Positions 1-52,325 of a stretch of 52,325 nt of DNA are shown in pieces. The DNA is taken from assembly GCA_949289345.1 (NCBI GenBank), contig CASENS010000105.1:1-52325 (forward strand), given 5' to 3'. Position numbers and translations under genes: made by a program. The stretch comes from an uncultured Bacteroides sp. Its GTDB lineage: Bacteria; Bacteroidota; Bacteroidia; Bacteroidales; Bacteroidaceae. Below the pieces are notes generated by a model. That model did no database searches. It had not been told where the DNA came from and saw only the letters and a program-made list of their open reading frames with translations. The stretch's first letter is position 1; each line of letters begins with the position of its first letter.

Positions 1-96
1 ACCATTGATTGTAACTCGTCCCATGATGGGGACAATTCCGTTCTTTTCCTTACTGCCGTTCACGTAGAACAGCACCTTGAATGTGCTTCTTGCCAT
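1..96 (-). CDS. Tyrosine-type site-specific integrase, N-terminal fragment (cut by window edge)
   Basis: Reading the minus strand from the ATG at 96-94 gives about 32 residues beginning MARSTFKVLFYVNGSKEKNG, with no stop before the window edge. This opening matches the arm-type DNA-binding N-terminus common in Bacteroides conjugative-transposon and prophage integrases (tyrosine recombinases). The catalytic domain lies outside the window, so activity cannot be judged. A -7-like box (CAAAACTA on the plus strand, 116-123) sits just upstream on the minus strand. The gene is divergent from rbfA, which suggests the end of an integrated element lies at the left border. Family assignment is by recognition of the N-terminal sequence only. 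Confidence 0.7.
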   Translation of the reverse strand, partial: MARSTFKVLFYVNGSKEKNGIVPIMGRVTING

Positions 97-395
97 ACTC
101 GTTTCTTTTTGGTTGCAAAACTATAAATCAACGAGTTACCTATTGATAAGCAAAACTGCGCAGAACGCCGCAAAATGAAACAGGAACTGTTAAATCTGCA
201 CTTTCATCGGGTAATGATTAGGAAACCGTTCTTTTGCTTTAATCTGCTTTAAGACGGTTTTCAACTGTCTGCCCAACTTCTGCGTTTTCTTCTAACTCCC
301 TAATTATCAAATCCTGTTGCGTTAATCTGCTGCAATTCGGCGGATATTCCAGAGATTTTGCGTAAGTTTGCCGAATAATTATAATAAGTAGTGAT
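97..395. other. Divergent intergenic region between integrase fragment and rbfA
   Basis: No gene is seen in these 299 bases. They hold a -7-like box for the integrase (116-123, minus strand) and one for rbfA (TAAGTTTG at 363-370, plus strand). The middle part is rich in TCTGC and CTTT words without a clear repeat unit. If the integrase belongs to an integrated element, one of its attachment sites could lie here, but no duplicated core can be recognised from one end alone. Confidence 0.5.
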
Positions 396-731
396 ATGGA
401 AACAACCCGTCAGAATAAAATTGCCCGTTTGTTACAAAAGGAGCTGAGTGAAATTTTCCAGCAACAGACACGTAGCATGCATGGCGTATTGATATCGGTC
501 AGCACCGTGCGTATCAGCCCCGATTTGAGCGTGGCACGTGCTTACCTTAGCATTTTCCCTTCGGAGAAAAGTGCGGAACTGATAAAGAACATCAACGATA
601 ATATGAAGTCCATTCGTTACGAACTGGGTACACGGGTACGCTATCAATTGCGCATCATTCCCGAATTGAAATTTTTTGTAGACGACTCATTGGATTATCT
701 GGAGCACATTGACGAACTGCTTCATAAATAA
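396..731 (+). CDS. rbfA: Ribosome-binding factor A
   Basis: A 111-residue protein of normal RbfA length. RbfA binds the 30S subunit and helps mature the 5' end of 16S rRNA, especially in the cold. The family pattern is visible: an N-terminal helix (RQNKIARLLQKELSEIF), a strand with VSTVRISPDLSVARAYLSIF, and a C-terminal part with LRIIPELKFFVDDSLDYLEHI. The ATG at 396 is preceded by a plausible -7 box at 363-370. Only 8 bases separate its stop from the TTG start of the permease, so the two are probably co-transcribed. Confidence 0.93.
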   Translation: METTRQNKIARLLQKELSEIFQQQTRSMHGVLISVSTVRISPDLSVARAYLSIFPSEKSAELIKNINDNMKSIRYELGTRVRYQLRIIPELKFFVDDSLDYLEHIDELLHK

Positions 732-739
732 ACGGCCCG

Positions 740-1969
740 TTGAACCTCGCTTTTTACATAGCCCGCAGGTATCTTTTCTCCAAGAAGAAACACAATGCCG
801 TCAACATCATTTCGGGCATTTCAGTGTGCGGAGTGGCGTTGGCCACGTTGGCGATGGTGTGCACTCTGTCTGTGTTCAACGGTTTTCAGGACATGGTGGC
901 AGGCTTCTTTACGGCTTTCGACCCTGAGCTAAAGATAACGGTTCGTGAGGGGAAAGTGTTTCGCCCCGACACGGAAGCTTTGAAGCGCGTACATGCGCTA
1001 CCCGAAATAGACGTATGGTCCGAAACTTTGGAGGAAAACGCCATGGTACAGTATAAAGACCGTCAGCTGATGGCCGTTATCAAAGGTGTGGAGGACAACT
1101 TTGAACAACTTACTTCCATAGACAGCCTTCTGTATGGAGCCGGGCGTTTCGTCTTGAAAGATGATGTGGTGGAATATGGAATCCTGGGCATCGACTTGAT
1201 GTCTCAACTGGGTACCGGTATCCAGTTTGTTGACCCGTTGCAAGTGTATGCGCCTAAGCGGGATGTGCGGGTCAATCTTGCAAATCCGGCTGCGGCGTTC
1301 ACTCGTGAGTATTTGTTCTCGCCCGGTACCGTGTTTGTGGTCAACCAGGAAAAATACGATGCCCACTACATTGTTACTTCACTGGGCTTTGCGCGTCGGC
1401 TCTTTCACTATGACACTGAAGTTACCGCCATTGAACTGAAACTGAAGACGGGTTCGGATGTTTCGGCGGTGAAGAAGAAAATAGCCGCAATGTTGGGTGA
1501 GGAGTTTAAGGTGCAGGACCGTTACGAACAACAGGCGGATGTGTTTCGCATTATGGAGATAGAAAAGTTGATTTCCTATCTGTTTTTGACTTTTATTTTA
1601 GCGATAACCTGTTTCAATGTCATAGGCTCTCTTTCTATGCTCATCCTGGACAAACGTGAAGACGTGGATACCTTGCGTAATTTGGGGGCGGACGATCGTC
1701 TGATAGTTCGTATCTTTTTGTTCGAAGGCCGTCTGATTTCCGTATTTGGAGCGGTGGGGGGCATCTTGTTGGGGCTTCTGCTCTGCTTTGGTCAGCAACA
1801 ATTCGGTTTCATTAGTTTGGGGGAAGGGAACGGGGCTTTTCTGGTAGATGCCTATCCGGTCAGCGTGCACGTGATGGATGTGCTTATGGTGTTTGCTACC
1901 GTTCTTGTCGTAGGTTCCCTTTCCGTTTGGTATCCTGTCCATTATTTTAGCAAACGGTTGCTGAAGTGA
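740..1969 (+). CDS. FtsX/LolC-E family ABC transporter permease
   Basis: A 409-residue inner-membrane protein with the MacB/LolE layout: one membrane helix near residues 22-46, a large periplasmic domain of about 220 residues, then three helices near 276-300, 327-350 and 377-400. The FtsX signature region LDKREDVDTLRNLGAD lies between the second and third helices. By family it is the permease of a lipoprotein-releasing (Lol-like) or related mechanotransmission ABC transporter; no ATPase gene is adjacent. The start is TTG at 740, because no ATG lies upstream of the first membrane helix. It follows rbfA after 8 bases. Confidence 0.85.
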   Translation: MNLAFYIARRYLFSKKKHNAVNIISGISVCGVALATLAMVCTLSVFNGFQDMVAGFFTAFDPELKITVREGKVFRPDTEALKRVHALPEIDVWSETLEENAMVQYKDRQLMAVIKGVEDNFEQLTSIDSLLYGAGRFVLKDDVVEYGILGIDLMSQLGTGIQFVDPLQVYAPKRDVRVNLANPAAAFTREYLFSPGTVFVVNQEKYDAHYIVTSLGFARRLFHYDTEVTAIELKLKTGSDVSAVKKKIAAMLGEEFKVQDRYEQQADVFRIMEIEKLISYLFLTFILAITCFNVIGSLSMLILDKREDVDTLRNLGADDRLIVRIFLFEGRLISVFGAVGGILLGLLLCFGQQQFGFISLGEGNGAFLVDAYPVSVHVMDVLMVFATVLVVGSLSVWYPVHYFSKRLLK

Positions 1970-2091
1970 TAATCCGGTTAATCGGGGCGTCTTTGTACCT
2001 TGTCGGTTCTTTGCGGCTTGCCGGTTGAAGAGGATTTTCGGCTGATTTTAGCGGTTTTTAGCCGTTGATAATGCCTTTTGTCGGAAAGTCT

Positions 2092-2122
2092 TTTGTGTTT
2101 TCCGTAAAAAAAACTATATTTG
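2092..2122 (+). promoter_or_regulatory. Orphan Bacteroidales-type promoter
   Basis: TTTG at 2092-2095, a 19-base spacer, then TATATTTG at 2115-2122. This fits the Bacteroidales TTTG / TAnnTTTG promoter with the preferred spacing. No open reading frame follows: the first ATG (2130) opens only 10 codons. The transcript would start near 2129 and run into the inverted repeat at 2146-2208. Confidence 0.55.
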
Positions 2123-2128
2123 TACCGT

Positions 2129-2240
2129 AAATGCTCATCTTTATGGGCAAGAACTCTCTCTAAATAGCGTTTTTTCATGTATTATTGACTTGTTAATCCG
2201 TTCTTGCCTGCGAAGGTGGGAGCGGTTTTTCAGTTTTAAC
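2129..2240 (+). ncRNA. Candidate small RNA downstream of orphan promoter
   Basis: The segment begins about 7 bases after a well-matched -7 box and has no coding potential. GGCAAGAAC at 2146-2154 is perfectly complementary to GTTCTTGCC at 2200-2208, closing a 45-base loop; two G-U pairs can extend the stem outward. After the stem comes a GGTGGGAGCGGTTTTTC stretch ending in a T run near 2225-2230. A 6S-like or other Bacteroidales structured RNA is possible but I do not recognise the family. The exact ends are guesses. Confidence 0.3.
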
Positions 2241-2258
2241 ACGGTTCTGTAAAATGAA

Positions 2259-2346
2259 AAGCATACTGTCTTTTGCCTTGAAACATACTATCCTTTAGGT
2301 CAAAACATACTATCTTTTGCCCCAAAACATACCATCTTTTGTTTCA
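2259..2346 (+). repeat. Array A: four tandem 22-bp units
   Basis: Four units with exactly 22-bp spacing start at 2259, 2281, 2303 and 2325. The shared core is AAACATACTATCTTTTG, followed by five variable bases (units end CCTTG, GGTCA, CCCCA and TTTCA). The units are closely related to arrays at 28749-28836 and 39814-39901. Units 2 and 3 can pair partly (CAAAA with TTTTG, GG with CC). Confidence 0.85.
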
Positions 2347-2471
2347 TTGTCGGCAGGCTCTCTTATTATTTCGGGCCGGTCTGAAAATCCGGCTGTGAAT
2401 TGTTGATAGATATAATTATAAACTTACTTGTGCCGGTGGCCTGGCTGTCGTTGGTTATCCGTCCAGGTATT

Positions 2472-2540
2472 ATTGGATACTTTGGCGTTTATCCAATGAT
2501 ACTTCGCTATTTATCCTTGGATACTTTTGCAACCGTGTTT
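2472..2540 (+). repeat. Array B: three 22-bp-phased GATAC units with inverted repeat
   Basis: GATAC recurs at 2476, 2498 and 2520, exactly 22 bp apart, and ATCC recurs at 2491 and 2513. The first unit is also a hairpin: ATTGGATA (2472-2479), a 10-base loop, and TATCCAAT (2490-2497). The same TTGGATA-N10-TATCCAA design appears at 32819-32864. Confidence 0.7.
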
Positions 2541-2660
2541 TCGGACTGTCTGCCCCTTTGTCCTCATAGTTAAAGTGCCGTTTTCACAAGTGTCCGGAAA
2601 GCACTGCAAACAAGCGGATTAAGGGTGTTGAAAACTTGTTCGTGTTTTTTTGTGAAATCC

Positions 2661-2693
2661 TTGCGGGTTATCGGGGAGAAATGTGTACTTTTA
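2661..2693 (+). promoter_or_regulatory. Possible promoter of the division/cell-wall cluster
   Basis: TACTTTTA at 2686-2693 is close to the TAnnTTTG -7 box, about 28 bases before the rsmH ATG. A TTG at 2661-2663 is the nearest upstream element, at 22 bases, a little longer than usual. The match is weak and no other candidate is better placed. Confidence 0.35.
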
Positions 2694-2720
2694 CGCTCGA
2701 TTTCAAAAAAACGAACGTAC

Positions 2721-3656
2721 ATGAGCGCAGAAGAAACCATATACCATATTCCGGTCCTGCTGAAACCGAGTGTGGACGGCTTGAACATTCGTCCGGCCGG
2801 TGTCTATGTAGACGTTACTTTCGGGGGAGGCGGCCATTCGCGCGAAATCCTTTCCCGGCTGGGAACCGACGGGCGTTTGCTGAGTTTTGACCAGGATGAA
2901 GACGCCGAACGCAACGTCATGGACGACCCGCGTTTCACTTTTGTCCGTAGCAATTTTCGCTATCTGCACAACTTCCTCCGTTATTACGATGTGGAGCCGG
3001 TGGATGGCATCTTGGCAGACTTGGGCGTTTCTTCCCATCACTTTGACGATTGTGAACGCGGATTTTCATTCCGTTTCGAAGGGAATTTGGATATGCGTAT
3101 GAACAAACGGGCGGGCATGACGGCGGCCGATGTGGTCAATACGTACGATGAAGAGCGTTTGGCGGACTTGTTCTATCTGTATGGTGAATTGAAGAACAGC
3201 AGACGGTTGGCGGCCGCCCTTGTTAAAGCCCGCGGCTTCCGGAAAATTGAGACAATCAGTCAGTTTCTGGATGTGGTAAGTCCGCTTTTCGGGCGCGAGC
3301 GAGAGAAGAAGGATTTGGCCAAAGCTTTCCAAGCTTTGCGCATCGAAGTTAACCGGGAAATGGATGCGTTGAAAGAGATGCTGCAAGCCGCTATACGGGC
3401 ATTGCGTCCGGGAGGAAGGCTGGTGGTCATCACTTATCACTCGTTGGAGGATCGGATGGTGAAAAACATCATAAAGGCCGGCAACGTGAATGGGAAAGTG
3501 GAGCAGGATTTTTATGGACATGTACAGACGCCGCTTAAGGCGGTGAACAACAAGGTCATCGTGCCCGATGAAGAAGAGTTGGAACGTAATCCGCGTTCGC
3601 GTAGCGCCAAATTGAGAATAGCGGAAAAAATAGGAGGGACAGGGAATGGAAAATAA
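2721..3656 (+). CDS. rsmH: 16S rRNA (cytosine1402-N4)-methyltransferase
   Basis: RsmH (MraW) methylates N4 of C1402 in the 30S decoding centre using SAM. With the ATG at 2721 the protein is 311 residues, the usual length; the longer frame from 2625 adds a non-conserved leader and is less likely. Visible family motifs are DVTFGGGGHS (31-40) for SAM binding, LADLGVSSHHFDD near 98-110, and a C-terminal VVITYHSLEDRMVK block. It opens the division/cell-wall cluster, and its 3' end overlaps ftsL by 11 bases. Confidence 0.95.
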   Translation: MSAEETIYHIPVLLKPSVDGLNIRPAGVYVDVTFGGGGHSREILSRLGTDGRLLSFDQDEDAERNVMDDPRFTFVRSNFRYLHNFLRYYDVEPVDGILADLGVSSHHFDDCERGFSFRFEGNLDMRMNKRAGMTAADVVNTYDEERLADLFYLYGELKNSRRLAAALVKARGFRKIETISQFLDVVSPLFGREREKKDLAKAFQALRIEVNREMDALKEMLQAAIRALRPGGRLVVITYHSLEDRMVKNIIKAGNVNGKVEQDFYGHVQTPLKAVNNKVIVPDEEELERNPRSRSAKLRIAEKIGGTGNGK

Positions 3657-3999
3657 GCAAAATGATGCCCCGGGCAAGGAAAAGTCTATAAAGCGTACCT
3701 CGTGGAAAAGTGTCATCGGAGGTGATGTCCTGGCAACGGATTTCTTCCGCCGTCAGACCAAGCTGTTGGTGCTGATTATGACACTTATTATCTTCTATAT
3801 CCATAACCGCTATGCGTGCCAGCAGCAGCTGATTGAGATTGACCGGCTGAAAAAGGAACTGACAGACATCAAATACGACGCCTTGACGCGCAATTCGGAA
3901 TTGATGGAACGCAGTCGCCAGTCGCATATTGAAGAATATATATCGACCCGTGAAAGTGAGCTGCAGACGGCTACTCAGCCTCCGTATGTGATAAAATGA
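3646..3999 (+). CDS. ftsL: FtsL-like cell-division protein
   Basis: A 117-residue bitopic protein with a basic cytoplasmic N-terminus, one membrane helix near residues 38-55, and a predicted coiled coil near 58-90 (heptad-like QQQLIEIDRLKKELTDIK). Size, topology and position between rsmH and the division transpeptidase are those of the Bacteroidetes FtsL-like family, which joins FtsB and FtsQ in the divisome. Sequence similarity to proteobacterial FtsL is not visible, as is usual for this fast-evolving protein. It overlaps rsmH by 11 bases. Confidence 0.8.
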   Translation: MENKQNDAPGKEKSIKRTSWKSVIGGDVLATDFFRRQTKLLVLIMTLIIFYIHNRYACQQQLIEIDRLKKELTDIKYDALTRNSELMERSRQSHIEEYISTRESELQTATQPPYVIK

Positions 4000-4071
4000 A
4001 GTGAAAAAGAGGAAAACGTGGATTTTGTAAGGGCGAACTAATTTGTAAATCGTTAAATCGTGAATGTATAG

Positions 4072-6192
4072 ATGGCAGTAAATAAAAAAAATATAATGAC
4101 CCGTTACTTCTTCGTCGTGTTGTTGCTGTCGCTGGTGGGCATCGCCATCGTCGTGAAAGCGGGCGTCATCATGTTTGCCGAACAACAATACTGGAAGGAT
4201 GTGGCCGACCGCTTTGTGCGTGAAGGCGTGCCGGTAAAGCCTAACCGGGGCAATATCCTGTCGGCCGATGGGAAACTGATGGCCAGCTCACTGCCCGAAT
4301 ACCGCATCTACATGGACTTTAAGGCTGGAGGCTATAAAAAAGACACCATGCTGATGAACCATCTGACGGAGATTTGTGAAGGACTGCACCGGATATTTCC
4401 CGACCGTAGCGCGGCCTGGTTTAAGGCTCACTTGCTGAAAGGACGTAAAAAGGGTAGCCAGAACTACCTGATATATCCCAAACGCATTTCATACATTCAG
4501 TATAAGGAAGCTAAGCGGTTGCCGGTATTCAACCTGAATAAGTACCGGGGGGGATTTCACGAACTGGCTTATAACCAACGTAAAAAGCCATTTGGATCCT
4601 TGGCCGAACGTACGCTGGGGGATGTGTACGCGGATGCTGCCCAAGGGGCGAAGAATGGCATTGAACTGGCTTTTGATACCTTGCTGAAAGGGCAGGAAGG
4701 CATCACACATCGCCAAAAAGTGATGAATAAGTATCTGAACATTGTGGACAAACCGCCCGTAGACGGATGCGACATCATTACGACCATTGACGTCGACATG
4801 CAGGACATCTGTGAAAAAGCACTGATGGATAAACTGAAGGAATTGCAGGCTGTATGGGGGGTGGCGGTGCTGATGGATGTGCAGACAGGAGATGTAAAGG
4901 CGATTGTCAACCTCTCGCGTTGTGCGGATGGTAACTATCGCGAACGGCAGAACCTTGCCATCAACGCCTTGATGGAGCCCGGTTCCACTTTTAAGACGGC
5001 TTCTATCATGGTTGCCTTGGAAGACGGCAAAATAACGCCCCACACAACTGTAGATACAGGCAATGGCGTGATGAAGATGCACGGTAGCCTGATGCGGGAT
5101 CATAATTGGTATCGTGGCGGTTATGGATTGATTGATGTCACTCGCATCATTGAGGTCTCGTCCAATATTGGCGTGTCATACCTCATTGACCAGAACTATA
5201 AAGATAACCCGCAAAAATTTATAGACGGACTGCGGCGCATGAGCATTGACCAGCCGTTGCATCTGCAAATACCGGGTGAAGGAAAGCCTTACATAAAAAA
5301 CGCCGATGACCCCAGTTTCTGGCACACCAGCTTGCCGTGGATGAGCATCGGATACGAGGTGCAGCTGCCACCCATCAATGTGCTGACATTTTACAATGCC
5401 ATCGCCAACAATGGTACAATGGTGAAGCCGCGTTTCGTGACTCGTGCCTTGAAGGATGGTGAGACGGTGGAAGAGTTCCCCGTAGAGGTCATCAATCCCA
5501 AGATTTGTTCTGATAAAACTTTGGCGGAGATGCGGACCATCCTGCAACGGGTCGTAAGTCATGGCTTGGCCAAACCTGCCGGAAGTAAGCAGTTCCATGT
5601 CTCGGGTAAGACCGGAACGGCGCAAGTGGCCGGGGTGGGAGGATACAAAACAGGGAAACGCAACCATTTAGTCAGCTTCTGCGGCTATTTCCCTTCGGAA
5701 GCGCCTAAATACAGTTGCATTGTATCCATACAGATTGACCGGGGCGTACCTTCGGGAGGAGGCATGGCGGGCAGTGTGTTTGGCAAAATTGCCGAACGGG
5801 TTTATGCGAAAGACTTGCGGCTGGATTTGGCGAATGCCATTGACAGCACAACGAATGTCATTCCTTCCGTGAAAACGGGAAATCTGAATGAAACGTTGCT
5901 GGTGTTGGACGAGTTGGACATACCTGTCCTGCAGGACTTTCACAAGTCAAAGGATAAAAACCTGTGGGGACATGCAGGGCAAACGCCTGATGGCGTGGTT
6001 CTACAAGAAAAGGATTTTGCGGCGAATCTTGTTCCCAGTGTGATAGGCATGGGGGCCAAAGATGCTGTTTACCTGTTGGAAAGCCAGGGACTGCGTGTGC
6101 GGCTCAGCGGTGTAGGCAAGGTACGACGGCAATCCATTGCGGCAGGAAACCGACTGGTAAAAGGACAAACCATCAGTTTGCAGCTGCGTTAA
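4072..6192 (+). CDS. ftsI: Division-specific penicillin-binding protein (FtsI/PBP3) with PASTA domain
   Basis: A 706-residue class B PBP that cross-links septal peptidoglycan. It has a short cytoplasmic tail, one membrane helix (about 11-33), a PBP dimer-type domain, and a transpeptidase domain with all three active-site motifs: S305-T-F-K308, S363-S-N365 and K513-T-G-T516. The last 70 residues (VPSVIGMGAKDAVYLLESQGL and following) form one PASTA repeat, common in Bacteroidetes FtsI. The ATG at 4072 is used; an ATG eight codons later is also possible. It lies between ftsL and murE in the same transcription unit. Confidence 0.95.
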   Translation: MAVNKKNIMTRYFFVVLLLSLVGIAIVVKAGVIMFAEQQYWKDVADRFVREGVPVKPNRGNILSADGKLMASSLPEYRIYMDFKAGGYKKDTMLMNHLTEICEGLHRIFPDRSAAWFKAHLLKGRKKGSQNYLIYPKRISYIQYKEAKRLPVFNLNKYRGGFHELAYNQRKKPFGSLAERTLGDVYADAAQGAKNGIELAFDTLLKGQEGITHRQKVMNKYLNIVDKPPVDGCDIITTIDVDMQDICEKALMDKLKELQAVWGVAVLMDVQTGDVKAIVNLSRCADGNYRERQNLAINALMEPGSTFKTASIMVALEDGKITPHTTVDTGNGVMKMHGSLMRDHNWYRGGYGLIDVTRIIEVSSNIGVSYLIDQNYKDNPQKFIDGLRRMSIDQPLHLQIPGEGKPYIKNADDPSFWHTSLPWMSIGYEVQLPPINVLTFYNAIANNGTMVKPRFVTRALKDGETVEEFPVEVINPKICSDKTLAEMRTILQRVVSHGLAKPAGSKQFHVSGKTGTAQVAGVGGYKTGKRNHLVSFCGYFPSEAPKYSCIVSIQIDRGVPSGGGMAGSVFGKIAERVYAKDLRLDLANAIDSTTNVIPSVKTGNLNETLLVLDELDIPVLQDFHKSKDKNLWGHAGQTPDGVVLQEKDFAANLVPSVIGMGAKDAVYLLESQGLRVRLSGVGKVRRQSIAAGNRLVKGQTISLQLR

Positions 6193-6220
6193 ATATTAGA
6201 GGGTATAAATTGTGAGATAT

Positions 6221-7702
6221 ATGATACTGAATGAACTATTGAAAGCTATACAGCCGGTGCAGGTCATCGGGGATACGGACGTTGAGATAACCGGTGTCAA
6301 CATAGACTCCCGCCAAGTGGAAAACGGCAATTTGTTTATGGCTATGCGGGGCACGCAAACCGACGGGCATGCTTACATCTCCGCTGCCATCGGAAAAGGT
6401 GCGGGAGCCATCCTGTGTGAGGATCTTCCGGAACAATTGCAGAACGGTGTAACCTACATACAGGTGAAGGATTGTGAGGACGCCGTTGGCAAAGTGGCGA
6501 CCACCTTTTACGGTAATCCTACTTCGAAAATGAAACTGGTGGGCGTGACAGGTACTAACGGAAAAACCACTGTCGCCACCCTATTATATCATGTGTTCAG
6601 CTATTTTGGTTATAAGGTCGGGCTGATATCTACGGTCTGCAACTACATAGGCAATCAGCCTGTTCCCACCGAACACACTACGCCCGATCCCATTACGCTA
6701 AATCGCTTGTTGGGGCAAATGGCTGATGCTGGTTGTAAGTATGCCTTCATGGAAGTGAGTTCGCACTCTATCGTACAGAAACGTATCAGCGGGTTGCATT
6801 TTGCCGGAGGCATCTTCACAAACTTGACGAGAGACCACTTGGACTATCATAAAACCGTAGAGAATTATTTGCGTGCCAAGAAGAAATTTTTCGATGATTT
6901 GCCTAAGAGCGCCTTCTGTTTGACCAATCTGGATGATAAGAACGGAATGGTGATGACTCAAAACACCCGTGCGAAGGTATGCACATATTCATTGCGCAGC
7001 CTGGCGGATTTTAAGGGACGTGTGCTGGAGTCTCACTTTGAGGGCATGTTGCTCGACATTAATCACCATGAAGTCGCTGTGCAGTTCATCGGGCGCTTTA
7101 ACGCTTCCAACCTCCTGGCCGTGTTTGGCGCGGCAGTGCTTTTAGGCAAAAAGGAAGAGGACGTCTTGGTCGCTCTCAGCACTTTGCATCCGGTAGCGGG
7201 ACGTTTGGATACCGTCCGTTCGCCGGAAGGTTTTACGGTCGTCATTGATTATGCCCACACGCCCGATGCGCTGACAAATGTACTGAACGCCATTCACGGC
7301 GTGTTGGAAGGCAGAGGGAAAGTAATCACCGTCGTTGGGGCTGGTGGTAACCGTGATAAAGGCAAACGCCCTCTGATGGCTAAGGAGGCCGCACGCCAGA
7401 GTGACCGCCTTATCATCACCAGTGACAATCCCCGCTTTGAGGAACCGCAGGACATCATGAATGATATGTTGGCCGGACTTGATAACAATGATATGCGGAA
7501 GACATTGAGCATTGCCGACCGTCGCGAAGCCATCCGGACTGCCTGTATGCTGGCTGGGAAAGGGGATGTGGTGCTTGTTGCCGGCAAGGGGCACGAAAAC
7601 TATCAGGAAATAAAAGGAGTGAAACATCACTTCGATGATAAAGAAGAAGTTATCGCATTTACTGAGAACCAAATGTCAAGTGCATGTAAAGACGGTGAAT
7701 GA
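6221..7702 (+). CDS. murE: UDP-MurNAc-L-Ala-D-Glu:meso-DAP ligase
   Basis: Adds the third stem-peptide residue to the peptidoglycan precursor in the cytoplasm, using ATP. The product is 493 residues from the ATG at 6221; a GTG at 6212 would add three. The ATP-binding motif GTNGKTT is at about 111-117. The substrate-specificity motif D402-N-P-R405 marks meso-diaminopimelate rather than lysine as the amino acid added, in keeping with Bacteroidales wall chemistry. It sits between ftsI and mraY. Confidence 0.96.
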
Positions 7703-7728
7703 TAAATTGTAAATTGTAAGTTAAAAAG

Positions 7729-8997
7729 ATGTTGTATTATTTATTCCGTTGGCTCGACCAATTCGATTTTCCGGGTGCGGGTATGTTTGCCTACACTTCT
7801 TTCCGGGCACTGATGGCCGTCATCCTGGCGTTGCTCATTTCAACGATATGGGGTGACCGCTTTATCCGTTTGCTGAAGCGGAAACAAATCACGGAGACTC
7901 AGCGCGACGCCTCTGTCGATCCCTTTGGCGTGAACAAGACGGGCGTGCCGAGCATGGGGGGAGTCATCATAATTTTTGCCACCTTGTTGCCCTGTCTGTT
8001 GCTGGGACGGCTGGGCAACATCTATATGATACTGATGCTCATCACTACCGTATGGCTCGGTTCGTTGGGCTTTGCCGATGATTACATCAAAATATTCAAG
8101 CGCGACAAGGAAGGATTGCATGGCAAGTTCAAAATTATCGGGCAAGTGGGGCTGGGACTGATTGTAGGCTTGACTTTGTACCTCAGCCCGCAAGTTGTCA
8201 TTCGTGAAAACATTGAGGTGGAGCAGCCCGACGGACAGACGGAAGTGGTGCATGCTGCCAAGGAAATAAAAGCCACGCAGACTACCATTCCTTTTTTTAA
8301 AAGCAACAATCTGGATTATGCCGACATGATGGGCTTCCTGGGAGAGCATGCGCAGACGGCCGGCTGGATACTTTTTGTGCTGGTCACCATCTTTGTGGTG
8401 ACAGCGGTGAGCAACGGAGCCAACTTGAATGACGGCATGGACGGCATGGCTGCAGGCAACTCGGCCATCATGGGTGTCACGCTTGGTATACTGGCCTACG
8501 TGTCCAGTCACATCGAGTATGCAGGTTATCTTAACATCATGTACATACCCGGTTCGCAGGAATTGGTAGTCTTCGTATGTGCTTTCATTGGGGCGCTTAT
8601 CGGGTTCCTGTGGTACAATGCTTATCCGGCACAGGTGTTCATGGGTGATACGGGCAGTCTCACTATTGGCGGTATCATTGCTGTGCTGGCCATCATCATC
8701 CACAAGGAACTGCTGATACCGATACTATGCGGGGTGTTTCTGGTGGAGAACCTTTCGGTCATCCTGCAACGGGTTTACTATAAAATGGGGAAACGTCGTG
8801 GAGTGAAGCAACGCCTTTTCAAGCGGACGCCCATACACGACCACTTCCGGACTGGTATGAACTTGGTGGAACCGGGCTGCCGGGTGGTGTTTACGAAGCC
8901 TGACCAGCTGTTCCACGAGTCTAAGATAACTGTACGTTTCTGGATTGTAACCATTATTCTGGCTGCAATTACTATTATAACATTGAAAATCAGATAA
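7729..8997 (+). CDS. mraY: Phospho-MurNAc-pentapeptide translocase
   Basis: MraY transfers phospho-MurNAc-pentapeptide from UDP to undecaprenyl phosphate, making lipid I at the inner face of the membrane. The 422-residue product has about ten membrane helices and the conserved signatures GFADDYIKIFKRDKEGL, NLNDGMDGMAAG and the TPIHDHFR histidine loop. The length, longer than the roughly 360 residues of proteobacterial MraY, reflects an insertion around residues 160-200 (VIRENIEVEQPDGQTEVVH region), usual in Bacteroidetes. It lies 26 bases after murE and 23 before murD. Confidence 0.96.
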   Translation: MLYYLFRWLDQFDFPGAGMFAYTSFRALMAVILALLISTIWGDRFIRLLKRKQITETQRDASVDPFGVNKTGVPSMGGVIIIFATLLPCLLLGRLGNIYMILMLITTVWLGSLGFADDYIKIFKRDKEGLHGKFKIIGQVGLGLIVGLTLYLSPQVVIRENIEVEQPDGQTEVVHAAKEIKATQTTIPFFKSNNLDYADMMGFLGEHAQTAGWILFVLVTIFVVTAVSNGANLNDGMDGMAAGNSAIMGVTLGILAYVSSHIEYAGYLNIMYIPGSQELVVFVCAFIGALIGFLWYNAYPAQVFMGDTGSLTIGGIIAVLAIIIHKELLIPILCGVFLVENLSVILQRVYYKMGKRRGVKQRLFKRTPIHDHFRTGMNLVEPGCRVVFTKPDQLFHESKITVRFWIVTIILAAITIITLKIR

Positions 8998-9020
8998 AAG
9001 AACTCATAAATAGATATAGG

Positions 9021-10355
9021 ATGAAGAGAATTGTTGTATTAGGCGCAGGCGAGAGTGGCGCAGGAGCTGCTGTACTGGCTAAAGTGAAAGGCTTTGATAC
9101 CTTTGTTTCTGACATGGGAGCCATTAAGGGCAAGTACAAAGAACTGCTGGAACGTTATGACATCCCCTGGGAAGAGGGTGGACATACGGAAGCGCTAATT
9201 CTGAATGCCGATGAGGTTATTAAAAGTCCGGGTATTCCAAATGATGCTCCGCTGATATTGAAACTGAAGGCACAAGGCAGACCTGTTATTTCTGAGATAG
9301 AGTTTGCGGGACGCTATACGAACGCCATGATGATATGTATCACCGGTTCCAATGGCAAGACTACGACCACGTCGCTCATCTATCACATCTTGAAGAGTGC
9401 GGGTAAGAACGTGGGACTGGCCGGAAACATAGGGTGTAGCTTGGCCCTGCAGGTGGCCACTGAGCAGCACGATTACTATGTCATTGAGCTTAGTTCCTTT
9501 CAGTTAGACAATATGTATGACTTCCGCGCCAACATCGCCGTGCTGATGAACATCACGCCCGACCATTTGGACCGCTATGGCCATTGCATGCAGAACTATG
9601 TGGATGCCAAATTCCGTATTACGCAGAACCAGACACCGGACGACGCTTTCATTTTCTGGAACGATGACCCCATCATCCGTCGTGAGCTGGCCAAACATGG
9701 ACTGAAGGCACATCTGTATCCTTTCTCCGCTGTTAAGGAAGATGGAGCCATCGCTTATGTAGAGGATGGTGAAGTGGAAATCAACACGCCCATAGCCTTC
9801 AACATGGAGCAGGAGGAACTGGCGCTGCGCGGCACGCATAATCTTTATAACTCGTTGGCTGCTGGCATATCGGCCAATTTGGCTGGGGTGAAAAACGAGG
9901 ATATCCGCAAAGCGTTGAGCGACTTCAAAGGTGTGCCCCACCGGCTGGAGCGCGTATGCGATGTGCGTGGCATACATTTCATCAACGATTCGAAAGCTAC
10001 CAACGTCAACTCCTGTTGGTATGCCTTGCAAAGCATGACTACCAAGGTGGTGCTCATTTTGGGTGGAAAAGATAAGGGAAACGATTATAGCGAGATAGAG
10101 GACCTGGTACGTCAGAAGTGTTCCGCCTTGGTTTATTTAGGGTTGCATAATGAAAAGCTGCATGAATTCTTCGACCGTCTGGGTCTTCCCGTGGCTGATG
10201 TGCGGACGGGTATGAAGGACGCGGTGGATGCGGCTTACCATTTGGCGAAGAAAGGTGAGACGGTCCTGCTGAGTCCGTGCTGCGCCTCGTTTGACCTTTT
10301 CAAGAGCTACGAGGACAGGGGCGACCAGTTCAAGGCATGTGTGAGAGCTTTATAA
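9021..10355 (+). CDS. murD: UDP-MurNAc-L-alanine:D-glutamate ligase
   Basis: MurD adds D-glutamate to UDP-MurNAc-L-Ala in the cytoplasm. The 444-residue protein has the N-terminal Rossmann-type nucleotide site (VVLGAGESGAG), the ATP motif GSNGKTT at 109-115, the central NITPDHLDRYG block, and the C-terminal HRLERV...FINDSKATN and GGKDKG motifs of Mur ligases. It is flanked by mraY and ftsW with short gaps, all in the same direction. Confidence 0.96.
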   Translation: MKRIVVLGAGESGAGAAVLAKVKGFDTFVSDMGAIKGKYKELLERYDIPWEEGGHTEALILNADEVIKSPGIPNDAPLILKLKAQGRPVISEIEFAGRYTNAMMICITGSNGKTTTTSLIYHILKSAGKNVGLAGNIGCSLALQVATEQHDYYVIELSSFQLDNMYDFRANIAVLMNITPDHLDRYGHCMQNYVDAKFRITQNQTPDDAFIFWNDDPIIRRELAKHGLKAHLYPFSAVKEDGAIAYVEDGEVEINTPIAFNMEQEELALRGTHNLYNSLAAGISANLAGVKNEDIRKALSDFKGVPHRLERVCDVRGIHFINDSKATNVNSCWYALQSMTTKVVLILGGKDKGNDYSEIEDLVRQKCSALVYLGLHNEKLHEFFDRLGLPVADVRTGMKDAVDAAYHLAKKGETVLLSPCCASFDLFKSYEDRGDQFKACVRAL

Positions 10356-10388
10356 TCCGTCAATCATTTACTATTAATCATTCAAGAA

Positions 10389-11702
10389 GTGGACTTACTA
10401 CGTAGCTTATTCAAAGGCAACAAGGTGATATGGATTATTTTCCTTGCGCTCTGCCTCATTTCCATCATTGAGGTGTTTTCCGCCGCATCCACGCTGACTT
10501 ATAAGAGTGGTGACCATTGGGGACCCATTACGCAACACACAATCCTGCTTTCCATCGGGGCCTTGATTGTGGTGCTGGTACACAACATCCCTTACAAATG
10601 GTTCCAGATGTTTCCTTATCCGCTGCTGTTGGTGTCGGTTGTGTTGCTGGCTTTTGTCATGATTACAGGGTTCGTTACGGGCGACCGCATCAATGGCGCC
10701 GCCCGCTGGATGACTTTCATGGGCATCCAGTTCCAGCCTTCGGAGTTAGCCAAGATGGGAGTGGTCATGGGCACGGCAGTCATCCTTTCGCGTGGGCAGA
10801 ACGAACACGGAGCTTCTCCCAAAGCGTTCAAGCGTATCATGATTATGACCTGTATAGTCTGCGGGCTTATCCTTCCGGAGAATTATTCCACAGGTGTCTT
10901 GTTGTTCGCTACCGTATTCTTGATGATGATTATCGGACGAGTGCAGACCCGTAAACTGGTTCTGTTGGGTGGAGGACTGATTGGCCTCGCGTTTTTGTTT
11001 GTCGCTTTCCTCTTGGCCACGCCTAATGAAACGCTGGAAAAGATTCCTATGGGACACCGTTTCACTACCGTCAAAGCACGTATTACAGACTTTGCCTATG
11101 CCAAGGAAGTGCCGCCTGCCAAGTTCGATATTGATGGAGACGCACAGGTGGCTCATGCCCGCATTGCGGTAGCTACCAGTAATATTTTAGGTAAAGGACC
11201 CGGTAACTCCGTACAACGCGATTTCCTTAGCCAGGCATATTCGGATTTTATTTATGCCATTATTATTGAAGAACTGGGATTGATTGGCGGTATTATCGTT
11301 GTTTTTCTTTATATTTGGCTGCTGATTCAGGCTGGACGTATTGCCCGTAAGTGCGACCGTACGTTCCCGGCTTTTCTGGTGATAGGCATTGCCTTGCTTT
11401 TGGTCACGCAGGCGTTGTTCAACATGATGGTTGCTGTAGGTCTGGCACCTGTCACTGGACAGCCTTTGCCGCTTATCAGCAAAGGCGGTACATCGACTTT
11501 CATTAACTGCGCTTACATTGGCATGATATTGAGTGTGAGCCGTTACACCGCCAGACTGGAAGAACAACAGAAGCAGGAAGCTTTACTGTTGGCGGCTCAG
11601 ACCGAACCGGAAAAAACGCCAGACATACTTCCTCCGCCCGAGAGCGAGGTTGCGGCCGGGCCGACATCGCCTTCATTGAATAGCGACAGTAAGTTTGAAT
11701 GA
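10389..11702 (+). CDS. ftsW: SEDS-family division glycosyltransferase FtsW
   Basis: FtsW polymerises lipid II into septal glycan strands together with FtsI. The 437-residue frame starts with GTG at 10389 and codes for about ten membrane helices. SEDS features seen are the RWMTFMGIQFQPSELAKMG block, ENYSTGVLL, and the C-terminal GLAPVTGQPLPLISKGGTSTF block. A hydrophilic tail of about 50 residues rich in P, E and S follows the last helix. Its stop overlaps the start of murG by 4 bases (ATGA), showing tight coupling. Confidence 0.95.
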   Translation: MDLLRSLFKGNKVIWIIFLALCLISIIEVFSAASTLTYKSGDHWGPITQHTILLSIGALIVVLVHNIPYKWFQMFPYPLLLVSVVLLAFVMITGFVTGDRINGAARWMTFMGIQFQPSELAKMGVVMGTAVILSRGQNEHGASPKAFKRIMIMTCIVCGLILPENYSTGVLLFATVFLMMIIGRVQTRKLVLLGGGLIGLAFLFVAFLLATPNETLEKIPMGHRFTTVKARITDFAYAKEVPPAKFDIDGDAQVAHARIAVATSNILGKGPGNSVQRDFLSQAYSDFIYAIIIEELGLIGGIIVVFLYIWLLIQAGRIARKCDRTFPAFLVIGIALLLVTQALFNMMVAVGLAPVTGQPLPLISKGGTSTFINCAYIGMILSVSRYTARLEEQQKQEALLLAAQTEPEKTPDILPPPESEVAAGPTSPSLNSDSKFE

Positions 11703-12886
11703 ACATCTTAAAACGAGATAAACGTATGAAAGAGGACACCAGCAATTATCATGAGAAGCCTCGCATCATCATTAGCGGTGGAGGTACGGGAGGCCATATT
11801 TTCCCGGCCATCTCCATAGCTAATGCCATTCGCGAGCTTTGCCCGCAATCCGAAATCCTTTTTGTCGGTGCAGAGGGGCGTATGGAGATGCAACGTGTAC
11901 CCGATGCGGGCTACCGTATTATCGGTTTGCCTGTGGCGGGGTTCGACCGTCAGCACTTGTGGAAGAACTTTGCGGTTGTCATAAAGTTACTGCGCAGCCA
12001 GTGGAAAGCCCGCAAAATCATCCGTGACTTCCGCCCGCAGGTAGCGGTAGGCGTAGGCGGCTATGCCAGCGGCCCTACATTGAAGACCGCCTCCATGATG
12101 GGCATTCCCATTCTGATACAGGAGCAGAATTCTTATGCGGGTGTCACCAACAAGCTGCTGGCTAAAAAAGCTTCATGCATCTGTGTGGCCTACGACGGTA
12201 TGGAACGTTTCTTTCCGGCCGGCCGCATTGTGCTGACAGGTAATCCTGTACGCCAGACGTTGCGGGCTGCATCGGCCGGTCGCGGAGAAGCCGCCAAGTT
12301 TTTCGACTTTGATGCGGGAAAGAAGACTATTCTTGTCATAGGGGGTAGTTTGGGTGCACGTACTATCAATCAGACACTGATGGCAGGACTACCACTCATC
12401 AAAGCCCATCCGGACGTGCAGTTCATCTGGCAGACGGGCAAAATCTACATCGACCAGGTGAAGGAAACCATTACCTCCTTTACGGGCGAACCGGTGCGGA
12501 GTACCCGTGTCAGCAACCTGCCCAACTTGTATGTGACCGATTTCATCAAGCATATGGATTGTGCCTACGCCTTGGCCGACCTGGTCATTTCACGTGCCGG
12601 AGCCGGTTCCATTTCCGAACTTTGCCTGTTGGGTAAGCCTTGCATTCTGGTTCCTTCGCCCAATGTGGCCGAAGACCATCAGACGAAGAATGCCTTGGCT
12701 TTGGTGGAGAAGCGCGCTGCCCTTTGCGTAAAGGACAGCGAGGCGAAAGATTGTCTGTTGAATGTCGCATTGGAGACATTGGCCGATAATGAGAAGCTGG
12801 CCGGGTTGAGAAATAACATCCGTAAGCTGGCCCGTCCGAATGCCGCTAAAGACATTGCGGAGGAGGTGTTGAAACTGATAAAATGA
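11699..12886 (+). CDS. murG: UDP-GlcNAc:lipid I N-acetylglucosaminyltransferase
   Basis: MurG converts lipid I to lipid II at the cytoplasmic membrane face. The product is 395 residues with the N-terminal glycine-rich loop GGGTGGH (27-33), a VGGYASGPT block, the linker GGSLGARTIN, and the C-terminal donor-site sequence ISRAGAGSISELCLLGKPCI. The ATG at 11699 overlaps the ftsW stop; a second ATG at 11726 would give a more usual N-terminus about nine residues shorter. It overlaps murC by 4 bases. Confidence 0.95.
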   Translation: MNILKRDKRMKEDTSNYHEKPRIIISGGGTGGHIFPAISIANAIRELCPQSEILFVGAEGRMEMQRVPDAGYRIIGLPVAGFDRQHLWKNFAVVIKLLRSQWKARKIIRDFRPQVAVGVGGYASGPTLKTASMMGIPILIQEQNSYAGVTNKLLAKKASCICVAYDGMERFFPAGRIVLTGNPVRQTLRAASAGRGEAAKFFDFDAGKKTILVIGGSLGARTINQTLMAGLPLIKAHPDVQFIWQTGKIYIDQVKETITSFTGEPVRSTRVSNLPNLYVTDFIKHMDCAYALADLVISRAGAGSISELCLLGKPCILVPSPNVAEDHQTKNALALVEKRAALCVKDSEAKDCLLNVALETLADNEKLAGLRNNIRKLARPNAAKDIAEEVLKLIK

Positions 12887-14307
12887 GATTAGAGACAATG
12901 ATGAATATAAATGCCATACAATCCGTATATTTCGTAGGTGCCGGTGGCATCGGCATGAGTGCGCTGGTGCGCTATTTCCTTTCCAAAGGCAAGCGGGTTG
13001 CCGGATATGACCGTACACCCAGCGGGCTGACCGAACGCCTTATTGCCGAAGGAGCGCAGATACATTACGAGGAGGACGTCGCGCTGATTCCCAATGAATG
13101 CAAGGATCCCGCCACCACGCTGGTAGTCTATACACCTGCTGTGCCTGCTACACATGCCGAACTGACCTGGTTCCGCGGACAGGGTTTCGAAGTGCACAAA
13201 CGTGCTCAGGTCTTGGGGCTCATCACCCGCAGCAGCAAGGCGCTTTGTGTGGCTGGTACGCATGGCAAGACCACGACCAGCACTTTGACAGCTCATCTGC
13301 TGCATCAATCCTCTGTAGGCTGTACCGCTTTTCTGGGAGGAATATCAAAGAATTACGGTACCAATCTGCTGCTTTCGGGGGACAGCCCTTATACGGTCAT
13401 TGAGGCCGATGAGTTTGACCGTTCGTTCCATCAGTTATCACCTTACATGAGCGTCATTACGGCTACTGACCCCGACCATCTTGACATTTATGGAACTTAC
13501 GGGGCCTATTTGGAAAGTTTCCGCCATTACACTTCCTTAATCCAGCCGGGAGGCGTTTTGATACTGCATACCGGATTGCCCTTGCAGCCTGCTGTGCAGC
13601 CCGGTGTCCGCATCTATACATATGGTCGGGACGAAGGCGACTTCCATGCCGGGAACATACGCATTGGCGGTGGCGAAATATATATCGATTTCATAGCGCC
13701 TGATACGCGTATCAACGACATCCGTCTGGGTGTGCCTGTCAGCATCAACATCGAGAACGGGGTGGCGGCCATGGCATTGGCCCATCTCAATGGAGTGGGC
13801 GATGAAGAAATCCGCCGGGGAATGGAGAGTTTCCGGGGAGTTGACCGTAGGTTCGATTTCAAGTTGAAGACCGACCGGATTGTCTTTCTTAGCGACTATG
13901 CCCATCATCCGGCCGAAATAGCCCAATGTATTCGCTCCATGCGTGAGTTATATAACGATAAGAAACTGACCGGCATCTTCCAGCCTCATTTGTACACCCG
14001 TACCCGTGATTTCTATCAGGAGTTTGCGGACAGTCTTTCGTTGCTGGATGAAGTCATCTTGACGGAGATTTATCCGGCACGCGAGCAACCTATTGCCGGT
14101 GTGACCAGCCGGTTGATTTATGACCGTTTGCGGCCGGGTATCGAAAAGACACTCTGCCGGAAGGAAGATGTCTTGAACCTACTTGCCAGTAAACCGGTCG
14201 AAGTGCTGATTGTGTTGGGTGCGGGGGATTTGGACAATTATGCGCCTGAAATTACCCGATTGCTTCAAAAAAGGCTGGGGAATGCCGCATCCTGTGAAAC
14301 CATTTAA
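12883..14307 (+). CDS. murC: UDP-MurNAc:L-alanine ligase
   Basis: MurC adds the first amino acid, L-alanine, to UDP-MurNAc. The 474-residue protein shows the Rossmann loop FVGAGGIGMSAL (18-29), the ATP motif GTHGKT (125-130), the YAHHPAEI block and the QPHLYTRT motif of MurC. The ATG at 12883 overlaps the murG stop; an ATG at 12901 gives a version six residues shorter and equally plausible. It completes the Mur ligase set of this cluster, except for murF, which is not in the window. Confidence 0.95.
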   Translation: MRLETMMNINAIQSVYFVGAGGIGMSALVRYFLSKGKRVAGYDRTPSGLTERLIAEGAQIHYEEDVALIPNECKDPATTLVVYTPAVPATHAELTWFRGQGFEVHKRAQVLGLITRSSKALCVAGTHGKTTTSTLTAHLLHQSSVGCTAFLGGISKNYGTNLLLSGDSPYTVIEADEFDRSFHQLSPYMSVITATDPDHLDIYGTYGAYLESFRHYTSLIQPGGVLILHTGLPLQPAVQPGVRIYTYGRDEGDFHAGNIRIGGGEIYIDFIAPDTRINDIRLGVPVSINIENGVAAMALAHLNGVGDEEIRRGMESFRGVDRRFDFKLKTDRIVFLSDYAHHPAEIAQCIRSMRELYNDKKLTGIFQPHLYTRTRDFYQEFADSLSLLDEVILTEIYPAREQPIAGVTSRLIYDRLRPGIEKTLCRKEDVLNLLASKPVEVLIVLGAGDLDNYAPEITRLLQKRLGNAASCETI

Positions 14308-14320
14308 CGCATTCATCATC

Positions 14321-15058
14321 ATGCTGAGAAAGATTGCATATATCCTCGTCTTTTCGTTCATTACCGCTTATTTATTGGCGGCAATTACCGCTTTCAATAA
14401 AAAACCGGCCGCAGCGGCCTGTACCGGCATTGAATTAGTGATAAAGGATACGGCTTATGCCGGCTTTGTCACGCTCAAGGAAATATCCGCCATCCTCACG
14501 AAAAAACAACTCAATCCTGTCGGAAAGGACATGGGCGCGATACGTACCGGTGAATTGGAAGAGGCATTGGCCACGCAGCCGCTTATCGACCGTGTGGAAT
14601 GTTACAAGACACCCAGCTGCAAGATATGTGTGGAAGTTACCCAGCGCATCCCCATCCTGCACGTCATCAATGACAGGGGGGAGAATTACTATCTGGACAA
14701 TAAGGGGACCGTTATGCCTTCCGATGCCAGGTGTACGGCATTGGTGCCTTTGGCCACGGGTTCCATTGATAAGACGTATGCCGTTTCCAGTCTGTATCCG
14801 TTCGCTTTATTCTTGCAGCAAGACCCGTTTTGGAAAGCCCAGACTGAACAGATACATGTCCTGCCCGACCATACGGTCGAATTGGTTCCCCGCGTAGGTG
14901 ACCATATCGTTTACTTAGGCAAACCGGAAGATTACGGACGGAAACTGGACCGTGTCAAGATATTCTACCGCAAGGCGTTGAACAAAGTGGGGTGGAACAA
15001 ATACGGACGGATCAATGTGGAATTCGGCAACCAGATTATCTGTACAAAAAGAGAATGA
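14321..15058 (+). CDS. ftsQ: Cell-division protein FtsQ
   Basis: A 245-residue bitopic membrane protein: short basic N-terminus, one membrane helix (about residues 4-25), then a POTRA-like periplasmic region (GFVTLKEISAILTKKQLNPVG and LATQPLIDRVECYKTPSCKICVEVTQR) and the FtsQ beta domain. Position between murC and ftsA is standard. The ATG at 14321, 13 bases after the murC stop, is preferred; an in-frame ATG at 14282 would overlap murC by 26 bases and add a non-membrane leader. Sequence conservation is low, so the call leans on topology and position. Confidence 0.88.
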   Translation: MLRKIAYILVFSFITAYLLAAITAFNKKPAAAACTGIELVIKDTAYAGFVTLKEISAILTKKQLNPVGKDMGAIRTGELEEALATQPLIDRVECYKTPSCKICVEVTQRIPILHVINDRGENYYLDNKGTVMPSDARCTALVPLATGSIDKTYAVSSLYPFALFLQQDPFWKAQTEQIHVLPDHTVELVPRVGDHIVYLGKPEDYGRKLDRVKIFYRKALNKVGWNKYGRINVEFGNQIICTKRE

Positions 15059-15167
15059 CAGGAGGAAGCCGGACATGGTAAGGTATATGCAGTCCACCGT
15101 CCGTGAACTGTATAGAGTAAGTAGTAAAACTGTAAATAGTACATAGGTAAACCGAAAATAAAAAAAT

Positions 15168-16577
15168 ATGGCAACAACAGAATTTATCGCCGCTATCGAG
15201 ATTGGTTCGTCAAAGATATCCGCCATAGCCGGACATCGCAACAGCGACGGCAGCATGCAGATACTGGCTTATGCCACTGAACCGTCGGGCTCGTTTGCCC
15301 GCAAAGGCTCCGTCTACAATATAGGGAAGGCGGCACAGGGACTGACTTCCGTCATCAACAGACTGGAAGGGCAACTGAAGTGCACTATTGCTAAGGTGTA
15401 TGTAGGCATCGGCGGACAGTCGTTGCGTACGGTCGAGAACAAAATCAGTCGTGTGGCGGACACGGAAATCGTGCAGCAGGAACTGGTGGACAGCCTGAAC
15501 GATGAAAACCTGACTTATCCCATTGCCAACATGGATATCCTGGATGTCGTTCCGCAGGAATATGAGATAGACAATCATTTATACATTGAGCCGGTAGGGG
15601 TCGCAGGCACGTCTGTCACCGGTAAGTTTCTGAACATCGTGGCAGCGCCGTCGCTTAAAAAAAATCTTGAAATGAGTTTCGGGCAGGCCAGGATTGAAAT
15701 TGCCGAATGGCTGACCGCTCCCTTGTGCTTGGGGCACGCCGTGCTGACGGAGAATGAGTTGCGTTCGGGTTGCGCCCTTGTGGACTTGGGGGCGGATACC
15801 ACGACTGTCATGGTCTACAAAAACAATCTTTTGCGTTACCTGTGTGTCCTTCCTTTAGGAGGAAGCAACATCACGCGCGACATTACTTGCCTGCAACTGG
15901 AGGAAGACGAAGCCGAAAAGCTGAAGCTGCACTATGGCGATGCGCTCTACCAGGAGGAAACCTCCGAGGACGAGGCGCCTGCCATGCTGACCACAGAAGA
16001 CGGTCGCTCCATCCGGCTGAGTGAATTGAATGAGATTATCGGGGCGCGTGCCGAGGAAATCTTGGCCAATGTATGGAATCAGATTAGACTTTCTGGTTAC
16101 GAAGACAAACTGCTGGCCGGCATCGTACTTACGGGCGGTGCCTCCAACTTGCGGCACATTGACGGCGCTTTGCTCAAGCTCAGCAAACTGAAGAAGGTAC
16201 GCACCGCAACTTTTGTGCAGGACACCATCCGCGGTTATCACGAGGAAATCAGGAAAGACGGCACGCAAAATACCTTGCTTGCCTTGCTGCTGGCCGGTAA
16301 GGACAACTGCTGCCGGCCGGAAGAGCCTAAAATCCCTCATGTCGAGCCAGGCAAACCTGTGGATATGTTCCGGGACGATGAAGACCTGATGGCGCAGGAA
16401 AAAGCAAACCGACGCAAGAAGGAAGAGGAGGAAAAACGCCGCAAAGAGGAGGACAAGCGCCGCAAGGAAGAAGAGAAGAAGAAAAAGAAGGAGAAGGAGA
16501 ACAAACCCAACTGGTTCCAGCGTTTTGCGGGCAACGTCACCGAAGAACTGTTTGGCGACAATGACGAGAAAATGTAA
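15168..16577 (+). CDS. ftsA: Cell-division actin homologue FtsA
   Basis: FtsA tethers FtsZ to the membrane and recruits the divisome. The 469-residue protein has the phosphate-1 loop AIEIGSSKISAIAG near the N-terminus, the SHS2 (1C) region, ALVDLGADTTTVMVY and a C-terminal ATPase block with VLTGGASNLRHIDG. After residue 385 comes a highly charged linker of about 60 residues made of K, E and R, ending in an amphipathic stretch NWFQRFAGNVTEELFG, probably the membrane-targeting helix. The long linker is unusual relative to proteobacterial FtsA but seen in Bacteroidetes. Confidence 0.95.
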   Translation: MATTEFIAAIEIGSSKISAIAGHRNSDGSMQILAYATEPSGSFARKGSVYNIGKAAQGLTSVINRLEGQLKCTIAKVYVGIGGQSLRTVENKISRVADTEIVQQELVDSLNDENLTYPIANMDILDVVPQEYEIDNHLYIEPVGVAGTSVTGKFLNIVAAPSLKKNLEMSFGQARIEIAEWLTAPLCLGHAVLTENELRSGCALVDLGADTTTVMVYKNNLLRYLCVLPLGGSNITRDITCLQLEEDEAEKLKLHYGDALYQEETSEDEAPAMLTTEDGRSIRLSELNEIIGARAEEILANVWNQIRLSGYEDKLLAGIVLTGGASNLRHIDGALLKLSKLKKVRTATFVQDTIRGYHEEIRKDGTQNTLLALLLAGKDNCCRPEEPKIPHVEPGKPVDMFRDDEDLMAQEKANRRKKEEEEKRRKEEDKRRKEEEKKKKKEKENKPNWFQRFAGNVTEELFGDNDEKM

Positions 16578-16600
16578 AAACAATTAGCAGATAAAAGAAA

Positions 16601-17902
16601 ATGGACGACATCATTAAAGATTTCAGGTTTGCGACAGACATACCTAAGATCATCAAAGTAATCGGTGTGGGCGGCGGTGGCTGCAATGCCGTCAGTCACA
16701 TGTACCGTGAAGGCATCGAAGGCGTTTCCTTCATGGTCTGCAACACTGACATGAAATCCGTGGGCGACTCGCCCGTCCCTGACAAGCTCCTGCTGGGCGA
16801 GGGTCTGGGTGCGGGCAACAATCCGGAGGAAGGACGCCGGAAGGCGGAATCTTGTGCGGACCGTATCCGCGAAAGTCTCAACGACGGCACCCGCATGGCT
16901 TTCATTACGGCCGGCATGGGCGGTGGGACTGGAACCGGTGCGGCTCCTGTCGTGGCAAAAGTGGCACGTGAAATGGGCATCCTCACCGTGGGCATCGTCA
17001 CCATCCCTTACAGTTGGGAGGCCGACCGCAAGATAGACCAGGCTTTGGACGGCGTGGAAGCCATCAGCCAGTACGTCGATGCGCTTATTGTGGTAAAGAA
17101 TGACAATATACTGAAAATTTACGGAGACTTGAAGTTCGAAGAGGGCTATGCCCGGGCGGACGACGTGGCGCTTGTCGCCGCCAAGAGCATTTCGGACATC
17201 ATCACTATGCATGGAAAAATCAACCTCGACTTCAATGACGTCCGCATGGTGCTGGAGGATGGCGGCGTGGCCATCATCGGTACCGGTTACGGTGAGGGGG
17301 AAAGCCGCTTGAGCAAGGCTTTCGAGGATGCGCAGAACTCTCCCCTGCTGAACGAAAACAACGTGTTCAACGCCAAGAAGGTGGTCATCTGCATTTCCTA
17401 CAGTTCGCAGAGCGAGCTTATCATGAGCGAGCTGGACGAAGTCACCGAATTCATGAACCGCTTTAACCGTGACATCACCACCAAGCATGGCGTGGAAAAG
17501 GACGAGTCCCTGGGACCTAAAGTGAAGGTTACGCTGCTTGCCACAGGCTTCGGCATCCAGGACATCCACATGAAGGAGATGGACGAACGTCTGGCCGGGC
17601 GTACAGAAGAGGAAATGGAGCAGTTGGCCGAGGAGGAAGAACGTAGGCGCCTGCGCCGTGAGCGCTATTATGGTCCCGATGCTAGTGGGCGTGCCCATCG
17701 TGTCCGCCGCCGCCACATCTATCTTTTCAGCCCCGAAGACCTGGACAATGCCGACGTCATTGCCATGGTGGAGAACTCGCCGACCTTCCAGCGCGACAAG
17801 ATGGCGCTGAACGCCATCCGCAGCAAAGCGGAACAGGAGGGGAAGGAGACCCTACAGGAGGTTCGCGGGACGGAGGACAACGGGCTGATTAGTTTCGTAT
17901 GA
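16601..17902 (+). CDS. ftsZ: Cell-division GTPase FtsZ
   Basis: Tubulin-like GTPase forming the Z ring. In the 433-residue protein the tubulin signature GGGTGTG is at 107-113, the N-terminal GVGGGGCNAV loop at 22-31, and the T7-loop sequence INLDFNDVRMVL supplies the catalytic aspartate. The GTPase core ends near residue 320; the remaining 110 residues form a charged linker and tail. The very C-terminal segment ends GTEDNGLISFV and lacks an obvious copy of the proteobacterial conserved tail peptide. It closes the cluster; a hairpin follows at 17908-17925. Confidence 0.97.
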   Translation: MDDIIKDFRFATDIPKIIKVIGVGGGGCNAVSHMYREGIEGVSFMVCNTDMKSVGDSPVPDKLLLGEGLGAGNNPEEGRRKAESCADRIRESLNDGTRMAFITAGMGGGTGTGAAPVVAKVAREMGILTVGIVTIPYSWEADRKIDQALDGVEAISQYVDALIVVKNDNILKIYGDLKFEEGYARADDVALVAAKSISDIITMHGKINLDFNDVRMVLEDGGVAIIGTGYGEGESRLSKAFEDAQNSPLLNENNVFNAKKVVICISYSSQSELIMSELDEVTEFMNRFNRDITTKHGVEKDESLGPKVKVTLLATGFGIQDIHMKEMDERLAGRTEEEMEQLAEEEERRRLRRERYYGPDASGRAHRVRRRHIYLFSPEDLDNADVIAMVENSPTFQRDKMALNAIRSKAEQEGKETLQEVRGTEDNGLISFV

Positions 17903-17907
17903 CGTAC

Positions 17908-17925
17908 GGACGGCCTGTGCCGTCC
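17908..17925. terminator. Hairpin after ftsZ
   Basis: GGACGGC (17908-17914), a 4-base loop, and GCCGTCC (17919-17925) form a perfect 7-bp GC-rich stem six bases after the ftsZ stop, in the gap between convergent genes. No T run follows on the plus strand, so efficiency as an intrinsic terminator is uncertain. Confidence 0.5.
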
Positions 17926-17957
17926 GCGGCACGGCCCCGTATGCTGTCCATGCCTGG

Positions 17958-18863
17958 TTATTCTACTTCCCGGGCCCGCTTGCCGGCCACTCCCAGCTTT
18001 ACCAGCCGGTTGTACATCTGTTTGCCTAAGTGTTCGGCCGATTGTGCGGTGAAGTGTAGCTGGTCGCTTTGTAATTCGGCGTCCGCCATGTCTATGACGT
18101 AAAAGTTTTTGTCCTCTTTGGCCAGTTTGTAGAGAGCGGCTTCCACATCGGCGTTATATTGCTTGTTTTTCCGTGAAACGGTACCGCAGACGAAAGGTAG
18201 TTTGTAGTACTTCTTTTCACCGGTCTTCTTCACGAGGTGTTCGCGTACATACGTCACTACGGCTTTCAAGTTTTCATAATAACGCTTCCCGCGGTGGCGG
18301 TCGCTTTCCCCTTGGTGCCACAAGAAAGCCTTAATCTCGTATCCTTGTGGCAGTTTGCTTAGCTTGTTGTCGATGCAGGAGTCAATCAGTTCGGTGAATG
18401 AGCGCAACAACGATTTTCCTCCTGTCCATGTGGATTGGTTAGCGGCAAGCCAATCCGGGTTGGCTGACCAGTATTTCTGGCTGGTGCTGCTGCATTCGGT
18501 GTCAATGGCCGTTCCGCCTAAAGACCACTTGATGACATAGAAATCTTGTTGCAGGGCTTGCTCCAGCCAATAATAGGTTACGGCATCGTAAGCCCAGCGT
18601 TCCGGTCGTTCGGGATGTGCCATTCGGGGGCGGAATAGCTCGAACCCGTCCGTCTGTACTTTGCCTGCGCTGCCATAACACCACCAACAGTGTCTGTATG
18701 GGTTTTGGCAGATGTAGTCGGGCAGTTGCGTGTTGGGGACTCGTCCGTCCGTGTTCGATTGGCCTGCGGTAATAATGACTGTAGCCGGCTTTTCTTTTTC
18801 CTCTTTGCTGAAGACGGCCAGTGTACAGCAGAGAGCGATTGCAAAGGATATAAATTTTTTCAT
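17958..18863 (-). CDS. Secreted SASA-family esterase (sialate O-acetylesterase-like)
   Basis: A 301-residue protein with a signal peptide (about 1-19). Family SASA/SGNH carbohydrate esterase features are clear: the GQSN block with the nucleophile Ser36 (34-37), KWSLGGTAID for the oxyanion region, WHQGESD at 182-188, and a catalytic-type His270 in the QLHFTAQSAEHLG block. Such enzymes remove acetyl groups from sialic acids or plant and host glycans. It stands alone, convergent with ftsZ and divergent from the next gene, with no SusC/D partner, so its substrate cannot be inferred. Confidence 0.85.
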   Translation of the reverse strand: MKKFISFAIALCCTLAVFSKEEKEKPATVIITAGQSNTDGRVPNTQLPDYICQNPYRHCWWCYGSAGKVQTDGFELFRPRMAHPERPERWAYDAVTYYWLEQALQQDFYVIKWSLGGTAIDTECSSTSQKYWSANPDWLAANQSTWTGGKSLLRSFTELIDSCIDNKLSKLPQGYEIKAFLWHQGESDRHRGKRYYENLKAVVTYVREHLVKKTGEKKYYKLPFVCGTVSRKNKQYNADVEAALYKLAKEDKNFYVIDMADAELQSDQLHFTAQSAEHLGKQMYNRLVKLGVAGKRAREVE

Positions 18864-18879
18864 GATATGTTGGCTTTGA

Positions 18880-18935
18880 TACTATCTTTACTTTTCTGCA
18901 AAGATAGTACAAATTGCATTTTATATCTATCTTTG
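18880..18935. promoter_or_regulatory. Divergent promoter region with 10-bp palindrome
   Basis: TACTATCTTT (18880-18889), a 10-base loop and AAAGATAGTA (18900-18909) form a perfect inverted repeat. Its right arm overlaps a minus-strand -7 box (TATCTTTG, 18899-18906) for the esterase gene. A plus-strand TATCTTTG at 18928-18935 serves the methyltransferase gene. No well-spaced TTTG -33 element was found for either. Confidence 0.5.
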
Positions 18936-18958
18936 CATCCGGATTTTAAATAGAATCA

Positions 18959-20170
18959 ATGCGAATGAATGGTTTATCCGAAGACACCCGAAGCTTTGTC
19001 AGCGAGCACCGTTCCGATGACATCCGTCTGTTGGCGTTGCTGGTGGCCAAGTATCCCAACGTGAATAAGCAGGCTGCCCTCACGCAAATAAGCGGATGGC
19101 AAGCGCTAAAGAACAAAGTCCCCACATGGGCGGCCTGCGACGCGCTGCTTTACCCGTCCCATTTGTCTTTGGAGCAATGTTCGTCGGAACTGGCTGCACG
19201 CTATAAAGTCTCAGTGATGGAAAGCAAAGAAGGCCGGCGGGATAAACTGACTGACTTGACCGGCGGGTTCGGCATTGATTGCGCTTTTCTCTCCTCCCTT
19301 TTCCGGCAAGCGGACTACGTGGAAAGGCAGGAGGCATTATGTGACATTGCACGGCACAATTTCCCGGCGTTGGGACTAACTCACATCACCGTCCATCATG
19401 CCAATAGCGTGGAATACGTGAAGAGAATGCCTCCCGTCGACTGGATATTCATCGACCCCGCCCGGCGCGATGGAAACGGTGGGAAAGTCATTGCCATTTC
19501 TGATTGTGAGCCGGATGTTTCCGCTCTCGAAGAACTGCTGCTGACAAAGTCCCGACAAGTGCTGGTCAAACTTTCGCCCATGCTCGACCTTGTCCAAGCT
19601 TTGCATGACCTGCACCATGTGTCTGAAGCCCACATTGTAGCCGTAGCGAACGAATGCAAGGAACTGCTTTTGGTACTAAACAAAGACTGCGACATACAAC
19701 CGGATGAAATACCTGTCCATTGCGTCAACCTCGGCACGGACCAGCCGCCTTTGACTTTCACCCGCCAGGCCGAACGGGAGGCCCAATGCTCCTATGCCGA
19801 TGCTCCCGGCACTTATCTCTATGAACCCAATGCCGCCATTTTGAAGGCCGGAGCTTTCCGCACGCTTGCTTATATATATAATATGGTGAAACTTCATCCC
19901 AATAGTCATCTCTATACGTCCGATGCTCGGATAGCCGACTTTCCCGGGCGTGCCTTCCGCATCGAAGGCTGGTGCGGCTTCGGCAAAAAGGAAATAAAGG
20001 ATTTGTTGGCTGACGTGAAGCAAGCCAATCTGACCATACGCAATTTCCCTGCCACAGTCCATGACCTGCGCAAGCGCCTGAAACTGGCCGAAGGAGGCAC
20101 AACCTATCTGTTTGCTACGACAATAGGGCAACAAAAGATACTTATCCGGTGCCGTAAGTGTACAAACTGA
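18959..20170 (+). CDS. Class I SAM-dependent methyltransferase with THUMP-like domain
   Basis: A 403-residue cytoplasmic protein. The SAM-binding motif I is DLTGGFGID (99-107), and the DPARR motif (166-170) fills the catalytic motif IV position. The C-terminal 80 residues (FRIEGWCGFGKKEIKDLLADVK and following) resemble the THUMP-like domain found in Bacteroidetes members of this family. THUMP proteins bind RNA, so an RNA methyltransferase role is likely, but the target is unknown. Two ATGs lie two codons apart; the first, at 18959, is used. Confidence 0.8.
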   Translation: MRMNGLSEDTRSFVSEHRSDDIRLLALLVAKYPNVNKQAALTQISGWQALKNKVPTWAACDALLYPSHLSLEQCSSELAARYKVSVMESKEGRRDKLTDLTGGFGIDCAFLSSLFRQADYVERQEALCDIARHNFPALGLTHITVHHANSVEYVKRMPPVDWIFIDPARRDGNGGKVIAISDCEPDVSALEELLLTKSRQVLVKLSPMLDLVQALHDLHHVSEAHIVAVANECKELLLVLNKDCDIQPDEIPVHCVNLGTDQPPLTFTRQAEREAQCSYADAPGTYLYEPNAAILKAGAFRTLAYIYNMVKLHPNSHLYTSDARIADFPGRAFRIEGWCGFGKKEIKDLLADVKQANLTIRNFPATVHDLRKRLKLAEGGTTYLFATTIGQQKILIRCRKCTN

Positions 20171-20247
20171 CAGCCACGTAACAAGATTGCAATACATTTG
20201 TTGCGCATTCTTCAAAATCCCGTAAAGAACACGTAACTGCATACCTA

Positions 20248-20255
20248 TACTTTTG
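20248..20255 (+). promoter_or_regulatory. -7 box before the TonB receptor gene
   Basis: TACTTTTG matches the Bacteroidales TAnnTTTG box, 29 bases before the ATG at 20285. No TTTG is found at the usual distance upstream, so an activator may be needed. Confidence 0.5.
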
Positions 20256-20284
20256 CGCCATCAAATTAACAGATTTAAATAGGT

Positions 20285-23083
20285 ATGAGACGTATTTTAA
20301 AAGGACTGTTATTCGCATTCCTGATTGCGACAGCTTCTGCCCCCATTATGGCAGACGAAAATGATGCCGTATCGGCAAAAGGAACCATCCGTGGCCGAAT
20401 AATCGACAACACGAAGCAAACGCTCCCCGGAGCAACCATCTACATTGAAAACCTGCACACAGGTGTTACCAGTGACATTAACGGTTTCTATACATTCTCC
20501 AATCTGGAGCCGGGAACCTACAAAGTGAAAGTGACTTACATTGGCTACTCTCCGGTGGAAATGACCATCACCATTCCGCAAGGCAAGACGATAGAAAAGG
20601 ATGTCGTCATGAACGAAGGACTCGAACTGCAGGAGGTTGTCGTGGACGGAGCCTTTACCGGACAACGCCGTGCCCTCTCCGCTCAGAAAAGCAATCTGGG
20701 TATCACCAACGTGGTATCGGCCGACCAGGTGGGCAAGTTCCCCGACTCCAACATCGGCGACGCCCTGAAGCGCATCAGCGGTATCAACGTACAGTATGAC
20801 CAGGGCGAGGCACGCTTCGGACAAGTGCGCGGTACAAGTGCCGACATGAGCTCGGTGACCATCAACGGCAACCGTGTGCCTTCGGCTGAAGGCGAGACGC
20901 GTAACGTGCAGCTCGACCTCATCCCCGCCGACATGATTCAGACCATCGAAGTAAACAAGGTGGTTACGCCGGATATGGATGCCGACGCCATCGGTGGCAG
21001 CATCAACCTCGTCACCAAGAACTCTCCCTACAAACGCTTCATCAGCGCCACGGCGGGAACAGGCTATAACTTCGTGGCCGACAAGATGAACATGAACTTT
21101 GGCTTCACCTATGGCGACCGCTTCTTCAACGACAAGCTGGGCGTGATGCTGTCGGCTTCTTACCAGAAGAATCCCGCCGGTAGCGATGACGTGGAGATGG
21201 CTTACGAGCTGAACGACGACGGCGAAGTGGTATTGGACGAATACGAAGTGCGCCAGTACTACGTGACTCGCGAACGCCAAAGCTACTCACTGGCCCTCGA
21301 CTGGGAAATCAACGCCAACCACAAACTGGACTTCAAAGGTATCTTCAACAACCGTAACGACTGGGAGAACCGCTACCGCCGCCAATACAAATGGGATGAC
21401 GAGACGCCCAATGAATATGAAATGGTGTTCGAGAGCAAGGCCGGAGGTCCCGACCAACGTTACGCCCGTCTGGAACAACAGCGCACCATGGACTTCACCC
21501 TCGGCGGTGAGCACCTCTTCGGACGCCTGCAGTTCGACTGGAAAGCTTCTTACGCCCAAGCCGGCGAAAAACGTCCGCACGAACGCTACCTCTCCTTCAA
21601 GAAAGAAGGCGTGGCCATGGAAACCGATTTCAGCGACATACGCCGCCCCTTCATGCGCCCCGTAGATGTCGAAGACTACCTGCTGGACGCCACGAACAGC
21701 AACGGCTTCGAACTGGACGAACTGACCGAACAGTTTGAAGACATCAAGGAGAAAGACCTCAAGTTCAGCGCCAACTTCGAGCTGCCCCTCGTGCAGGGAC
21801 GCTTCGCCAACAAACTGAAGTTCGGTGCCAAGGTGGTGGACAAGGACAAGGAGAAATGGATTGACTTCTACGAATACAAGCCTACGGATGAGGACGCCTT
21901 CGTGGCAGGAGCCCTCGGCCACCTCATCAACCAAGACCGCGACGGATACATGGCAGGCGACCGCTACCGCGTGGGCAACTATGTAGACAAGGAATACCTT
22001 GGCAACATCGACGTGAACAACTCCGCCGACTTCGAGGAAGAAATCAAATACGACGAGATGGCCGAGAACTTCGAGGCGCACGAGACGGTGACCGCCGGAT
22101 ACCTCCGCTTCGACCAGCAATTAGGCAAACGCTGGAACCTCATGGCCGGACTGCGACTGGAGAACACACACGTCACCTACAGCGGTTATATCTACGACGA
22201 CGGTGACATGAGTGGTGGCGACGAAAGCCTTAACCCCACCGGCGAACAGTCGAAGAGCTACATCAACGTGCTGCCCAGCGTGCTGCTGAAGTGGGACGTG
22301 AACGACGACCTCAAACTGCGCGCCGCCTTCACCAACACCCTCTCGCGCCCCAAATACTCCGACCTCGTGCCCAACGTCATCATCGACAAAGAGGACATCG
22401 CCTTCGGTAACCCCAACCTGGAGCCGACCCTCTCGTACAACTTCGACCTCAGCGCCGAGTACTACTTCAAGTCCATCGGTCTGATAAGCGGAGGCATCTT
22501 CTACAAGAAAATCAACGACTTCATCGTCGACTACCGCCAGCAGAACTACGAATACCAAGGCGTGGCCTACGACGAGATGAAAACCCCCATCAACGCCGGT
22601 GACGCCAACCTCTTCGGTGTCGAAGTGGCCTACCAGCGCGACTTCGGCTTCATCCACCCCGCCCTGAAGTGCGTCGGCCTCTACGGCAACTACACCTACA
22701 CGTACAGCAAGGTGAACCACTTCAACTTCGAAGGCCGCGAGAACGACGACCTGCGCCTGCCCGGCTCGCCCGAGCACACCGCCAACCTGTCGCTCTACTT
22801 CGAGAAAGCCGGCTTCAACCTCCGCTGGAGCTACAACTTCGCTTCGGACTTCATCGACGAAGTGGGCGAAGAAGCCTTCTACGACCGCTACTACGACAAG
22901 GTGAACTACATGGACGTCAACGCCAGCTACACCTTCGGCAAGGCTTTCAAGACCACCTTCTATGCCGAAGCCACCAACCTGCTGAACCAGCCCCTGCGCT
23001 ACTACCAGGGCACGCCCGACCGCTCCATGCAGGCCGAATACTACGGCGTACGCATCAATGCAGGCGTGAAAATCAGCTTCTAA
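20285..23083 (+). CDS. TonB-dependent outer-membrane receptor with carboxypeptidase-like N-domain
   Basis: A 932-residue outer-membrane transporter. The layout is a signal peptide (about 1-23), a carboxypeptidase-regulatory-like domain (about 34-115, with TLPGATIYIENLHTGVTSD), a plug domain (about 130-240), and a 22-strand barrel ending in aromatic GVKISF. It is closer to the TonB/Xanthomonas-Caulobacter receptor type than to SusC, and no SusD lipoprotein follows. The gene is strikingly biased to C-ending codons, as is common for highly expressed Bacteroides genes. The next gene codes for a secreted phosphatase, so uptake of a phosphorylated compound or phosphate-rich ligand is a reasonable inference; the ligand itself is not shown by the sequence. 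Confidence 0.9.
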   Translation: MRRILKGLLFAFLIATASAPIMADENDAVSAKGTIRGRIIDNTKQTLPGATIYIENLHTGVTSDINGFYTFSNLEPGTYKVKVTYIGYSPVEMTITIPQGKTIEKDVVMNEGLELQEVVVDGAFTGQRRALSAQKSNLGITNVVSADQVGKFPDSNIGDALKRISGINVQYDQGEARFGQVRGTSADMSSVTINGNRVPSAEGETRNVQLDLIPADMIQTIEVNKVVTPDMDADAIGGSINLVTKNSPYKRFISATAGTGYNFVADKMNMNFGFTYGDRFFNDKLGVMLSASYQKNPAGSDDVEMAYELNDDGEVVLDEYEVRQYYVTRERQSYSLALDWEINANHKLDFKGIFNNRNDWENRYRRQYKWDDETPNEYEMVFESKAGGPDQRYARLEQQRTMDFTLGGEHLFGRLQFDWKASYAQAGEKRPHERYLSFKKEGVAMETDFSDIRRPFMRPVDVEDYLLDATNSNGFELDELTEQFEDIKEKDLKFSANFELPLVQGRFANKLKFGAKVVDKDKEKWIDFYEYKPTDEDAFVAGALGHLINQDRDGYMAGDRYRVGNYVDKEYLGNIDVNNSADFEEEIKYDEMAENFEAHETVTAGYLRFDQQLGKRWNLMAGLRLENTHVTYSGYIYDDGDMSGGDESLNPTGEQSKSYINVLPSVLLKWDVNDDLKLRAAFTNTLSRPKYSDLVPNVIIDKEDIAFGNPNLEPTLSYNFDLSAEYYFKSIGLISGGIFYKKINDFIVDYRQQNYEYQGVAYDEMKTPINAGDANLFGVEVAYQRDFGFIHPALKCVGLYGNYTYTYSKVNHFNFEGRENDDLRLPGSPEHTANLSLYFEKAGFNLRWSYNFASDFIDEVGEEAFYDRYYDKVNYMDVNASYTFGKAFKTTFYAEATNLLNQPLRYYQGTPDRSMQAEYYGVRINAGVKISF

Positions 23084-23089
23084 TCAAGG

Positions 23090-23155
23090 ACATTCCCCGG
23101 CCTCGTCGGACTCATCCCCCGGATGCGTGCCCGACGAAGCCTGGGGACGTTCCTG
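23090..23155 (+). terminator. Long GC-rich hairpin after the TonB receptor gene
   Basis: Just after the stop, GGAC...CCCCGGCCTCGTCGG on the left pairs with CCGACGAAGCCTGGGG...GTTCC on the right, around an inner CATCC/GGATG hairpin. The stem has a few mismatches. It is followed by the 22-bp array rather than by a simple T run, so it could act as terminator or as a 3'-end stabiliser. Confidence 0.5.
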
Positions 23156-23160
23156 TGAAA

Positions 23161-23248
23161 AAGGCTTTTTCATCCTACCAATAAGCCTTTTTCGTCCTGT
23201 CAATAAGGCTTTTTCGTCTTACTAAAAAGCCTTTTTCGTTAAGACAAA
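23161..23248 (+). repeat. Array C: four tandem 22-bp units with alternating complementary cores
   Basis: Units start at 23161, 23183, 23205 and 23227. They begin alternately AAGGCTTTTTC and AAGCCTTTTTC, so successive units carry a G-to-C swap that restores pairing: AAGGCTTTTT at 23205-23214 pairs with AAAAAGCCTT at 23224-23233, and GAAAAAGGCTT ending at 23165 or so pairs with AAGCCTTTTTC at 23183-23193. Confidence 0.85.
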
Positions 23249-23398
23249 CCTCGGGCTCGTCAGCCACGAAGCCGAGACTTGACGGGCACAAAGCCTAAGG
23301 AAGGGGCGGAGAACCCCGAATGATTCCCAAATTGTTCCCAAATCGGGTTATAGATTTGGGCGTGAAAACAAGAAGTTTAATCTTATAAATAACTGAAA

Positions 23399-24337
23399 AT
23401 GAATATGAAGAAATTATTCCTTCTACTGACCGTTGCCCTGATGGGCACGTGGGCCATGGCCCAGCAAGCGATAGACTACAGCGTCTACGATGATAAGTTC
23501 AACATCTACATGGCCAACGACCTGGGCCGCAACGGTTACTATGACCAGAAGCCCATCGCCGAGCTGATGGGCGTGATGGCCGAGGAAGTGGGACCGGAGT
23601 TCGTCATTGCCGCCGGCGACGTGCATCACTTCGAGGGCGTGCAGTCGGTGGACGACCCGCTGTGGATGACCAACTACGAGCTTATCTACGCCCATCCGGA
23701 GCTGATGATTGACTGGTTCCCCATCTGCGGCAATCATGAATATCGCGGCAACACGCAGGCCGTCATCGACTACAGCCGGGTGAGCCGCCGTTGGGAGATG
23801 CCCGCCCGCTACTACACCAAGTCGTTCGAGGAAGAAGGCACCACGGTGCGCATCGTGTGGATAGACACCACGCCGCTCATCGACAAGTACCGCCAGGAGA
23901 ACGACCAGTATCCCGACGCCTGCCTGCAGGACATGAAGGCGCAGTTGGAGTGGCTGGACGCCACGCTGGCCGCCGCCAAGGAGGACTGGGTTATTGTCGT
24001 AGGCCACCATCCCATCTATGCCGAGACGTCGAAGGACGACATCGAGCGCCTGAACTTGCAGCAACGTGTGGACACCATCCTGCGCAAGCATCGTGTGGAC
24101 ATGTACCTGAACGGCCACATCCACAACTTCCAGCACATCCGCGTGCCGGACAGTGACATCGACTACATCACCAACTCGGCCGGTTCGCTCAGCCGCCAGG
24201 TGAAGCCTATCGAGGGTACGGTGTTCTGCAGCAGTGAGCCGGGCTTCTCCATTATCTCCGCCACGCCCAAGACACTGGAGCTCCGCATGATTGACAAGCA
24301 CGGACAAGTGCTGCATACGGTGACGCGGACGAAGTAA
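23399..24337 (+). CDS. Secreted purple-acid-phosphatase-like metallophosphoesterase
   Basis: A 312-residue protein with a signal peptide ending near AMAQ (residue 22). The metallophosphatase motifs appear in order: D41-L-G with Y47/48, GDVHH (73-77), GNHEY (111-115), VGHHPIY near 203-209 and GHIHNFQH near 239-246. The DxG...Y arrangement is typical of purple acid (tartrate-resistant-type) phosphatases, which release phosphate from monoesters outside the cytoplasm. It follows the TonB receptor gene in the same direction with 315 bases between, and shares its C-ending codon bias. ATG at 23399 or 23405 could be the start. Confidence 0.85.
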   Translation: MNMKKLFLLLTVALMGTWAMAQQAIDYSVYDDKFNIYMANDLGRNGYYDQKPIAELMGVMAEEVGPEFVIAAGDVHHFEGVQSVDDPLWMTNYELIYAHPELMIDWFPICGNHEYRGNTQAVIDYSRVSRRWEMPARYYTKSFEEEGTTVRIVWIDTTPLIDKYRQENDQYPDACLQDMKAQLEWLDATLAAAKEDWVIVVGHHPIYAETSKDDIERLNLQQRVDTILRKHRVDMYLNGHIHNFQHIRVPDSDIDYITNSAGSLSRQVKPIEGTVFCSSEPGFSIISATPKTLELRMIDKHGQVLHTVTRTK

Positions 24338-24367
24338 TCAGCGCTATAAAACAAACACCTCAGAACC

Positions 24368-24405
24368 TCCCCTTCCGGCAAAGAAATGTCAGAAGGGGAT
24401 TTTTG
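24368..24405 (+). terminator. Intrinsic terminator after the phosphatase gene
   Basis: TCCCCTTC (24368-24375) pairs with GAAGGGGA (24392-24399) to form an 8-bp stem with a 16-base loop, followed at once by TTTTTG. This is a standard Rho-independent terminator shape. Confidence 0.75.
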
Positions 24406-24430
24406 TATAGTGAAAAACAAGCGAGTTTGT

Positions 24431-24461
24431 TTTGTCTTGCACTCAGTTTGCACTATCTTTG
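24431..24461 (+). promoter_or_regulatory. Well-matched promoter of the GNAT-like gene
   Basis: TTTG at 24431-24434, a spacer of exactly 19 bases, and TATCTTTG at 24454-24461. Transcription would begin near 24468, about 15 bases before the ATG at 24483, leaving a very short leader. Confidence 0.75.
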
Positions 24462-24482
24462 CGCCCATAAACGAATATGAAT

Positions 24483-25625
24483 ATGGCTGTTACAATCAAA
24501 AAAGTATCCACAAAGCGGGAACTGAAGCGCTTCATCCGCTTCAACTACGAGTTATACAAGGGCAACGCCTACTCCGTGCCCGACCTTTATGACGACATGC
24601 TGAACACGTTCAACAAGAAGAAGAATGCGGCTTTCGAGTTCTGTGAGGCCGATTACTTTCTGGCTTATAAGGACGGGAAAACGGTGGGCCGCGTGGCAGC
24701 CATCATCAACCACAAAGCCAATCAGGCATGGGGAAAGAAAGACGTCCGCTTCGGTTGGATAGACTTCACGGACGATTCGGAAGTGTCTGACGCCCTTATC
24801 CGCGCTGTAGAACAATGGGGCAAAGAGCGGGGCATGACAGACATTGTCGGCCCGTTGGGCTTCACAGACATGGATGCCGAGGGCATGCTCATCGAGGGTT
24901 ACGACCAACTGAGTACCATGGCTACCACCTACAACTACCCCTACTACCCGCAACACATGGAGCGCATGGGCTTTGTGAAAGACAGTGATTGGGTAGAGTT
25001 CAAGATATACATCCCCGATGGGATTCCCGACAAGCACAAACGTATAGCGGACATTATCCAACGCAAATACAACCTGCAAATCAAGAAATACACTTCGGCC
25101 AAGAAGATAGCCGCCGAGTACGGGCAAGCCATCTTCAAGCTGATTAACGAGGCATATAGCCAACTGTATGGTTATTCCTCTTTGTCACAACGGCAGATAG
25201 ACCAATACGTCAAGATGTATCTGCCTATTCTCGACCTGCGTATGGTAACCCTCATTACCGACCAAAGCGGCGAACTGATAGCTGTCGGCATCTCCATGCC
25301 TTCCTTGTCCGAAGCCTTGCAGAAAGCGCATGGCCGCCTGTTGCCATTCGGTTGGTATTACCTGCTGAAGGCACTCTTCTTCAAACGTCGTGCCAAGATG
25401 CTCGACCTGCTGCTGGTAGCCGTGAAACCCGAATATCAGAACAAGGGAGTGAATGCCTTGCTGTTTACCGACCTTATCCCTGTTTATCAGCAATTAGGAT
25501 TTGAATATGCGGAGAGCAATCCGGAGATGGAATTGAACGGCAAGGTGCAAGCCCAATGGGAGTACTTCAAGACGGAGCAACACAAACGCCGCCGGGCTTT
25601 CCGGAAAGTAATCGGGGATAAGTGA
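24483..25625 (+). CDS. GNAT-like N-acetyltransferase family protein
   Basis: A 380-residue cytoplasmic protein (ATG at 24483, preferred over 24477). The C-terminal half has a GNAT-like acetyl-CoA loop (LLVAVKPEYQNKGVNALLF) preceded by a strand, and ends with a basic helix (KTEQHKRRRAFRKVIGDK). The N-terminal half (NYELYKGNAYSVPDLYDDM, IVGPLGFTDMDAEG) is typical of a conserved Bacteroidetes family often annotated as hypothetical or as an acetyltransferase. Substrate is unknown. It has its own promoter and stands alone between two secreted phosphatases. Confidence 0.65.
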   Translation: MAVTIKKVSTKRELKRFIRFNYELYKGNAYSVPDLYDDMLNTFNKKKNAAFEFCEADYFLAYKDGKTVGRVAAIINHKANQAWGKKDVRFGWIDFTDDSEVSDALIRAVEQWGKERGMTDIVGPLGFTDMDAEGMLIEGYDQLSTMATTYNYPYYPQHMERMGFVKDSDWVEFKIYIPDGIPDKHKRIADIIQRKYNLQIKKYTSAKKIAAEYGQAIFKLINEAYSQLYGYSSLSQRQIDQYVKMYLPILDLRMVTLITDQSGELIAVGISMPSLSEALQKAHGRLLPFGWYYLLKALFFKRRAKMLDLLLVAVKPEYQNKGVNALLFTDLIPVYQQLGFEYAESNPEMELNGKVQAQWEYFKTEQHKRRRAFRKVIGDK

Positions 25626-25716
25626 CGGTGAGGAGCCGTAAGTTGGCTCTTGGAAGAAGGACTTTTCTCACATGAAATGATCATCTGACACTGTAACTTG
25701 CTTATTTTAAGAACAA

Positions 25717-26316
25717 ATGAAGAAAGGATTATTGCTGCTTGTTTCGTTCCTGTTGGCTACGGCCACGTGGGGGCAGAACTGGGACATCGACGCTTTGCAC
25801 AAGGTGAATGCCTGGGACGGGAAGTTTGTACGCAATTATAATAAGTTCGTTTCCAAGTCCGAACCCTACATTGCCATCGGGGTGCCGGTGGCGATGGCTT
25901 TGGCTTCGTGGGTGAAGCACGACAGGCAGTTGCTGAAAGATGCGGTGTATGTAGGCACCAGTGTGGCGGGCGCTTTTGTACTGACGTATGGCATGAAGTA
26001 TCTCGTTGACCGCGAACGTCCTTACGACCGCTGGCCCGACCGTGTGCATCCTTACAGCCGCGAGAGCAGCCCTTCATTCCCATCCGGGCACACGGCCACC
26101 GCTTTCGCTCTTGCCACCTCGCTCAGCATCAAGTATCCCAAGTGGTATGTCATTGCGCCTACCGCCCTGTGGGCTTGCTCGGTGGGCGTGTCCCGCATGA
26201 ACGAGGGGGTGCACTATCCTTCGGACGTGTTGGCGGGTGCCGCCATTGGAGCCGGCTGTGCGGTGGTCAACGTGTTTGTCAACCGTTGGCTGAACCGTTG
26301 GCTCTTCGGTGACTGA
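25717..26316 (+). CDS. Periplasmic PAP2-superfamily phosphatase
   Basis: A 199-residue protein with a signal peptide (about 1-20) and two to four hydrophobic segments. The three phosphatase motifs are complete: K94-x6-R101-P102, P122-S-G-H125 and S159-R-x5-H166-x3-D170. PAP2 enzymes remove phosphate from lipids such as undecaprenyl pyrophosphate, phosphatidate or lipid A; Bacteroides LpxF belongs to this superfamily. The sequence does not say which lipid is used here. Stop is convergent with, and 9 bases from, the S41 protease gene. Confidence 0.85.
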   Translation: MKKGLLLLVSFLLATATWGQNWDIDALHKVNAWDGKFVRNYNKFVSKSEPYIAIGVPVAMALASWVKHDRQLLKDAVYVGTSVAGAFVLTYGMKYLVDRERPYDRWPDRVHPYSRESSPSFPSGHTATAFALATSLSIKYPKWYVIAPTALWACSVGVSRMNEGVHYPSDVLAGAAIGAGCAVVNVFVNRWLNRWLFGD

Positions 26317-26325
26317 CAATCCCTC

Positions 26326-27936
26326 TTACCTGTTTATCACCTGCTCGTAAGCCCCTTCTTCCAGCACACGCAGCGCCTGCAACACGCTTTCGTTCGTGGT
26401 GTTCATCACTTGGTAGTATTCGCTCATGTCCCACAGGTCGCGGGCTATGAGCGCTTTCAGCTGTGTCTTGATAAGCGGCAGCGACCGGTTGTATTGCGCT
26501 TCGTCAAACTTTACCCCCTCCTTGTCTGCCAGCGCGCGGACGTCCGCCATGAAGGCTTCGTCTATCTCGAACTTCTTGTTGAAACGCTCAAAGTCCTTGT
26601 AGGTGCGTTTCAGTTCCTCCCGATGGCGTTCAATGTAGCCTGTCGTGCTGCGGATGACCACTCCTTTTGCCACGATGTTGCGGTGATAGTCCGTATAACG
26701 GGTGGTGTCGATGGGGACGAAGAAGTCCGGCATGATGCCTCCTCCGCCATACACCGTGCGCCCAAGGCGTTTGGTGCGGTACTTCAGCGAGTCGGGGAAA
26801 TGGATGCTGTCCGCGTGCATCAGCTCGCCGTGGTTGAAGCGGTCCAGCAGGTCGCGGGCGTATTGCTCCTGCATGTCTTCCCCTTCTCCGCTATACGGTT
26901 TCTGGATGCAGCGTCCGGCGGGGGTGTAATAGCGGGCGATGGTCAGGCGTATCATGGAACCGTCCGGCAAGTCGATGGGGCGTTGCACCAGTCCTTTCCC
27001 GAAGGTGCGTCGGCCCACCACTACGCCTCGGTCCCAGTCCTGGACGGCTCCTGTGACAATCTCGCTGGCCGAGGCGGAATACTCGTCCACCAGCACTACC
27101 AACCGTCCTTGGCGGAGGCTTCCGTTTCCCTTGGCGGAGAAATCACTCCGTTTGGCCGAACGTCCTTCGGTGTAGACAATCAGTTCCTTCTGTCCTAAAA
27201 ATTCGTTGGCAATGTCGATGGCTGCGTTCAAGTAGCCGCCTCCGTTGCCTTGCAGGTCCAGGATGAGGTCCTGCATGCCGGTTGTCTGCAGCCGGGCCAG
27301 CGCTTCGGCAAACTCCTCCTGGGTCGTGGCGCCGAAGCGGTTGATGCGTATGTAGCCTGTGTGCGGAGCGATGATGTATGCGGCGTCCAGGCTGTGGATG
27401 GGAATCTGGTCGCGCTTCACGGTGAAGTTCAGCAACTGGTCTACACCGCGCCGCACTACACCCAGGCGCACTTTCGAGTCCTTGGGACCCCGCAGGCGTT
27501 TCATGATGTCCTCCGTACTCATCTTTACGCCGGCAATGGCGGTGTCGTTCACTTGCGTGATGCGGTCGCCTGCCAGGATGCCCGCTTTTTCCGAGGGACC
27601 TCCGCTTACGGGTTGGATGACGAGCAGTGTGTCCTCTATCATCTGGAACTGGATGCCTATGCCTTCAAAGCCTCCTTGCAGCGGCTCGTTCATGGCTTTC
27701 ACTTCTTCGGGGTTGCTGTAGGTGGAGTGGGGGTCCAGCTGTTCCAGCATGCCGATGATGGCGTTCTCCACCAGCCGGTCCTCGTTCACTGTGTCCACAT
27801 ACAGGCGGCTGATGGCAAACTCCGCCAACTGCAACTTGCGCATGGGGTTGTTGGTGCGTTGCGCCTGGATGGCGAGTGCCATGAGCAGGCAGGCGGTCAA
27901 TAACAGTATTCTTTTCATGGTTGTCATTCGTTTCAT
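26326..27936 (-). CDS. S41-family C-terminal processing peptidase
   Basis: A 536-residue exported protease: signal peptide about 1-26, a PDZ domain about 90-165 ([23 protein letters not shown]), and a tail-specific protease domain. The active-site sequence [13 protein letters not shown] supplies the serine (probably Ser289) and FGKGLVQ supplies Lys314, 25 residues on, the same distance as in E. coli Prc. ATG at 27936 overlaps the coaD stop by 4 bases; ATGs at 27927 and 27918 are also possible. Substrates in the periplasm are unknown. Confidence 0.9.
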
Positions 27937-28400
27937 TTTTCGTTGTAGTCCATTTGCATCCCTTCGGGCAGGAACTGGCGCACGTCCTTGCCATACGACA
28001 GCAGTTCGCGCACGATGGTGGAGCTGACACACGTCAGTTCGGGTTCGGTGAAGAGCAGGATGGTTTCTATCCCCGTCAGCTTCCGGTTGATGTCGGCTAT
28101 GGTTTCCTCGTACTCAAAGTCCTTCACCGTGCGTATGCCGCGTATGATGAGGTTGGCGTCTGCCTGGCGCGCGAAGTCAATGGTCAGACTGTCGTACGAC
28201 CGGACGCTGACGCGCGGCTCGTTGCGGTAATAGTGGCGTATCATTTCCTCCCGCTTCGCGATGGGAAAGTGGGTATTCTTGTTTTCGTTGATGCCGATGC
28301 CGATGACGATTTCATCGATAAAGGTCAGCGCACGCCTCACCACCGAGGCATGGCCTGCGGTAAAGGGGTCGAACGTGCCCGGAAAAATTGCTCGTGTCAT
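27933..28400 (-). CDS. coaD: Phosphopantetheine adenylyltransferase
   Basis: CoaD makes dephospho-CoA from 4'-phosphopantetheine and ATP. The 155-residue protein has the nucleotidyltransferase start [12 protein letters not shown] with the HxGH-like T/HAGH signature, and the C-terminal [15 protein letters not shown] (ISSTxVR-type) motif. Its stop overlaps the start of the S41 protease gene, so the two form a small operon. Confidence 0.95.
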
Positions 28401-28429
28401 TTAGAATGGATTACGCTGTTTTTAGCGTG

Positions 28430-28459
28430 CAAATGTATGCAAAAATACGGAGAACCAAA
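28430..28459 (-). promoter_or_regulatory. coaD promoter
   Basis: On the minus strand, TTTG (plus-strand CAAA, 28456-28459), an 18-base spacer, then TACATTTG (plus-strand CAAATGTA, 28430-28437), 30 bases before the coaD ATG. Confidence 0.6.
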
Positions 28460-28511
28460 AAACTTGGCGCTTATTTTTCGGAAGCGGCGGATGATTTTAA
28501 TTCGTTAAATC

Positions 28512-28742
28512 GTCAAGGAACTGATTGCCGCTTTCCACGACGCCGTGGACGATTATTTGGAGTATTGCAGGGACGAAGGAATAGAACTCCACAAAAGTTA
28601 TTCGGGGTCGCTGGACATCCGTATTTCTCCCGAAACTCACAGCCGTATAGCTGTACTGGCCAAACAGGCCGGGATTTCAATGAATGCATTCGTCAAGTCG
28701 GCGGTAGAGAAACAGATTGCGACGATGACTTCCGGTCTGTAA
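28512..28742 (+). pseudogene. 5'-truncated HicB-family antitoxin remnant
   Basis: The frame from 28512 reads VKELIAAFHDAVDDYLEYC, then the typical HicB C-terminus: HKSYSGSLDIRISPETHSRI followed by AVLAKQAGISMNAFVKSAVE. An in-frame stop lies at 28506-28508, and the N-terminal half of HicB (about 45 residues) is missing in all three plus frames upstream. A GTG at 28545 could start a 65-residue product, but it falls inside the conserved AVDDYLEY segment. No hicA gene is adjacent. The remaining part is the ribbon-helix-helix or HTH DNA-binding region, so a short DNA-binding peptide cannot be excluded. Confidence 0.75.
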
Positions 28743-28748
28743 ACAAAA

Positions 28749-28836
28749 AAGCATACATTCTTTTGCCTCAAAACATACGACCTTTTGGGGCAAAGGATAG
28801 TTAGTTTTGCCCCAAAAGATACTATCTATTCTTTTA
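28749..28836 (+). repeat. Array D: four tandem 22-bp units, related to array A
   Basis: Units start at 28749, 28771, 28793 and 28815, seven bases after the hicB remnant stop. Unit 1 (AAGCATACATTCTTTTGCC) closely matches unit 1 of arrays A and E. CTTTTGGGGCAAA (28782-28794) at the unit 2/3 border pairs perfectly with TTTGCCCCAAAAG (28806-28818) at the unit 3/4 border, a 13-bp stem with an 11-base loop. Confidence 0.85.
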
Positions 28837-28846
28837 AGTTGCTCCG

Positions 28847-29434
28847 TCACTTCCACAACCGGAACTCCACATCCTTGAACGTGACGCTGTCTTTGGGGTT
28901 GTCCTTGTTATAGAGCGTACCTTCCATCCGACCGGTGACAATAGGGAAGGATGGTAGGGAGGCGTTCTTGTAGTCCACGTCATCCACCTGCAGCAGGAAA
29001 GGATGGTCCGGCGAGCAAATGTAAGTTGCACTTTTCGTGCTCAGTTCAATGTAGGGCACACGTTCCGACGTGTCAGCATCAAAAATCCTTTGCGAAGTTA
29101 TCTCAAAAGTGCCGGCCTTTATCGGTCCCCATTGCAGATACATCGCTGCCCAAGGTTCGTCGTGATAGTCGGCCGCAAACTTGATAAGCCATCCGTTGAC
29201 TTCCATGCTTTGGCAATGAGGGTCTTGCGGGACATAGAGAAGAGGGTCTATCCGGAAATCATAATAAGAGTCCTGCTTGATGCTTATCAGACTGTCGTTC
29301 ATCAGCCCGGTAAAATAACTCTTGGTGTAAGGCAGTGCTCCGGGCAAGGGAGCTTCGCCTGTATCGTTGTCGCAAGCGGCGAAGCAGGCCAACAGCACAG
29401 CCAACAATGTGGCGGAAAATAGTTTTCGGGTCAT
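28847..29434 (-). CDS. Lipoprotein of unknown function
   Basis: A 195-residue protein with a lipoprotein signal: LLACFAAC places the modified cysteine near residue 21, followed by DNDTG, a Bacteroides surface-export-like acidic stretch. The rest is a beta-rich sequence with no motif I recognise. It is the last gene of a minus-strand group (barrel protein, small ORF, lipoprotein) but has its own -7 box (29499-29506) and a leader hairpin. Confidence 0.7.
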   Translation of the reverse strand: MTRKLFSATLLAVLLACFAACDNDTGEAPLPGALPYTKSYFTGLMNDSLISIKQDSYYDFRIDPLLYVPQDPHCQSMEVNGWLIKFAADYHDEPWAAMYLQWGPIKAGTFEITSQRIFDADTSERVPYIELSTKSATYICSPDHPFLLQVDDVDYKNASLPSFPIVTGRMEGTLYNKDNPKDSVTFKDVEFRLWK

Positions 29435-29465
29435 AATTGGATAAGATTATAATGATACGATAAAC

Positions 29466-29496
29466 CGGGATTAGGGCTTTATCTGTCCTAATCCCG
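29466..29496 (-). promoter_or_regulatory. Perfect 10-bp palindrome in the lipoprotein leader
   Basis: CGGGATTAGG (29466-29475), 11-base loop, CCTAATCCCG (29487-29496), directly next to the -7 box TAGTTTTG on the minus strand (29499-29506) and 32 bases before the ATG. It could be an operator over the start point or an RNA stem at the 5' end of the message. Confidence 0.55.
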
Positions 29497-29517
29497 CACA
29501 AAACTACATATTAATTT

Positions 29518-29748
29518 TTAATCATACATGTTTACTGGAATAAAAGTTATTTTAAAATCACCAAGTGAATAATTCATCAAATCGTAGGTTCCGTTTTGTT
29601 CATGTTTAATGATAGGATCCGAAAAATGAATATAAGTCGTGCCCAAATCATTCGAGGTAATAGTCCTTTCAATCGTGACTTCTGTAGTATGCTTCGTCGT
29701 ATTCGAAGTACCATATGCCACTTTTACAGTTCCTTCTTCATTTGTCAC
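29518..29748 (-). CDS. Small hypothetical protein or gene fragment
   Basis: A 76-codon frame starting with GTG, directly preceded by an in-frame TAG. The sequence (VEVTIERTITSNDL-like strand pattern, ending FKITFIPVNMYD) looks like the C-terminal part of a beta-rich extracytoplasmic protein, but there is no signal peptide. It begins 13 bases after the barrel-protein stop. I do not recognise it; it may be the decayed tail of a lost gene. Confidence 0.4.
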   Translation of the reverse strand: MTNEEGTVKVAYGTSNTTKHTTEVTIERTITSNDLGTTYIHFSDPIIKHEQNGTYDLMNYSLGDFKITFIPVNMYD

Positions 29749-29761
29749 CTACACATCCCTT

Positions 29762-30451
29762 TTAAAACCGATACCCCACCGACAGCTGCAGGCCGTAGTT
29801 TCTCAAGTCGTTCTGCTTTTGTCCTTTCTTGATGGACTCGTAGTAATCCAGACTCACGATGTAATGCTTGCAGACAACAGCTTTCAGTCCGCCCATTACG
29901 CCGTGCGTCCAATGCCTGAACGGAGCAAGTGTTGCCGTGTAAGCCTGGGACTCACTGACCGGAGGCTCGTAAGTGTACCCGTCCATAGGCTTCCACGTGG
30001 CATATCCACATCCGCCACCTTCTTCAAAGAAAGCCAATGAGGACTTGCCTGCATTGAAGTCGATGGAGCCATACCAGCCCACGGACGGTATCAGCTGGAA
30101 GTTCTCACAGAAGCGGATGTTATAACCCACCTTCAACGGAATGATGAAATGGTTCAGCTCCACGTCCGTGTGAGGAAAGAAATACCCGTAGGTCGTTCCG
30201 TCCGTCAGGTTCATCGTGTTGCGGGTCTGCGCAAACATCAAGCCGGAGGAAAGCAGCCAGTGCCGCTTGAACTCGTAACTGACATCCGCGCCTATCTGAA
30301 ACCCCGCTTTCATGCCGCCCACCTGTTTCTCGTCCGTGTTTTGGCTGCTCTTAAAATGGGAGAAGTTCACACCGGCTTTTATGTCGTACGTGAACTGGGC
30401 GAACGAAGATGTCGCGTAGCATAACATGAAGAATAAGATAAACTGTTTCAT
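29762..30451 (-). CDS. Outer-membrane beta-barrel (porin-like) protein
   Basis: A 229-residue protein with a signal peptide (about 1-18) and alternating amphipathic strands of the Bacteroidetes OMP_b-brl_2/PorT-like type, ending in the outer-membrane signature SVGYRF with terminal phenylalanine. The opening FTYDIKAGVNFSHF and the GFQIGADVSYEF strand are typical. Its promoter region holds a cluster of GTACGCAA motifs next to the TPR/HTH regulator gene, which suggests it is the regulator's target. Confidence 0.75.
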   Translation of the reverse strand: MKQFILFFMLCYATSSFAQFTYDIKAGVNFSHFKSSQNTDEKQVGGMKAGFQIGADVSYEFKRHWLLSSGLMFAQTRNTMNLTDGTTYGYFFPHTDVELNHFIIPLKVGYNIRFCENFQLIPSVGWYGSIDFNAGKSSLAFFEEGGGCGYATWKPMDGYTYEPPVSESQAYTATLAPFRHWTHGVMGGLKAVVCKHYIVSLDYYESIKKGQKQNDLRNYGLQLSVGYRF

Positions 30452-30479
30452 ACCGTTTGTATTTTTTGATTTTACGCCG

Positions 30480-30514
30480 CAAAGTTAGGAGAGAAGTGGG
30501 GATAAAACGGCAAA
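30480..30514 (-). promoter_or_regulatory. Promoter of the barrel-protein gene
   Basis: On the minus strand TAACTTTG (plus-strand CAAAGTTA, 30480-30487) is a full -7 match, 29 bases before the ATG. A TTTG (plus-strand CAAA, 30511-30514) lies 23 bases upstream, longer than the preferred 19. Confidence 0.5.
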
Positions 30515-30517
30515 AAA

Positions 30518-30605
30518 GAGTACGCAAAAAGTACGCAAATGCAATGCGTACTTTTGCGTACTCCGACGTACTTTACTAATAACCAATAAAATAGATTGCG
30601 TACTC
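30518..30605. promoter_or_regulatory. Cluster of GTACGCAA motifs with near-perfect palindrome (candidate operator)
   Basis: GAGTACGCAAAAAGTACGCA (30518-30537) and TGCGTACTTTTGCGTACTC (30545-30563) are complementary except for one extra A, around a 7-base loop. Each arm is itself two copies of GTACGCAA-type half-sites about 11-12 bp apart. Related copies follow at about 30565 (GACGTAC) and 30596 (TTGCGTAC). It lies just upstream of the barrel-gene promoter and downstream of the regulator stop. Confidence 0.65.
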
Positions 30606-32366
30606 TTACAGGTTTCTTATAAAGCTGTCACAATCTTTGGGCTTGCCTTTCTTGCCGGACAGTTTTTTATAGAGCCTTTCGCGGAGGGAGGAGATGCCCT
30701 GCTTCGACCTGCATACAATAGCGGCTATGCGGACGGGAGGGACGTTCAACTTGATGAGCAAGCAGACCTGGAACTCCGTTTCCGACAAAGGACAGAGTTC
30801 ATTCAATTGCCGGATAAAATGCGGATAAGCAACATCGACCGCCTGTGTCAGTTCCTGCCAATCGGCATCTGTCAGCCTTATCGTTTCATTGCCGTCTTCC
30901 GGTTGATGCAGTTTTTCCCAAACCTTGGTTTGCCGGAGGCTGGCCAACGAAGACGCTCTGAAGGCCTGTACGGCCTCTATTTGCAGGTTCTCTTTTTCCA
31001 ACAACTCTTTTTGCGTTTGCAACAAATGTTGGCGTAGCTCGTCGTTCGATTTCTGTGCGTCGTACAGCTGCATGGCCAGTTCCTCTATTTTCTTCTTGTT
31101 CGAAGCCAATTGCGATTGGCTGAATTGGTATTGTTCCCTTTGCATCCGTTTCAGTTTTTCCTGTTGCAGCAACATGTTCTGTTCCTTCCGCTTGTACTTT
31201 TGCCACATGCTGACGCCTATCAGCAGGAGGAACAATGTCAAAGACAGTGATGAAAAGAAAAGAATCCGTCTTTGGAGGCTTTTATTTTTCAACATACTGT
31301 TTTCGTGTGCCAACTTTTTGTAATTGTACAAAGCGTCAATCTTATGGATGGCTTCCGTGCGAATAATCTGCTGTAGTGAATCTTGATACAGAATATATTG
31401 CTTTAACAAGTGCCAAGCTTTGAAATCATTTCCTTGCAGATGGGCTATATTGGCCAATCCTTCATAAGCTCCGGCTTGGTGAAGAAGTGAATTGAAAGCA
31501 AGTTTCTTCTGATAATAATAGGTAGCGGAGTCCAATTGATTGGTAAAATAATAGTAGCGTGCCATGTTATTGTAAAAAGGAGGTAGACCAATGCTATCAA
31601 CAGTTGTTCCCCCTATCCGCAACATTTCATAAGCTTCAGAATACTTACCTAATCTGATATAAAATCCGGCAAATTCACGGTAGACCATATTCCGCAATTC
31701 AATATCTTTCATCTGCTGAGCCATTTCAATTGCACGACGGTAATACCAATCGGCACTGTCTTGCCGCTCTGCCACGGCAAAATACCTTCCGATATCCCGC
31801 AAGTCGAAAACAAGGTTGGCACTGTCTTTCAATATCAAGTCACATTGGTAAGCCTTACGGAGCACGCCGGGCATTTCGTCATAGAGTTCTTGATAGAAGA
31901 ACAGCGTGCCCATCTGGCTGTAGATGCGGCTTGACAGGTTGTAGTCCGTCAGCTTTTCCCGTTCCATGACGTCGATGGCACGTTGGTAGTACTCCAACGC
32001 ACGCGGCGCGTCCTTCAGGTCGCTATAGGTGCGTCCCGCATAGTAGAGGGCTTCGGGCAGGCGGGTCTTGTCACGCCGCTTGCGGTAGTAACGCACCACC
32101 GAAAGGATAAGGCTGTCCGAAGTGTGCGTGACGTAGGCCTTGTCGTCGGCCTTTATGCGCAAGAGATTATAATACATGCGGACGCGTTCGGGACAGCCGG
32201 CTATGCTGTCCTTCCAGCCATACAGCACGGTTCGTACGCTGTCCGGACATACATCCAGCAGGGAATCGGCCTGTTGCAGCAGGCGTTCGGCGCGCCGGTC
32301 GGTGTGGCAAGAAACCAACAGAACGGCAATCCAAAGAATAATGCTATAGTCGGCAATTCGTTGCAT
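30606..32366 (-). CDS. Membrane-anchored TPR protein with C-terminal LuxR-like helix-turn-helix
   Basis: A 586-residue protein of a type common in Bacteroides. The N-terminal signal/lipobox-like region (LWIAVLLVSC) is followed by about six TPR-like helical pairs (residues 30-340), a membrane helix near 365-387, a coiled coil rich in Q, K and E (about 390-470), and a C-terminal helix-turn-helix (SETEFQVCLLIKLN, then VPPVRIAAIVCRSKQGISS). It probably senses a periplasmic signal and controls transcription. A -7 box (plus-strand CAAAGATA, 32394-32401) lies upstream. The adjacent GTACGCAA cluster and barrel gene are candidate targets. Confidence 0.8.
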   Translation of the reverse strand: MQRIADYSIILWIAVLLVSCHTDRRAERLLQQADSLLDVCPDSVRTVLYGWKDSIAGCPERVRMYYNLLRIKADDKAYVTHTSDSLILSVVRYYRKRRDKTRLPEALYYAGRTYSDLKDAPRALEYYQRAIDVMEREKLTDYNLSSRIYSQMGTLFFYQELYDEMPGVLRKAYQCDLILKDSANLVFDLRDIGRYFAVAERQDSADWYYRRAIEMAQQMKDIELRNMVYREFAGFYIRLGKYSEAYEMLRIGGTTVDSIGLPPFYNNMARYYYFTNQLDSATYYYQKKLAFNSLLHQAGAYEGLANIAHLQGNDFKAWHLLKQYILYQDSLQQIIRTEAIHKIDALYNYKKLAHENSMLKNKSLQRRILFFSSLSLTLFLLLIGVSMWQKYKRKEQNMLLQQEKLKRMQREQYQFSQSQLASNKKKIEELAMQLYDAQKSNDELRQHLLQTQKELLEKENLQIEAVQAFRASSLASLRQTKVWEKLHQPEDGNETIRLTDADWQELTQAVDVAYPHFIRQLNELCPLSETEFQVCLLIKLNVPPVRIAAIVCRSKQGISSLRERLYKKLSGKKGKPKDCDSFIRNL

Positions 32367-32520
32367 ATGTTACTGTTTCCTGTTTTCAGGGAGCAAAGAT
32401 AACAAATAAGGCTCATCCGACAAGTGCGTGGTTGTATAAATGGGAATTCGGATGGCACACGGATGACACGGATTGAACAAGATGACCACAGATTTATTTA
32501 ATAAAGAATTGGTGTAATCA

Positions 32521-32677
32521 ACTCCCCTCCTCCTGGGAGGAGGGGTGCCCACCGGGCGGGGTGGTAGGACAAGAATGGTTTGACCTATGATTATATTAAG
32601 AATAGGAGTCGCTTCGCGTCATGTTTCTCCTACCACCCCGGCCTGAAGGCCACCCCTCCTCCGGGGAGGAGGGGAGT
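32521..32677. mobile_element. Palindromic MITE/REPIN-like element, copy 1
   Basis: Outer arms ACTCCCCTCCTCC / GGAGGAGGGGAGT enclose small GC-rich hairpins (left GTGCCCACCGGGCGGGG, right CCCCGGCCTGAAGGCCAC), then inner arms GGTGGTAGGA (32560-32569) and TCCTACCACC (32628-32637) around a 58-base loop. No coding capacity. A second copy lies at 36850-37019. Confidence 0.8.
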
Positions 32678-32818
32678 TCTGTTACCTATTCCTAACTGAT
32701 ATTATCATTTAGTATAAATTAATTTTGCTCACTATACTGAATGACAATTTAGCCCTTTACCTTCGAGGGGAGTTGAGGAGGCTGAATTATCCTTTGCCGG
32801 GGGAACATTGCTGAAAAG

Positions 32819-32864
32819 CCCAAGTATGCTTGGATAAACGGCAACGTATCCAAGCATACTTGGG
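32819..32864. repeat. Perfect 18-bp inverted repeat, also 22-bp phased
   Basis: CCCAAGTATGCTTGGATA (32819-32836), loop AACGGCAACG, TATCCAAGCATACTTGGG (32847-32864). Words of the type AnGTAnnC recur at 32822, 32844 and 32866, 22 bp apart. The centre repeats the TTGGATA-N10-TATCCAA design of the array at 2472. It lies 40 bases beyond the stop of the BACON lipoprotein gene (minus strand), so it may act as a terminator although no T run follows. Confidence 0.7.
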
Positions 32865-32904
32865 CAAGTAACCAATGATGGCTTGAAGGGGTAGCGTAAG
32901 TGGC

Positions 32905-33783
32905 TTAGAACCCGCTCAAATCTATTTCGCTGACTCCTGCAATGTCCTGCATCGTGAATGTCTCCGCACCTTGTGAACGGATGGTGACGGTGTAGGTGTT
33001 GAGACTTTCGTAGGGGTGTGTGGTCGCTGCCTTGTAAGGTTCGGTAGTGCCGTCACCCCACGTGATGTCGTTTCCGGCAAAGTAAGCTCCCGCCAAGGTG
33101 GGGACGGTGAACGAAGTGCCGGTGAACGTGATGCTCAGTGTCTGGTCTGCCAGGTAAGCCTTTTGCCGTACGGTAACCGTCTGCTCCACATTGTCGGAGG
33201 TAAACGTAATGACGGCCTCGCGGGGCTCGTTAGCTGTATTGGCGTCGATGACGAAACTCAGCGGCACCTCTTCCAAGGCGCGCGTGTCCGGGTTCTGACG
33301 GATCCAGTCGGCTGAGATGGATACCGTGAACTCTACGTTGGTGTTAATCTTCAAATCCAGTGTTCCCCCTTCGGACTCCATTTCGTATTCCGACTGGGCC
33401 ACCACGATGGCGTCTTTCTGCACCTGTACGATGGTGAGTTGTGCGGTCACTTCGCCCGAGCGGATGGTCAGGGTGGCTGTCCGTTCGTCCGGCGTGTCGT
33501 TAGGCTCTACGGTTATCCGCACTTCGCAGTCTTCACCTGCCGCGCCTTGTGAGGGAGCCACCTGGCACCAGGATTGGTCTACTCCGGCTTTCCAGTCGGC
33601 AGTTGCGGCGAACAGTACGGCCTCGGTGCCGCCTGCCGTTGCGAAGGTGGGTGAGCTTTGCCCGTCGGCCCAGGTGATGGAGGGGGTTACAGGCTGGGGT
33701 TCCTCTTTCTCGTCCGAGCAAGCTGCCAACAGAACGGTTGTGAGCAAGAGGAAAAACGTATGTTTGGAAAATAACTTTTTCAT
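32905..33783 (-). CDS. BACON-domain lipoprotein
   Basis: A 292-residue lipoprotein (LLAAC, modified Cys22, followed by SDEKEE). Two BACON-type beta-sandwich domains follow (about 36-125 and 127-215), each with the WxxxxP-like and VTVRQK-type strand endings (RTATLTIRSGEVTAQLTIVQ; AVITFTSDNVEQTVTVRQK). The last 75 residues form another beta region. BACON domains are carbohydrate- or mucin-associated in gut Bacteroidetes. It is 48 bases downstream of the C10 protease gene and probably in the same operon. Confidence 0.8.
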   Translation of the reverse strand: MKKLFSKHTFFLLLTTVLLAACSDEKEEPQPVTPSITWADGQSSPTFATAGGTEAVLFAATADWKAGVDQSWCQVAPSQGAAGEDCEVRITVEPNDTPDERTATLTIRSGEVTAQLTIVQVQKDAIVVAQSEYEMESEGGTLDLKINTNVEFTVSISADWIRQNPDTRALEEVPLSFVIDANTANEPREAVITFTSDNVEQTVTVRQKAYLADQTLSITFTGTSFTVPTLAGAYFAGNDITWGDGTTEPYKAATTHPYESLNTYTVTIRSQGAETFTMQDIAGVSEIDLSGF

Positions 33784-33831
33784 GTCTGGTTCTCTGTTTT
33801 TAAGAATGATACAATGATGTCTCTATGAAAC

Positions 33832-35655
33832 TCAATTCGTCTCGGGCAGTATGAAGGTTATTGTCTTCGTGTCGTTGCCTCGTGTCAGCGTGAGTCTGTA
33901 GCTTCCGCCGGGCAGGGTTGAAGCGTCGATGCTGATGCTGGTGCCTTCCTGCTTGCAGAGGTCGCTATGGTCGGTTCCGTCAGCGGTTTCCAACTTGGCC
34001 GTTACGCCCTCCATGGTTTGCAGCAGGAAGGTGCGGTCGGCTTTGTTGTAGGTCAGGGTCGTGTTCTTTTCGATGCTGATTAAATCGGAAATGACCAGGT
34101 CCCATACGCAGCCTTCCTCGTCGTTGCCCGTCACTAACGTCGGGGTCGGGTTCTTGGCCGTCGTGTAGTACAGGCGGATGCGGTAGCCGGGGTTGATGTT
34201 GGAACCGATTGTAATTCCTTGGAAAGTCAATATGCCGCCGTATCCCGGCTCTAAGTCTTCTATGGTTCCCCTGGCTATGACTTCTACGATTTGACCCGAT
34301 TCATTGGTCATCTCTACAAGAACTTCCCCGGTGAAGTTGGTGTTACCGCTATTGTATATGAAGCCGGCTTGGAGTGTAAACGGTTCGCCCTGTAAGGGTG
34401 TCCCTTCCAGAATTTCCAGGCCATGCGCGTAGATGCCTTGTGCGGGATTTTCATAGTTCACCAGAGTCAGTTCTTCCACATAGTCGCCTCCCGCGTCCGG
34501 CTGGATGCCGATGACTGCGTTCTGGAAATAGTTGAAGCCGCTGTCCGAACCGCCGGCGCCTTGGCTGTAGGGATCCAAGGCGGATAGCAGGAAGTAACCG
34601 TCGGACTGGCCGCTCCATCCCCAGTTCACGCTGAAGTAGTTGTTCGTGTCGTAGCCTTCCAGCACGAAAGCGTGTCCGCCGCTACCGTCTTCGGAAGCTC
34701 CGCCATACAGCACGGGGCGGTTGTTGTCTATTTCCTGTTTCATCAGTTGGTTCCAGCTGGACGTATTGTAGTCGGAACGATACACCACCCGGCAAGCCCG
34801 GTCGTAGCCCATGTGGTCTGTCAGGAATGCCGGAATGTCCGATGTATAGGCTCCCGTACCTCCGCTTCCGACGATGGGGCCAAAGTCCGACTGGAGCCCT
34901 ATGGCGCAGTCGCGCATCAGGGTGGCTACGGCTTCGGCTTCCGTTTCGCCGTACAACCCCGGGAGGTATTCCATTTTCATGTTCGCCCAGTCGTACGTAT
35001 GTCCCAAGGGCAGTTCTTCGATATAGGCCCGATAGCTTTCGGTGGTGTAGGCGGGCAGTGTACCCGTGCCTTGGGCGGGGAATTGATGGTAGCGCATGAC
35101 GATGGCCAGTGCCGTAGCCGTACATCCCGTATAGGTGTTTATGCGGTTTACCTGTGGGCACAGGTCGTTGTAGGGTGCGGTCTGGTCCCAGGCTGCCGTC
35201 TCCAACTCTACCACCGGTGTGCCGGCGTCGGCGGTGGCCCATGCGCGTGCCACGTATCCCGTGGCTTGCGCTCCTTGCCTGCGTGCATGGTTTATTTCGT
35301 CGCGCATGCCTTCCAGCCATTCTTGCAGGTTGGCCGGCATGTTGTCTGTGGGGAACTCGTTTTCGAAAGAGTAAGCCAGTATCGGCATGGCCGCATCATC
35401 GCCCGCCACAATGACAAAGCCCGGTCCCGACGTGTTGTCGAATACATAATAAGCCGGTTCCATGCCCGACGAACGGGTGGTTGCCAGGCTTTCACTTTGG
35501 AGCACCATCTGAAGGTTGGCTGAAGATGATCCGCGTGTTTGCGGAGCAGACTGCCAGAAGGCGTTTGCCATCTTCCGCGCCTGTTCTTCCGGGACATTCC
35601 CGGCAAACGCCAGTCCTGACAAGAGGACAAAAAGCAACAAATAAATACGTCTCAT
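33832..35655 (-). CDS. Secreted C10-family (streptopain-like) cysteine protease
   Basis: A 607-residue exported protease. After a signal peptide (about 1-19) comes a Spi-type inhibitory prodomain (to about 150), then the papain-fold catalytic domain with Cys178 in NTYTGCTATALA and His328 in GSGGHAFVLEGYD, and the NWGWSGQSDGYF block. The last 220 residues are beta-rich with a C-terminal sorting-like end. Relatives include SpeB of Streptococcus and the Bfp proteases of Bacteroides fragilis. No small staphostatin-like inhibitor gene is adjacent; the BACON lipoprotein is its only partner. Confidence 0.9.
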   Translation of the reverse strand: MRRIYLLLFVLLSGLAFAGNVPEEQARKMANAFWQSAPQTRGSSSANLQMVLQSESLATTRSSGMEPAYYVFDNTSGPGFVIVAGDDAAMPILAYSFENEFPTDNMPANLQEWLEGMRDEINHARRQGAQATGYVARAWATADAGTPVVELETAAWDQTAPYNDLCPQVNRINTYTGCTATALAIVMRYHQFPAQGTGTLPAYTTESYRAYIEELPLGHTYDWANMKMEYLPGLYGETEAEAVATLMRDCAIGLQSDFGPIVGSGGTGAYTSDIPAFLTDHMGYDRACRVVYRSDYNTSSWNQLMKQEIDNNRPVLYGGASEDGSGGHAFVLEGYDTNNYFSVNWGWSGQSDGYFLLSALDPYSQGAGGSDSGFNYFQNAVIGIQPDAGGDYVEELTLVNYENPAQGIYAHGLEILEGTPLQGEPFTLQAGFIYNSGNTNFTGEVLVEMTNESGQIVEVIARGTIEDLEPGYGGILTFQGITIGSNINPGYRIRLYYTTAKNPTPTLVTGNDEEGCVWDLVISDLISIEKNTTLTYNKADRTFLLQTMEGVTAKLETADGTDHSDLCKQEGTSISIDASTLPGGSYRLTLTRGNDTKTITFILPETN

Positions 35656-35701
35656 AGGTAGAGATAACTCATTAAAATTAATAATAGTCTATGTTTTTTT
35701 G

Positions 35702-35709
35702 CAAATATA
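35702..35709 (-). promoter_or_regulatory. -7 box of the C10 protease gene
   Basis: Plus-strand CAAATATA reads TATATTTG on the minus strand, a full TAnnTTTG match 47 bases before the ATG. No TTTG is seen at the usual upstream distance. Confidence 0.45.
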
Positions 35710-35748
35710 TAGTTTTTGCGTGATATATCTTTTGTTTTTCTGCGTTTT

Positions 35749-35782
35749 TTTGTTCTCATTTGGGGGCTAAACGTTATCTTTG
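35749..35782 (+). promoter_or_regulatory. Promoter of the glycosyltransferase gene
   Basis: TATCTTTG at 35775-35782 is 14 bases before the ATG at 35796; TTTG at 35749-35752 lies 22 bases upstream of it. The leader would be only a few bases long, so translation is nearly leaderless. Confidence 0.5.
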
Positions 35783-35795
35783 TCCGAAAAACCCG

Positions 35796-36785
35796 ATGAA
35801 GTATTCTGTCATTATCCCCGTATATAACCGTCCCGACGAGGTGGATGAGCTGTTGCAAAGCCTCACGGAGCAGACTTTCAGCGACTTTGAGGTCATTGTG
35901 GTGGAGGACGGTTCCGCCATTCCCTGCAGACAGGTGGCCGAGCGGTATGCCGCCCGCTTGCCTGTACATTATTATAATAAGCCGAATTCCGGTCCCGGAC
36001 AGAGCCGGAACTATGGCGCCGAACGCAGCCGTGGCGATTATCTCCTCATCCTGGACTCTGACTGTATTCTGCCGCCCGATTACCTGGACGCTGTTGAGGC
36101 TGAGTTGCGACACCGCCCGTGTGACGCTTTTGGCGGTCCCGACCGTGCCCATGCGTCATTCACCGACATGCAGAAAGCCATCAATTACTCCATGACATCG
36201 TTCTTCACGACCGGAGGCATACGGGGCGGACGCAAGAAGATGGATAAGTTCTATCCCCGCAGTTTCAACATGGGTATCCGCAGGGAGGTCTACGAGGCGT
36301 TGGGAGGTTTCTCGAAGATGCGTTTCGGCGAGGACATCGATTTGAGCATCCGTATCTTTAAGGGCGGTTACAGTTGCCGCCTGTTTCCGGATGCCTGGGT
36401 CTATCACAAGCGCCGTACGGATTTGCGCAAGTTCTTCAAACAGGTTCATAATTCGGGCATTGCGCGCGTCAATCTCTATAAAAAATATCCGGAGTCGTTG
36501 AAGCTGGTCCACCTGTTGCCCGGCTTGTTTACGTTAGGTACGTTCGTGCTGCTTGCCGGCGCCTTGTTTTGTCCGTATGCGTTGCTCCCCTTGTTGCTGT
36601 ATGCCTTGCTGGTAGGCGTTGACTCCACGTTGCGGAATCGCAGCCTGCGTGTCGGCGTTTATTCCATAGCGGCGGCTTATGTTCAGCTCATCGGTTATGG
36701 CACAGGCTTCTGGCGTGCATGGTGGCGCCGGTGTGTTTGCCGCAAAGGGGAGTTCGAGGCATTCCGAAAAAACTTTTATAAATAA
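35796..36785 (+). CDS. Family 2 glycosyltransferase, membrane-associated
   Basis: A 329-residue protein from the ATG at 35796 (the longer TTG frame at 35760 would run through the promoter). The GT-A fold is shown by SVIIPVYNRPDEVDELLQSL, the metal-binding LILDSDC and a later GEDIDLSIRI (the ED of the base region). Two membrane helices near residues 240-285 end the protein. Donor and acceptor are unknown; no cell-surface cluster is adjacent, so it stands alone. Confidence 0.85.
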   Translation: MKYSVIIPVYNRPDEVDELLQSLTEQTFSDFEVIVVEDGSAIPCRQVAERYAARLPVHYYNKPNSGPGQSRNYGAERSRGDYLLILDSDCILPPDYLDAVEAELRHRPCDAFGGPDRAHASFTDMQKAINYSMTSFFTTGGIRGGRKKMDKFYPRSFNMGIRREVYEALGGFSKMRFGEDIDLSIRIFKGGYSCRLFPDAWVYHKRRTDLRKFFKQVHNSGIARVNLYKKYPESLKLVHLLPGLFTLGTFVLLAGALFCPYALLPLLLYALLVGVDSTLRNRSLRVGVYSIAAAYVQLIGYGTGFWRAWWRRCVCRKGEFEAFRKNFYK

Positions 36786-37134
36786 GAGAACCAAATCAGT
36801 TGCTGTGATAAAATGGGAATTTATGTGCCTGAAGTGAATGGTAACAAAAACTCCCCTCCTTCCGGAAGGAGGGGTGCCCACCGGGCGGGGTGGTAGGATA
36901 GGTATGCCGCGTAAGCGACTCCTATTTTGATATAATAATATCCTTTTTAAATAGGTCGAACCATTCTTTTCCTACCACCCCGGCCTAAAGGCCACCCCTC
37001 CTCCCCGGAGGAGGGGAGTTTTTGTTACCATTCGCTTCAAGAGTATAAATTCCCATTTATAGTATAAATTGATTTTATTCATTTACTTAGTTGCTTATAG
37101 TATAAAATAAATCTGATTAGTAGCTTAAATAGTG
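36786..37134. other. Gene-free region filled by the second palindromic element
   Basis: Almost the whole stretch belongs to the palindrome centred near 36934. Beyond the core, AAATGGGAATTTAT (36811-36824) pairs with ATAAATTCCCATTT (37035-37048), and GAATGGTAACAAAAACTCCCC pairs across both sides, giving a span of about 238 bases. Some A/T-rich TATAAA-like words precede radC, with no full promoter match. Confidence 0.6.
36850..37019. mobile_element. Palindromic MITE/REPIN-like element, copy 2 (loop inverted)
   Basis: The arms are collinear with copy 1: left hairpin GTGCCCACCGGGCGGGG and inner arm GGTGGTAGGA (36889-36898), right inner arm TCCTACCACC (36970-36979) and CCCCGGCCTAAAGGCCAC. The 71-base loop is the reverse complement of the copy 1 loop: AACCATTCTT lies at 36959-36968 and AAGCGACTCCTAT at 36913-36925, against AAGAATGGTT at 32571-32580 and ATAGGAGTCGCTT at 32602-32614. 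Confidence 0.8.
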
Positions 37135-37824
37135 ATGGAGAAACTGACGATAAACCAATGGGCTGAGGAAGACCGCCCTCGCGAAAAGATGATGCGGAAG
37201 GGAGCCGAGGCGTTAAGCGACGCTGAGTTACTGGGTATCCTGATAGGTTCCGGCAGCACGGACGAGAGCGCCGTGGCCTTGATGCAGCGTGTGCTGGCCG
37301 CTTGCGGCAACAACCTCAACCAGCTTGCCAAATGGGAAGTACGTGATTTTGCCCGTTTTAAAGGGATGGGACCTGCCAAAAGCATTACCGTCATGGCCGC
37401 ACTGGAACTGGGCAAGCGGCGTAACTTGCAGATGCCGGCCGAACGCCTGTGCGTCCGGTCGTCCGTGGATATTTACAAGCTGTTCCATCCTTTGTTGTGC
37501 GACCTGCCTGCCGAAGAGTTTTGGGTGCTGCTGCTCAACCAGGCGGCTAAGGTGATTGACAAAATCCGTATCAGTCGTGGAGGATTGGACCAGACCACAG
37601 CCGATGTCCGCTCCATCCTGCGCGAGGCGCTTGTCAGACGTGCCGTCCAGATCGCTTTGGTGCACAACCATCCTTCGGGCAACATACAGCCCAGCACGGA
37701 TGACGTCCGGCTGACGCAAGCCGTGCAGCGTGCCGCCGCAACCATGAACATCCGTCTCATCGACCACCTTGTCGTGACCGATGGCAATTATTACAGCTTT
37801 AATGATGAAGGGCGGCTTGAATAG
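37135..37824 (+). CDS. radC: RadC-family JAB-domain protein
   Basis: A 229-residue protein with an N-terminal helix-hairpin-helix-like region (ELLGILIGSGS and the GMGPAKSITVMAA loop) and a C-terminal JAB/MPN domain. The JAMM metal site is seen as HNHPSGNIQPSTDD. Despite the name, a role in DNA repair is not established; the domain fits a metal-dependent hydrolase. ATG at 37135 is preferred over the GTG one codon earlier. Confidence 0.92.
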   Translation: MEKLTINQWAEEDRPREKMMRKGAEALSDAELLGILIGSGSTDESAVALMQRVLAACGNNLNQLAKWEVRDFARFKGMGPAKSITVMAALELGKRRNLQMPAERLCVRSSVDIYKLFHPLLCDLPAEEFWVLLLNQAAKVIDKIRISRGGLDQTTADVRSILREALVRRAVQIALVHNHPSGNIQPSTDDVRLTQAVQRAAATMNIRLIDHLVVTDGNYYSFNDEGRLE

Positions 37825-37854
37825 GGATAAAGACGGGGACTGCCCGGCGGAAAT

Positions 37855-38286
37855 CTATCGCTTGTGCCGGAAGAAATCTTTCATCAAAGCGGCACACTCG
37901 TCCTCCGACACTCCTTTCACGACTTCCGTCTTAGGATGCAGGGCTTGGGGGGCGTACCGCCGGTAGCCTCTTTTTTCATCTTCGGCTCCGAATACCAGCC
38001 GGCCTAGTTGCGCCCAGCCGATGGCTCCCGCACACATCACGCAAGGTTCTACCGTGACATAGAGGGTGCACTCATTCAGGTATTTGCCTCCTAAAGTTGA
38101 CGCGGCGGCAGTCAGTGCCTGCATTTCGGCATGCGCCGTGACGTCCGTCAGTGTCTCCGTCAGGTTGTAAGCCCGGGCAATGATACGGTCCTTGCATACC
38201 ACGACCGCACCTACCGGCACTTCTCCGCGCTCCATGGCCTTGCGGGCTTCGAGCAATGCCTGTTTCATGTAATAAGCGTCTTCCAT
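37855..38286 (-). CDS. tadA: tRNA-specific adenosine deaminase
   Basis: TadA converts A34 to inosine in tRNA-Arg(ACG). In the 143-residue protein the zinc site is H52-A-E54 and P81-C82-x2-C85 (PCVMCAGA), the cytidine-deaminase fold signature. It is convergent with radC, and its start lies 3 bases after the stop of the small upstream gene, so the two are likely one transcript from the promoter at 38532-38561. Confidence 0.93.
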   Translation of the reverse strand: MEDAYYMKQALLEARKAMERGEVPVGAVVVCKDRIIARAYNLTETLTDVTAHAEMQALTAAASTLGGKYLNECTLYVTVEPCVMCAGAIGWAQLGRLVFGAEDEKRGYRRYAPQALHPKTEVVKGVSEDECAALMKDFFRHKR

Positions 38287-38289
38287 ACG

Positions 38290-38523
38290 TTATCTTCGCA
38301 TATCGTGTTCCCCGAACAAGGTGGGGTAGTCCTCATCCATATTCTTGTAGATGAACATGAGAATTGTTTCGCGAAGCCAGCGCGACTTGTTGGTTATCTT
38401 GTATTTTTTCAGATAACGGTCCACAATCCGCTGCTCCTCTTCGCTCATCAGACATACCATGCGCAGGTGGCGTCCGGGTACGTCCGGCGATGCTTTTGCC
38501 GCTGTTTTACGTCTCTTTCCCAT
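38290..38523 (-). CDS. Small conserved hypothetical protein, ribbon-helix-helix-like
   Basis: A 77-residue basic protein from the ATG at 38523; the longer frame to 38619 overlaps the divergent promoter and yraN. It begins with a basic stretch (GKRRKTAAKASP), then a strand (HLRMVCLMSEEE) and two helices (EQRIVDRYLKKY; KSRWLRETILMFIYKN), like ribbon-helix-helix DNA-binding proteins. Function is unknown. It precedes tadA by 3 bases. Confidence 0.65.
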   Translation of the reverse strand: MGKRRKTAAKASPDVPGRHLRMVCLMSEEEQRIVDRYLKKYKITNKSRWLRETILMFIYKNMDEDYPTLFGEHDMRR

Positions 38524-38531
38524 ATTCTCTG

Positions 38532-38581
38532 CAAATTTAGTTTTACTTTGGCAAAAACAAAACGGAAAATGCGTATTTTTG
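38532..38581. promoter_or_regulatory. Overlapping divergent promoters (yraN and the RHH/tadA pair)
   Basis: Minus strand: TTTG (plus CAAA, 38558-38561), 18-base spacer, TAAATTTG (plus CAAATTTA, 38532-38539); its start point would fall almost on the ATG at 38523, implying a leaderless message. Plus strand: TATTTTTG at 38574-38581 with TTTG at 38547-38550, 23 bases upstream. The two promoters interleave, so they probably exclude each other. Confidence 0.6.
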
Positions 38582-38602
38582 CCGTGAAAAGCGAAAAAGA
38601 GG

Positions 38603-38968
38603 ATGGCAACACACAACAATTTGGGAAAAGCCGGCGAAGATGCCGCAGTGGCCTATTTGGAAAGTAAAGGCTACGTCGTGCGTCACCGCAACTGGAGGAA
38701 AAATCACCTGGAACTGGACATTGTGGCGGAGAAGGGGCATGAGCTGGTTGTGGCTGAAGTGAAAACACGCGCCAATGCCCGGTATAAGGCGCCGCAGGAA
38801 GCGGTGGACTGGCAGAAAATACGTCGCATCGTCATCGCGGCAGACGCCTATATCAAGCATTTCAACATTGATGATCCGGTGCGCTTCGACATCATTACCG
38901 TGATGGGCCAGGCCGGCGGTTTCCATATTGAACATCTGGAGAACGCTTTTTATCCACCTTTATTTTAA
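38603..38968 (+). CDS. YraN-family (UPF0102) endonuclease-fold protein
   Basis: A 121-residue protein with the UPF0102 pattern: LGKAGEDAAVAYLESKGYVV at the N-terminus, then the restriction-endonuclease-like core ELDIVAEKGHELVVAEVKTR (the E/D...ExK triad) and KIRRIVIAADAYI. Biochemical role is not established. It precedes birA by 9 bases and is likely co-transcribed. Confidence 0.9.
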   Translation: MATHNNLGKAGEDAAVAYLESKGYVVRHRNWRKNHLELDIVAEKGHELVVAEVKTRANARYKAPQEAVDWQKIRRIVIAADAYIKHFNIDDPVRFDIITVMGQAGGFHIEHLENAFYPPLF

Positions 38969-38977
38969 AAATGCGCA

Positions 38978-39751
38978 ATGGACTTTCAGCCTGAATATTT
39001 CCCGTATCCGCTCCTTGTGCTGGAGCGGACGGACTCTACCAACCGCTACCTTGATGAATGGTGCGGTGACAAGTCCGTACAAGTGAAAGAACTGACAACT
39101 GTCGTGGCCGACTATCAAACGGCCGGGAAGGGACAACGGGGGAACTCCTGGGAAGCGGCTGCCGGGCAGAACCTGCTTTTCAGTTTCGTGCTTTATCCCG
39201 TTTTCATTGAGGCGCAGCATCAGTTCGTTCTCTCCCAGATTGCCGCATTGTCCGTTAAAGAAGCGTTGGACGGACTTGTGGCGGATGTCAGCATCAAGTG
39301 GCCCAATGACATTTATTGGCGGGAGAAAAAAATAGGCGGGATATTGATAGAACACAATGTGGATGGGTCTCACCTCAGCCGGAGCATTGTCGGTGTCGGG
39401 CTAAACGTCAATCAAGAGGCTTTCCATAGCGATGCGCCCAATCCGGTCTCGCTCAAGCAAATCACCGGACGGGGCTACGCCCGTCAGGATTTGCTGGCCG
39501 ACATCCTCAGCCGTGTCCATGCCTATTACGCCCGTTTGCGGGCTGAGGTGTCAGGAGCTTTCTGTCCGTACCTTTCTGTCCGTTATGAAGAGGCTTTGTT
39601 CCGACGCGTCGGCTGGCATCTTTATGCCGACGCAAGCGGAACCTTCCGGGCACGCATTGTCCGTGTGGGACAGGACGGCCGTTTGGTGCTGGAAGACAAG
39701 GAAGGGCATCTTCGCTCCTATTTGTTCAAAGAGGTGCGGTATGTGCTTTGA
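38978..39751 (+). CDS. birA: Biotin--protein ligase
   Basis: Attaches biotin to carboxylase carrier domains. The 257-residue protein has the biotinyl-AMP loop TAGKGQRGNSWEAAAGQNLL (the GRGRxGR-like loop), KWPNDIYWREKKIGGILIE, and a C-terminal SH3-like domain (RRVGWHLYADASGTFRARIV). It lacks the N-terminal helix-turn-helix of E. coli BirA, so it is a ligase without repressor function. It follows yraN after 9 bases. Confidence 0.93.
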   Translation: MDFQPEYFPYPLLVLERTDSTNRYLDEWCGDKSVQVKELTTVVADYQTAGKGQRGNSWEAAAGQNLLFSFVLYPVFIEAQHQFVLSQIAALSVKEALDGLVADVSIKWPNDIYWREKKIGGILIEHNVDGSHLSRSIVGVGLNVNQEAFHSDAPNPVSLKQITGRGYARQDLLADILSRVHAYYARLRAEVSGAFCPYLSVRYEEALFRRVGWHLYADASGTFRARIVRVGQDGRLVLEDKEGHLRSYLFKEVRYVL

Positions 39752-39813
39752 AGAACCTTGCCGGCTCTCCATGCCGGACCGATGATTGAACCGGATTTGT
39801 CCATCGGACGGGC

Positions 39814-39901
39814 CGTCCGAAATCACCGTATGTTTTGGGTCGGAAGACAGTTAGTTCCGCTTCAAAAGACTGTATGATTTGAGGCAAAAGAGTGTATGTT
39901 T
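39814..39901 (-). repeat. Array E: four 22-bp units on the minus strand, related to arrays A and D
   Basis: On the minus strand the units cover 39901-39880, 39879-39858, 39857-39836 and 39835-39814. Unit 1 is AAACATACACTCTTTTGCC, nearly identical to unit 1 of array D, and both are preceded by AAACAAAAAA. At the unit 2/3 border TTTTG..GCGGAA pairs with TTCCGA..CAAAA: different bases from array D, same pairing. Confidence 0.8.
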
Positions 39902-39991
39902 TTTTGTTTACAAAGCAGAGGATTCTCATTCCGTGCAAAGTGTAAATGTTAATAATTGCTTTTTGAGGATGCGTGTTTTGCAGGAAAAGAC

Positions 39992-39999
39992 TATCTTTG
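39992..39999 (+). promoter_or_regulatory. metK -7 box
   Basis: TATCTTTG, a full TAnnTTTG match. Start would be near 40006, so the transcript begins just before the riboswitch. No TTTG lies at the usual 19-base distance. Confidence 0.55.
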
Positions 40000-40010
40000 C
40001 GCCCGAAAAT

Positions 40011-40063
40011 CAAAATGTGGAAAGATTTGAGTAGCTTGCAACCACAGAAAAAAATGCTAAAAC
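40011..40063 (+). promoter_or_regulatory. SAM-II-like riboswitch in the metK leader
   Basis: P1 is TGTGG (40016-40020) paired with CCACA (40042-40046). The loop carries GATTT (40024-40028), TAGC (40032-40035) and TTGCA (40036-40040); the downstream strand is AAAAT followed by GCTAAAA (40051-40062). This order, P1, GAUUU...UUGCA, closing P1, then AAAU-GCUAAAA, follows the SAM-II consensus known from Alphaproteobacteria and Bacteroidetes, and the TAGC/GCTA and ATTT/AAAT matches fit its pseudoknot. Placement before SAM synthetase supports feedback control. Confidence 0.65.
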
Positions 40064-40077
40064 ACATACTTTTCTGA

Positions 40078-40137
40078 ATGAAACGCCGGACCGCGGCCGG
40101 CATACCCTACTCACCGTATTTCCCATTTCACGCTTAA
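40078..40137 (+). CDS. Possible 19-codon leader ORF between riboswitch and metK
   Basis: ATG at 40078 opens a frame reading [19 protein letters not shown], stop at 40135-40137. It starts 15 bases after the riboswitch, where a SAM-II element normally masks the translation start. Inside is a GCCGG (40085-40089) / CCGGC (40097-40101) hairpin. No clear Shine-Dalgarno sequence. It may be chance, or the direct target of the switch. Confidence 0.25.
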
Positions 40138-40169
40138 TTGATGAACTGATATTTAATTGTTGTAGAAGT

Positions 40170-41462
40170 ATGGGATACTTGTTTACATCCGAATCGGTGT
40201 CGGAAGGACACCCCGACAAAGTGGCCGACCAAATATCGGACGCTGTATTGGACAAATTGCTGGCTTACGACCCCCAGTCGAAGGTGGCGTGCGAAACGCT
40301 GGTCACCACGGGGCAGGTGATTTTGGCCGGTGAGGTAAAAACGAAAGCCTATGTGGACATGCCGCTCATTGCGCGCGAAGTCATCAGGAAAATAGGTTAT
40401 ACGAAAGGAGAATATATGTTCGAAAGCAACTCGTGCGGCGTGTTGAGCGCCATTCACGAGCAAAGTCCCGACATCAACCGGGGCGTGGAACGTAAAGACC
40501 CTATGGAGCAGGGAGCCGGTGACCAGGGGATGATGTTCGGTTATGCCACCAACGAGACGGAAAACTACATGCCTCTGTCGCTCGACCTGGCACACCGCAT
40601 CCTCCAGGTGCTGGCCGACATCCGTCGGGAAGGCAAGCAGATGACTTACCTGCGTCCCGACGCCAAGAGCCAGGTGACCATCGAATATGACGACAACGGG
40701 ACGCCTGTCCGCATCGACACCATTGTAGTCTCCACCCAACACGATGAATTTATCCGCCCTGCCGATGATAGCGAAGAGGCGCAGCTGAAGGCTGATGAGG
40801 AAATGCTGGCCATTATCCGCTATGACGTTATCAATACGCTGATGCCCCGTGTCATTGCTTCCATCCATGCGCCCAAAGTGCTGGCCTTGTTCAACGAGGA
40901 CATCAAATACCACGTCAACCCTACTGGGAAATTTGTGATTGGAGGCCCCCACGGAGATACGGGTCTGACAGGACGCAAAATCATTGTGGACACCTACGGA
41001 GGAAAAGGCGCCCACGGCGGAGGCGCTTTCTCCGGGAAAGACCCCTCGAAGGTGGACCGCTCGGCCGCTTATGCCGCACGCCACATCGCCAAGAACCTGG
41101 TGGCGGCGGGAGTGGCCGATGAAATGTTGGTGCAGGTAAGCTATGCCATCGGCGTGGCACGCCCCATCAACATCTATGTCAACACTTACGGACGGAGCCA
41201 TGTGGCCATGAGCGACGGGGAAATAGCCCGCAAGATAGACGAGCTGTTCGACCTTCGTCCGAAGGCCATCGAAGACCGCCTGAAGCTGCGCAACCCCATC
41301 TATCAGGAAACGGCCGCCTATGGACACATGGGACGCGAGCCGCAAGTGGTGACCAAGCATTTCCGTAGCCGCTATGAAGGCAATAAAGACATTGAGGTGG
41401 AACTTTTCACGTGGGAGAAACTGGATTATGTGGATAAGGTAAAAGCCGCTTTCGGCTTATAA
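40170..41462 (+). CDS. metK: S-adenosylmethionine synthetase
   Basis: MetK makes SAM from methionine and ATP. The 430-residue protein shows the N-terminal [19 protein letters not shown] block, the ATP signature [12 protein letters not shown], and the second signature [18 protein letters not shown]. It is somewhat longer than the E. coli enzyme, with an insertion between residues 180 and 230 usual in Bacteroidetes. Expression is probably reduced by high SAM through the leader riboswitch. A terminator follows at 41477-41533. Confidence 0.96.
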
Positions 41463-41476
41463 TCCATTCATGACAT

Positions 41477-41540
41477 AAAGTTTGGCGGAAGTCATGCTTA
41501 TGCTTCGCAGGGCATCGCTTTTCGCCAAACTTTGTTTTGT
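41477..41540 (+). terminator. Terminator after metK
   Basis: AAAGTTTGGCG (41477-41487) pairs perfectly with CGCCAAACTTT (41523-41533) around a 35-base loop, followed by GTTTTG. Confidence 0.7.
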
Positions 41541-41577
41541 CCGGTACGGGCATGTCGTTTTTTTGAAGGAAAATTCC

Positions 41578-41585
41578 TACCTTTG
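41578..41585 (+). promoter_or_regulatory. -7 box of the LOG gene
   Basis: TACCTTTG, a full TAnnTTTG match, 35 bases before the ATG at 41621. The nearest TTTG (41562-41565) is too close, so the -33 element is uncertain. Confidence 0.45.
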
Positions 41586-41620
41586 CCTGCGATTAAACCA
41601 GAAAGTGAAGAGCGTAAACT

Positions 41621-42208
41621 ATGAATAAGATAACTTCCGTGTGCGTCTATTGCGCTTCGAGCACCAGGATTGACGCCTCGTATGTGGAAACCGCCCGTGA
41701 GTTGGGGACTTTACTGGGCAAGGCCGGCATCCGTGTGATAAACGGGGCGGGCAACCGTGGCCTGATGGCTGCTCTGTCGGATGCGGCATTGGCCGCTGGC
41801 GGAAAGGTGACGGGCGTCATTCCCCGTTTTATGGTGGAGCAAGGCTGGCATCATACGGGGCTGACCGAGCTGATAGAGGTGGAGGACATGCACCAAAGGA
41901 AAGCGACTATGGCTCGGTTGAGTGACGCGGTGATAGCCTTGCCCGGCGGATGCGGCACGCTGGAAGAGCTGATGGAAATCATCACGTGGAAGCAGTTGGG
42001 GCTTTACCTGAACCCCATCGTTATTTTGAACGCCAATGGTTATTATGACCCGTTGTCCGCTTTCTTCAGCCGGGCGATAGAGGAACATTTCATGGGCCCC
42101 CGCCATTTGGAACTGTGGCGCATGGCCGCCACGCCCCAGGAAGCGGTCGGCCTGATACATACCACTCCCTTGTGGGATGCGGGAATACGCAAATTCACAG
42201 ATATATGA
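41621..42208 (+). CDS. LOG-family protein (cytokinin-activating-type nucleoside phosphate hydrolase)
   Basis: A 195-residue protein with the LOG signature: MxxRK (MHQRKATMARLSDAVIALPG region) and PGGxGTxxE (PGGCGTLEELMEII). LOG proteins cleave ribose phosphate from nucleoside monophosphates; many bacterial members were once annotated as lysine decarboxylases. The physiological substrate in Bacteroidales is unclear. Its stop overlaps the DUF4271 gene by 4 bases (ATGA), so it leads the operon that runs to tatD. Confidence 0.88.
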   Translation: MNKITSVCVYCASSTRIDASYVETARELGTLLGKAGIRVINGAGNRGLMAALSDAALAAGGKVTGVIPRFMVEQGWHHTGLTELIEVEDMHQRKATMARLSDAVIALPGGCGTLEELMEIITWKQLGLYLNPIVILNANGYYDPLSAFFSRAIEEHFMGPRHLELWRMAATPQEAVGLIHTTPLWDAGIRKFTDI

Positions 42209-42945
42209 TGAACGTGGTGCAGGGTGTCTTGTCTGTGTGCGCGTCCGTCCCGGAAGCGATTCCGCTGCCTTATTCTCCCGGAAATGATGACGGCATAGCC
42301 TTTGTCTTGCTGGGATGCTTTTTCCTTTCGTCCTATGTTTTGGCTCATAGCAGTAAATTCCTGTTGCAACTGGGTGAGGGGTTCCTTTTGCACCGTGAGA
42401 GGGCCAGTATATTTGGCACGTCAGCCGGCTCGGACATACGTTACATGCTTCTTCTTGTTGTGCAGACCTGTGTGTTGGCGGGGCTTTACCTTTTCGTCTG
42501 TTTCAATGCGGCCTGTCCGGATTTGGTTGTACGCATAGGTTCCATGGGGCTGTTGGGTGTATGTGTGGCGGGATGTGCGGTTTATATAGGCTTGAAATGG
42601 CTGGCGTATCTGTTGTTGGAATGGACATTTCTTGACAAACAGATTTCCTCTTTTTGGGAAGAGTCGTATGCCACTCTCATTTATTACTCCGGATTTCTGC
42701 TTTCCCCGTTTCTGCTTTTGGCCATTTATCTCAATTTTTCTCTGCAAATATCTGTTATAATCGGACTGCTTTTGCTTGCTTTGGTTAAAATATTGATACT
42801 TTATAAGTGGATAAAACTTTTTTGTTACAATTTGTTCGGTGGTTTGGTTTTGATTTTGTACTTTTGTGCCCTTGAAATCATACCCTGTGTTATGTTTTAC
42901 AAGGGGATGACGCAACTAAACGATTATCTGATAATAAATTTTTAG
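42205..42945 (+). CDS. DUF4271 integral membrane protein
   Basis: A 246-residue protein with about six membrane helices, starting at the ATG (42205) that overlaps the LOG stop. It ends ALEIIPCVMFYKGMTQLNDYLI, the conserved end of the Bacteroidetes DUF4271 family. Function is unknown. Its steady place before hemD in this group of bacteria suggests a shared transcript rather than a haem role. The hemD GTG follows after 3 bases. Confidence 0.8.
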   Translation: MMNVVQGVLSVCASVPEAIPLPYSPGNDDGIAFVLLGCFFLSSYVLAHSSKFLLQLGEGFLLHRERASIFGTSAGSDIRYMLLLVVQTCVLAGLYLFVCFNAACPDLVVRIGSMGLLGVCVAGCAVYIGLKWLAYLLLEWTFLDKQISSFWEESYATLIYYSGFLLSPFLLLAIYLNFSLQISVIIGLLLLALVKILILYKWIKLFCYNLFGGLVLILYFCALEIIPCVMFYKGMTQLNDYLIINF

Positions 42946-42948
42946 GAC

Positions 42949-43704
42949 GTGAAAATTAAAAAAGTGCTAGTGTCGCAGCCGAAGCCTGCGTCAGAAAAGT
43001 CTCCGTATTACGATATTGCAGCGAAGTATGGCGTGAAGATTGATTTCCGCCCGTTTATCAAAGTGGAGAGCGTGTCGGCGAAAGAGTTCAGGCAGCAAAA
43101 GGTGTCTATCCTGGATCACACGGCTGTCATCTTTACTTCCCGTCATGCCATTGACCACTTCTTCCATTTGTGTACGGAGTTGCGCGTGACGATTCCCGAA
43201 ACGATGAAATACTTTTGCGTGACGGAATCCATCGCATTGTACATCCAGAAATATGTGCAATACCGCAAGCGTAAAATCTTCTTCGGACAGACCGGCAAGT
43301 TCGATGATTTGTTGCCTGCTATCCAGAAGCATAAGACGGAGAAATATCTGGTCCCTATGTCGGATGTGCATACGGACGAAATCAAGAATACGTTGGATAA
43401 ATACAAGATACAGCATACGGAGGCCGTTATGTATCGCACGGTAAGTAATGATTTCCAGCCGGGTGAGGCGTTCGACTACGACATGCTGGTGTTCTTCAGT
43501 CCGGCGGGAGTGTCATCGTTGCAGAAGAATTTTCCCAACTTTGAGCAGAAGGAGATCAAAATCGGGACTTTTGGCTCGACGACGGCTCAAGCGGTTCGTG
43601 ATGCCGGATTGCGTCTCGATTTGGAAGCTCCAACCGTAAAGGCTCCTTCGATGACGGCCGCACTCGACATGTTTATCAAAGAGACTAATGAAGTTGAAGC
43701 GTAA
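42949..43704 (+). CDS. hemD: Uroporphyrinogen-III synthase-family protein
   Basis: A 251-residue HemD-fold protein starting with GTG. Two Rossmann-like halves are seen (KVLVSQPKPASEKSPYYDIA opening; VIFTSRHAIDHF; then DYDMLVFFSPAGVSSLQKNF and KIGTFGSTTAQAV). HemD closes and rearranges hydroxymethylbilane in tetrapyrrole synthesis. Bacteroides often lack early haem genes, and none is nearby, so whether this protein keeps that activity is open. Confidence 0.82.
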   Translation: MKIKKVLVSQPKPASEKSPYYDIAAKYGVKIDFRPFIKVESVSAKEFRQQKVSILDHTAVIFTSRHAIDHFFHLCTELRVTIPETMKYFCVTESIALYIQKYVQYRKRKIFFGQTGKFDDLLPAIQKHKTEKYLVPMSDVHTDEIKNTLDKYKIQHTEAVMYRTVSNDFQPGEAFDYDMLVFFSPAGVSSLQKNFPNFEQKEIKIGTFGSTTAQAVRDAGLRLDLEAPTVKAPSMTAALDMFIKETNEVEA

Positions 43705-44091
43705 GTGAGGAACTTGTGTAAGCCGGAGAGGCTGAATAAAAAGAAGATAATAGAGAAGGTGTTTGCGGGAGGTTCGCGTTCCTTCTCTATTTTTCCTTTG
43801 CGGGTAGTGTGGCTGCCGGTGGAGGAACTGGATGTGTGGTCTTCTATCCTGGTGAGTGTGTCGAAACGCCGTTTTAAACGGGCGGTGAAGCGCAACCGGG
43901 TAAAGCGCCAGATCCGCGAAGCCTATCGGTTGAACAAACAGCCTTTGCTCGACTCTTTGTCCGCAGCTCAGTGTCGTGTGGCGATAGCTTTCATTTATTT
44001 GGCCGATGAATTGGTGGACACGTCCGTCATTGAAAGCAAAATGAAGATTGCCTTGGCGCGTATCGCCGAGAAAGTGTCTGTCCGAGAATGA
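43705..44091 (+). CDS. rnpA: Ribonuclease P protein component
   Basis: RnpA assists the RNase P RNA in cutting tRNA 5' leaders. The 128-residue protein starts with GTG directly after the hemD stop (TAAGTG). The family signature is [23 protein letters not shown], the basic RNA-binding helix. It overlaps yidD by 4 bases, the common rnpA-yidD pair. Confidence 0.93.
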
Positions 44092-44312
44092 TAAGACGGG
44101 GGTTGACATATTTGTTGCTGCTGCCCATTTATTTCTATCAGCGTTGCATCTCGCCTATGCTGGGTCCTTCCTGCCGTTTTACACCTACATGCTCCCAATA
44201 TGCCGTTGAAGCATTGAAGAAACATGGCCCTGTCAAAGGACTTTATTTGGCTGTCCGCCGTATTCTCCGTTGTCATCCGTGGGGAGGTTCGGGGTATGAC
44301 CCGGTTCCTTGA
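44088..44312 (+). CDS. yidD: Membrane protein insertion efficiency factor YidD
   Basis: A 74-residue protein with an amphipathic N-terminal helix and the conserved [23 protein letters not shown] and [16 protein letters not shown] blocks. YidD aids YidC-dependent membrane protein insertion. It overlaps rnpA (ATGA), and its stop precedes or overlaps the tatD start. Confidence 0.95.
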
Positions 44313-44335
44313 AAACTACACCATATTATATATAT

Positions 44336-44980
44336 ATGTCTTATCCGGTCGATATCCATACGCATCGTTTGCCCCTTGTGCCTGGAGAAGCTATTGTGAA
44401 TTGCATGCCCGACACGTACCTTCCCCAACCCCGGAACTGGTATTCCGTAGGCCTTCATCCTTGGCGTTTGGACAGATATGACTGGGAAGATGCCACCTTC
44501 CGGTTTGCGTTTGAGGCCATCCTCTGCCATCCGCAGGTGATAGCGGTAGGTGAAGCGGGGTTGGATAAACTGGTATCAACGCCACTCGCACGCCAGATGG
44601 AAGCGTTCCGTTATCAGGCCGGGCAAGCCGATGCCCTTGGCAAGCCGCTCATTATCCATGCGGTGAAAACCATCGATGAACTGCTGGCTTTGCGGAAAGA
44701 ACTGCGGCCTTCTGTGCCTTGGATTATCCACGGATTTCGTGGAAAACCCTCCCAAGCCGACGCTTATCTGCGTCATGGCTTCTATTTGTCCTTTGGAGAG
44801 AAATACAATGAAGATGCCTTGAGGCGTACTCCTTTTGACAAGTTGTTTTTAGAAACAGACGAAAGCGAGGAAGGCATAGCCAAACTCTATGAGCGTGCTG
44901 CCGGTGTGTGTGCCTTGCCGCTCCCTGTGGTGAAAGAAAACATCGCCCGTAATATCCGTAAAGTCTTTTTTAGCCGTTAA
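44336..44980 (+). CDS. TatD-family metal-dependent hydrolase
   Basis: A 214-residue protein, shorter than E. coli TatD (260), as usual for the Bacteroidetes version. Metal ligands are in order: DIHTHR, GEAGLD, IIHAVKT, IHGFRG and ETDES. TatD enzymes are 3'-5' exonucleases/DNases. The ATG at 44336 is preferred; a TTG at 44309 overlapping the yidD stop would add nine residues. Confidence 0.87.
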   Translation: MSYPVDIHTHRLPLVPGEAIVNCMPDTYLPQPRNWYSVGLHPWRLDRYDWEDATFRFAFEAILCHPQVIAVGEAGLDKLVSTPLARQMEAFRYQAGQADALGKPLIIHAVKTIDELLALRKELRPSVPWIIHGFRGKPSQADAYLRHGFYLSFGEKYNEDALRRTPFDKLFLETDESEEGIAKLYERAAGVCALPLPVVKENIARNIRKVFFSR

Positions 44981-44982
44981 GT

Positions 44983-45013
44983 TTTGTTTCTTCAAAGAAA
45001 GGTCGTACTTTTG
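44983..45013 (+). promoter_or_regulatory. tyrS promoter
   Basis: TTTG at 44983-44986, spacer of exactly 19 bases, TACTTTTG at 45006-45013. The TTTG begins three bases past the tatD stop. Start near 45020, leader about 37 bases. Confidence 0.75.
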
Positions 45014-45056
45014 CGGCAAAGAAACACACTTAAATCATTAAACGATCAATCATTCG

Positions 45057-46349
45057 ATGAATTTTGTAGAAGAATTAAGATGGCGTGGCATGCTCCACGA
45101 TATGATGCCCGGCACTGAAGAGCTGCTGGCAAAGGAACAAGTGACTGCTTACATTGGTTTTGACCCCACGGCTGATTCGTTGCACATCGGACACCTGTGC
45201 AGTGTGATGATTCTTCGTCATTTCCAACGTTGTGGACACAAGCCGTTGGCCCTTATCGGAGGTGCTACAGGTATGATTGGCGACCCTTCGGGCAAGTCGG
45301 CTGAACGCAACCTTCTGACGGAGGAAACATTGCGGCATAACATAGAGGGCATGAAGAGACAGCTGAGCAAGTTCCTGGACTTCGATTCTGACGCTCCCAA
45401 CCATGCCGAGTTGGTGAACAATTACGATTGGATGAAAGACTATACGTTCTTGGATTTCGCCCGCGAAGTGGGTAAACACATCACCGTGAACTACATGATG
45501 GCAAAGGACAGCGTGAAGAAGCGTCTGAACGGTGAGGCACGCGACGGACTGTCATTCACGGAATTCACTTACCAGCTGTTGCAAGGCTATGACTTCCTCC
45601 ATTTGTATGAGACTAAGGGATGCAAACTCCAGATGGGAGGCAGCGACCAGTGGGGAAACATTACAACCGGTGCCGAACTGATTCGCCGTACCAATGGCGG
45701 TGAGGTGTATGCCTTGACTTGTCCGTTGATAACGAAAGCCGATGGCGGCAAGTTCGGTAAGACCGAAAGCGGCAATGTCTGGCTTGATCCGCGCTATACG
45801 TCACCTTATAAGTTCTACCAATTCTGGCTCAACGTGAGCGATGAGGATGCCAAGCGTTACATCAAGATATTTACCGCCTTGAGCAAAGAGGAGGTTGAGG
45901 CTCTGACAGCCGAGCACGAAGCGGCTCCGCATCTGCGCGTTCTTCAGAAGCGTCTGGCCAAGGAAGTCACTGTCATGGTACACTCCGAAGACGATTACAA
46001 TGCAGCCTTGGAGGCGTCTAATATCCTTTTTGGCGGAGGCACGTCCGAAGCTTTGCGAAAATTGGACGAGGCTACGTTGCTGTCCGTGTTCGAAGGAGTT
46101 CCCCAGTTCGAAGTTTCCCGCGATGCTTTGGGAGCCGGTGTGAAAGCCGTGGATCTGTTGACTGAGCAGGCTCCCGTATTCTCCTCAAAGGGTGAGATGC
46201 GTAAGCTGGTACAAGGTGGCGGCGTATCGTTGAACAAAGAGAAACTCGCGGCTTTTGACCGTGTCGTCACTACCGGCGATTTGTTGGATGACAAGTATTT
46301 GCTTGTTCAACGCGGCAAGAAAAACTATTATCTGATTATTGCGAAGTAA
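45057..46349 (+). CDS. tyrS: Tyrosyl-tRNA synthetase
   Basis: Charges tRNA-Tyr. The 430-residue class I synthetase has the HIGH-type motif HIGHL ([13 protein letters not shown]), the tyrosine/ATP region [14 protein letters not shown], the KMSKS-type loop KFGKTESG, and a C-terminal S4 RNA-binding domain ([14 protein letters not shown]). It has its own promoter and a shared terminator with dprA. Confidence 0.97.
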
Positions 46350-46376
46350 ATATTGAACTCTGATTTTTTTCATTGG

Positions 46377-46407
46377 AAAGCCTGGTGCCGGATGGTATCA
46401 GGCTTTT
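46377..46407. terminator. Bidirectional terminator between tyrS and dprA
   Basis: AAAGCCTG (46377-46384), 14-base loop, CAGGCTTT (46399-46406), with a T run on both sides (TTTTTTT before on the plus strand reading the other way, CTTTTA after). It overlaps the dprA stop codon. Confidence 0.65.
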
Positions 46408-47524
46408 ATGCCAATAAATGATATACTCCGCCTACCATAGTCTTGACCACGCTTTTCATTTCCAACTCGAAAAGCAGCGAGAGCATGCGGTTGATTGGGA
46501 TGTCGGTTTCTACGACCAAATTGTTGATATGTGAGTCTCCCCGGCTCAATATTCTGACAATGCGGGTCTCTTCTTCCGACAATTCGGGGAAAAGACTACG
46601 TTGGATGCCTTCCGTTTGCCGTTTGTTTGTATCGCGTCCCCAATTCATGGCTTTCACGAAATCGGAAGCGTCGTTTATTAAGGCGGCTTTGTTGTCCCTG
46701 ATCAACTCGTTGCATCCGCGTGAGAATTCGTCCGAAACACGTCCCGGTACGGCGAAGCAGTCGCGATGATAGCTTCCTGCCAGGCCGGCGGTAATCAAAG
46801 AACCGCCTTTAGCCGCTGATTCCACTACAATAACCGCATCGCTCATGCCTGCCACGATACGGTTGCGGCTGACAAAATTGTATCGGTCCGGTTCTGTGCC
46901 TTTCAAGAACTCGGTCAGCAATCCGCCTTGTTCCAGCATGTCAATGGCGGTTTTGCGATGGACCGATGGATAAATACGGTCTAATCCGTGGGCCAGTACA
47001 GCCACTGTAGAAAGTTTATTGGCTAATGCCGCCCGATGGGCATGCACATCTATCCCGTAAGCCAATCCGCTGACTATCAGCAGTTCCGGACATAAGCTGG
47101 AAAGGTCGTGCAAGAAGTCGGTACAAAACGCCTTGCCATGTTCCGTCGCACGCCGGGTGCCTACCATGCTGACTACCCGCAGCCGGTTCAAGTCTGCGTT
47201 CCCTTTAAAGAAAAGCACCAGCGGCGCGTCTTCACACTCGCGCAGACGTGACGGATAGCGCTCGTCTGTCAGCGTCAGACACTCAATACGGTTTCTTTCG
47301 GCAAACTCCAACTCCTGTTCTGCGCGCTGGAAAGCTGAAGGGTTGTCCAACGCGGAAATCACATTCGCGGAAACCACTCCGGCGTGGCGTTCGTTCAATT
47401 CTCCTCGCAAACGGAACACATCGGCGGCGCTGCCGACAGTTTCTACCAAACGTTTGGCTACGGTATGCCCCACGCCTTGACACAGCGTTAAGGCTATGCT
47501 GCAAATACGCTCGTCGCTATTCAT
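46406..47524 (-). CDS. dprA: DNA-processing protein DprA
   Basis: DprA loads RecA on incoming single-stranded DNA. The 372-residue protein has an N-terminal helix-hairpin-helix-like region (CQGVGHTVAKRLVETVG), the Rossmann-like core with MVGTRRATEHGKAF, IVSGLAYGIDVHAHRAAL and TVAVLAHGLDRIYPSVHR, and a C-terminal winged helix (VETDIPINRMLSLLFELEMK). Start is the ATG at 47524, which overlaps the thioesterase gene by 8 bases; the frame from 47554 extends into it. Confidence 0.93.
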   Translation of the reverse strand: MNSDERICSIALTLCQGVGHTVAKRLVETVGSAADVFRLRGELNERHAGVVSANVISALDNPSAFQRAEQELEFAERNRIECLTLTDERYPSRLRECEDAPLVLFFKGNADLNRLRVVSMVGTRRATEHGKAFCTDFLHDLSSLCPELLIVSGLAYGIDVHAHRAALANKLSTVAVLAHGLDRIYPSVHRKTAIDMLEQGGLLTEFLKGTEPDRYNFVSRNRIVAGMSDAVIVVESAAKGGSLITAGLAGSYHRDCFAVPGRVSDEFSRGCNELIRDNKAALINDASDFVKAMNWGRDTNKRQTEGIQRSLFPELSEEETRIVRILSRGDSHINNLVVETDIPINRMLSLLFELEMKSVVKTMVGGVYHLLA

Positions 47525-47927
47525 GGGTAAAATAAGGGGCAAAAACGTTGTCAAACAAATTGCTGTCGGTCAGGCGGCCGTTCACTACACATACCGTTTC
47601 CACTACGCCTTTCAACGCGAGCTTGCCGTCCGCCTTGCGGTAGATGTCCTGGTAGAACACATACTTGATGCCTTCTTTCTTCAGGTAAAGTTTGGACAAG
47701 AAGACGTCACCGCTTCGCAAAGGTGTCTTGAAGGCCATGGATATGCGGGCCACTACGGGGTCTACCCCCTGTTCGTGCAGGGTGGCGAAGCTGATGCCTG
47801 TTGAGGTGAGGAACTCGTGGCGTGTGTGTTCCAGATAGTGTTGGTAGTTGGCGTTGTTCACAATGCCTTGCAGGTCGCATTCATAGTCGCGCACCTTCAT
47901 TTCCAGTTCATAGATGTATTTGTCCAT
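47517..47927 (-). CDS. 4HBT/YbgC-type acyl-CoA thioesterase
   Basis: A 136-residue hot-dog-fold protein. The active-site stretch RDYECDLQGIVNNANYQHYLEHTRHEFL carries the DxxGhVNNaxY motif, with the aspartate near residue 18. Such enzymes hydrolyse short- or medium-chain acyl-CoA or acyl-ACP. It lies 6 bases after the U32 gene and overlaps dprA by 8 bases. Confidence 0.88.
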   Translation of the reverse strand: MDKYIYELEMKVRDYECDLQGIVNNANYQHYLEHTRHEFLTSTGISFATLHEQGVDPVVARISMAFKTPLRSGDVFLSKLYLKKEGIKYVFYQDIYRKADGKLALKGVVETVCVVNGRLTDSNLFDNVFAPYFTHE

Positions 47928-47933
47928 ATGTGT

Positions 47934-49217
47934 TTATCCTCGTTGATGTTCTACGTCCAAGCCTTTAAATCGCTTCAGTTCCTCCAGCGACACCAGTTTA
48001 TAGAGCTTGTCACTGGGGCGTATCTTGTCACACTTCATGGAGAAGTGCTCGCCCTTGTGTACCACGGGCACGGGCTTGAGGTCGACGCGTGCCTCCTCTA
48101 ATGTCATGTAGATGGCTCCTGTCGTCGGTCCGGTAATCAGCAGCTTGTCTCCCGCGTTCAGCTCGGCGGCTTCCACCACAAACTCTGCCACGCCGATGTT
48201 GGAGAAGTATTTCACTCCTTTGCCTACATAGATCTTGCGTTCCGTGGCTGCCGAGCCGTAGTTCTTTGTCCATTCGCCCAAGCGTTGCCCTAAGTAGTAG
48301 CCGTCCCAGAAGCCACGGTTGAACACCGTAGCCAGCCGGCGGTTCCACTCCTCTATCTTCTCGTCCGTGAACGTGCCCTCCACATAGGCCCGCACCGCCT
48401 CCTTGTAGCATTCCGCTACGGTGCGCACGTACTCCGGCCCGCGTGCACGGCCTTCTATCTTGAACACCCGTACGCCCGCATCCATCATCTTGTTGAGGAA
48501 ATGGATAGTCTTCAGGTCCTTGGGGGACATGATGTACTGGTTGTCTATCTCCAGTTCGGCGTCCGTTTCCTTGTCGCGTACGATGTACGACCGGCGGCAC
48601 ACCTGCATGCACGCTCCCCGGTTGGCCGAGTTGTTCATCTGGTGGAGTGAGAGGTAGCACTTGCCGCTGACGGCCATGCACAAGGCTCCGTGGCAGAACA
48701 TCTCGATACGCACCGGTTGTCCGGAAGGCCCGCAGATGTGCTCCTCTTCAATGGCGCGGTGGATGACTGCCACTTGGTCGAGGTTCAGTTCGCGGGCCAG
48801 CACCACCACGTCGGCAAACTGGGCGTAAAAGCGCAGGGCCTCCACGTTGCTGATGTTGAGCTGCGTGCTGAGGTGCACCTCCTGGCCTATCCGGCGTGCG
48901 TAGGTCATCACCGCCACGTCCGCCGCGATGATGGCCGAGATGCCCGCCTCGTGCGCCGCGTCCACAATGGCGCGCATCAGCGCCAGGTCGTTGTCGTAGA
49001 TGATGGTGTTGACGGTCAGGTAGCTCTTCATCCCGTGCTCGTTGCAGGTGCGGGCTATTTCCTTCAGGTCGTCGGTGGTGAACGTGTTGGCCGAGCGTGC
49101 CCGCATGTTCAAGTTCTCGATGCCGAAGTAGATGGAGTCTGCTCCGGCCTGTATGGCGGCGGCCAGTGACTCGCGCGAGCCTACAGGCGCCATGATTTCA
49201 AAGTCTTTGGTGTCCAT
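47934..49217 (-). CDS. U32-family protein (TrhP-like tRNA hydroxylation protein)
   Basis: A 427-residue protein of peptidase family U32. The TIM-barrel start APVGSRESLAAAIQAGADS and the cysteine-rich block MFCHGALCMAVSGKCYLSLH, then NNSANRGACMQVCRRSY, are typical; four cysteines in this family hold an iron-sulfur cluster. In E. coli and B. subtilis, relatives (TrhP and others) are needed for 5-hydroxyuridine at position 34 of tRNA, so a tRNA-modifying role is more likely than proteolysis. It follows the HEPN gene after 8 bases. Confidence 0.87.
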   Translation of the reverse strand: MDTKDFEIMAPVGSRESLAAAIQAGADSIYFGIENLNMRARSANTFTTDDLKEIARTCNEHGMKSYLTVNTIIYDNDLALMRAIVDAAHEAGISAIIAADVAVMTYARRIGQEVHLSTQLNISNVEALRFYAQFADVVVLARELNLDQVAVIHRAIEEEHICGPSGQPVRIEMFCHGALCMAVSGKCYLSLHQMNNSANRGACMQVCRRSYIVRDKETDAELEIDNQYIMSPKDLKTIHFLNKMMDAGVRVFKIEGRARGPEYVRTVAECYKEAVRAYVEGTFTDEKIEEWNRRLATVFNRGFWDGYYLGQRLGEWTKNYGSAATERKIYVGKGVKYFSNIGVAEFVVEAAELNAGDKLLITGPTTGAIYMTLEEARVDLKPVPVVHKGEHFSMKCDKIRPSDKLYKLVSLEELKRFKGLDVEHQRG

Positions 49218-49225
49218 TGTTTCTT

Positions 49226-49642
49226 CTATAGGTTTGATGGTTCTTTGGTTAGAGACTCAACCGTGTTGATAAATGCTTCAGCCCTTGGCCGAAGCAGTTC
49301 AACCAACCCTGCATCGCAATAGGCAAAATCACTGTAGTCGCTGCTATGACGTTTGTCAAAAAGCAGTCCGAATGTAGTGCTGTGTTCTATCCCAAGCTTG
49401 CCGGTACGGACAAAATGCATAGACAACTGCGTTTTTACTCCGTTATGTGTCGCGGTTTCTATTCCTCGGCTCAACAGCAAGGCTACTGCCGCATAGTAAC
49501 AAGCATAATACAACCGGTTGATAGCCGCGTTGAAGTAACCGCCCTGGTAGAGCAAATCGGCCTCTCCCAACGTGCTGTGAGCACGCTCTAAACGATAGTT
49601 TACAATGGCTTTTCGAGTTTCTTCATCCAGCTGCTGCTTCAT
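49226..49642 (-). CDS. HEPN-domain protein (UPF0332 type), partner of MNT
   Basis: A 138-residue helical protein from the ATG at 49642. The HEPN core AAINRLYYACYYAAVALLLSRGI is clear, followed by THNGVKTQLSMHFV and LLFDKRHSSDYSDF, the RxxxDY feature of the UPF0332 subgroup. A strict RX4-6H ribonuclease motif is not in its usual C-terminal place; R59-x6-H66 is one possible match. With the MNT gene in front (4-base overlap) it forms an MNT-HEPN pair, in which HEPN proteins are often toxins that cut tRNA or mRNA. Confidence 0.8.
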   Translation of the reverse strand: MKQQLDEETRKAIVNYRLERAHSTLGEADLLYQGGYFNAAINRLYYACYYAAVALLLSRGIETATHNGVKTQLSMHFVRTGKLGIEHSTTFGLLFDKRHSSDYSDFAYCDAGLVELLRPRAEAFINTVESLTKEPSNL

Positions 49643-49950
49643 AACAGTATTCCCTCCCGATTGACGTTGATAGTAAACGGGCTGGCCATCTGTTCCCACA
49701 CCCGTCGTAAGGTAACCAGTGCATTGATCGCCACGCCCGTCTGAGCCTCAAGCGCTGAAAGCGGACGGCGCAACTCCAGTTCCTTTTCGGGCGTAGGCGC
49801 CTCGTCACCTTCAAGTAAGATAAGAATGTCTATGTCCGAGTCCGGGCGGGCGTCGCCACGCGCTTCCGAACCATACACGATGGTCTGTGCCGTAGGGGCG
49901 ATATGATGGACAGCGTTAGCTATCATCCGAAGTATTTCCAAACGTTTCAT
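49639..49950 (-). CDS. MNT-family nucleotidyltransferase (antitoxin-type)
   Basis: A 103-residue minimal nucleotidyltransferase. GSEARGDARPDSDIDILI fits the GSx10DxD active-site motif of MntA-type enzymes, which add AMP to the HEPN partner and silence it. First gene of the minus-strand run MNT-HEPN-U32-thioesterase-dprA; -7 box TACCTTTG on the minus strand (plus CAAAGGTA, 49978-49985) lies 28 bases upstream, back to back with the dusB promoter. Confidence 0.85.
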   Translation of the reverse strand: MKRLEILRMIANAVHHIAPTAQTIVYGSEARGDARPDSDIDILILLEGDEAPTPEKELELRRPLSALEAQTGVAINALVTLRRVWEQMASPFTINVNREGILL

Positions 49951-49977
49951 ACAAGCGGCATTTTACGATTACTGCGC

Positions 49978-50035
49978 CAAAGGTACGAATAATCCTCCGC
50001 TTCTTCGCATATCTTCCCGTTTTTCCCTACTTTTG
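49978..50035. promoter_or_regulatory. Divergent -7 boxes for the MNT operon and dusB
   Basis: Minus strand TACCTTTG (plus CAAAGGTA, 49978-49985) for MNT, plus strand TACTTTTG (50028-50035) for dusB, 22 bases before its ATG. No TTTG at the usual spacing for dusB. Confidence 0.5.
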
Positions 50036-50056
50036 CAGCCTAAATGAGAGTGAATT

Positions 50057-51043
50057 ATGAAGATACGAGACATTGACCTGGGCACGCGTCCCGTGATGCT
50101 GGCCCCCATGGAGGACGTCACCGACCCTGCCTTCCGACTGATGTGCAAACGCTTCGGGGCCGACATGGTGTACACCGAGTTCGTGTCGGCCGACGCGCTG
50201 ATACGCTCCGTCAGCAAGACGGAACAGAAACTCGCCATCGCCGACGAGGAACGCCCCGTGGCCATCCAGATATACGGACGCGACACGGCAACCATGGTGG
50301 AGGCCGCGCGCATCGTGGAGCGGGCGCGCCCCGACGTGCTGGACCTCAACTTCGGCTGCCCCGTCAAGCGGGTGGCCGGCAAGGGAGCCGGAGCCGGCAT
50401 GCTGCAGAACGTGCCCCTGATGCTGGAGATAACCCGCGCCGTGGTGGACGCCGTGCGCATACCCGTCACCGTCAAGACACGCTTGGGATGGGACGACGGA
50501 CACAAAATCATCGTCACACTGGCCGAACAGTTGCAGGACTGCGGCATCGCCGCCCTCACCATCCACGGCCGCACCCGGGCACAGATGTACACCGGCGAGG
50601 CCGACTGGACACTGATAGGCGAGGTGAAAAACAACCCCCGCATGCACATCCCCATCATCGGCAACGGCGACATCACCACCCCCCAGCGCGCCCGCGAGTG
50701 CTTCGACCGCTACGGCGTGGACGCCGTCATGATAGGCCGCGCCAGCTTCGGCCGCCCCTGGATATTCCGCGAGGTGAAGCACTACCTGCAGACGGGACAG
50801 GAGCCGGACACCCTTACCCCGCACTGGAAGCTGGACGTGTTGCGCCAAGAGGTGGAGGACAGCGTCAGCCTCCTGGACGAACGCCGGGGCATCCTGCACG
50901 TACGCCGCCACCTGGCAGCCACACCCCTCTTCAAAGGCATACCCAACTTCCGGGAGACACGCATCGCCATGTTGCGGGCCGAGACCAAGGCCGAGCTCTT
51001 CGCCATCCTCGACCGCATCGGGGCGGAGTACCTTCCCCGCTGA
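50057..51043 (+). CDS. dusB: tRNA-dihydrouridine synthase
   Basis: Reduces uridine to dihydrouridine in tRNA D loops with FMN and NADPH. The 328-residue protein has the N-terminal LAPMEDVTDPAFR block, NFGCPVKRVAGKGAGAG with catalytic Cys101, VTVKTRLGWDD, the HGRTRAQMYTGEADW block for FMN phosphate, and GNGDI...IGRASFGRPW. The B-type name rests on overall similarity and is less certain than the family. Strong C-ending codon bias. Confidence 0.92.
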   Translation: MKIRDIDLGTRPVMLAPMEDVTDPAFRLMCKRFGADMVYTEFVSADALIRSVSKTEQKLAIADEERPVAIQIYGRDTATMVEAARIVERARPDVLDLNFGCPVKRVAGKGAGAGMLQNVPLMLEITRAVVDAVRIPVTVKTRLGWDDGHKIIVTLAEQLQDCGIAALTIHGRTRAQMYTGEADWTLIGEVKNNPRMHIPIIGNGDITTPQRARECFDRYGVDAVMIGRASFGRPWIFREVKHYLQTGQEPDTLTPHWKLDVLRQEVEDSVSLLDERRGILHVRRHLAATPLFKGIPNFRETRIAMLRAETKAELFAILDRIGAEYLPR

Positions 51044-51069
51044 CACTTCCACATCCCCCCTTCCCGCAG

Positions 51070-51220
51070 GAGGGTGTGCCGAAATGCAGAAACAAGTCCC
51101 ATCTTGCTTTGTCTAAGGGAGCAAAGCGAAGGGTCTCCCGTTTGTTTTCGCTAATAGGAGATGCTTCACATACGTTCAGCATGACAAAATGATAGCTACT
51201 TTTCATTTCGGCACACCCTC
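51070..51220. mobile_element. MITE-like element with perfect 17-bp inverted ends
   Basis: GAGGGTGTGCCGAAATG (51070-51086) and CATTTCGGCACACCCTC (51204-51220) bound 117 bases without coding capacity. The inner part has a GGGAG...CTCCC palindrome and a GGAGATGCTTCACATACGTT stretch of the sort found in small dispersed elements. No target-site duplication is clear. The right end abuts the 24-bp array exactly. Confidence 0.7.
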
Positions 51221-51339
51221 TCCCTTTATGCGGACGCACTTCACTCCCTTTATGCAGTCACACTTCACCCCTTTTATGCAGTCACACTTCACTCCCCTTA
51301 TGTGGTCACAGTCCACTGTCCTTATATGTATTCAGTTCA
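51220..51339 (+). repeat. Array G: five tandem 24-bp units
   Basis: Units start at 51220, 51244, 51268, 51292 and 51316. The shared pattern is CTCCCTTTATG, a variable GCAGTCACAC-like part, and TTCA. Similarity decays to the right. It joins array F with no gap. Confidence 0.85.
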
Positions 51340-51427
51340 TATGTCGGGCGAAATAATTGACTATGTCGGCCGAAATATAAAATTATGTCGCCCGAAATAG
51401 TAAATTATGTCGGTCGACATACTGGCT
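51340..51427 (+). repeat. Array F: four tandem 22-bp units with complementary centres
   Basis: Units start at 51340, 51362, 51384 and 51406, each beginning TATGTCGnnCGA. Unit centres are TCGGGCGA, TCGGCCGA, TCGCCCGA and TCGGTCGA. Unit 1 is the reverse complement of unit 3 in this part, unit 2 is its own complement, and unit 4 is within a palindrome ATGTCG-GT-CGACAT. Confidence 0.85.
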
Positions 51428-51542
51428 GCATACCGAGACTGTGGGCACACTGACACAGCCGGGGAACGCGGAGCGATGCCCGGTAAGGGTGGGGGACTGC
51501 GGTATGCGGGTAGTGGGGGTGGGGGGACGGCGCGCGCGTGCG

Positions 51543-52325
51543 TCAGGCGGTGCGGTCGGCCCTGCGCACGAACCACCGCTTGAACATCCACGTCGTCAGC
51601 ACGTAGAGGGGGAAGGCGGTGACAAATCCGGCCACGGCGTCGATGACGTAGTGCGCCTGGATGTACACCGTGGCGCCGCACAGCAGCAGGTAGAACGGCA
51701 GGAGGCAGGCGAAGAGGCGGCGGCTGCCGCGCCACGCCATAATCATCAGGATGGTGGATATGCCCACGTGCGACGAGGGGAAGGCCGCCGTGGGGCGCTC
51801 GCCCACTTCCTGCGAGTGTTCCACCAGCCGGTAGAAGAAGCCTTGCTCGAACTCCGGACCGGGAGGCAGCCCGGCGTGGTGGTTGAAGTAATCGCCGATG
51901 GAGGGGAAGACGCCTTGCAGCACGTGGTCCATGCCGATGGCCGGGAAGTAGAACTGCGGCCCCGCCACGGGCAGGAAGATGTAGACGAGGTAGTAGATGA
52001 AGAACGAGGAGATGATGACGAACGACACCTTCTCCAGCAGGTCGAAGCGGCGGATGAAGTACCACAGGACGATGACCAGCATCATGGGGTAGTAGAAGAA
52101 GTAGCCCATGTTGAACGGCTCGCTGACCCACAGCCACGAGGCGCGCTCGGCAAACAGGATGGCGGGCTGGCAGCCGAAGAGCCATTGCTCGGCCGAGGCG
52201 AAGAGGTGGTCGAGGTTGGGGAACAGGCGGTTGAACTCGTACGTGTCCGGATACCAGTAGGACAGCAGCGACATCTGGATGCACACCCGCACGAAGGCGG
52301 AGAACTTGCACGGCGCCAGGCGGTA
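51543..52325 (-). CDS. PAP2/Aur1-like integral membrane phosphatase or phosphotransferase (5' end off window)
   Basis: 260 codons stay open to the right edge on the minus strand, so the start is missing; an inner GTG at 52292 is only one possible start. About six membrane helices are seen, with PAP2 motifs FPSSHVG (H of motif 2) and HYVIDAVAGF (motif 3). The order and spacing fit the PAP2_3 group, which includes inositol-phosphorylceramide synthase Aur1/Ipt1. Bacteroides make sphingolipids and inositol lipids, so a lipid head-group role is possible, but the substrate is not shown. Confidence 0.78.
   Translation of the reverse strand, partial: YRLAPCKFSAFVRVCIQMSLLSYWYPDTYEFNRLFPNLDHLFASAEQWLFGCQPAILFAERASWLWVSEPFNMGYFFYYPMMLVIVLWYFIRRFDLLEKVSFVIISSFFIYYLVYIFLPVAGPQFYFPAIGMDHVLQGVFPSIGDYFNHHAGLPPGPEFEQGFFYRLVEHSQEVGERPTAAFPSSHVGISTILMIMAWRGSRRLFACLLPFYLLLCGATVYIQAHYVIDAVAGFVTAFPLYVLTTWMFKRWFVRRADRTA

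Follow-up and report, generated by a model that had tools for sequence, protein, structure and literature searches.

Tandem repeats of constant length (20 to 23 nt) and variable sequence have been reported from bacteria by Subirana and Messeguer, who termed them enigmatic and, in the sections of their paper drawn on here, proposed two turns of the helix, nucleoid proteins and small RNAs to account for them (PMC8161180). A second close system is BrickBuilt, a MITE of Porphyromonas gingivalis. In the parts of its description used here, it is built on a 23-nt repeat, forms elements of up to about 1 kb, occurs in 19 copies in one strain, always intergenic, and has target site duplications at 3 of 4 intact copies (PMC4596501). 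The 22-bp arrays of the window, by which we mean the whole 52,325-nucleotide stretch of DNA analysed, belong to this already published kind. A first-pass annotation of the window had stated that it knew of no named element with these features, which is not quite right, as both systems have been published.

Period-22 arrays in the window, the genome and the genus

The exact 22-bp phasing noted at seven sites is borne out, as lag-22 identity is present at all seven, with matches at 49 of 66 positions in A, 37 in B, 51 in C, 39 in D, 38 in E, 50 in F and 36 in H; the best-scoring positions differ from those originally noted by a few to about 30 bases. Tandem Repeats Finder, run independently, reports period 22 for A, B, C and F and additionally period 44 for C, while D, E and H are absent from its listing for the window. 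At a threshold of at least 36 of 66 matches, the window contains 7 places at lag 22, 4 at lag 48, and 0 to 2 at each remaining lag in the range 15 to 59.

The same signal dominates a 648-kb sample of the genome. Its intergenic set (257 stretches of at least 90 bp, 88 kb) contains 36 lag-22 places, compared with a mean of 0.09 and a maximum of 1 in 100 dinucleotide shuffles of those 88 kb, and with 0 to 3 places at every other lag between 16 and 30. Period 22 therefore stands out from its neighbours across the range of 18 to 26 that the first-pass annotation had named as decisive. Of all 39 lag-22 places in this sample, about 85% of which is predicted to be coding, 38 are intergenic.

Elsewhere in the genus, two samples gave 15 and 8 lag-22 places, with 2 of the 20 stretches in the first having been chosen for A-like matches, and 30 metK loci (own genome included) gave 13 places at lag 22, where each remaining lag between 18 and 26 gave 0 to 2. 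No excess was seen in the order's other families, which had 2 places at lag 22 and none at 40 of 66 or better in 272 kb. The metK loci of named near relatives had 5 places at lag 22 and 6 at lag 24 (4 and 1 at the 40 of 66 threshold), and those of other Bacteroidota none at lag 22 in 422 kb. In the remaining Bacteroidales, the 10 places at lag 22 include an (AC)n run and are outnumbered by lags 21 and 24, with 12 apiece. On these counts, the lag-22 excess is demonstrated within the genus and not beyond it.

At the scale of both the genome and the genus, the data support conservation of the period rather than of the sequence. Pooled from all samples, 78 lag-22 arrays fall into 52 sequence clusters, in a set that may include genic DNA and counts at least one place (L148/L218) double. 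The comparison covered lags 17, 19, 20, 22, 23, 25 and 26 (without 18, 21 and 24), and the six lags other than 22 yielded 2, 2, 6, 11, 1 and 1 arrays, respectively. Families turn over between species. The suggestion that period and unit number are both kept thus holds for the period alone, because the number of units ranges from 3 to 7. Counted by an extension rule with a minimum of three and a set upper bound, 46 of 100 arrays from all samples have four units, 32 have three, 11 have five, 8 have six and 3 have seven; the supposed preference for four survives as the commonest count and not as a fixed number.

Units are dyad-symmetric in roughly half of the arrays, and the property is not universal. 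Against 100 column-permuted controls each, 24 of 44 arrays have a dyad score that five controls or fewer equal or exceed, and the other 20 arrays have a score indistinct from these controls; among cluster consensi 14 of 52 have a dyad p below 0.05, and 35 of 99 arrays pass the dyad cut. Of 58 double changes inside a unit, 36 preserve the dyad; for slid positions, whose reference pair need not be complementary, the counts are 18/79, 18/82, 25/77 and 22/76. Compensatory change scored 99 at the dyad versus 57 ± 9.8, and the −1 slid control was raised too (42 versus 18.8 ± 5.2), both exceeding all 300 of their own shuffles. The dyad-keeping double changes would point to pairing between strands more than to the site of a dimer, but the slid control is high too.

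Sequence families and their placement

Sites A, D and E form one family, as the first-pass annotation had recognised in calling them related. Array A, within a family A element at 2246..2353 on the plus strand, has units starting at 2259, 2281, 2303 and 2325 as delimited by Tandem Repeats Finder. D (28743..28836, plus strand) abuts the stop codon of a predicted ORF at 28545-28742, and E (39806..39914, minus strand) has a biotin/lipoate ligase-like gene on one side and the metK SAM-II riboswitch on the other. The consensus is matched at 63 of 83 positions in A, 64 of 83 in D and 74 of 83 in E, D and E being weak, diverged copies. Across 29 aligned copies, column conservation drops near −13 and +95 of unit 1, and copies share the whole module, with bases specific to each unit position. 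Since the gene upstream of metK is not conserved, the idea of an insertion hotspot there was dropped.

Site B is a MITE-like element at 2377..2548 on the plus strand, defined by an alignment of 18 copies and by the end pattern at both of its ends; its left inverted repeat spans 2377-2395, its array about 2450-2526 and its right inverted repeat 2530-2548. The site described as a separate hairpin, H (32822..32879), does show lag 22 and is not a kind of its own, being a short minus-strand copy of B that matches the B consensus at 49 of 58 positions. A first look at family B scored 40 of 101 candidates (at least 40 matches). Full copies are about 170 bp long, with a 19-bp consensus terminal inverted repeat, a feature demonstrated for B among the families A, B, C and F. 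Both ends are present at 13 of 32 loci. The end pattern gave 30 matches versus 1 for a reversed control, either paired about 150 bp apart or alone. A search with this pattern found no transposase flanked by such ends, and comparison with plasmid and phage collections gave no match. Target site duplications are no more than suggestive, with a best z of 3.85 among 392 settings and a mean of 1.35.

Array C (23151..23248, plus strand) consists of four units, supported by Tandem Repeats Finder and the lag-22 score, and its cores, read directly from the sequence, alternate between AAGGC and AAGCC; three further matches to it lie in the same genome, at C9, C7 and C25. Such alternation of neighbouring units is not general across arrays. 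Array F (51334..51427, plus strand), found by the same two methods, has four units with TCGNNCGA cores and is predicted to form one long hairpin; a search of its own genome found no second copy. An additional 22-bp array, absent from the first-pass annotation, lies at 15098..15163 on the plus strand directly before ftsA (15106-15160 according to Tandem Repeats Finder), and its dyad score does not exceed that of the column-permuted control.

All of the annotated sites are intergenic, as had been said, and only some lie just past a stop codon: on a simple gene prediction, the nearest predicted stop is 0 bp away for D, 21 for H, 63 for E, 67 for C, 121 for F, 289 for A and 469 for B. By gene orientation, arrays occupy 11 of 29 convergent, 17 of 141 codirectional and 5 of 45 divergent regions (Fisher p 0.0011). 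The upstream stop of codirectional arrays is at a median of about 120 bp, and some arrays are far from stop codons or inside divergent regions. No gene class is enriched among the 47 neighbours of 27 arrays.

Presence or absence of arrays can be followed at the orthologous gene junction that holds array C. The spacer there is 7-37 bp in ten genomes of the genus and 154-315 bp in five, own genome included, where it holds arrays of three sequence types; branch support aside, short and filled genomes are intermixed on the gene tree. At 4 junctions the spacer measures 85-292 bp and holds no lag-22 array. A similar comparison at the FtsX/MraW junction was abandoned because the loci of the relatives have no MraW gene.

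Origin of the arrays

We think it somewhat probable that each array forms the core of a small dispersed insertion element without coding function, its units held in register by a DNA contact. Copies of A and B carry the entire module, which is bounded at its edges and has bases particular to each unit. Among the three origins raised in the first-pass annotation, a self-copying repeat fits best, because copies are dispersed, family B has terminal inverted repeats, and orthologous junctions can be short and free of arrays. The elements would be MITE-like, laid out as in BrickBuilt, and their modules may be mobilised by a transposase acting in trans, persisting where insertion harms little, that is, between genes and chiefly between convergent ones. 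Three or more units, often dyad-symmetric and exactly 22 bp apart, could reflect a contact with successive units in a fixed register, most likely by a dimeric DNA-binding protein that tiles or bridges adjacent units, with the mobilising enzyme and a host nucleoid protein as candidates. The earlier interpretation thus stands in part: the period holds up and copying fits best, and an RNA 3' end as the general reading lacks support. An account in terms of two B-DNA turns is too loose for the data, in which lags 21 and 23, with 1 and 3 intergenic places, are nearly empty beside the 36 at lag 22.

A bolder proposal, to which we give a low but real probability, is that a single machinery in the Bacteroidales reads geometry. 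By recognising an exact 22-bp spacing of dyads, or of extruded hairpins, it would spread or maintain many unrelated families of intergenic repeats. The heritable signal would then be a 22-bp ruler instead of a sequence.

It is doubtful that the arrays act as structured RNA, with hairpins in the transcript, single or pairwise over 44 nt, ending or stabilising messages. C, D, F and H do fold better than dinucleotide shuffles on both strands (z −3.7 to −11.1), the period of 44 with alternating cores in C would suit pairwise hairpins, and the preference for convergent regions also counts for this reading; A, B and E, however, fold weakly (z −0.9 to −2.9). The RNAalifold energy of the 29 family A copies is 0.0 on both strands, and pairwise covariation among them yields nothing that favours an RNA fold. 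Mismatches of the G-T and A-C types are nearly equal, at 20 versus 18 in A stems and 14 versus 10 in codirectional arrays. Pairwise hairpins fare no better, as only 13 of 88 arrays (which were selected by lag 22) have higher identity at lag 44 than at lag 22, and complementarity between units (0.56) brings no gain over that within a unit (0.55). Arrays remote from stops or in divergent regions also speak against this reading. At gathering thresholds, SAM-II was the sole Rfam family found in the window. Transcript-level structure as a general reading, and with it the suggested structured-RNA 3' end, is left without support by RNAalifold, covariation, the lack of a clear G-T excess and the median distance from the stop.

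Rather improbable, in our view, are operator arrays in which each family has its own dimeric transcription factor binding cooperative sites on one helix face. Phage operators are similarly spaced, which together with dyad-symmetric units at a fixed spacing would suit operators, but convergent regions, normally promoter-free, are the most frequently occupied, and neighbouring genes show no enriched class. Moreover, lag 21 would nearly keep the helix face and yet is as rare as other lags, and a single period is common to many sequence families.

Quite improbable is a mutational origin, in which short palindromes are perfected and duplicated through hairpin-templated (quasi-palindrome) errors of replication and the 22 bp are a functionless by-product. 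The dyad-keeping double changes, with their excess over slid positions, and the turnover of families from species to species agree with it; against it, A and B have spread as entire modules rather than arising in place, the control slid by −1 is high as well, and such errors would be expected to leave mixed periods. Chance or composition, which might be invoked for the weak single sites B, H and E (36 to 38 of 66, unconvincing if taken alone), has practically no probability, being ruled out by dinucleotide shuffles and the remaining lags in window, genome sample and genus loci.

Comparison with described repeats

REP/BIME sequences, as far as the cited account goes, are likewise short, intergenic, palindromic and dispersed (PMC3733652). 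They go with Y1 (RAYT) transposases, whereas the present genome, 92% complete, has 0 matches to this family (PF01797), and a REP system with its RAYT was rejected; 9 of 41 genomes of the genus carry a Y1 transposase. REP sequences are not known to show a tandem register of exactly 22 bp.

BrickBuilt, as described in the parts of PMC4596501 used here, is also found in the Bacteroidales, has a leader, a tandem repeat and a tail within terminal inverted repeats, and its authors also considered stem loops on account of dyad symmetry. It differs in being one sequence family with IS-like ends, whereas the present elements have a 22-bp unit, short arrays and many families, and terminal inverted repeats around the array are demonstrated for family B only. 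With a unit of 22 bp and not 23 nt, these elements work like BrickBuilt without being members of it, and the likeness is one of layout, not of compared sequence.

The repeats of PMC8161180, as characterised in the sections cited, share with the present arrays a period that is kept as the sequence varies, several unrelated families in each genome, non-coding location and species specificity; equal length across unrelated families (52 clusters) and non-coding location (38 of 39 places) were both found here. The search threshold for those repeats is at least four regular units, whereas ours often have three and are more diverged (at least four in 68 of 100 arrays and three in 32, by our own counting rule and not SATFIND). 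Unlike them, ours have dyad units in about half of the arrays; two families or more are spread as modules, of which one ends in inverted repeats, and an orthologous site may hold or lack an array. Constant-length repeats are here tied to dispersed elements, to dyad units and to presence or absence at a defined junction. Because the genus has culturable relatives in Bacteroides, the cause of the period is open to direct test.

Period 22 in the window and its genome

The first-pass annotation had described seven sites with 22-bp phasing, and this holds when stretches are scored for self-matching n bases apart (a "place at lag n", out of 66, with a cut-off of 36/66). Lag-22 identity was 36–51 of 66 at all seven: 49 in array A (2259–2346), 37 in B (2472–2540), 51 in C (23161–23248), 39 in D (28749–28836), 38 in E (39814–39901), 50 in F (51340–51427), and 36 at the hairpin site H (32819–32864). 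Tandem Repeats Finder independently lists A, B, C (additionally at period 44), and F, as well as an extra 22-bp array at 15106–15160; D, E, and H are absent from its output for the window. All other lags from 15 to 59 have at most 2 places at 36/66 in the window, except lag 48 with 4, which is the double of a 24-bp array. An exception to the 22-bp rule, a 24-bp tandem array of about 4 units, lies at 51212–51325, directly 5' of array F.

From the 3.44-Mb draft genome (126 contigs), we sampled the window (contig C105) and up to 20 kb from the start of each of contigs C1–C28 and C30–C41, 648 kb in all, not counting N. With the cut-off of 36/66, this sample contained 39 places at lag 22 and 13 at lag 44, with at most 9 at every remaining lag from 12 to 60. 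Intergenic DNA, as delimited by a simple hexamer-based gene prediction (85% of the sample coding), contained 38 of the 39 places at lag 22, all 13 at lag 44, and at most 3 at any other lag, except lag 45 with 5. Within 257 intergenic stretches of at least 90 bp (88 kb in total), lag 22 gave 36 places, whereas 100 dinucleotide shuffles averaged 0.09 and never exceeded 1; the remaining lags from 16 to 30 gave 0–3 (1 at lag 21, 3 at lag 23). The excess over neighbouring periods, which the first-pass annotation had named as its own test, thus survives. Its equation of 22 bp with two turns of B-DNA fares less well: the period is real, but the peak is sharper than two helix turns would demand.

Four units per module, also proposed earlier, is the commonest count rather than a rule: among 100 arrays from all samples, counted by extending each from three units up to a cap, 46 have 4 units, 32 have 3, 11 have 5, 8 have 6, and 3 have 7. 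The 40 arrays of the own-genome sample lie between convergent (12), codirectional (20), or divergent (5) genes, at a contig edge (2), or within a gene (1), the codirectional ones at a median of about 120 bp past the upstream stop codon. By region of at least 90 bp, occupancy is 11/29 for convergent, 17/141 for codirectional, and 5/45 for divergent regions (Fisher p 0.0011, convergent versus the rest).

Copied modules and an array that comes or goes

Array A as a Blast query returned 28 matches in the genome, some being one place on both strands. The 29 oriented copies of its family in the loci retrieved (the family includes D and E) share the same unit-specific bases from unit 1 to unit 4, which shows that whole modules were copied. 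Column conservation drops near −13 and +95 in a profile of 35 rows that includes reverse duplicates. A second, MITE-like family comprises array B and site H and is a larger module; scoring covered 40 of its 101 first-look candidates, with 40 matches in the list. The consensus of 18 aligned copies has a 19-bp end, CAGTCCGAAAATCCGGTTG, inverted at the other end adjoining the array; the left part is not recognisable in 6 copies. This end pattern matched the genome 30 times and its reversed control once, and 13 of the 32 loci have both ends, 164–173 bp apart, allowing up to 6 mismatches per end (14 rows, one a second reading of locus L330). Array C has matches at three other places in its genome; a search there for a second copy of F found none. 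By eye in the sample, copies of the multi-copy types with TTAAC and GAAACA cores have flanks in common, and those of the type with TTAGAAAC have no visible flank sharing.

The genes on either side of array C encode a TonB-dependent receptor and a metallophosphoesterase. By eye, GC-rich inverted repeats appear to flank the array on both sides (23085–23290). The receptor end directly precedes the metallophosphoesterase gene in 19 of 24 genus loci, own included; no receptor match was found at L351, L358, L362, L370, or L371. Ten of the 19 have a spacer of 7–37 bp (L352, L355, L356, L357, L360, L365, L366, L367, L368, and L369), 5 a spacer of 154–315 bp with a lag-22 array (own, L359, L361, L363, and L364), and 4 a spacer of 85–292 bp without one (L349, L350, L353, and L354). 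Short-spacer and array-filled genomes are interspersed on a midpoint-rooted FastTree of the metallophosphoesterase, read without regard to branch support. Arrays thus come or go at one place. Three array types occur at the junction: C itself, one with GGTGCACC cores, and one with TTTAAA cores; L351 has a fourth, at an equal distance before the metallophosphoesterase gene. Compared by eye at L359, L361, L363, and L364, the array of genome G014 and those of G001, G009, and G012 may be one diverged array with core and spacer roles exchanged.

Distribution in the genus and beyond

Period 22 is general in the genus, although family A was found in 3 of 41 genus genomes, own included. Five genus genomes (400 kb; 2 of the 20 stretches chosen because they had A-like matches) gave 15 places at lag 22, and a further twenty (311 kb) gave 8, with 0–6 at the remaining lags from 17 to 29 in these two samples. 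Thirty metK loci, own included, gave 13 places versus 0–2 at the remaining lags from 18 to 26; in the window, a SAM-II riboswitch (40011–40070) precedes metK. At 23 metallophosphoesterase loci of relatives, lag 22 had 7 places, lags 21 and 23 had 4 each, lag 18 had 3, and the remaining lags from 17 to 28 had none. Across all samples, 78 lag-22 arrays fell into 52 sequence clusters, with no gene filter and at least one place counted twice.

Ten genomes from other families of the order had no lag-22 excess. Around metK in named genomes, near relatives (Bacteroides and Mediterranea) had 5 lag-22 places, other Bacteroidales had 10, including an AC run and not above the counts at lags 21 and 24, and other Bacteroidota had none.

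A separate stretch at 2150–2230, with complementary ends GGCAAGAAC/GTTCTTGCC, is matched in seven genus genomes at 83–100% identity over 38–87 bases. Five of the 7 have an FtsX-like gene no more than 1.5 kb away, the window's arrangement recurs only at locus L171, and no Rfam family matched at the gathering threshold; it is perhaps a terminator or small RNA.

Dyads, folding, and published repeats

A structured RNA, one option of the first-pass annotation, would accord with the good single-sequence folding of C, D, F, and H. Folding is poor for A, B, and E, RNAalifold found no common fold for family A, and G-T occurs nearly as often as A-C. The dyad score summed over three units is reached by no more than 5 of 100 column-permuted controls in 24 of 44 arrays, and consensus units have dyads at p < 0.05 in 14 of 52 clusters; complementarity between units is no higher than within them. 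Of 58 double changes within a unit, 36 retain the dyad, versus 18/79, 18/82, 25/77, and 22/76 at slid positions. The corresponding permutation test (99 versus 57 ± 9.8, in 35 of 99 arrays) is not leaned on here, because one slid control also beat all its shuffles. Taken together, these folding and dyad results lead us to favour, with moderate confidence, an element at the DNA level, with a protein or hairpin in fixed register. Such an element would involve a putative mobilising enzyme and a putative binding protein.

Our literature search, mostly outside subscription journals, found no published description of 22-bp arrays in Bacteroides. Repeats of 20–23 nt occur in many groups, according to PMC8161180, where Bacillus shows the same paradox as here and the guesses offered are helix turns, nucleoid proteins, and small RNAs. 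BrickBuilt of P. gingivalis, as described in PMC4596501, is a 23-nt minisatellite inside a MITE, in a host of the same order as the window's organism.
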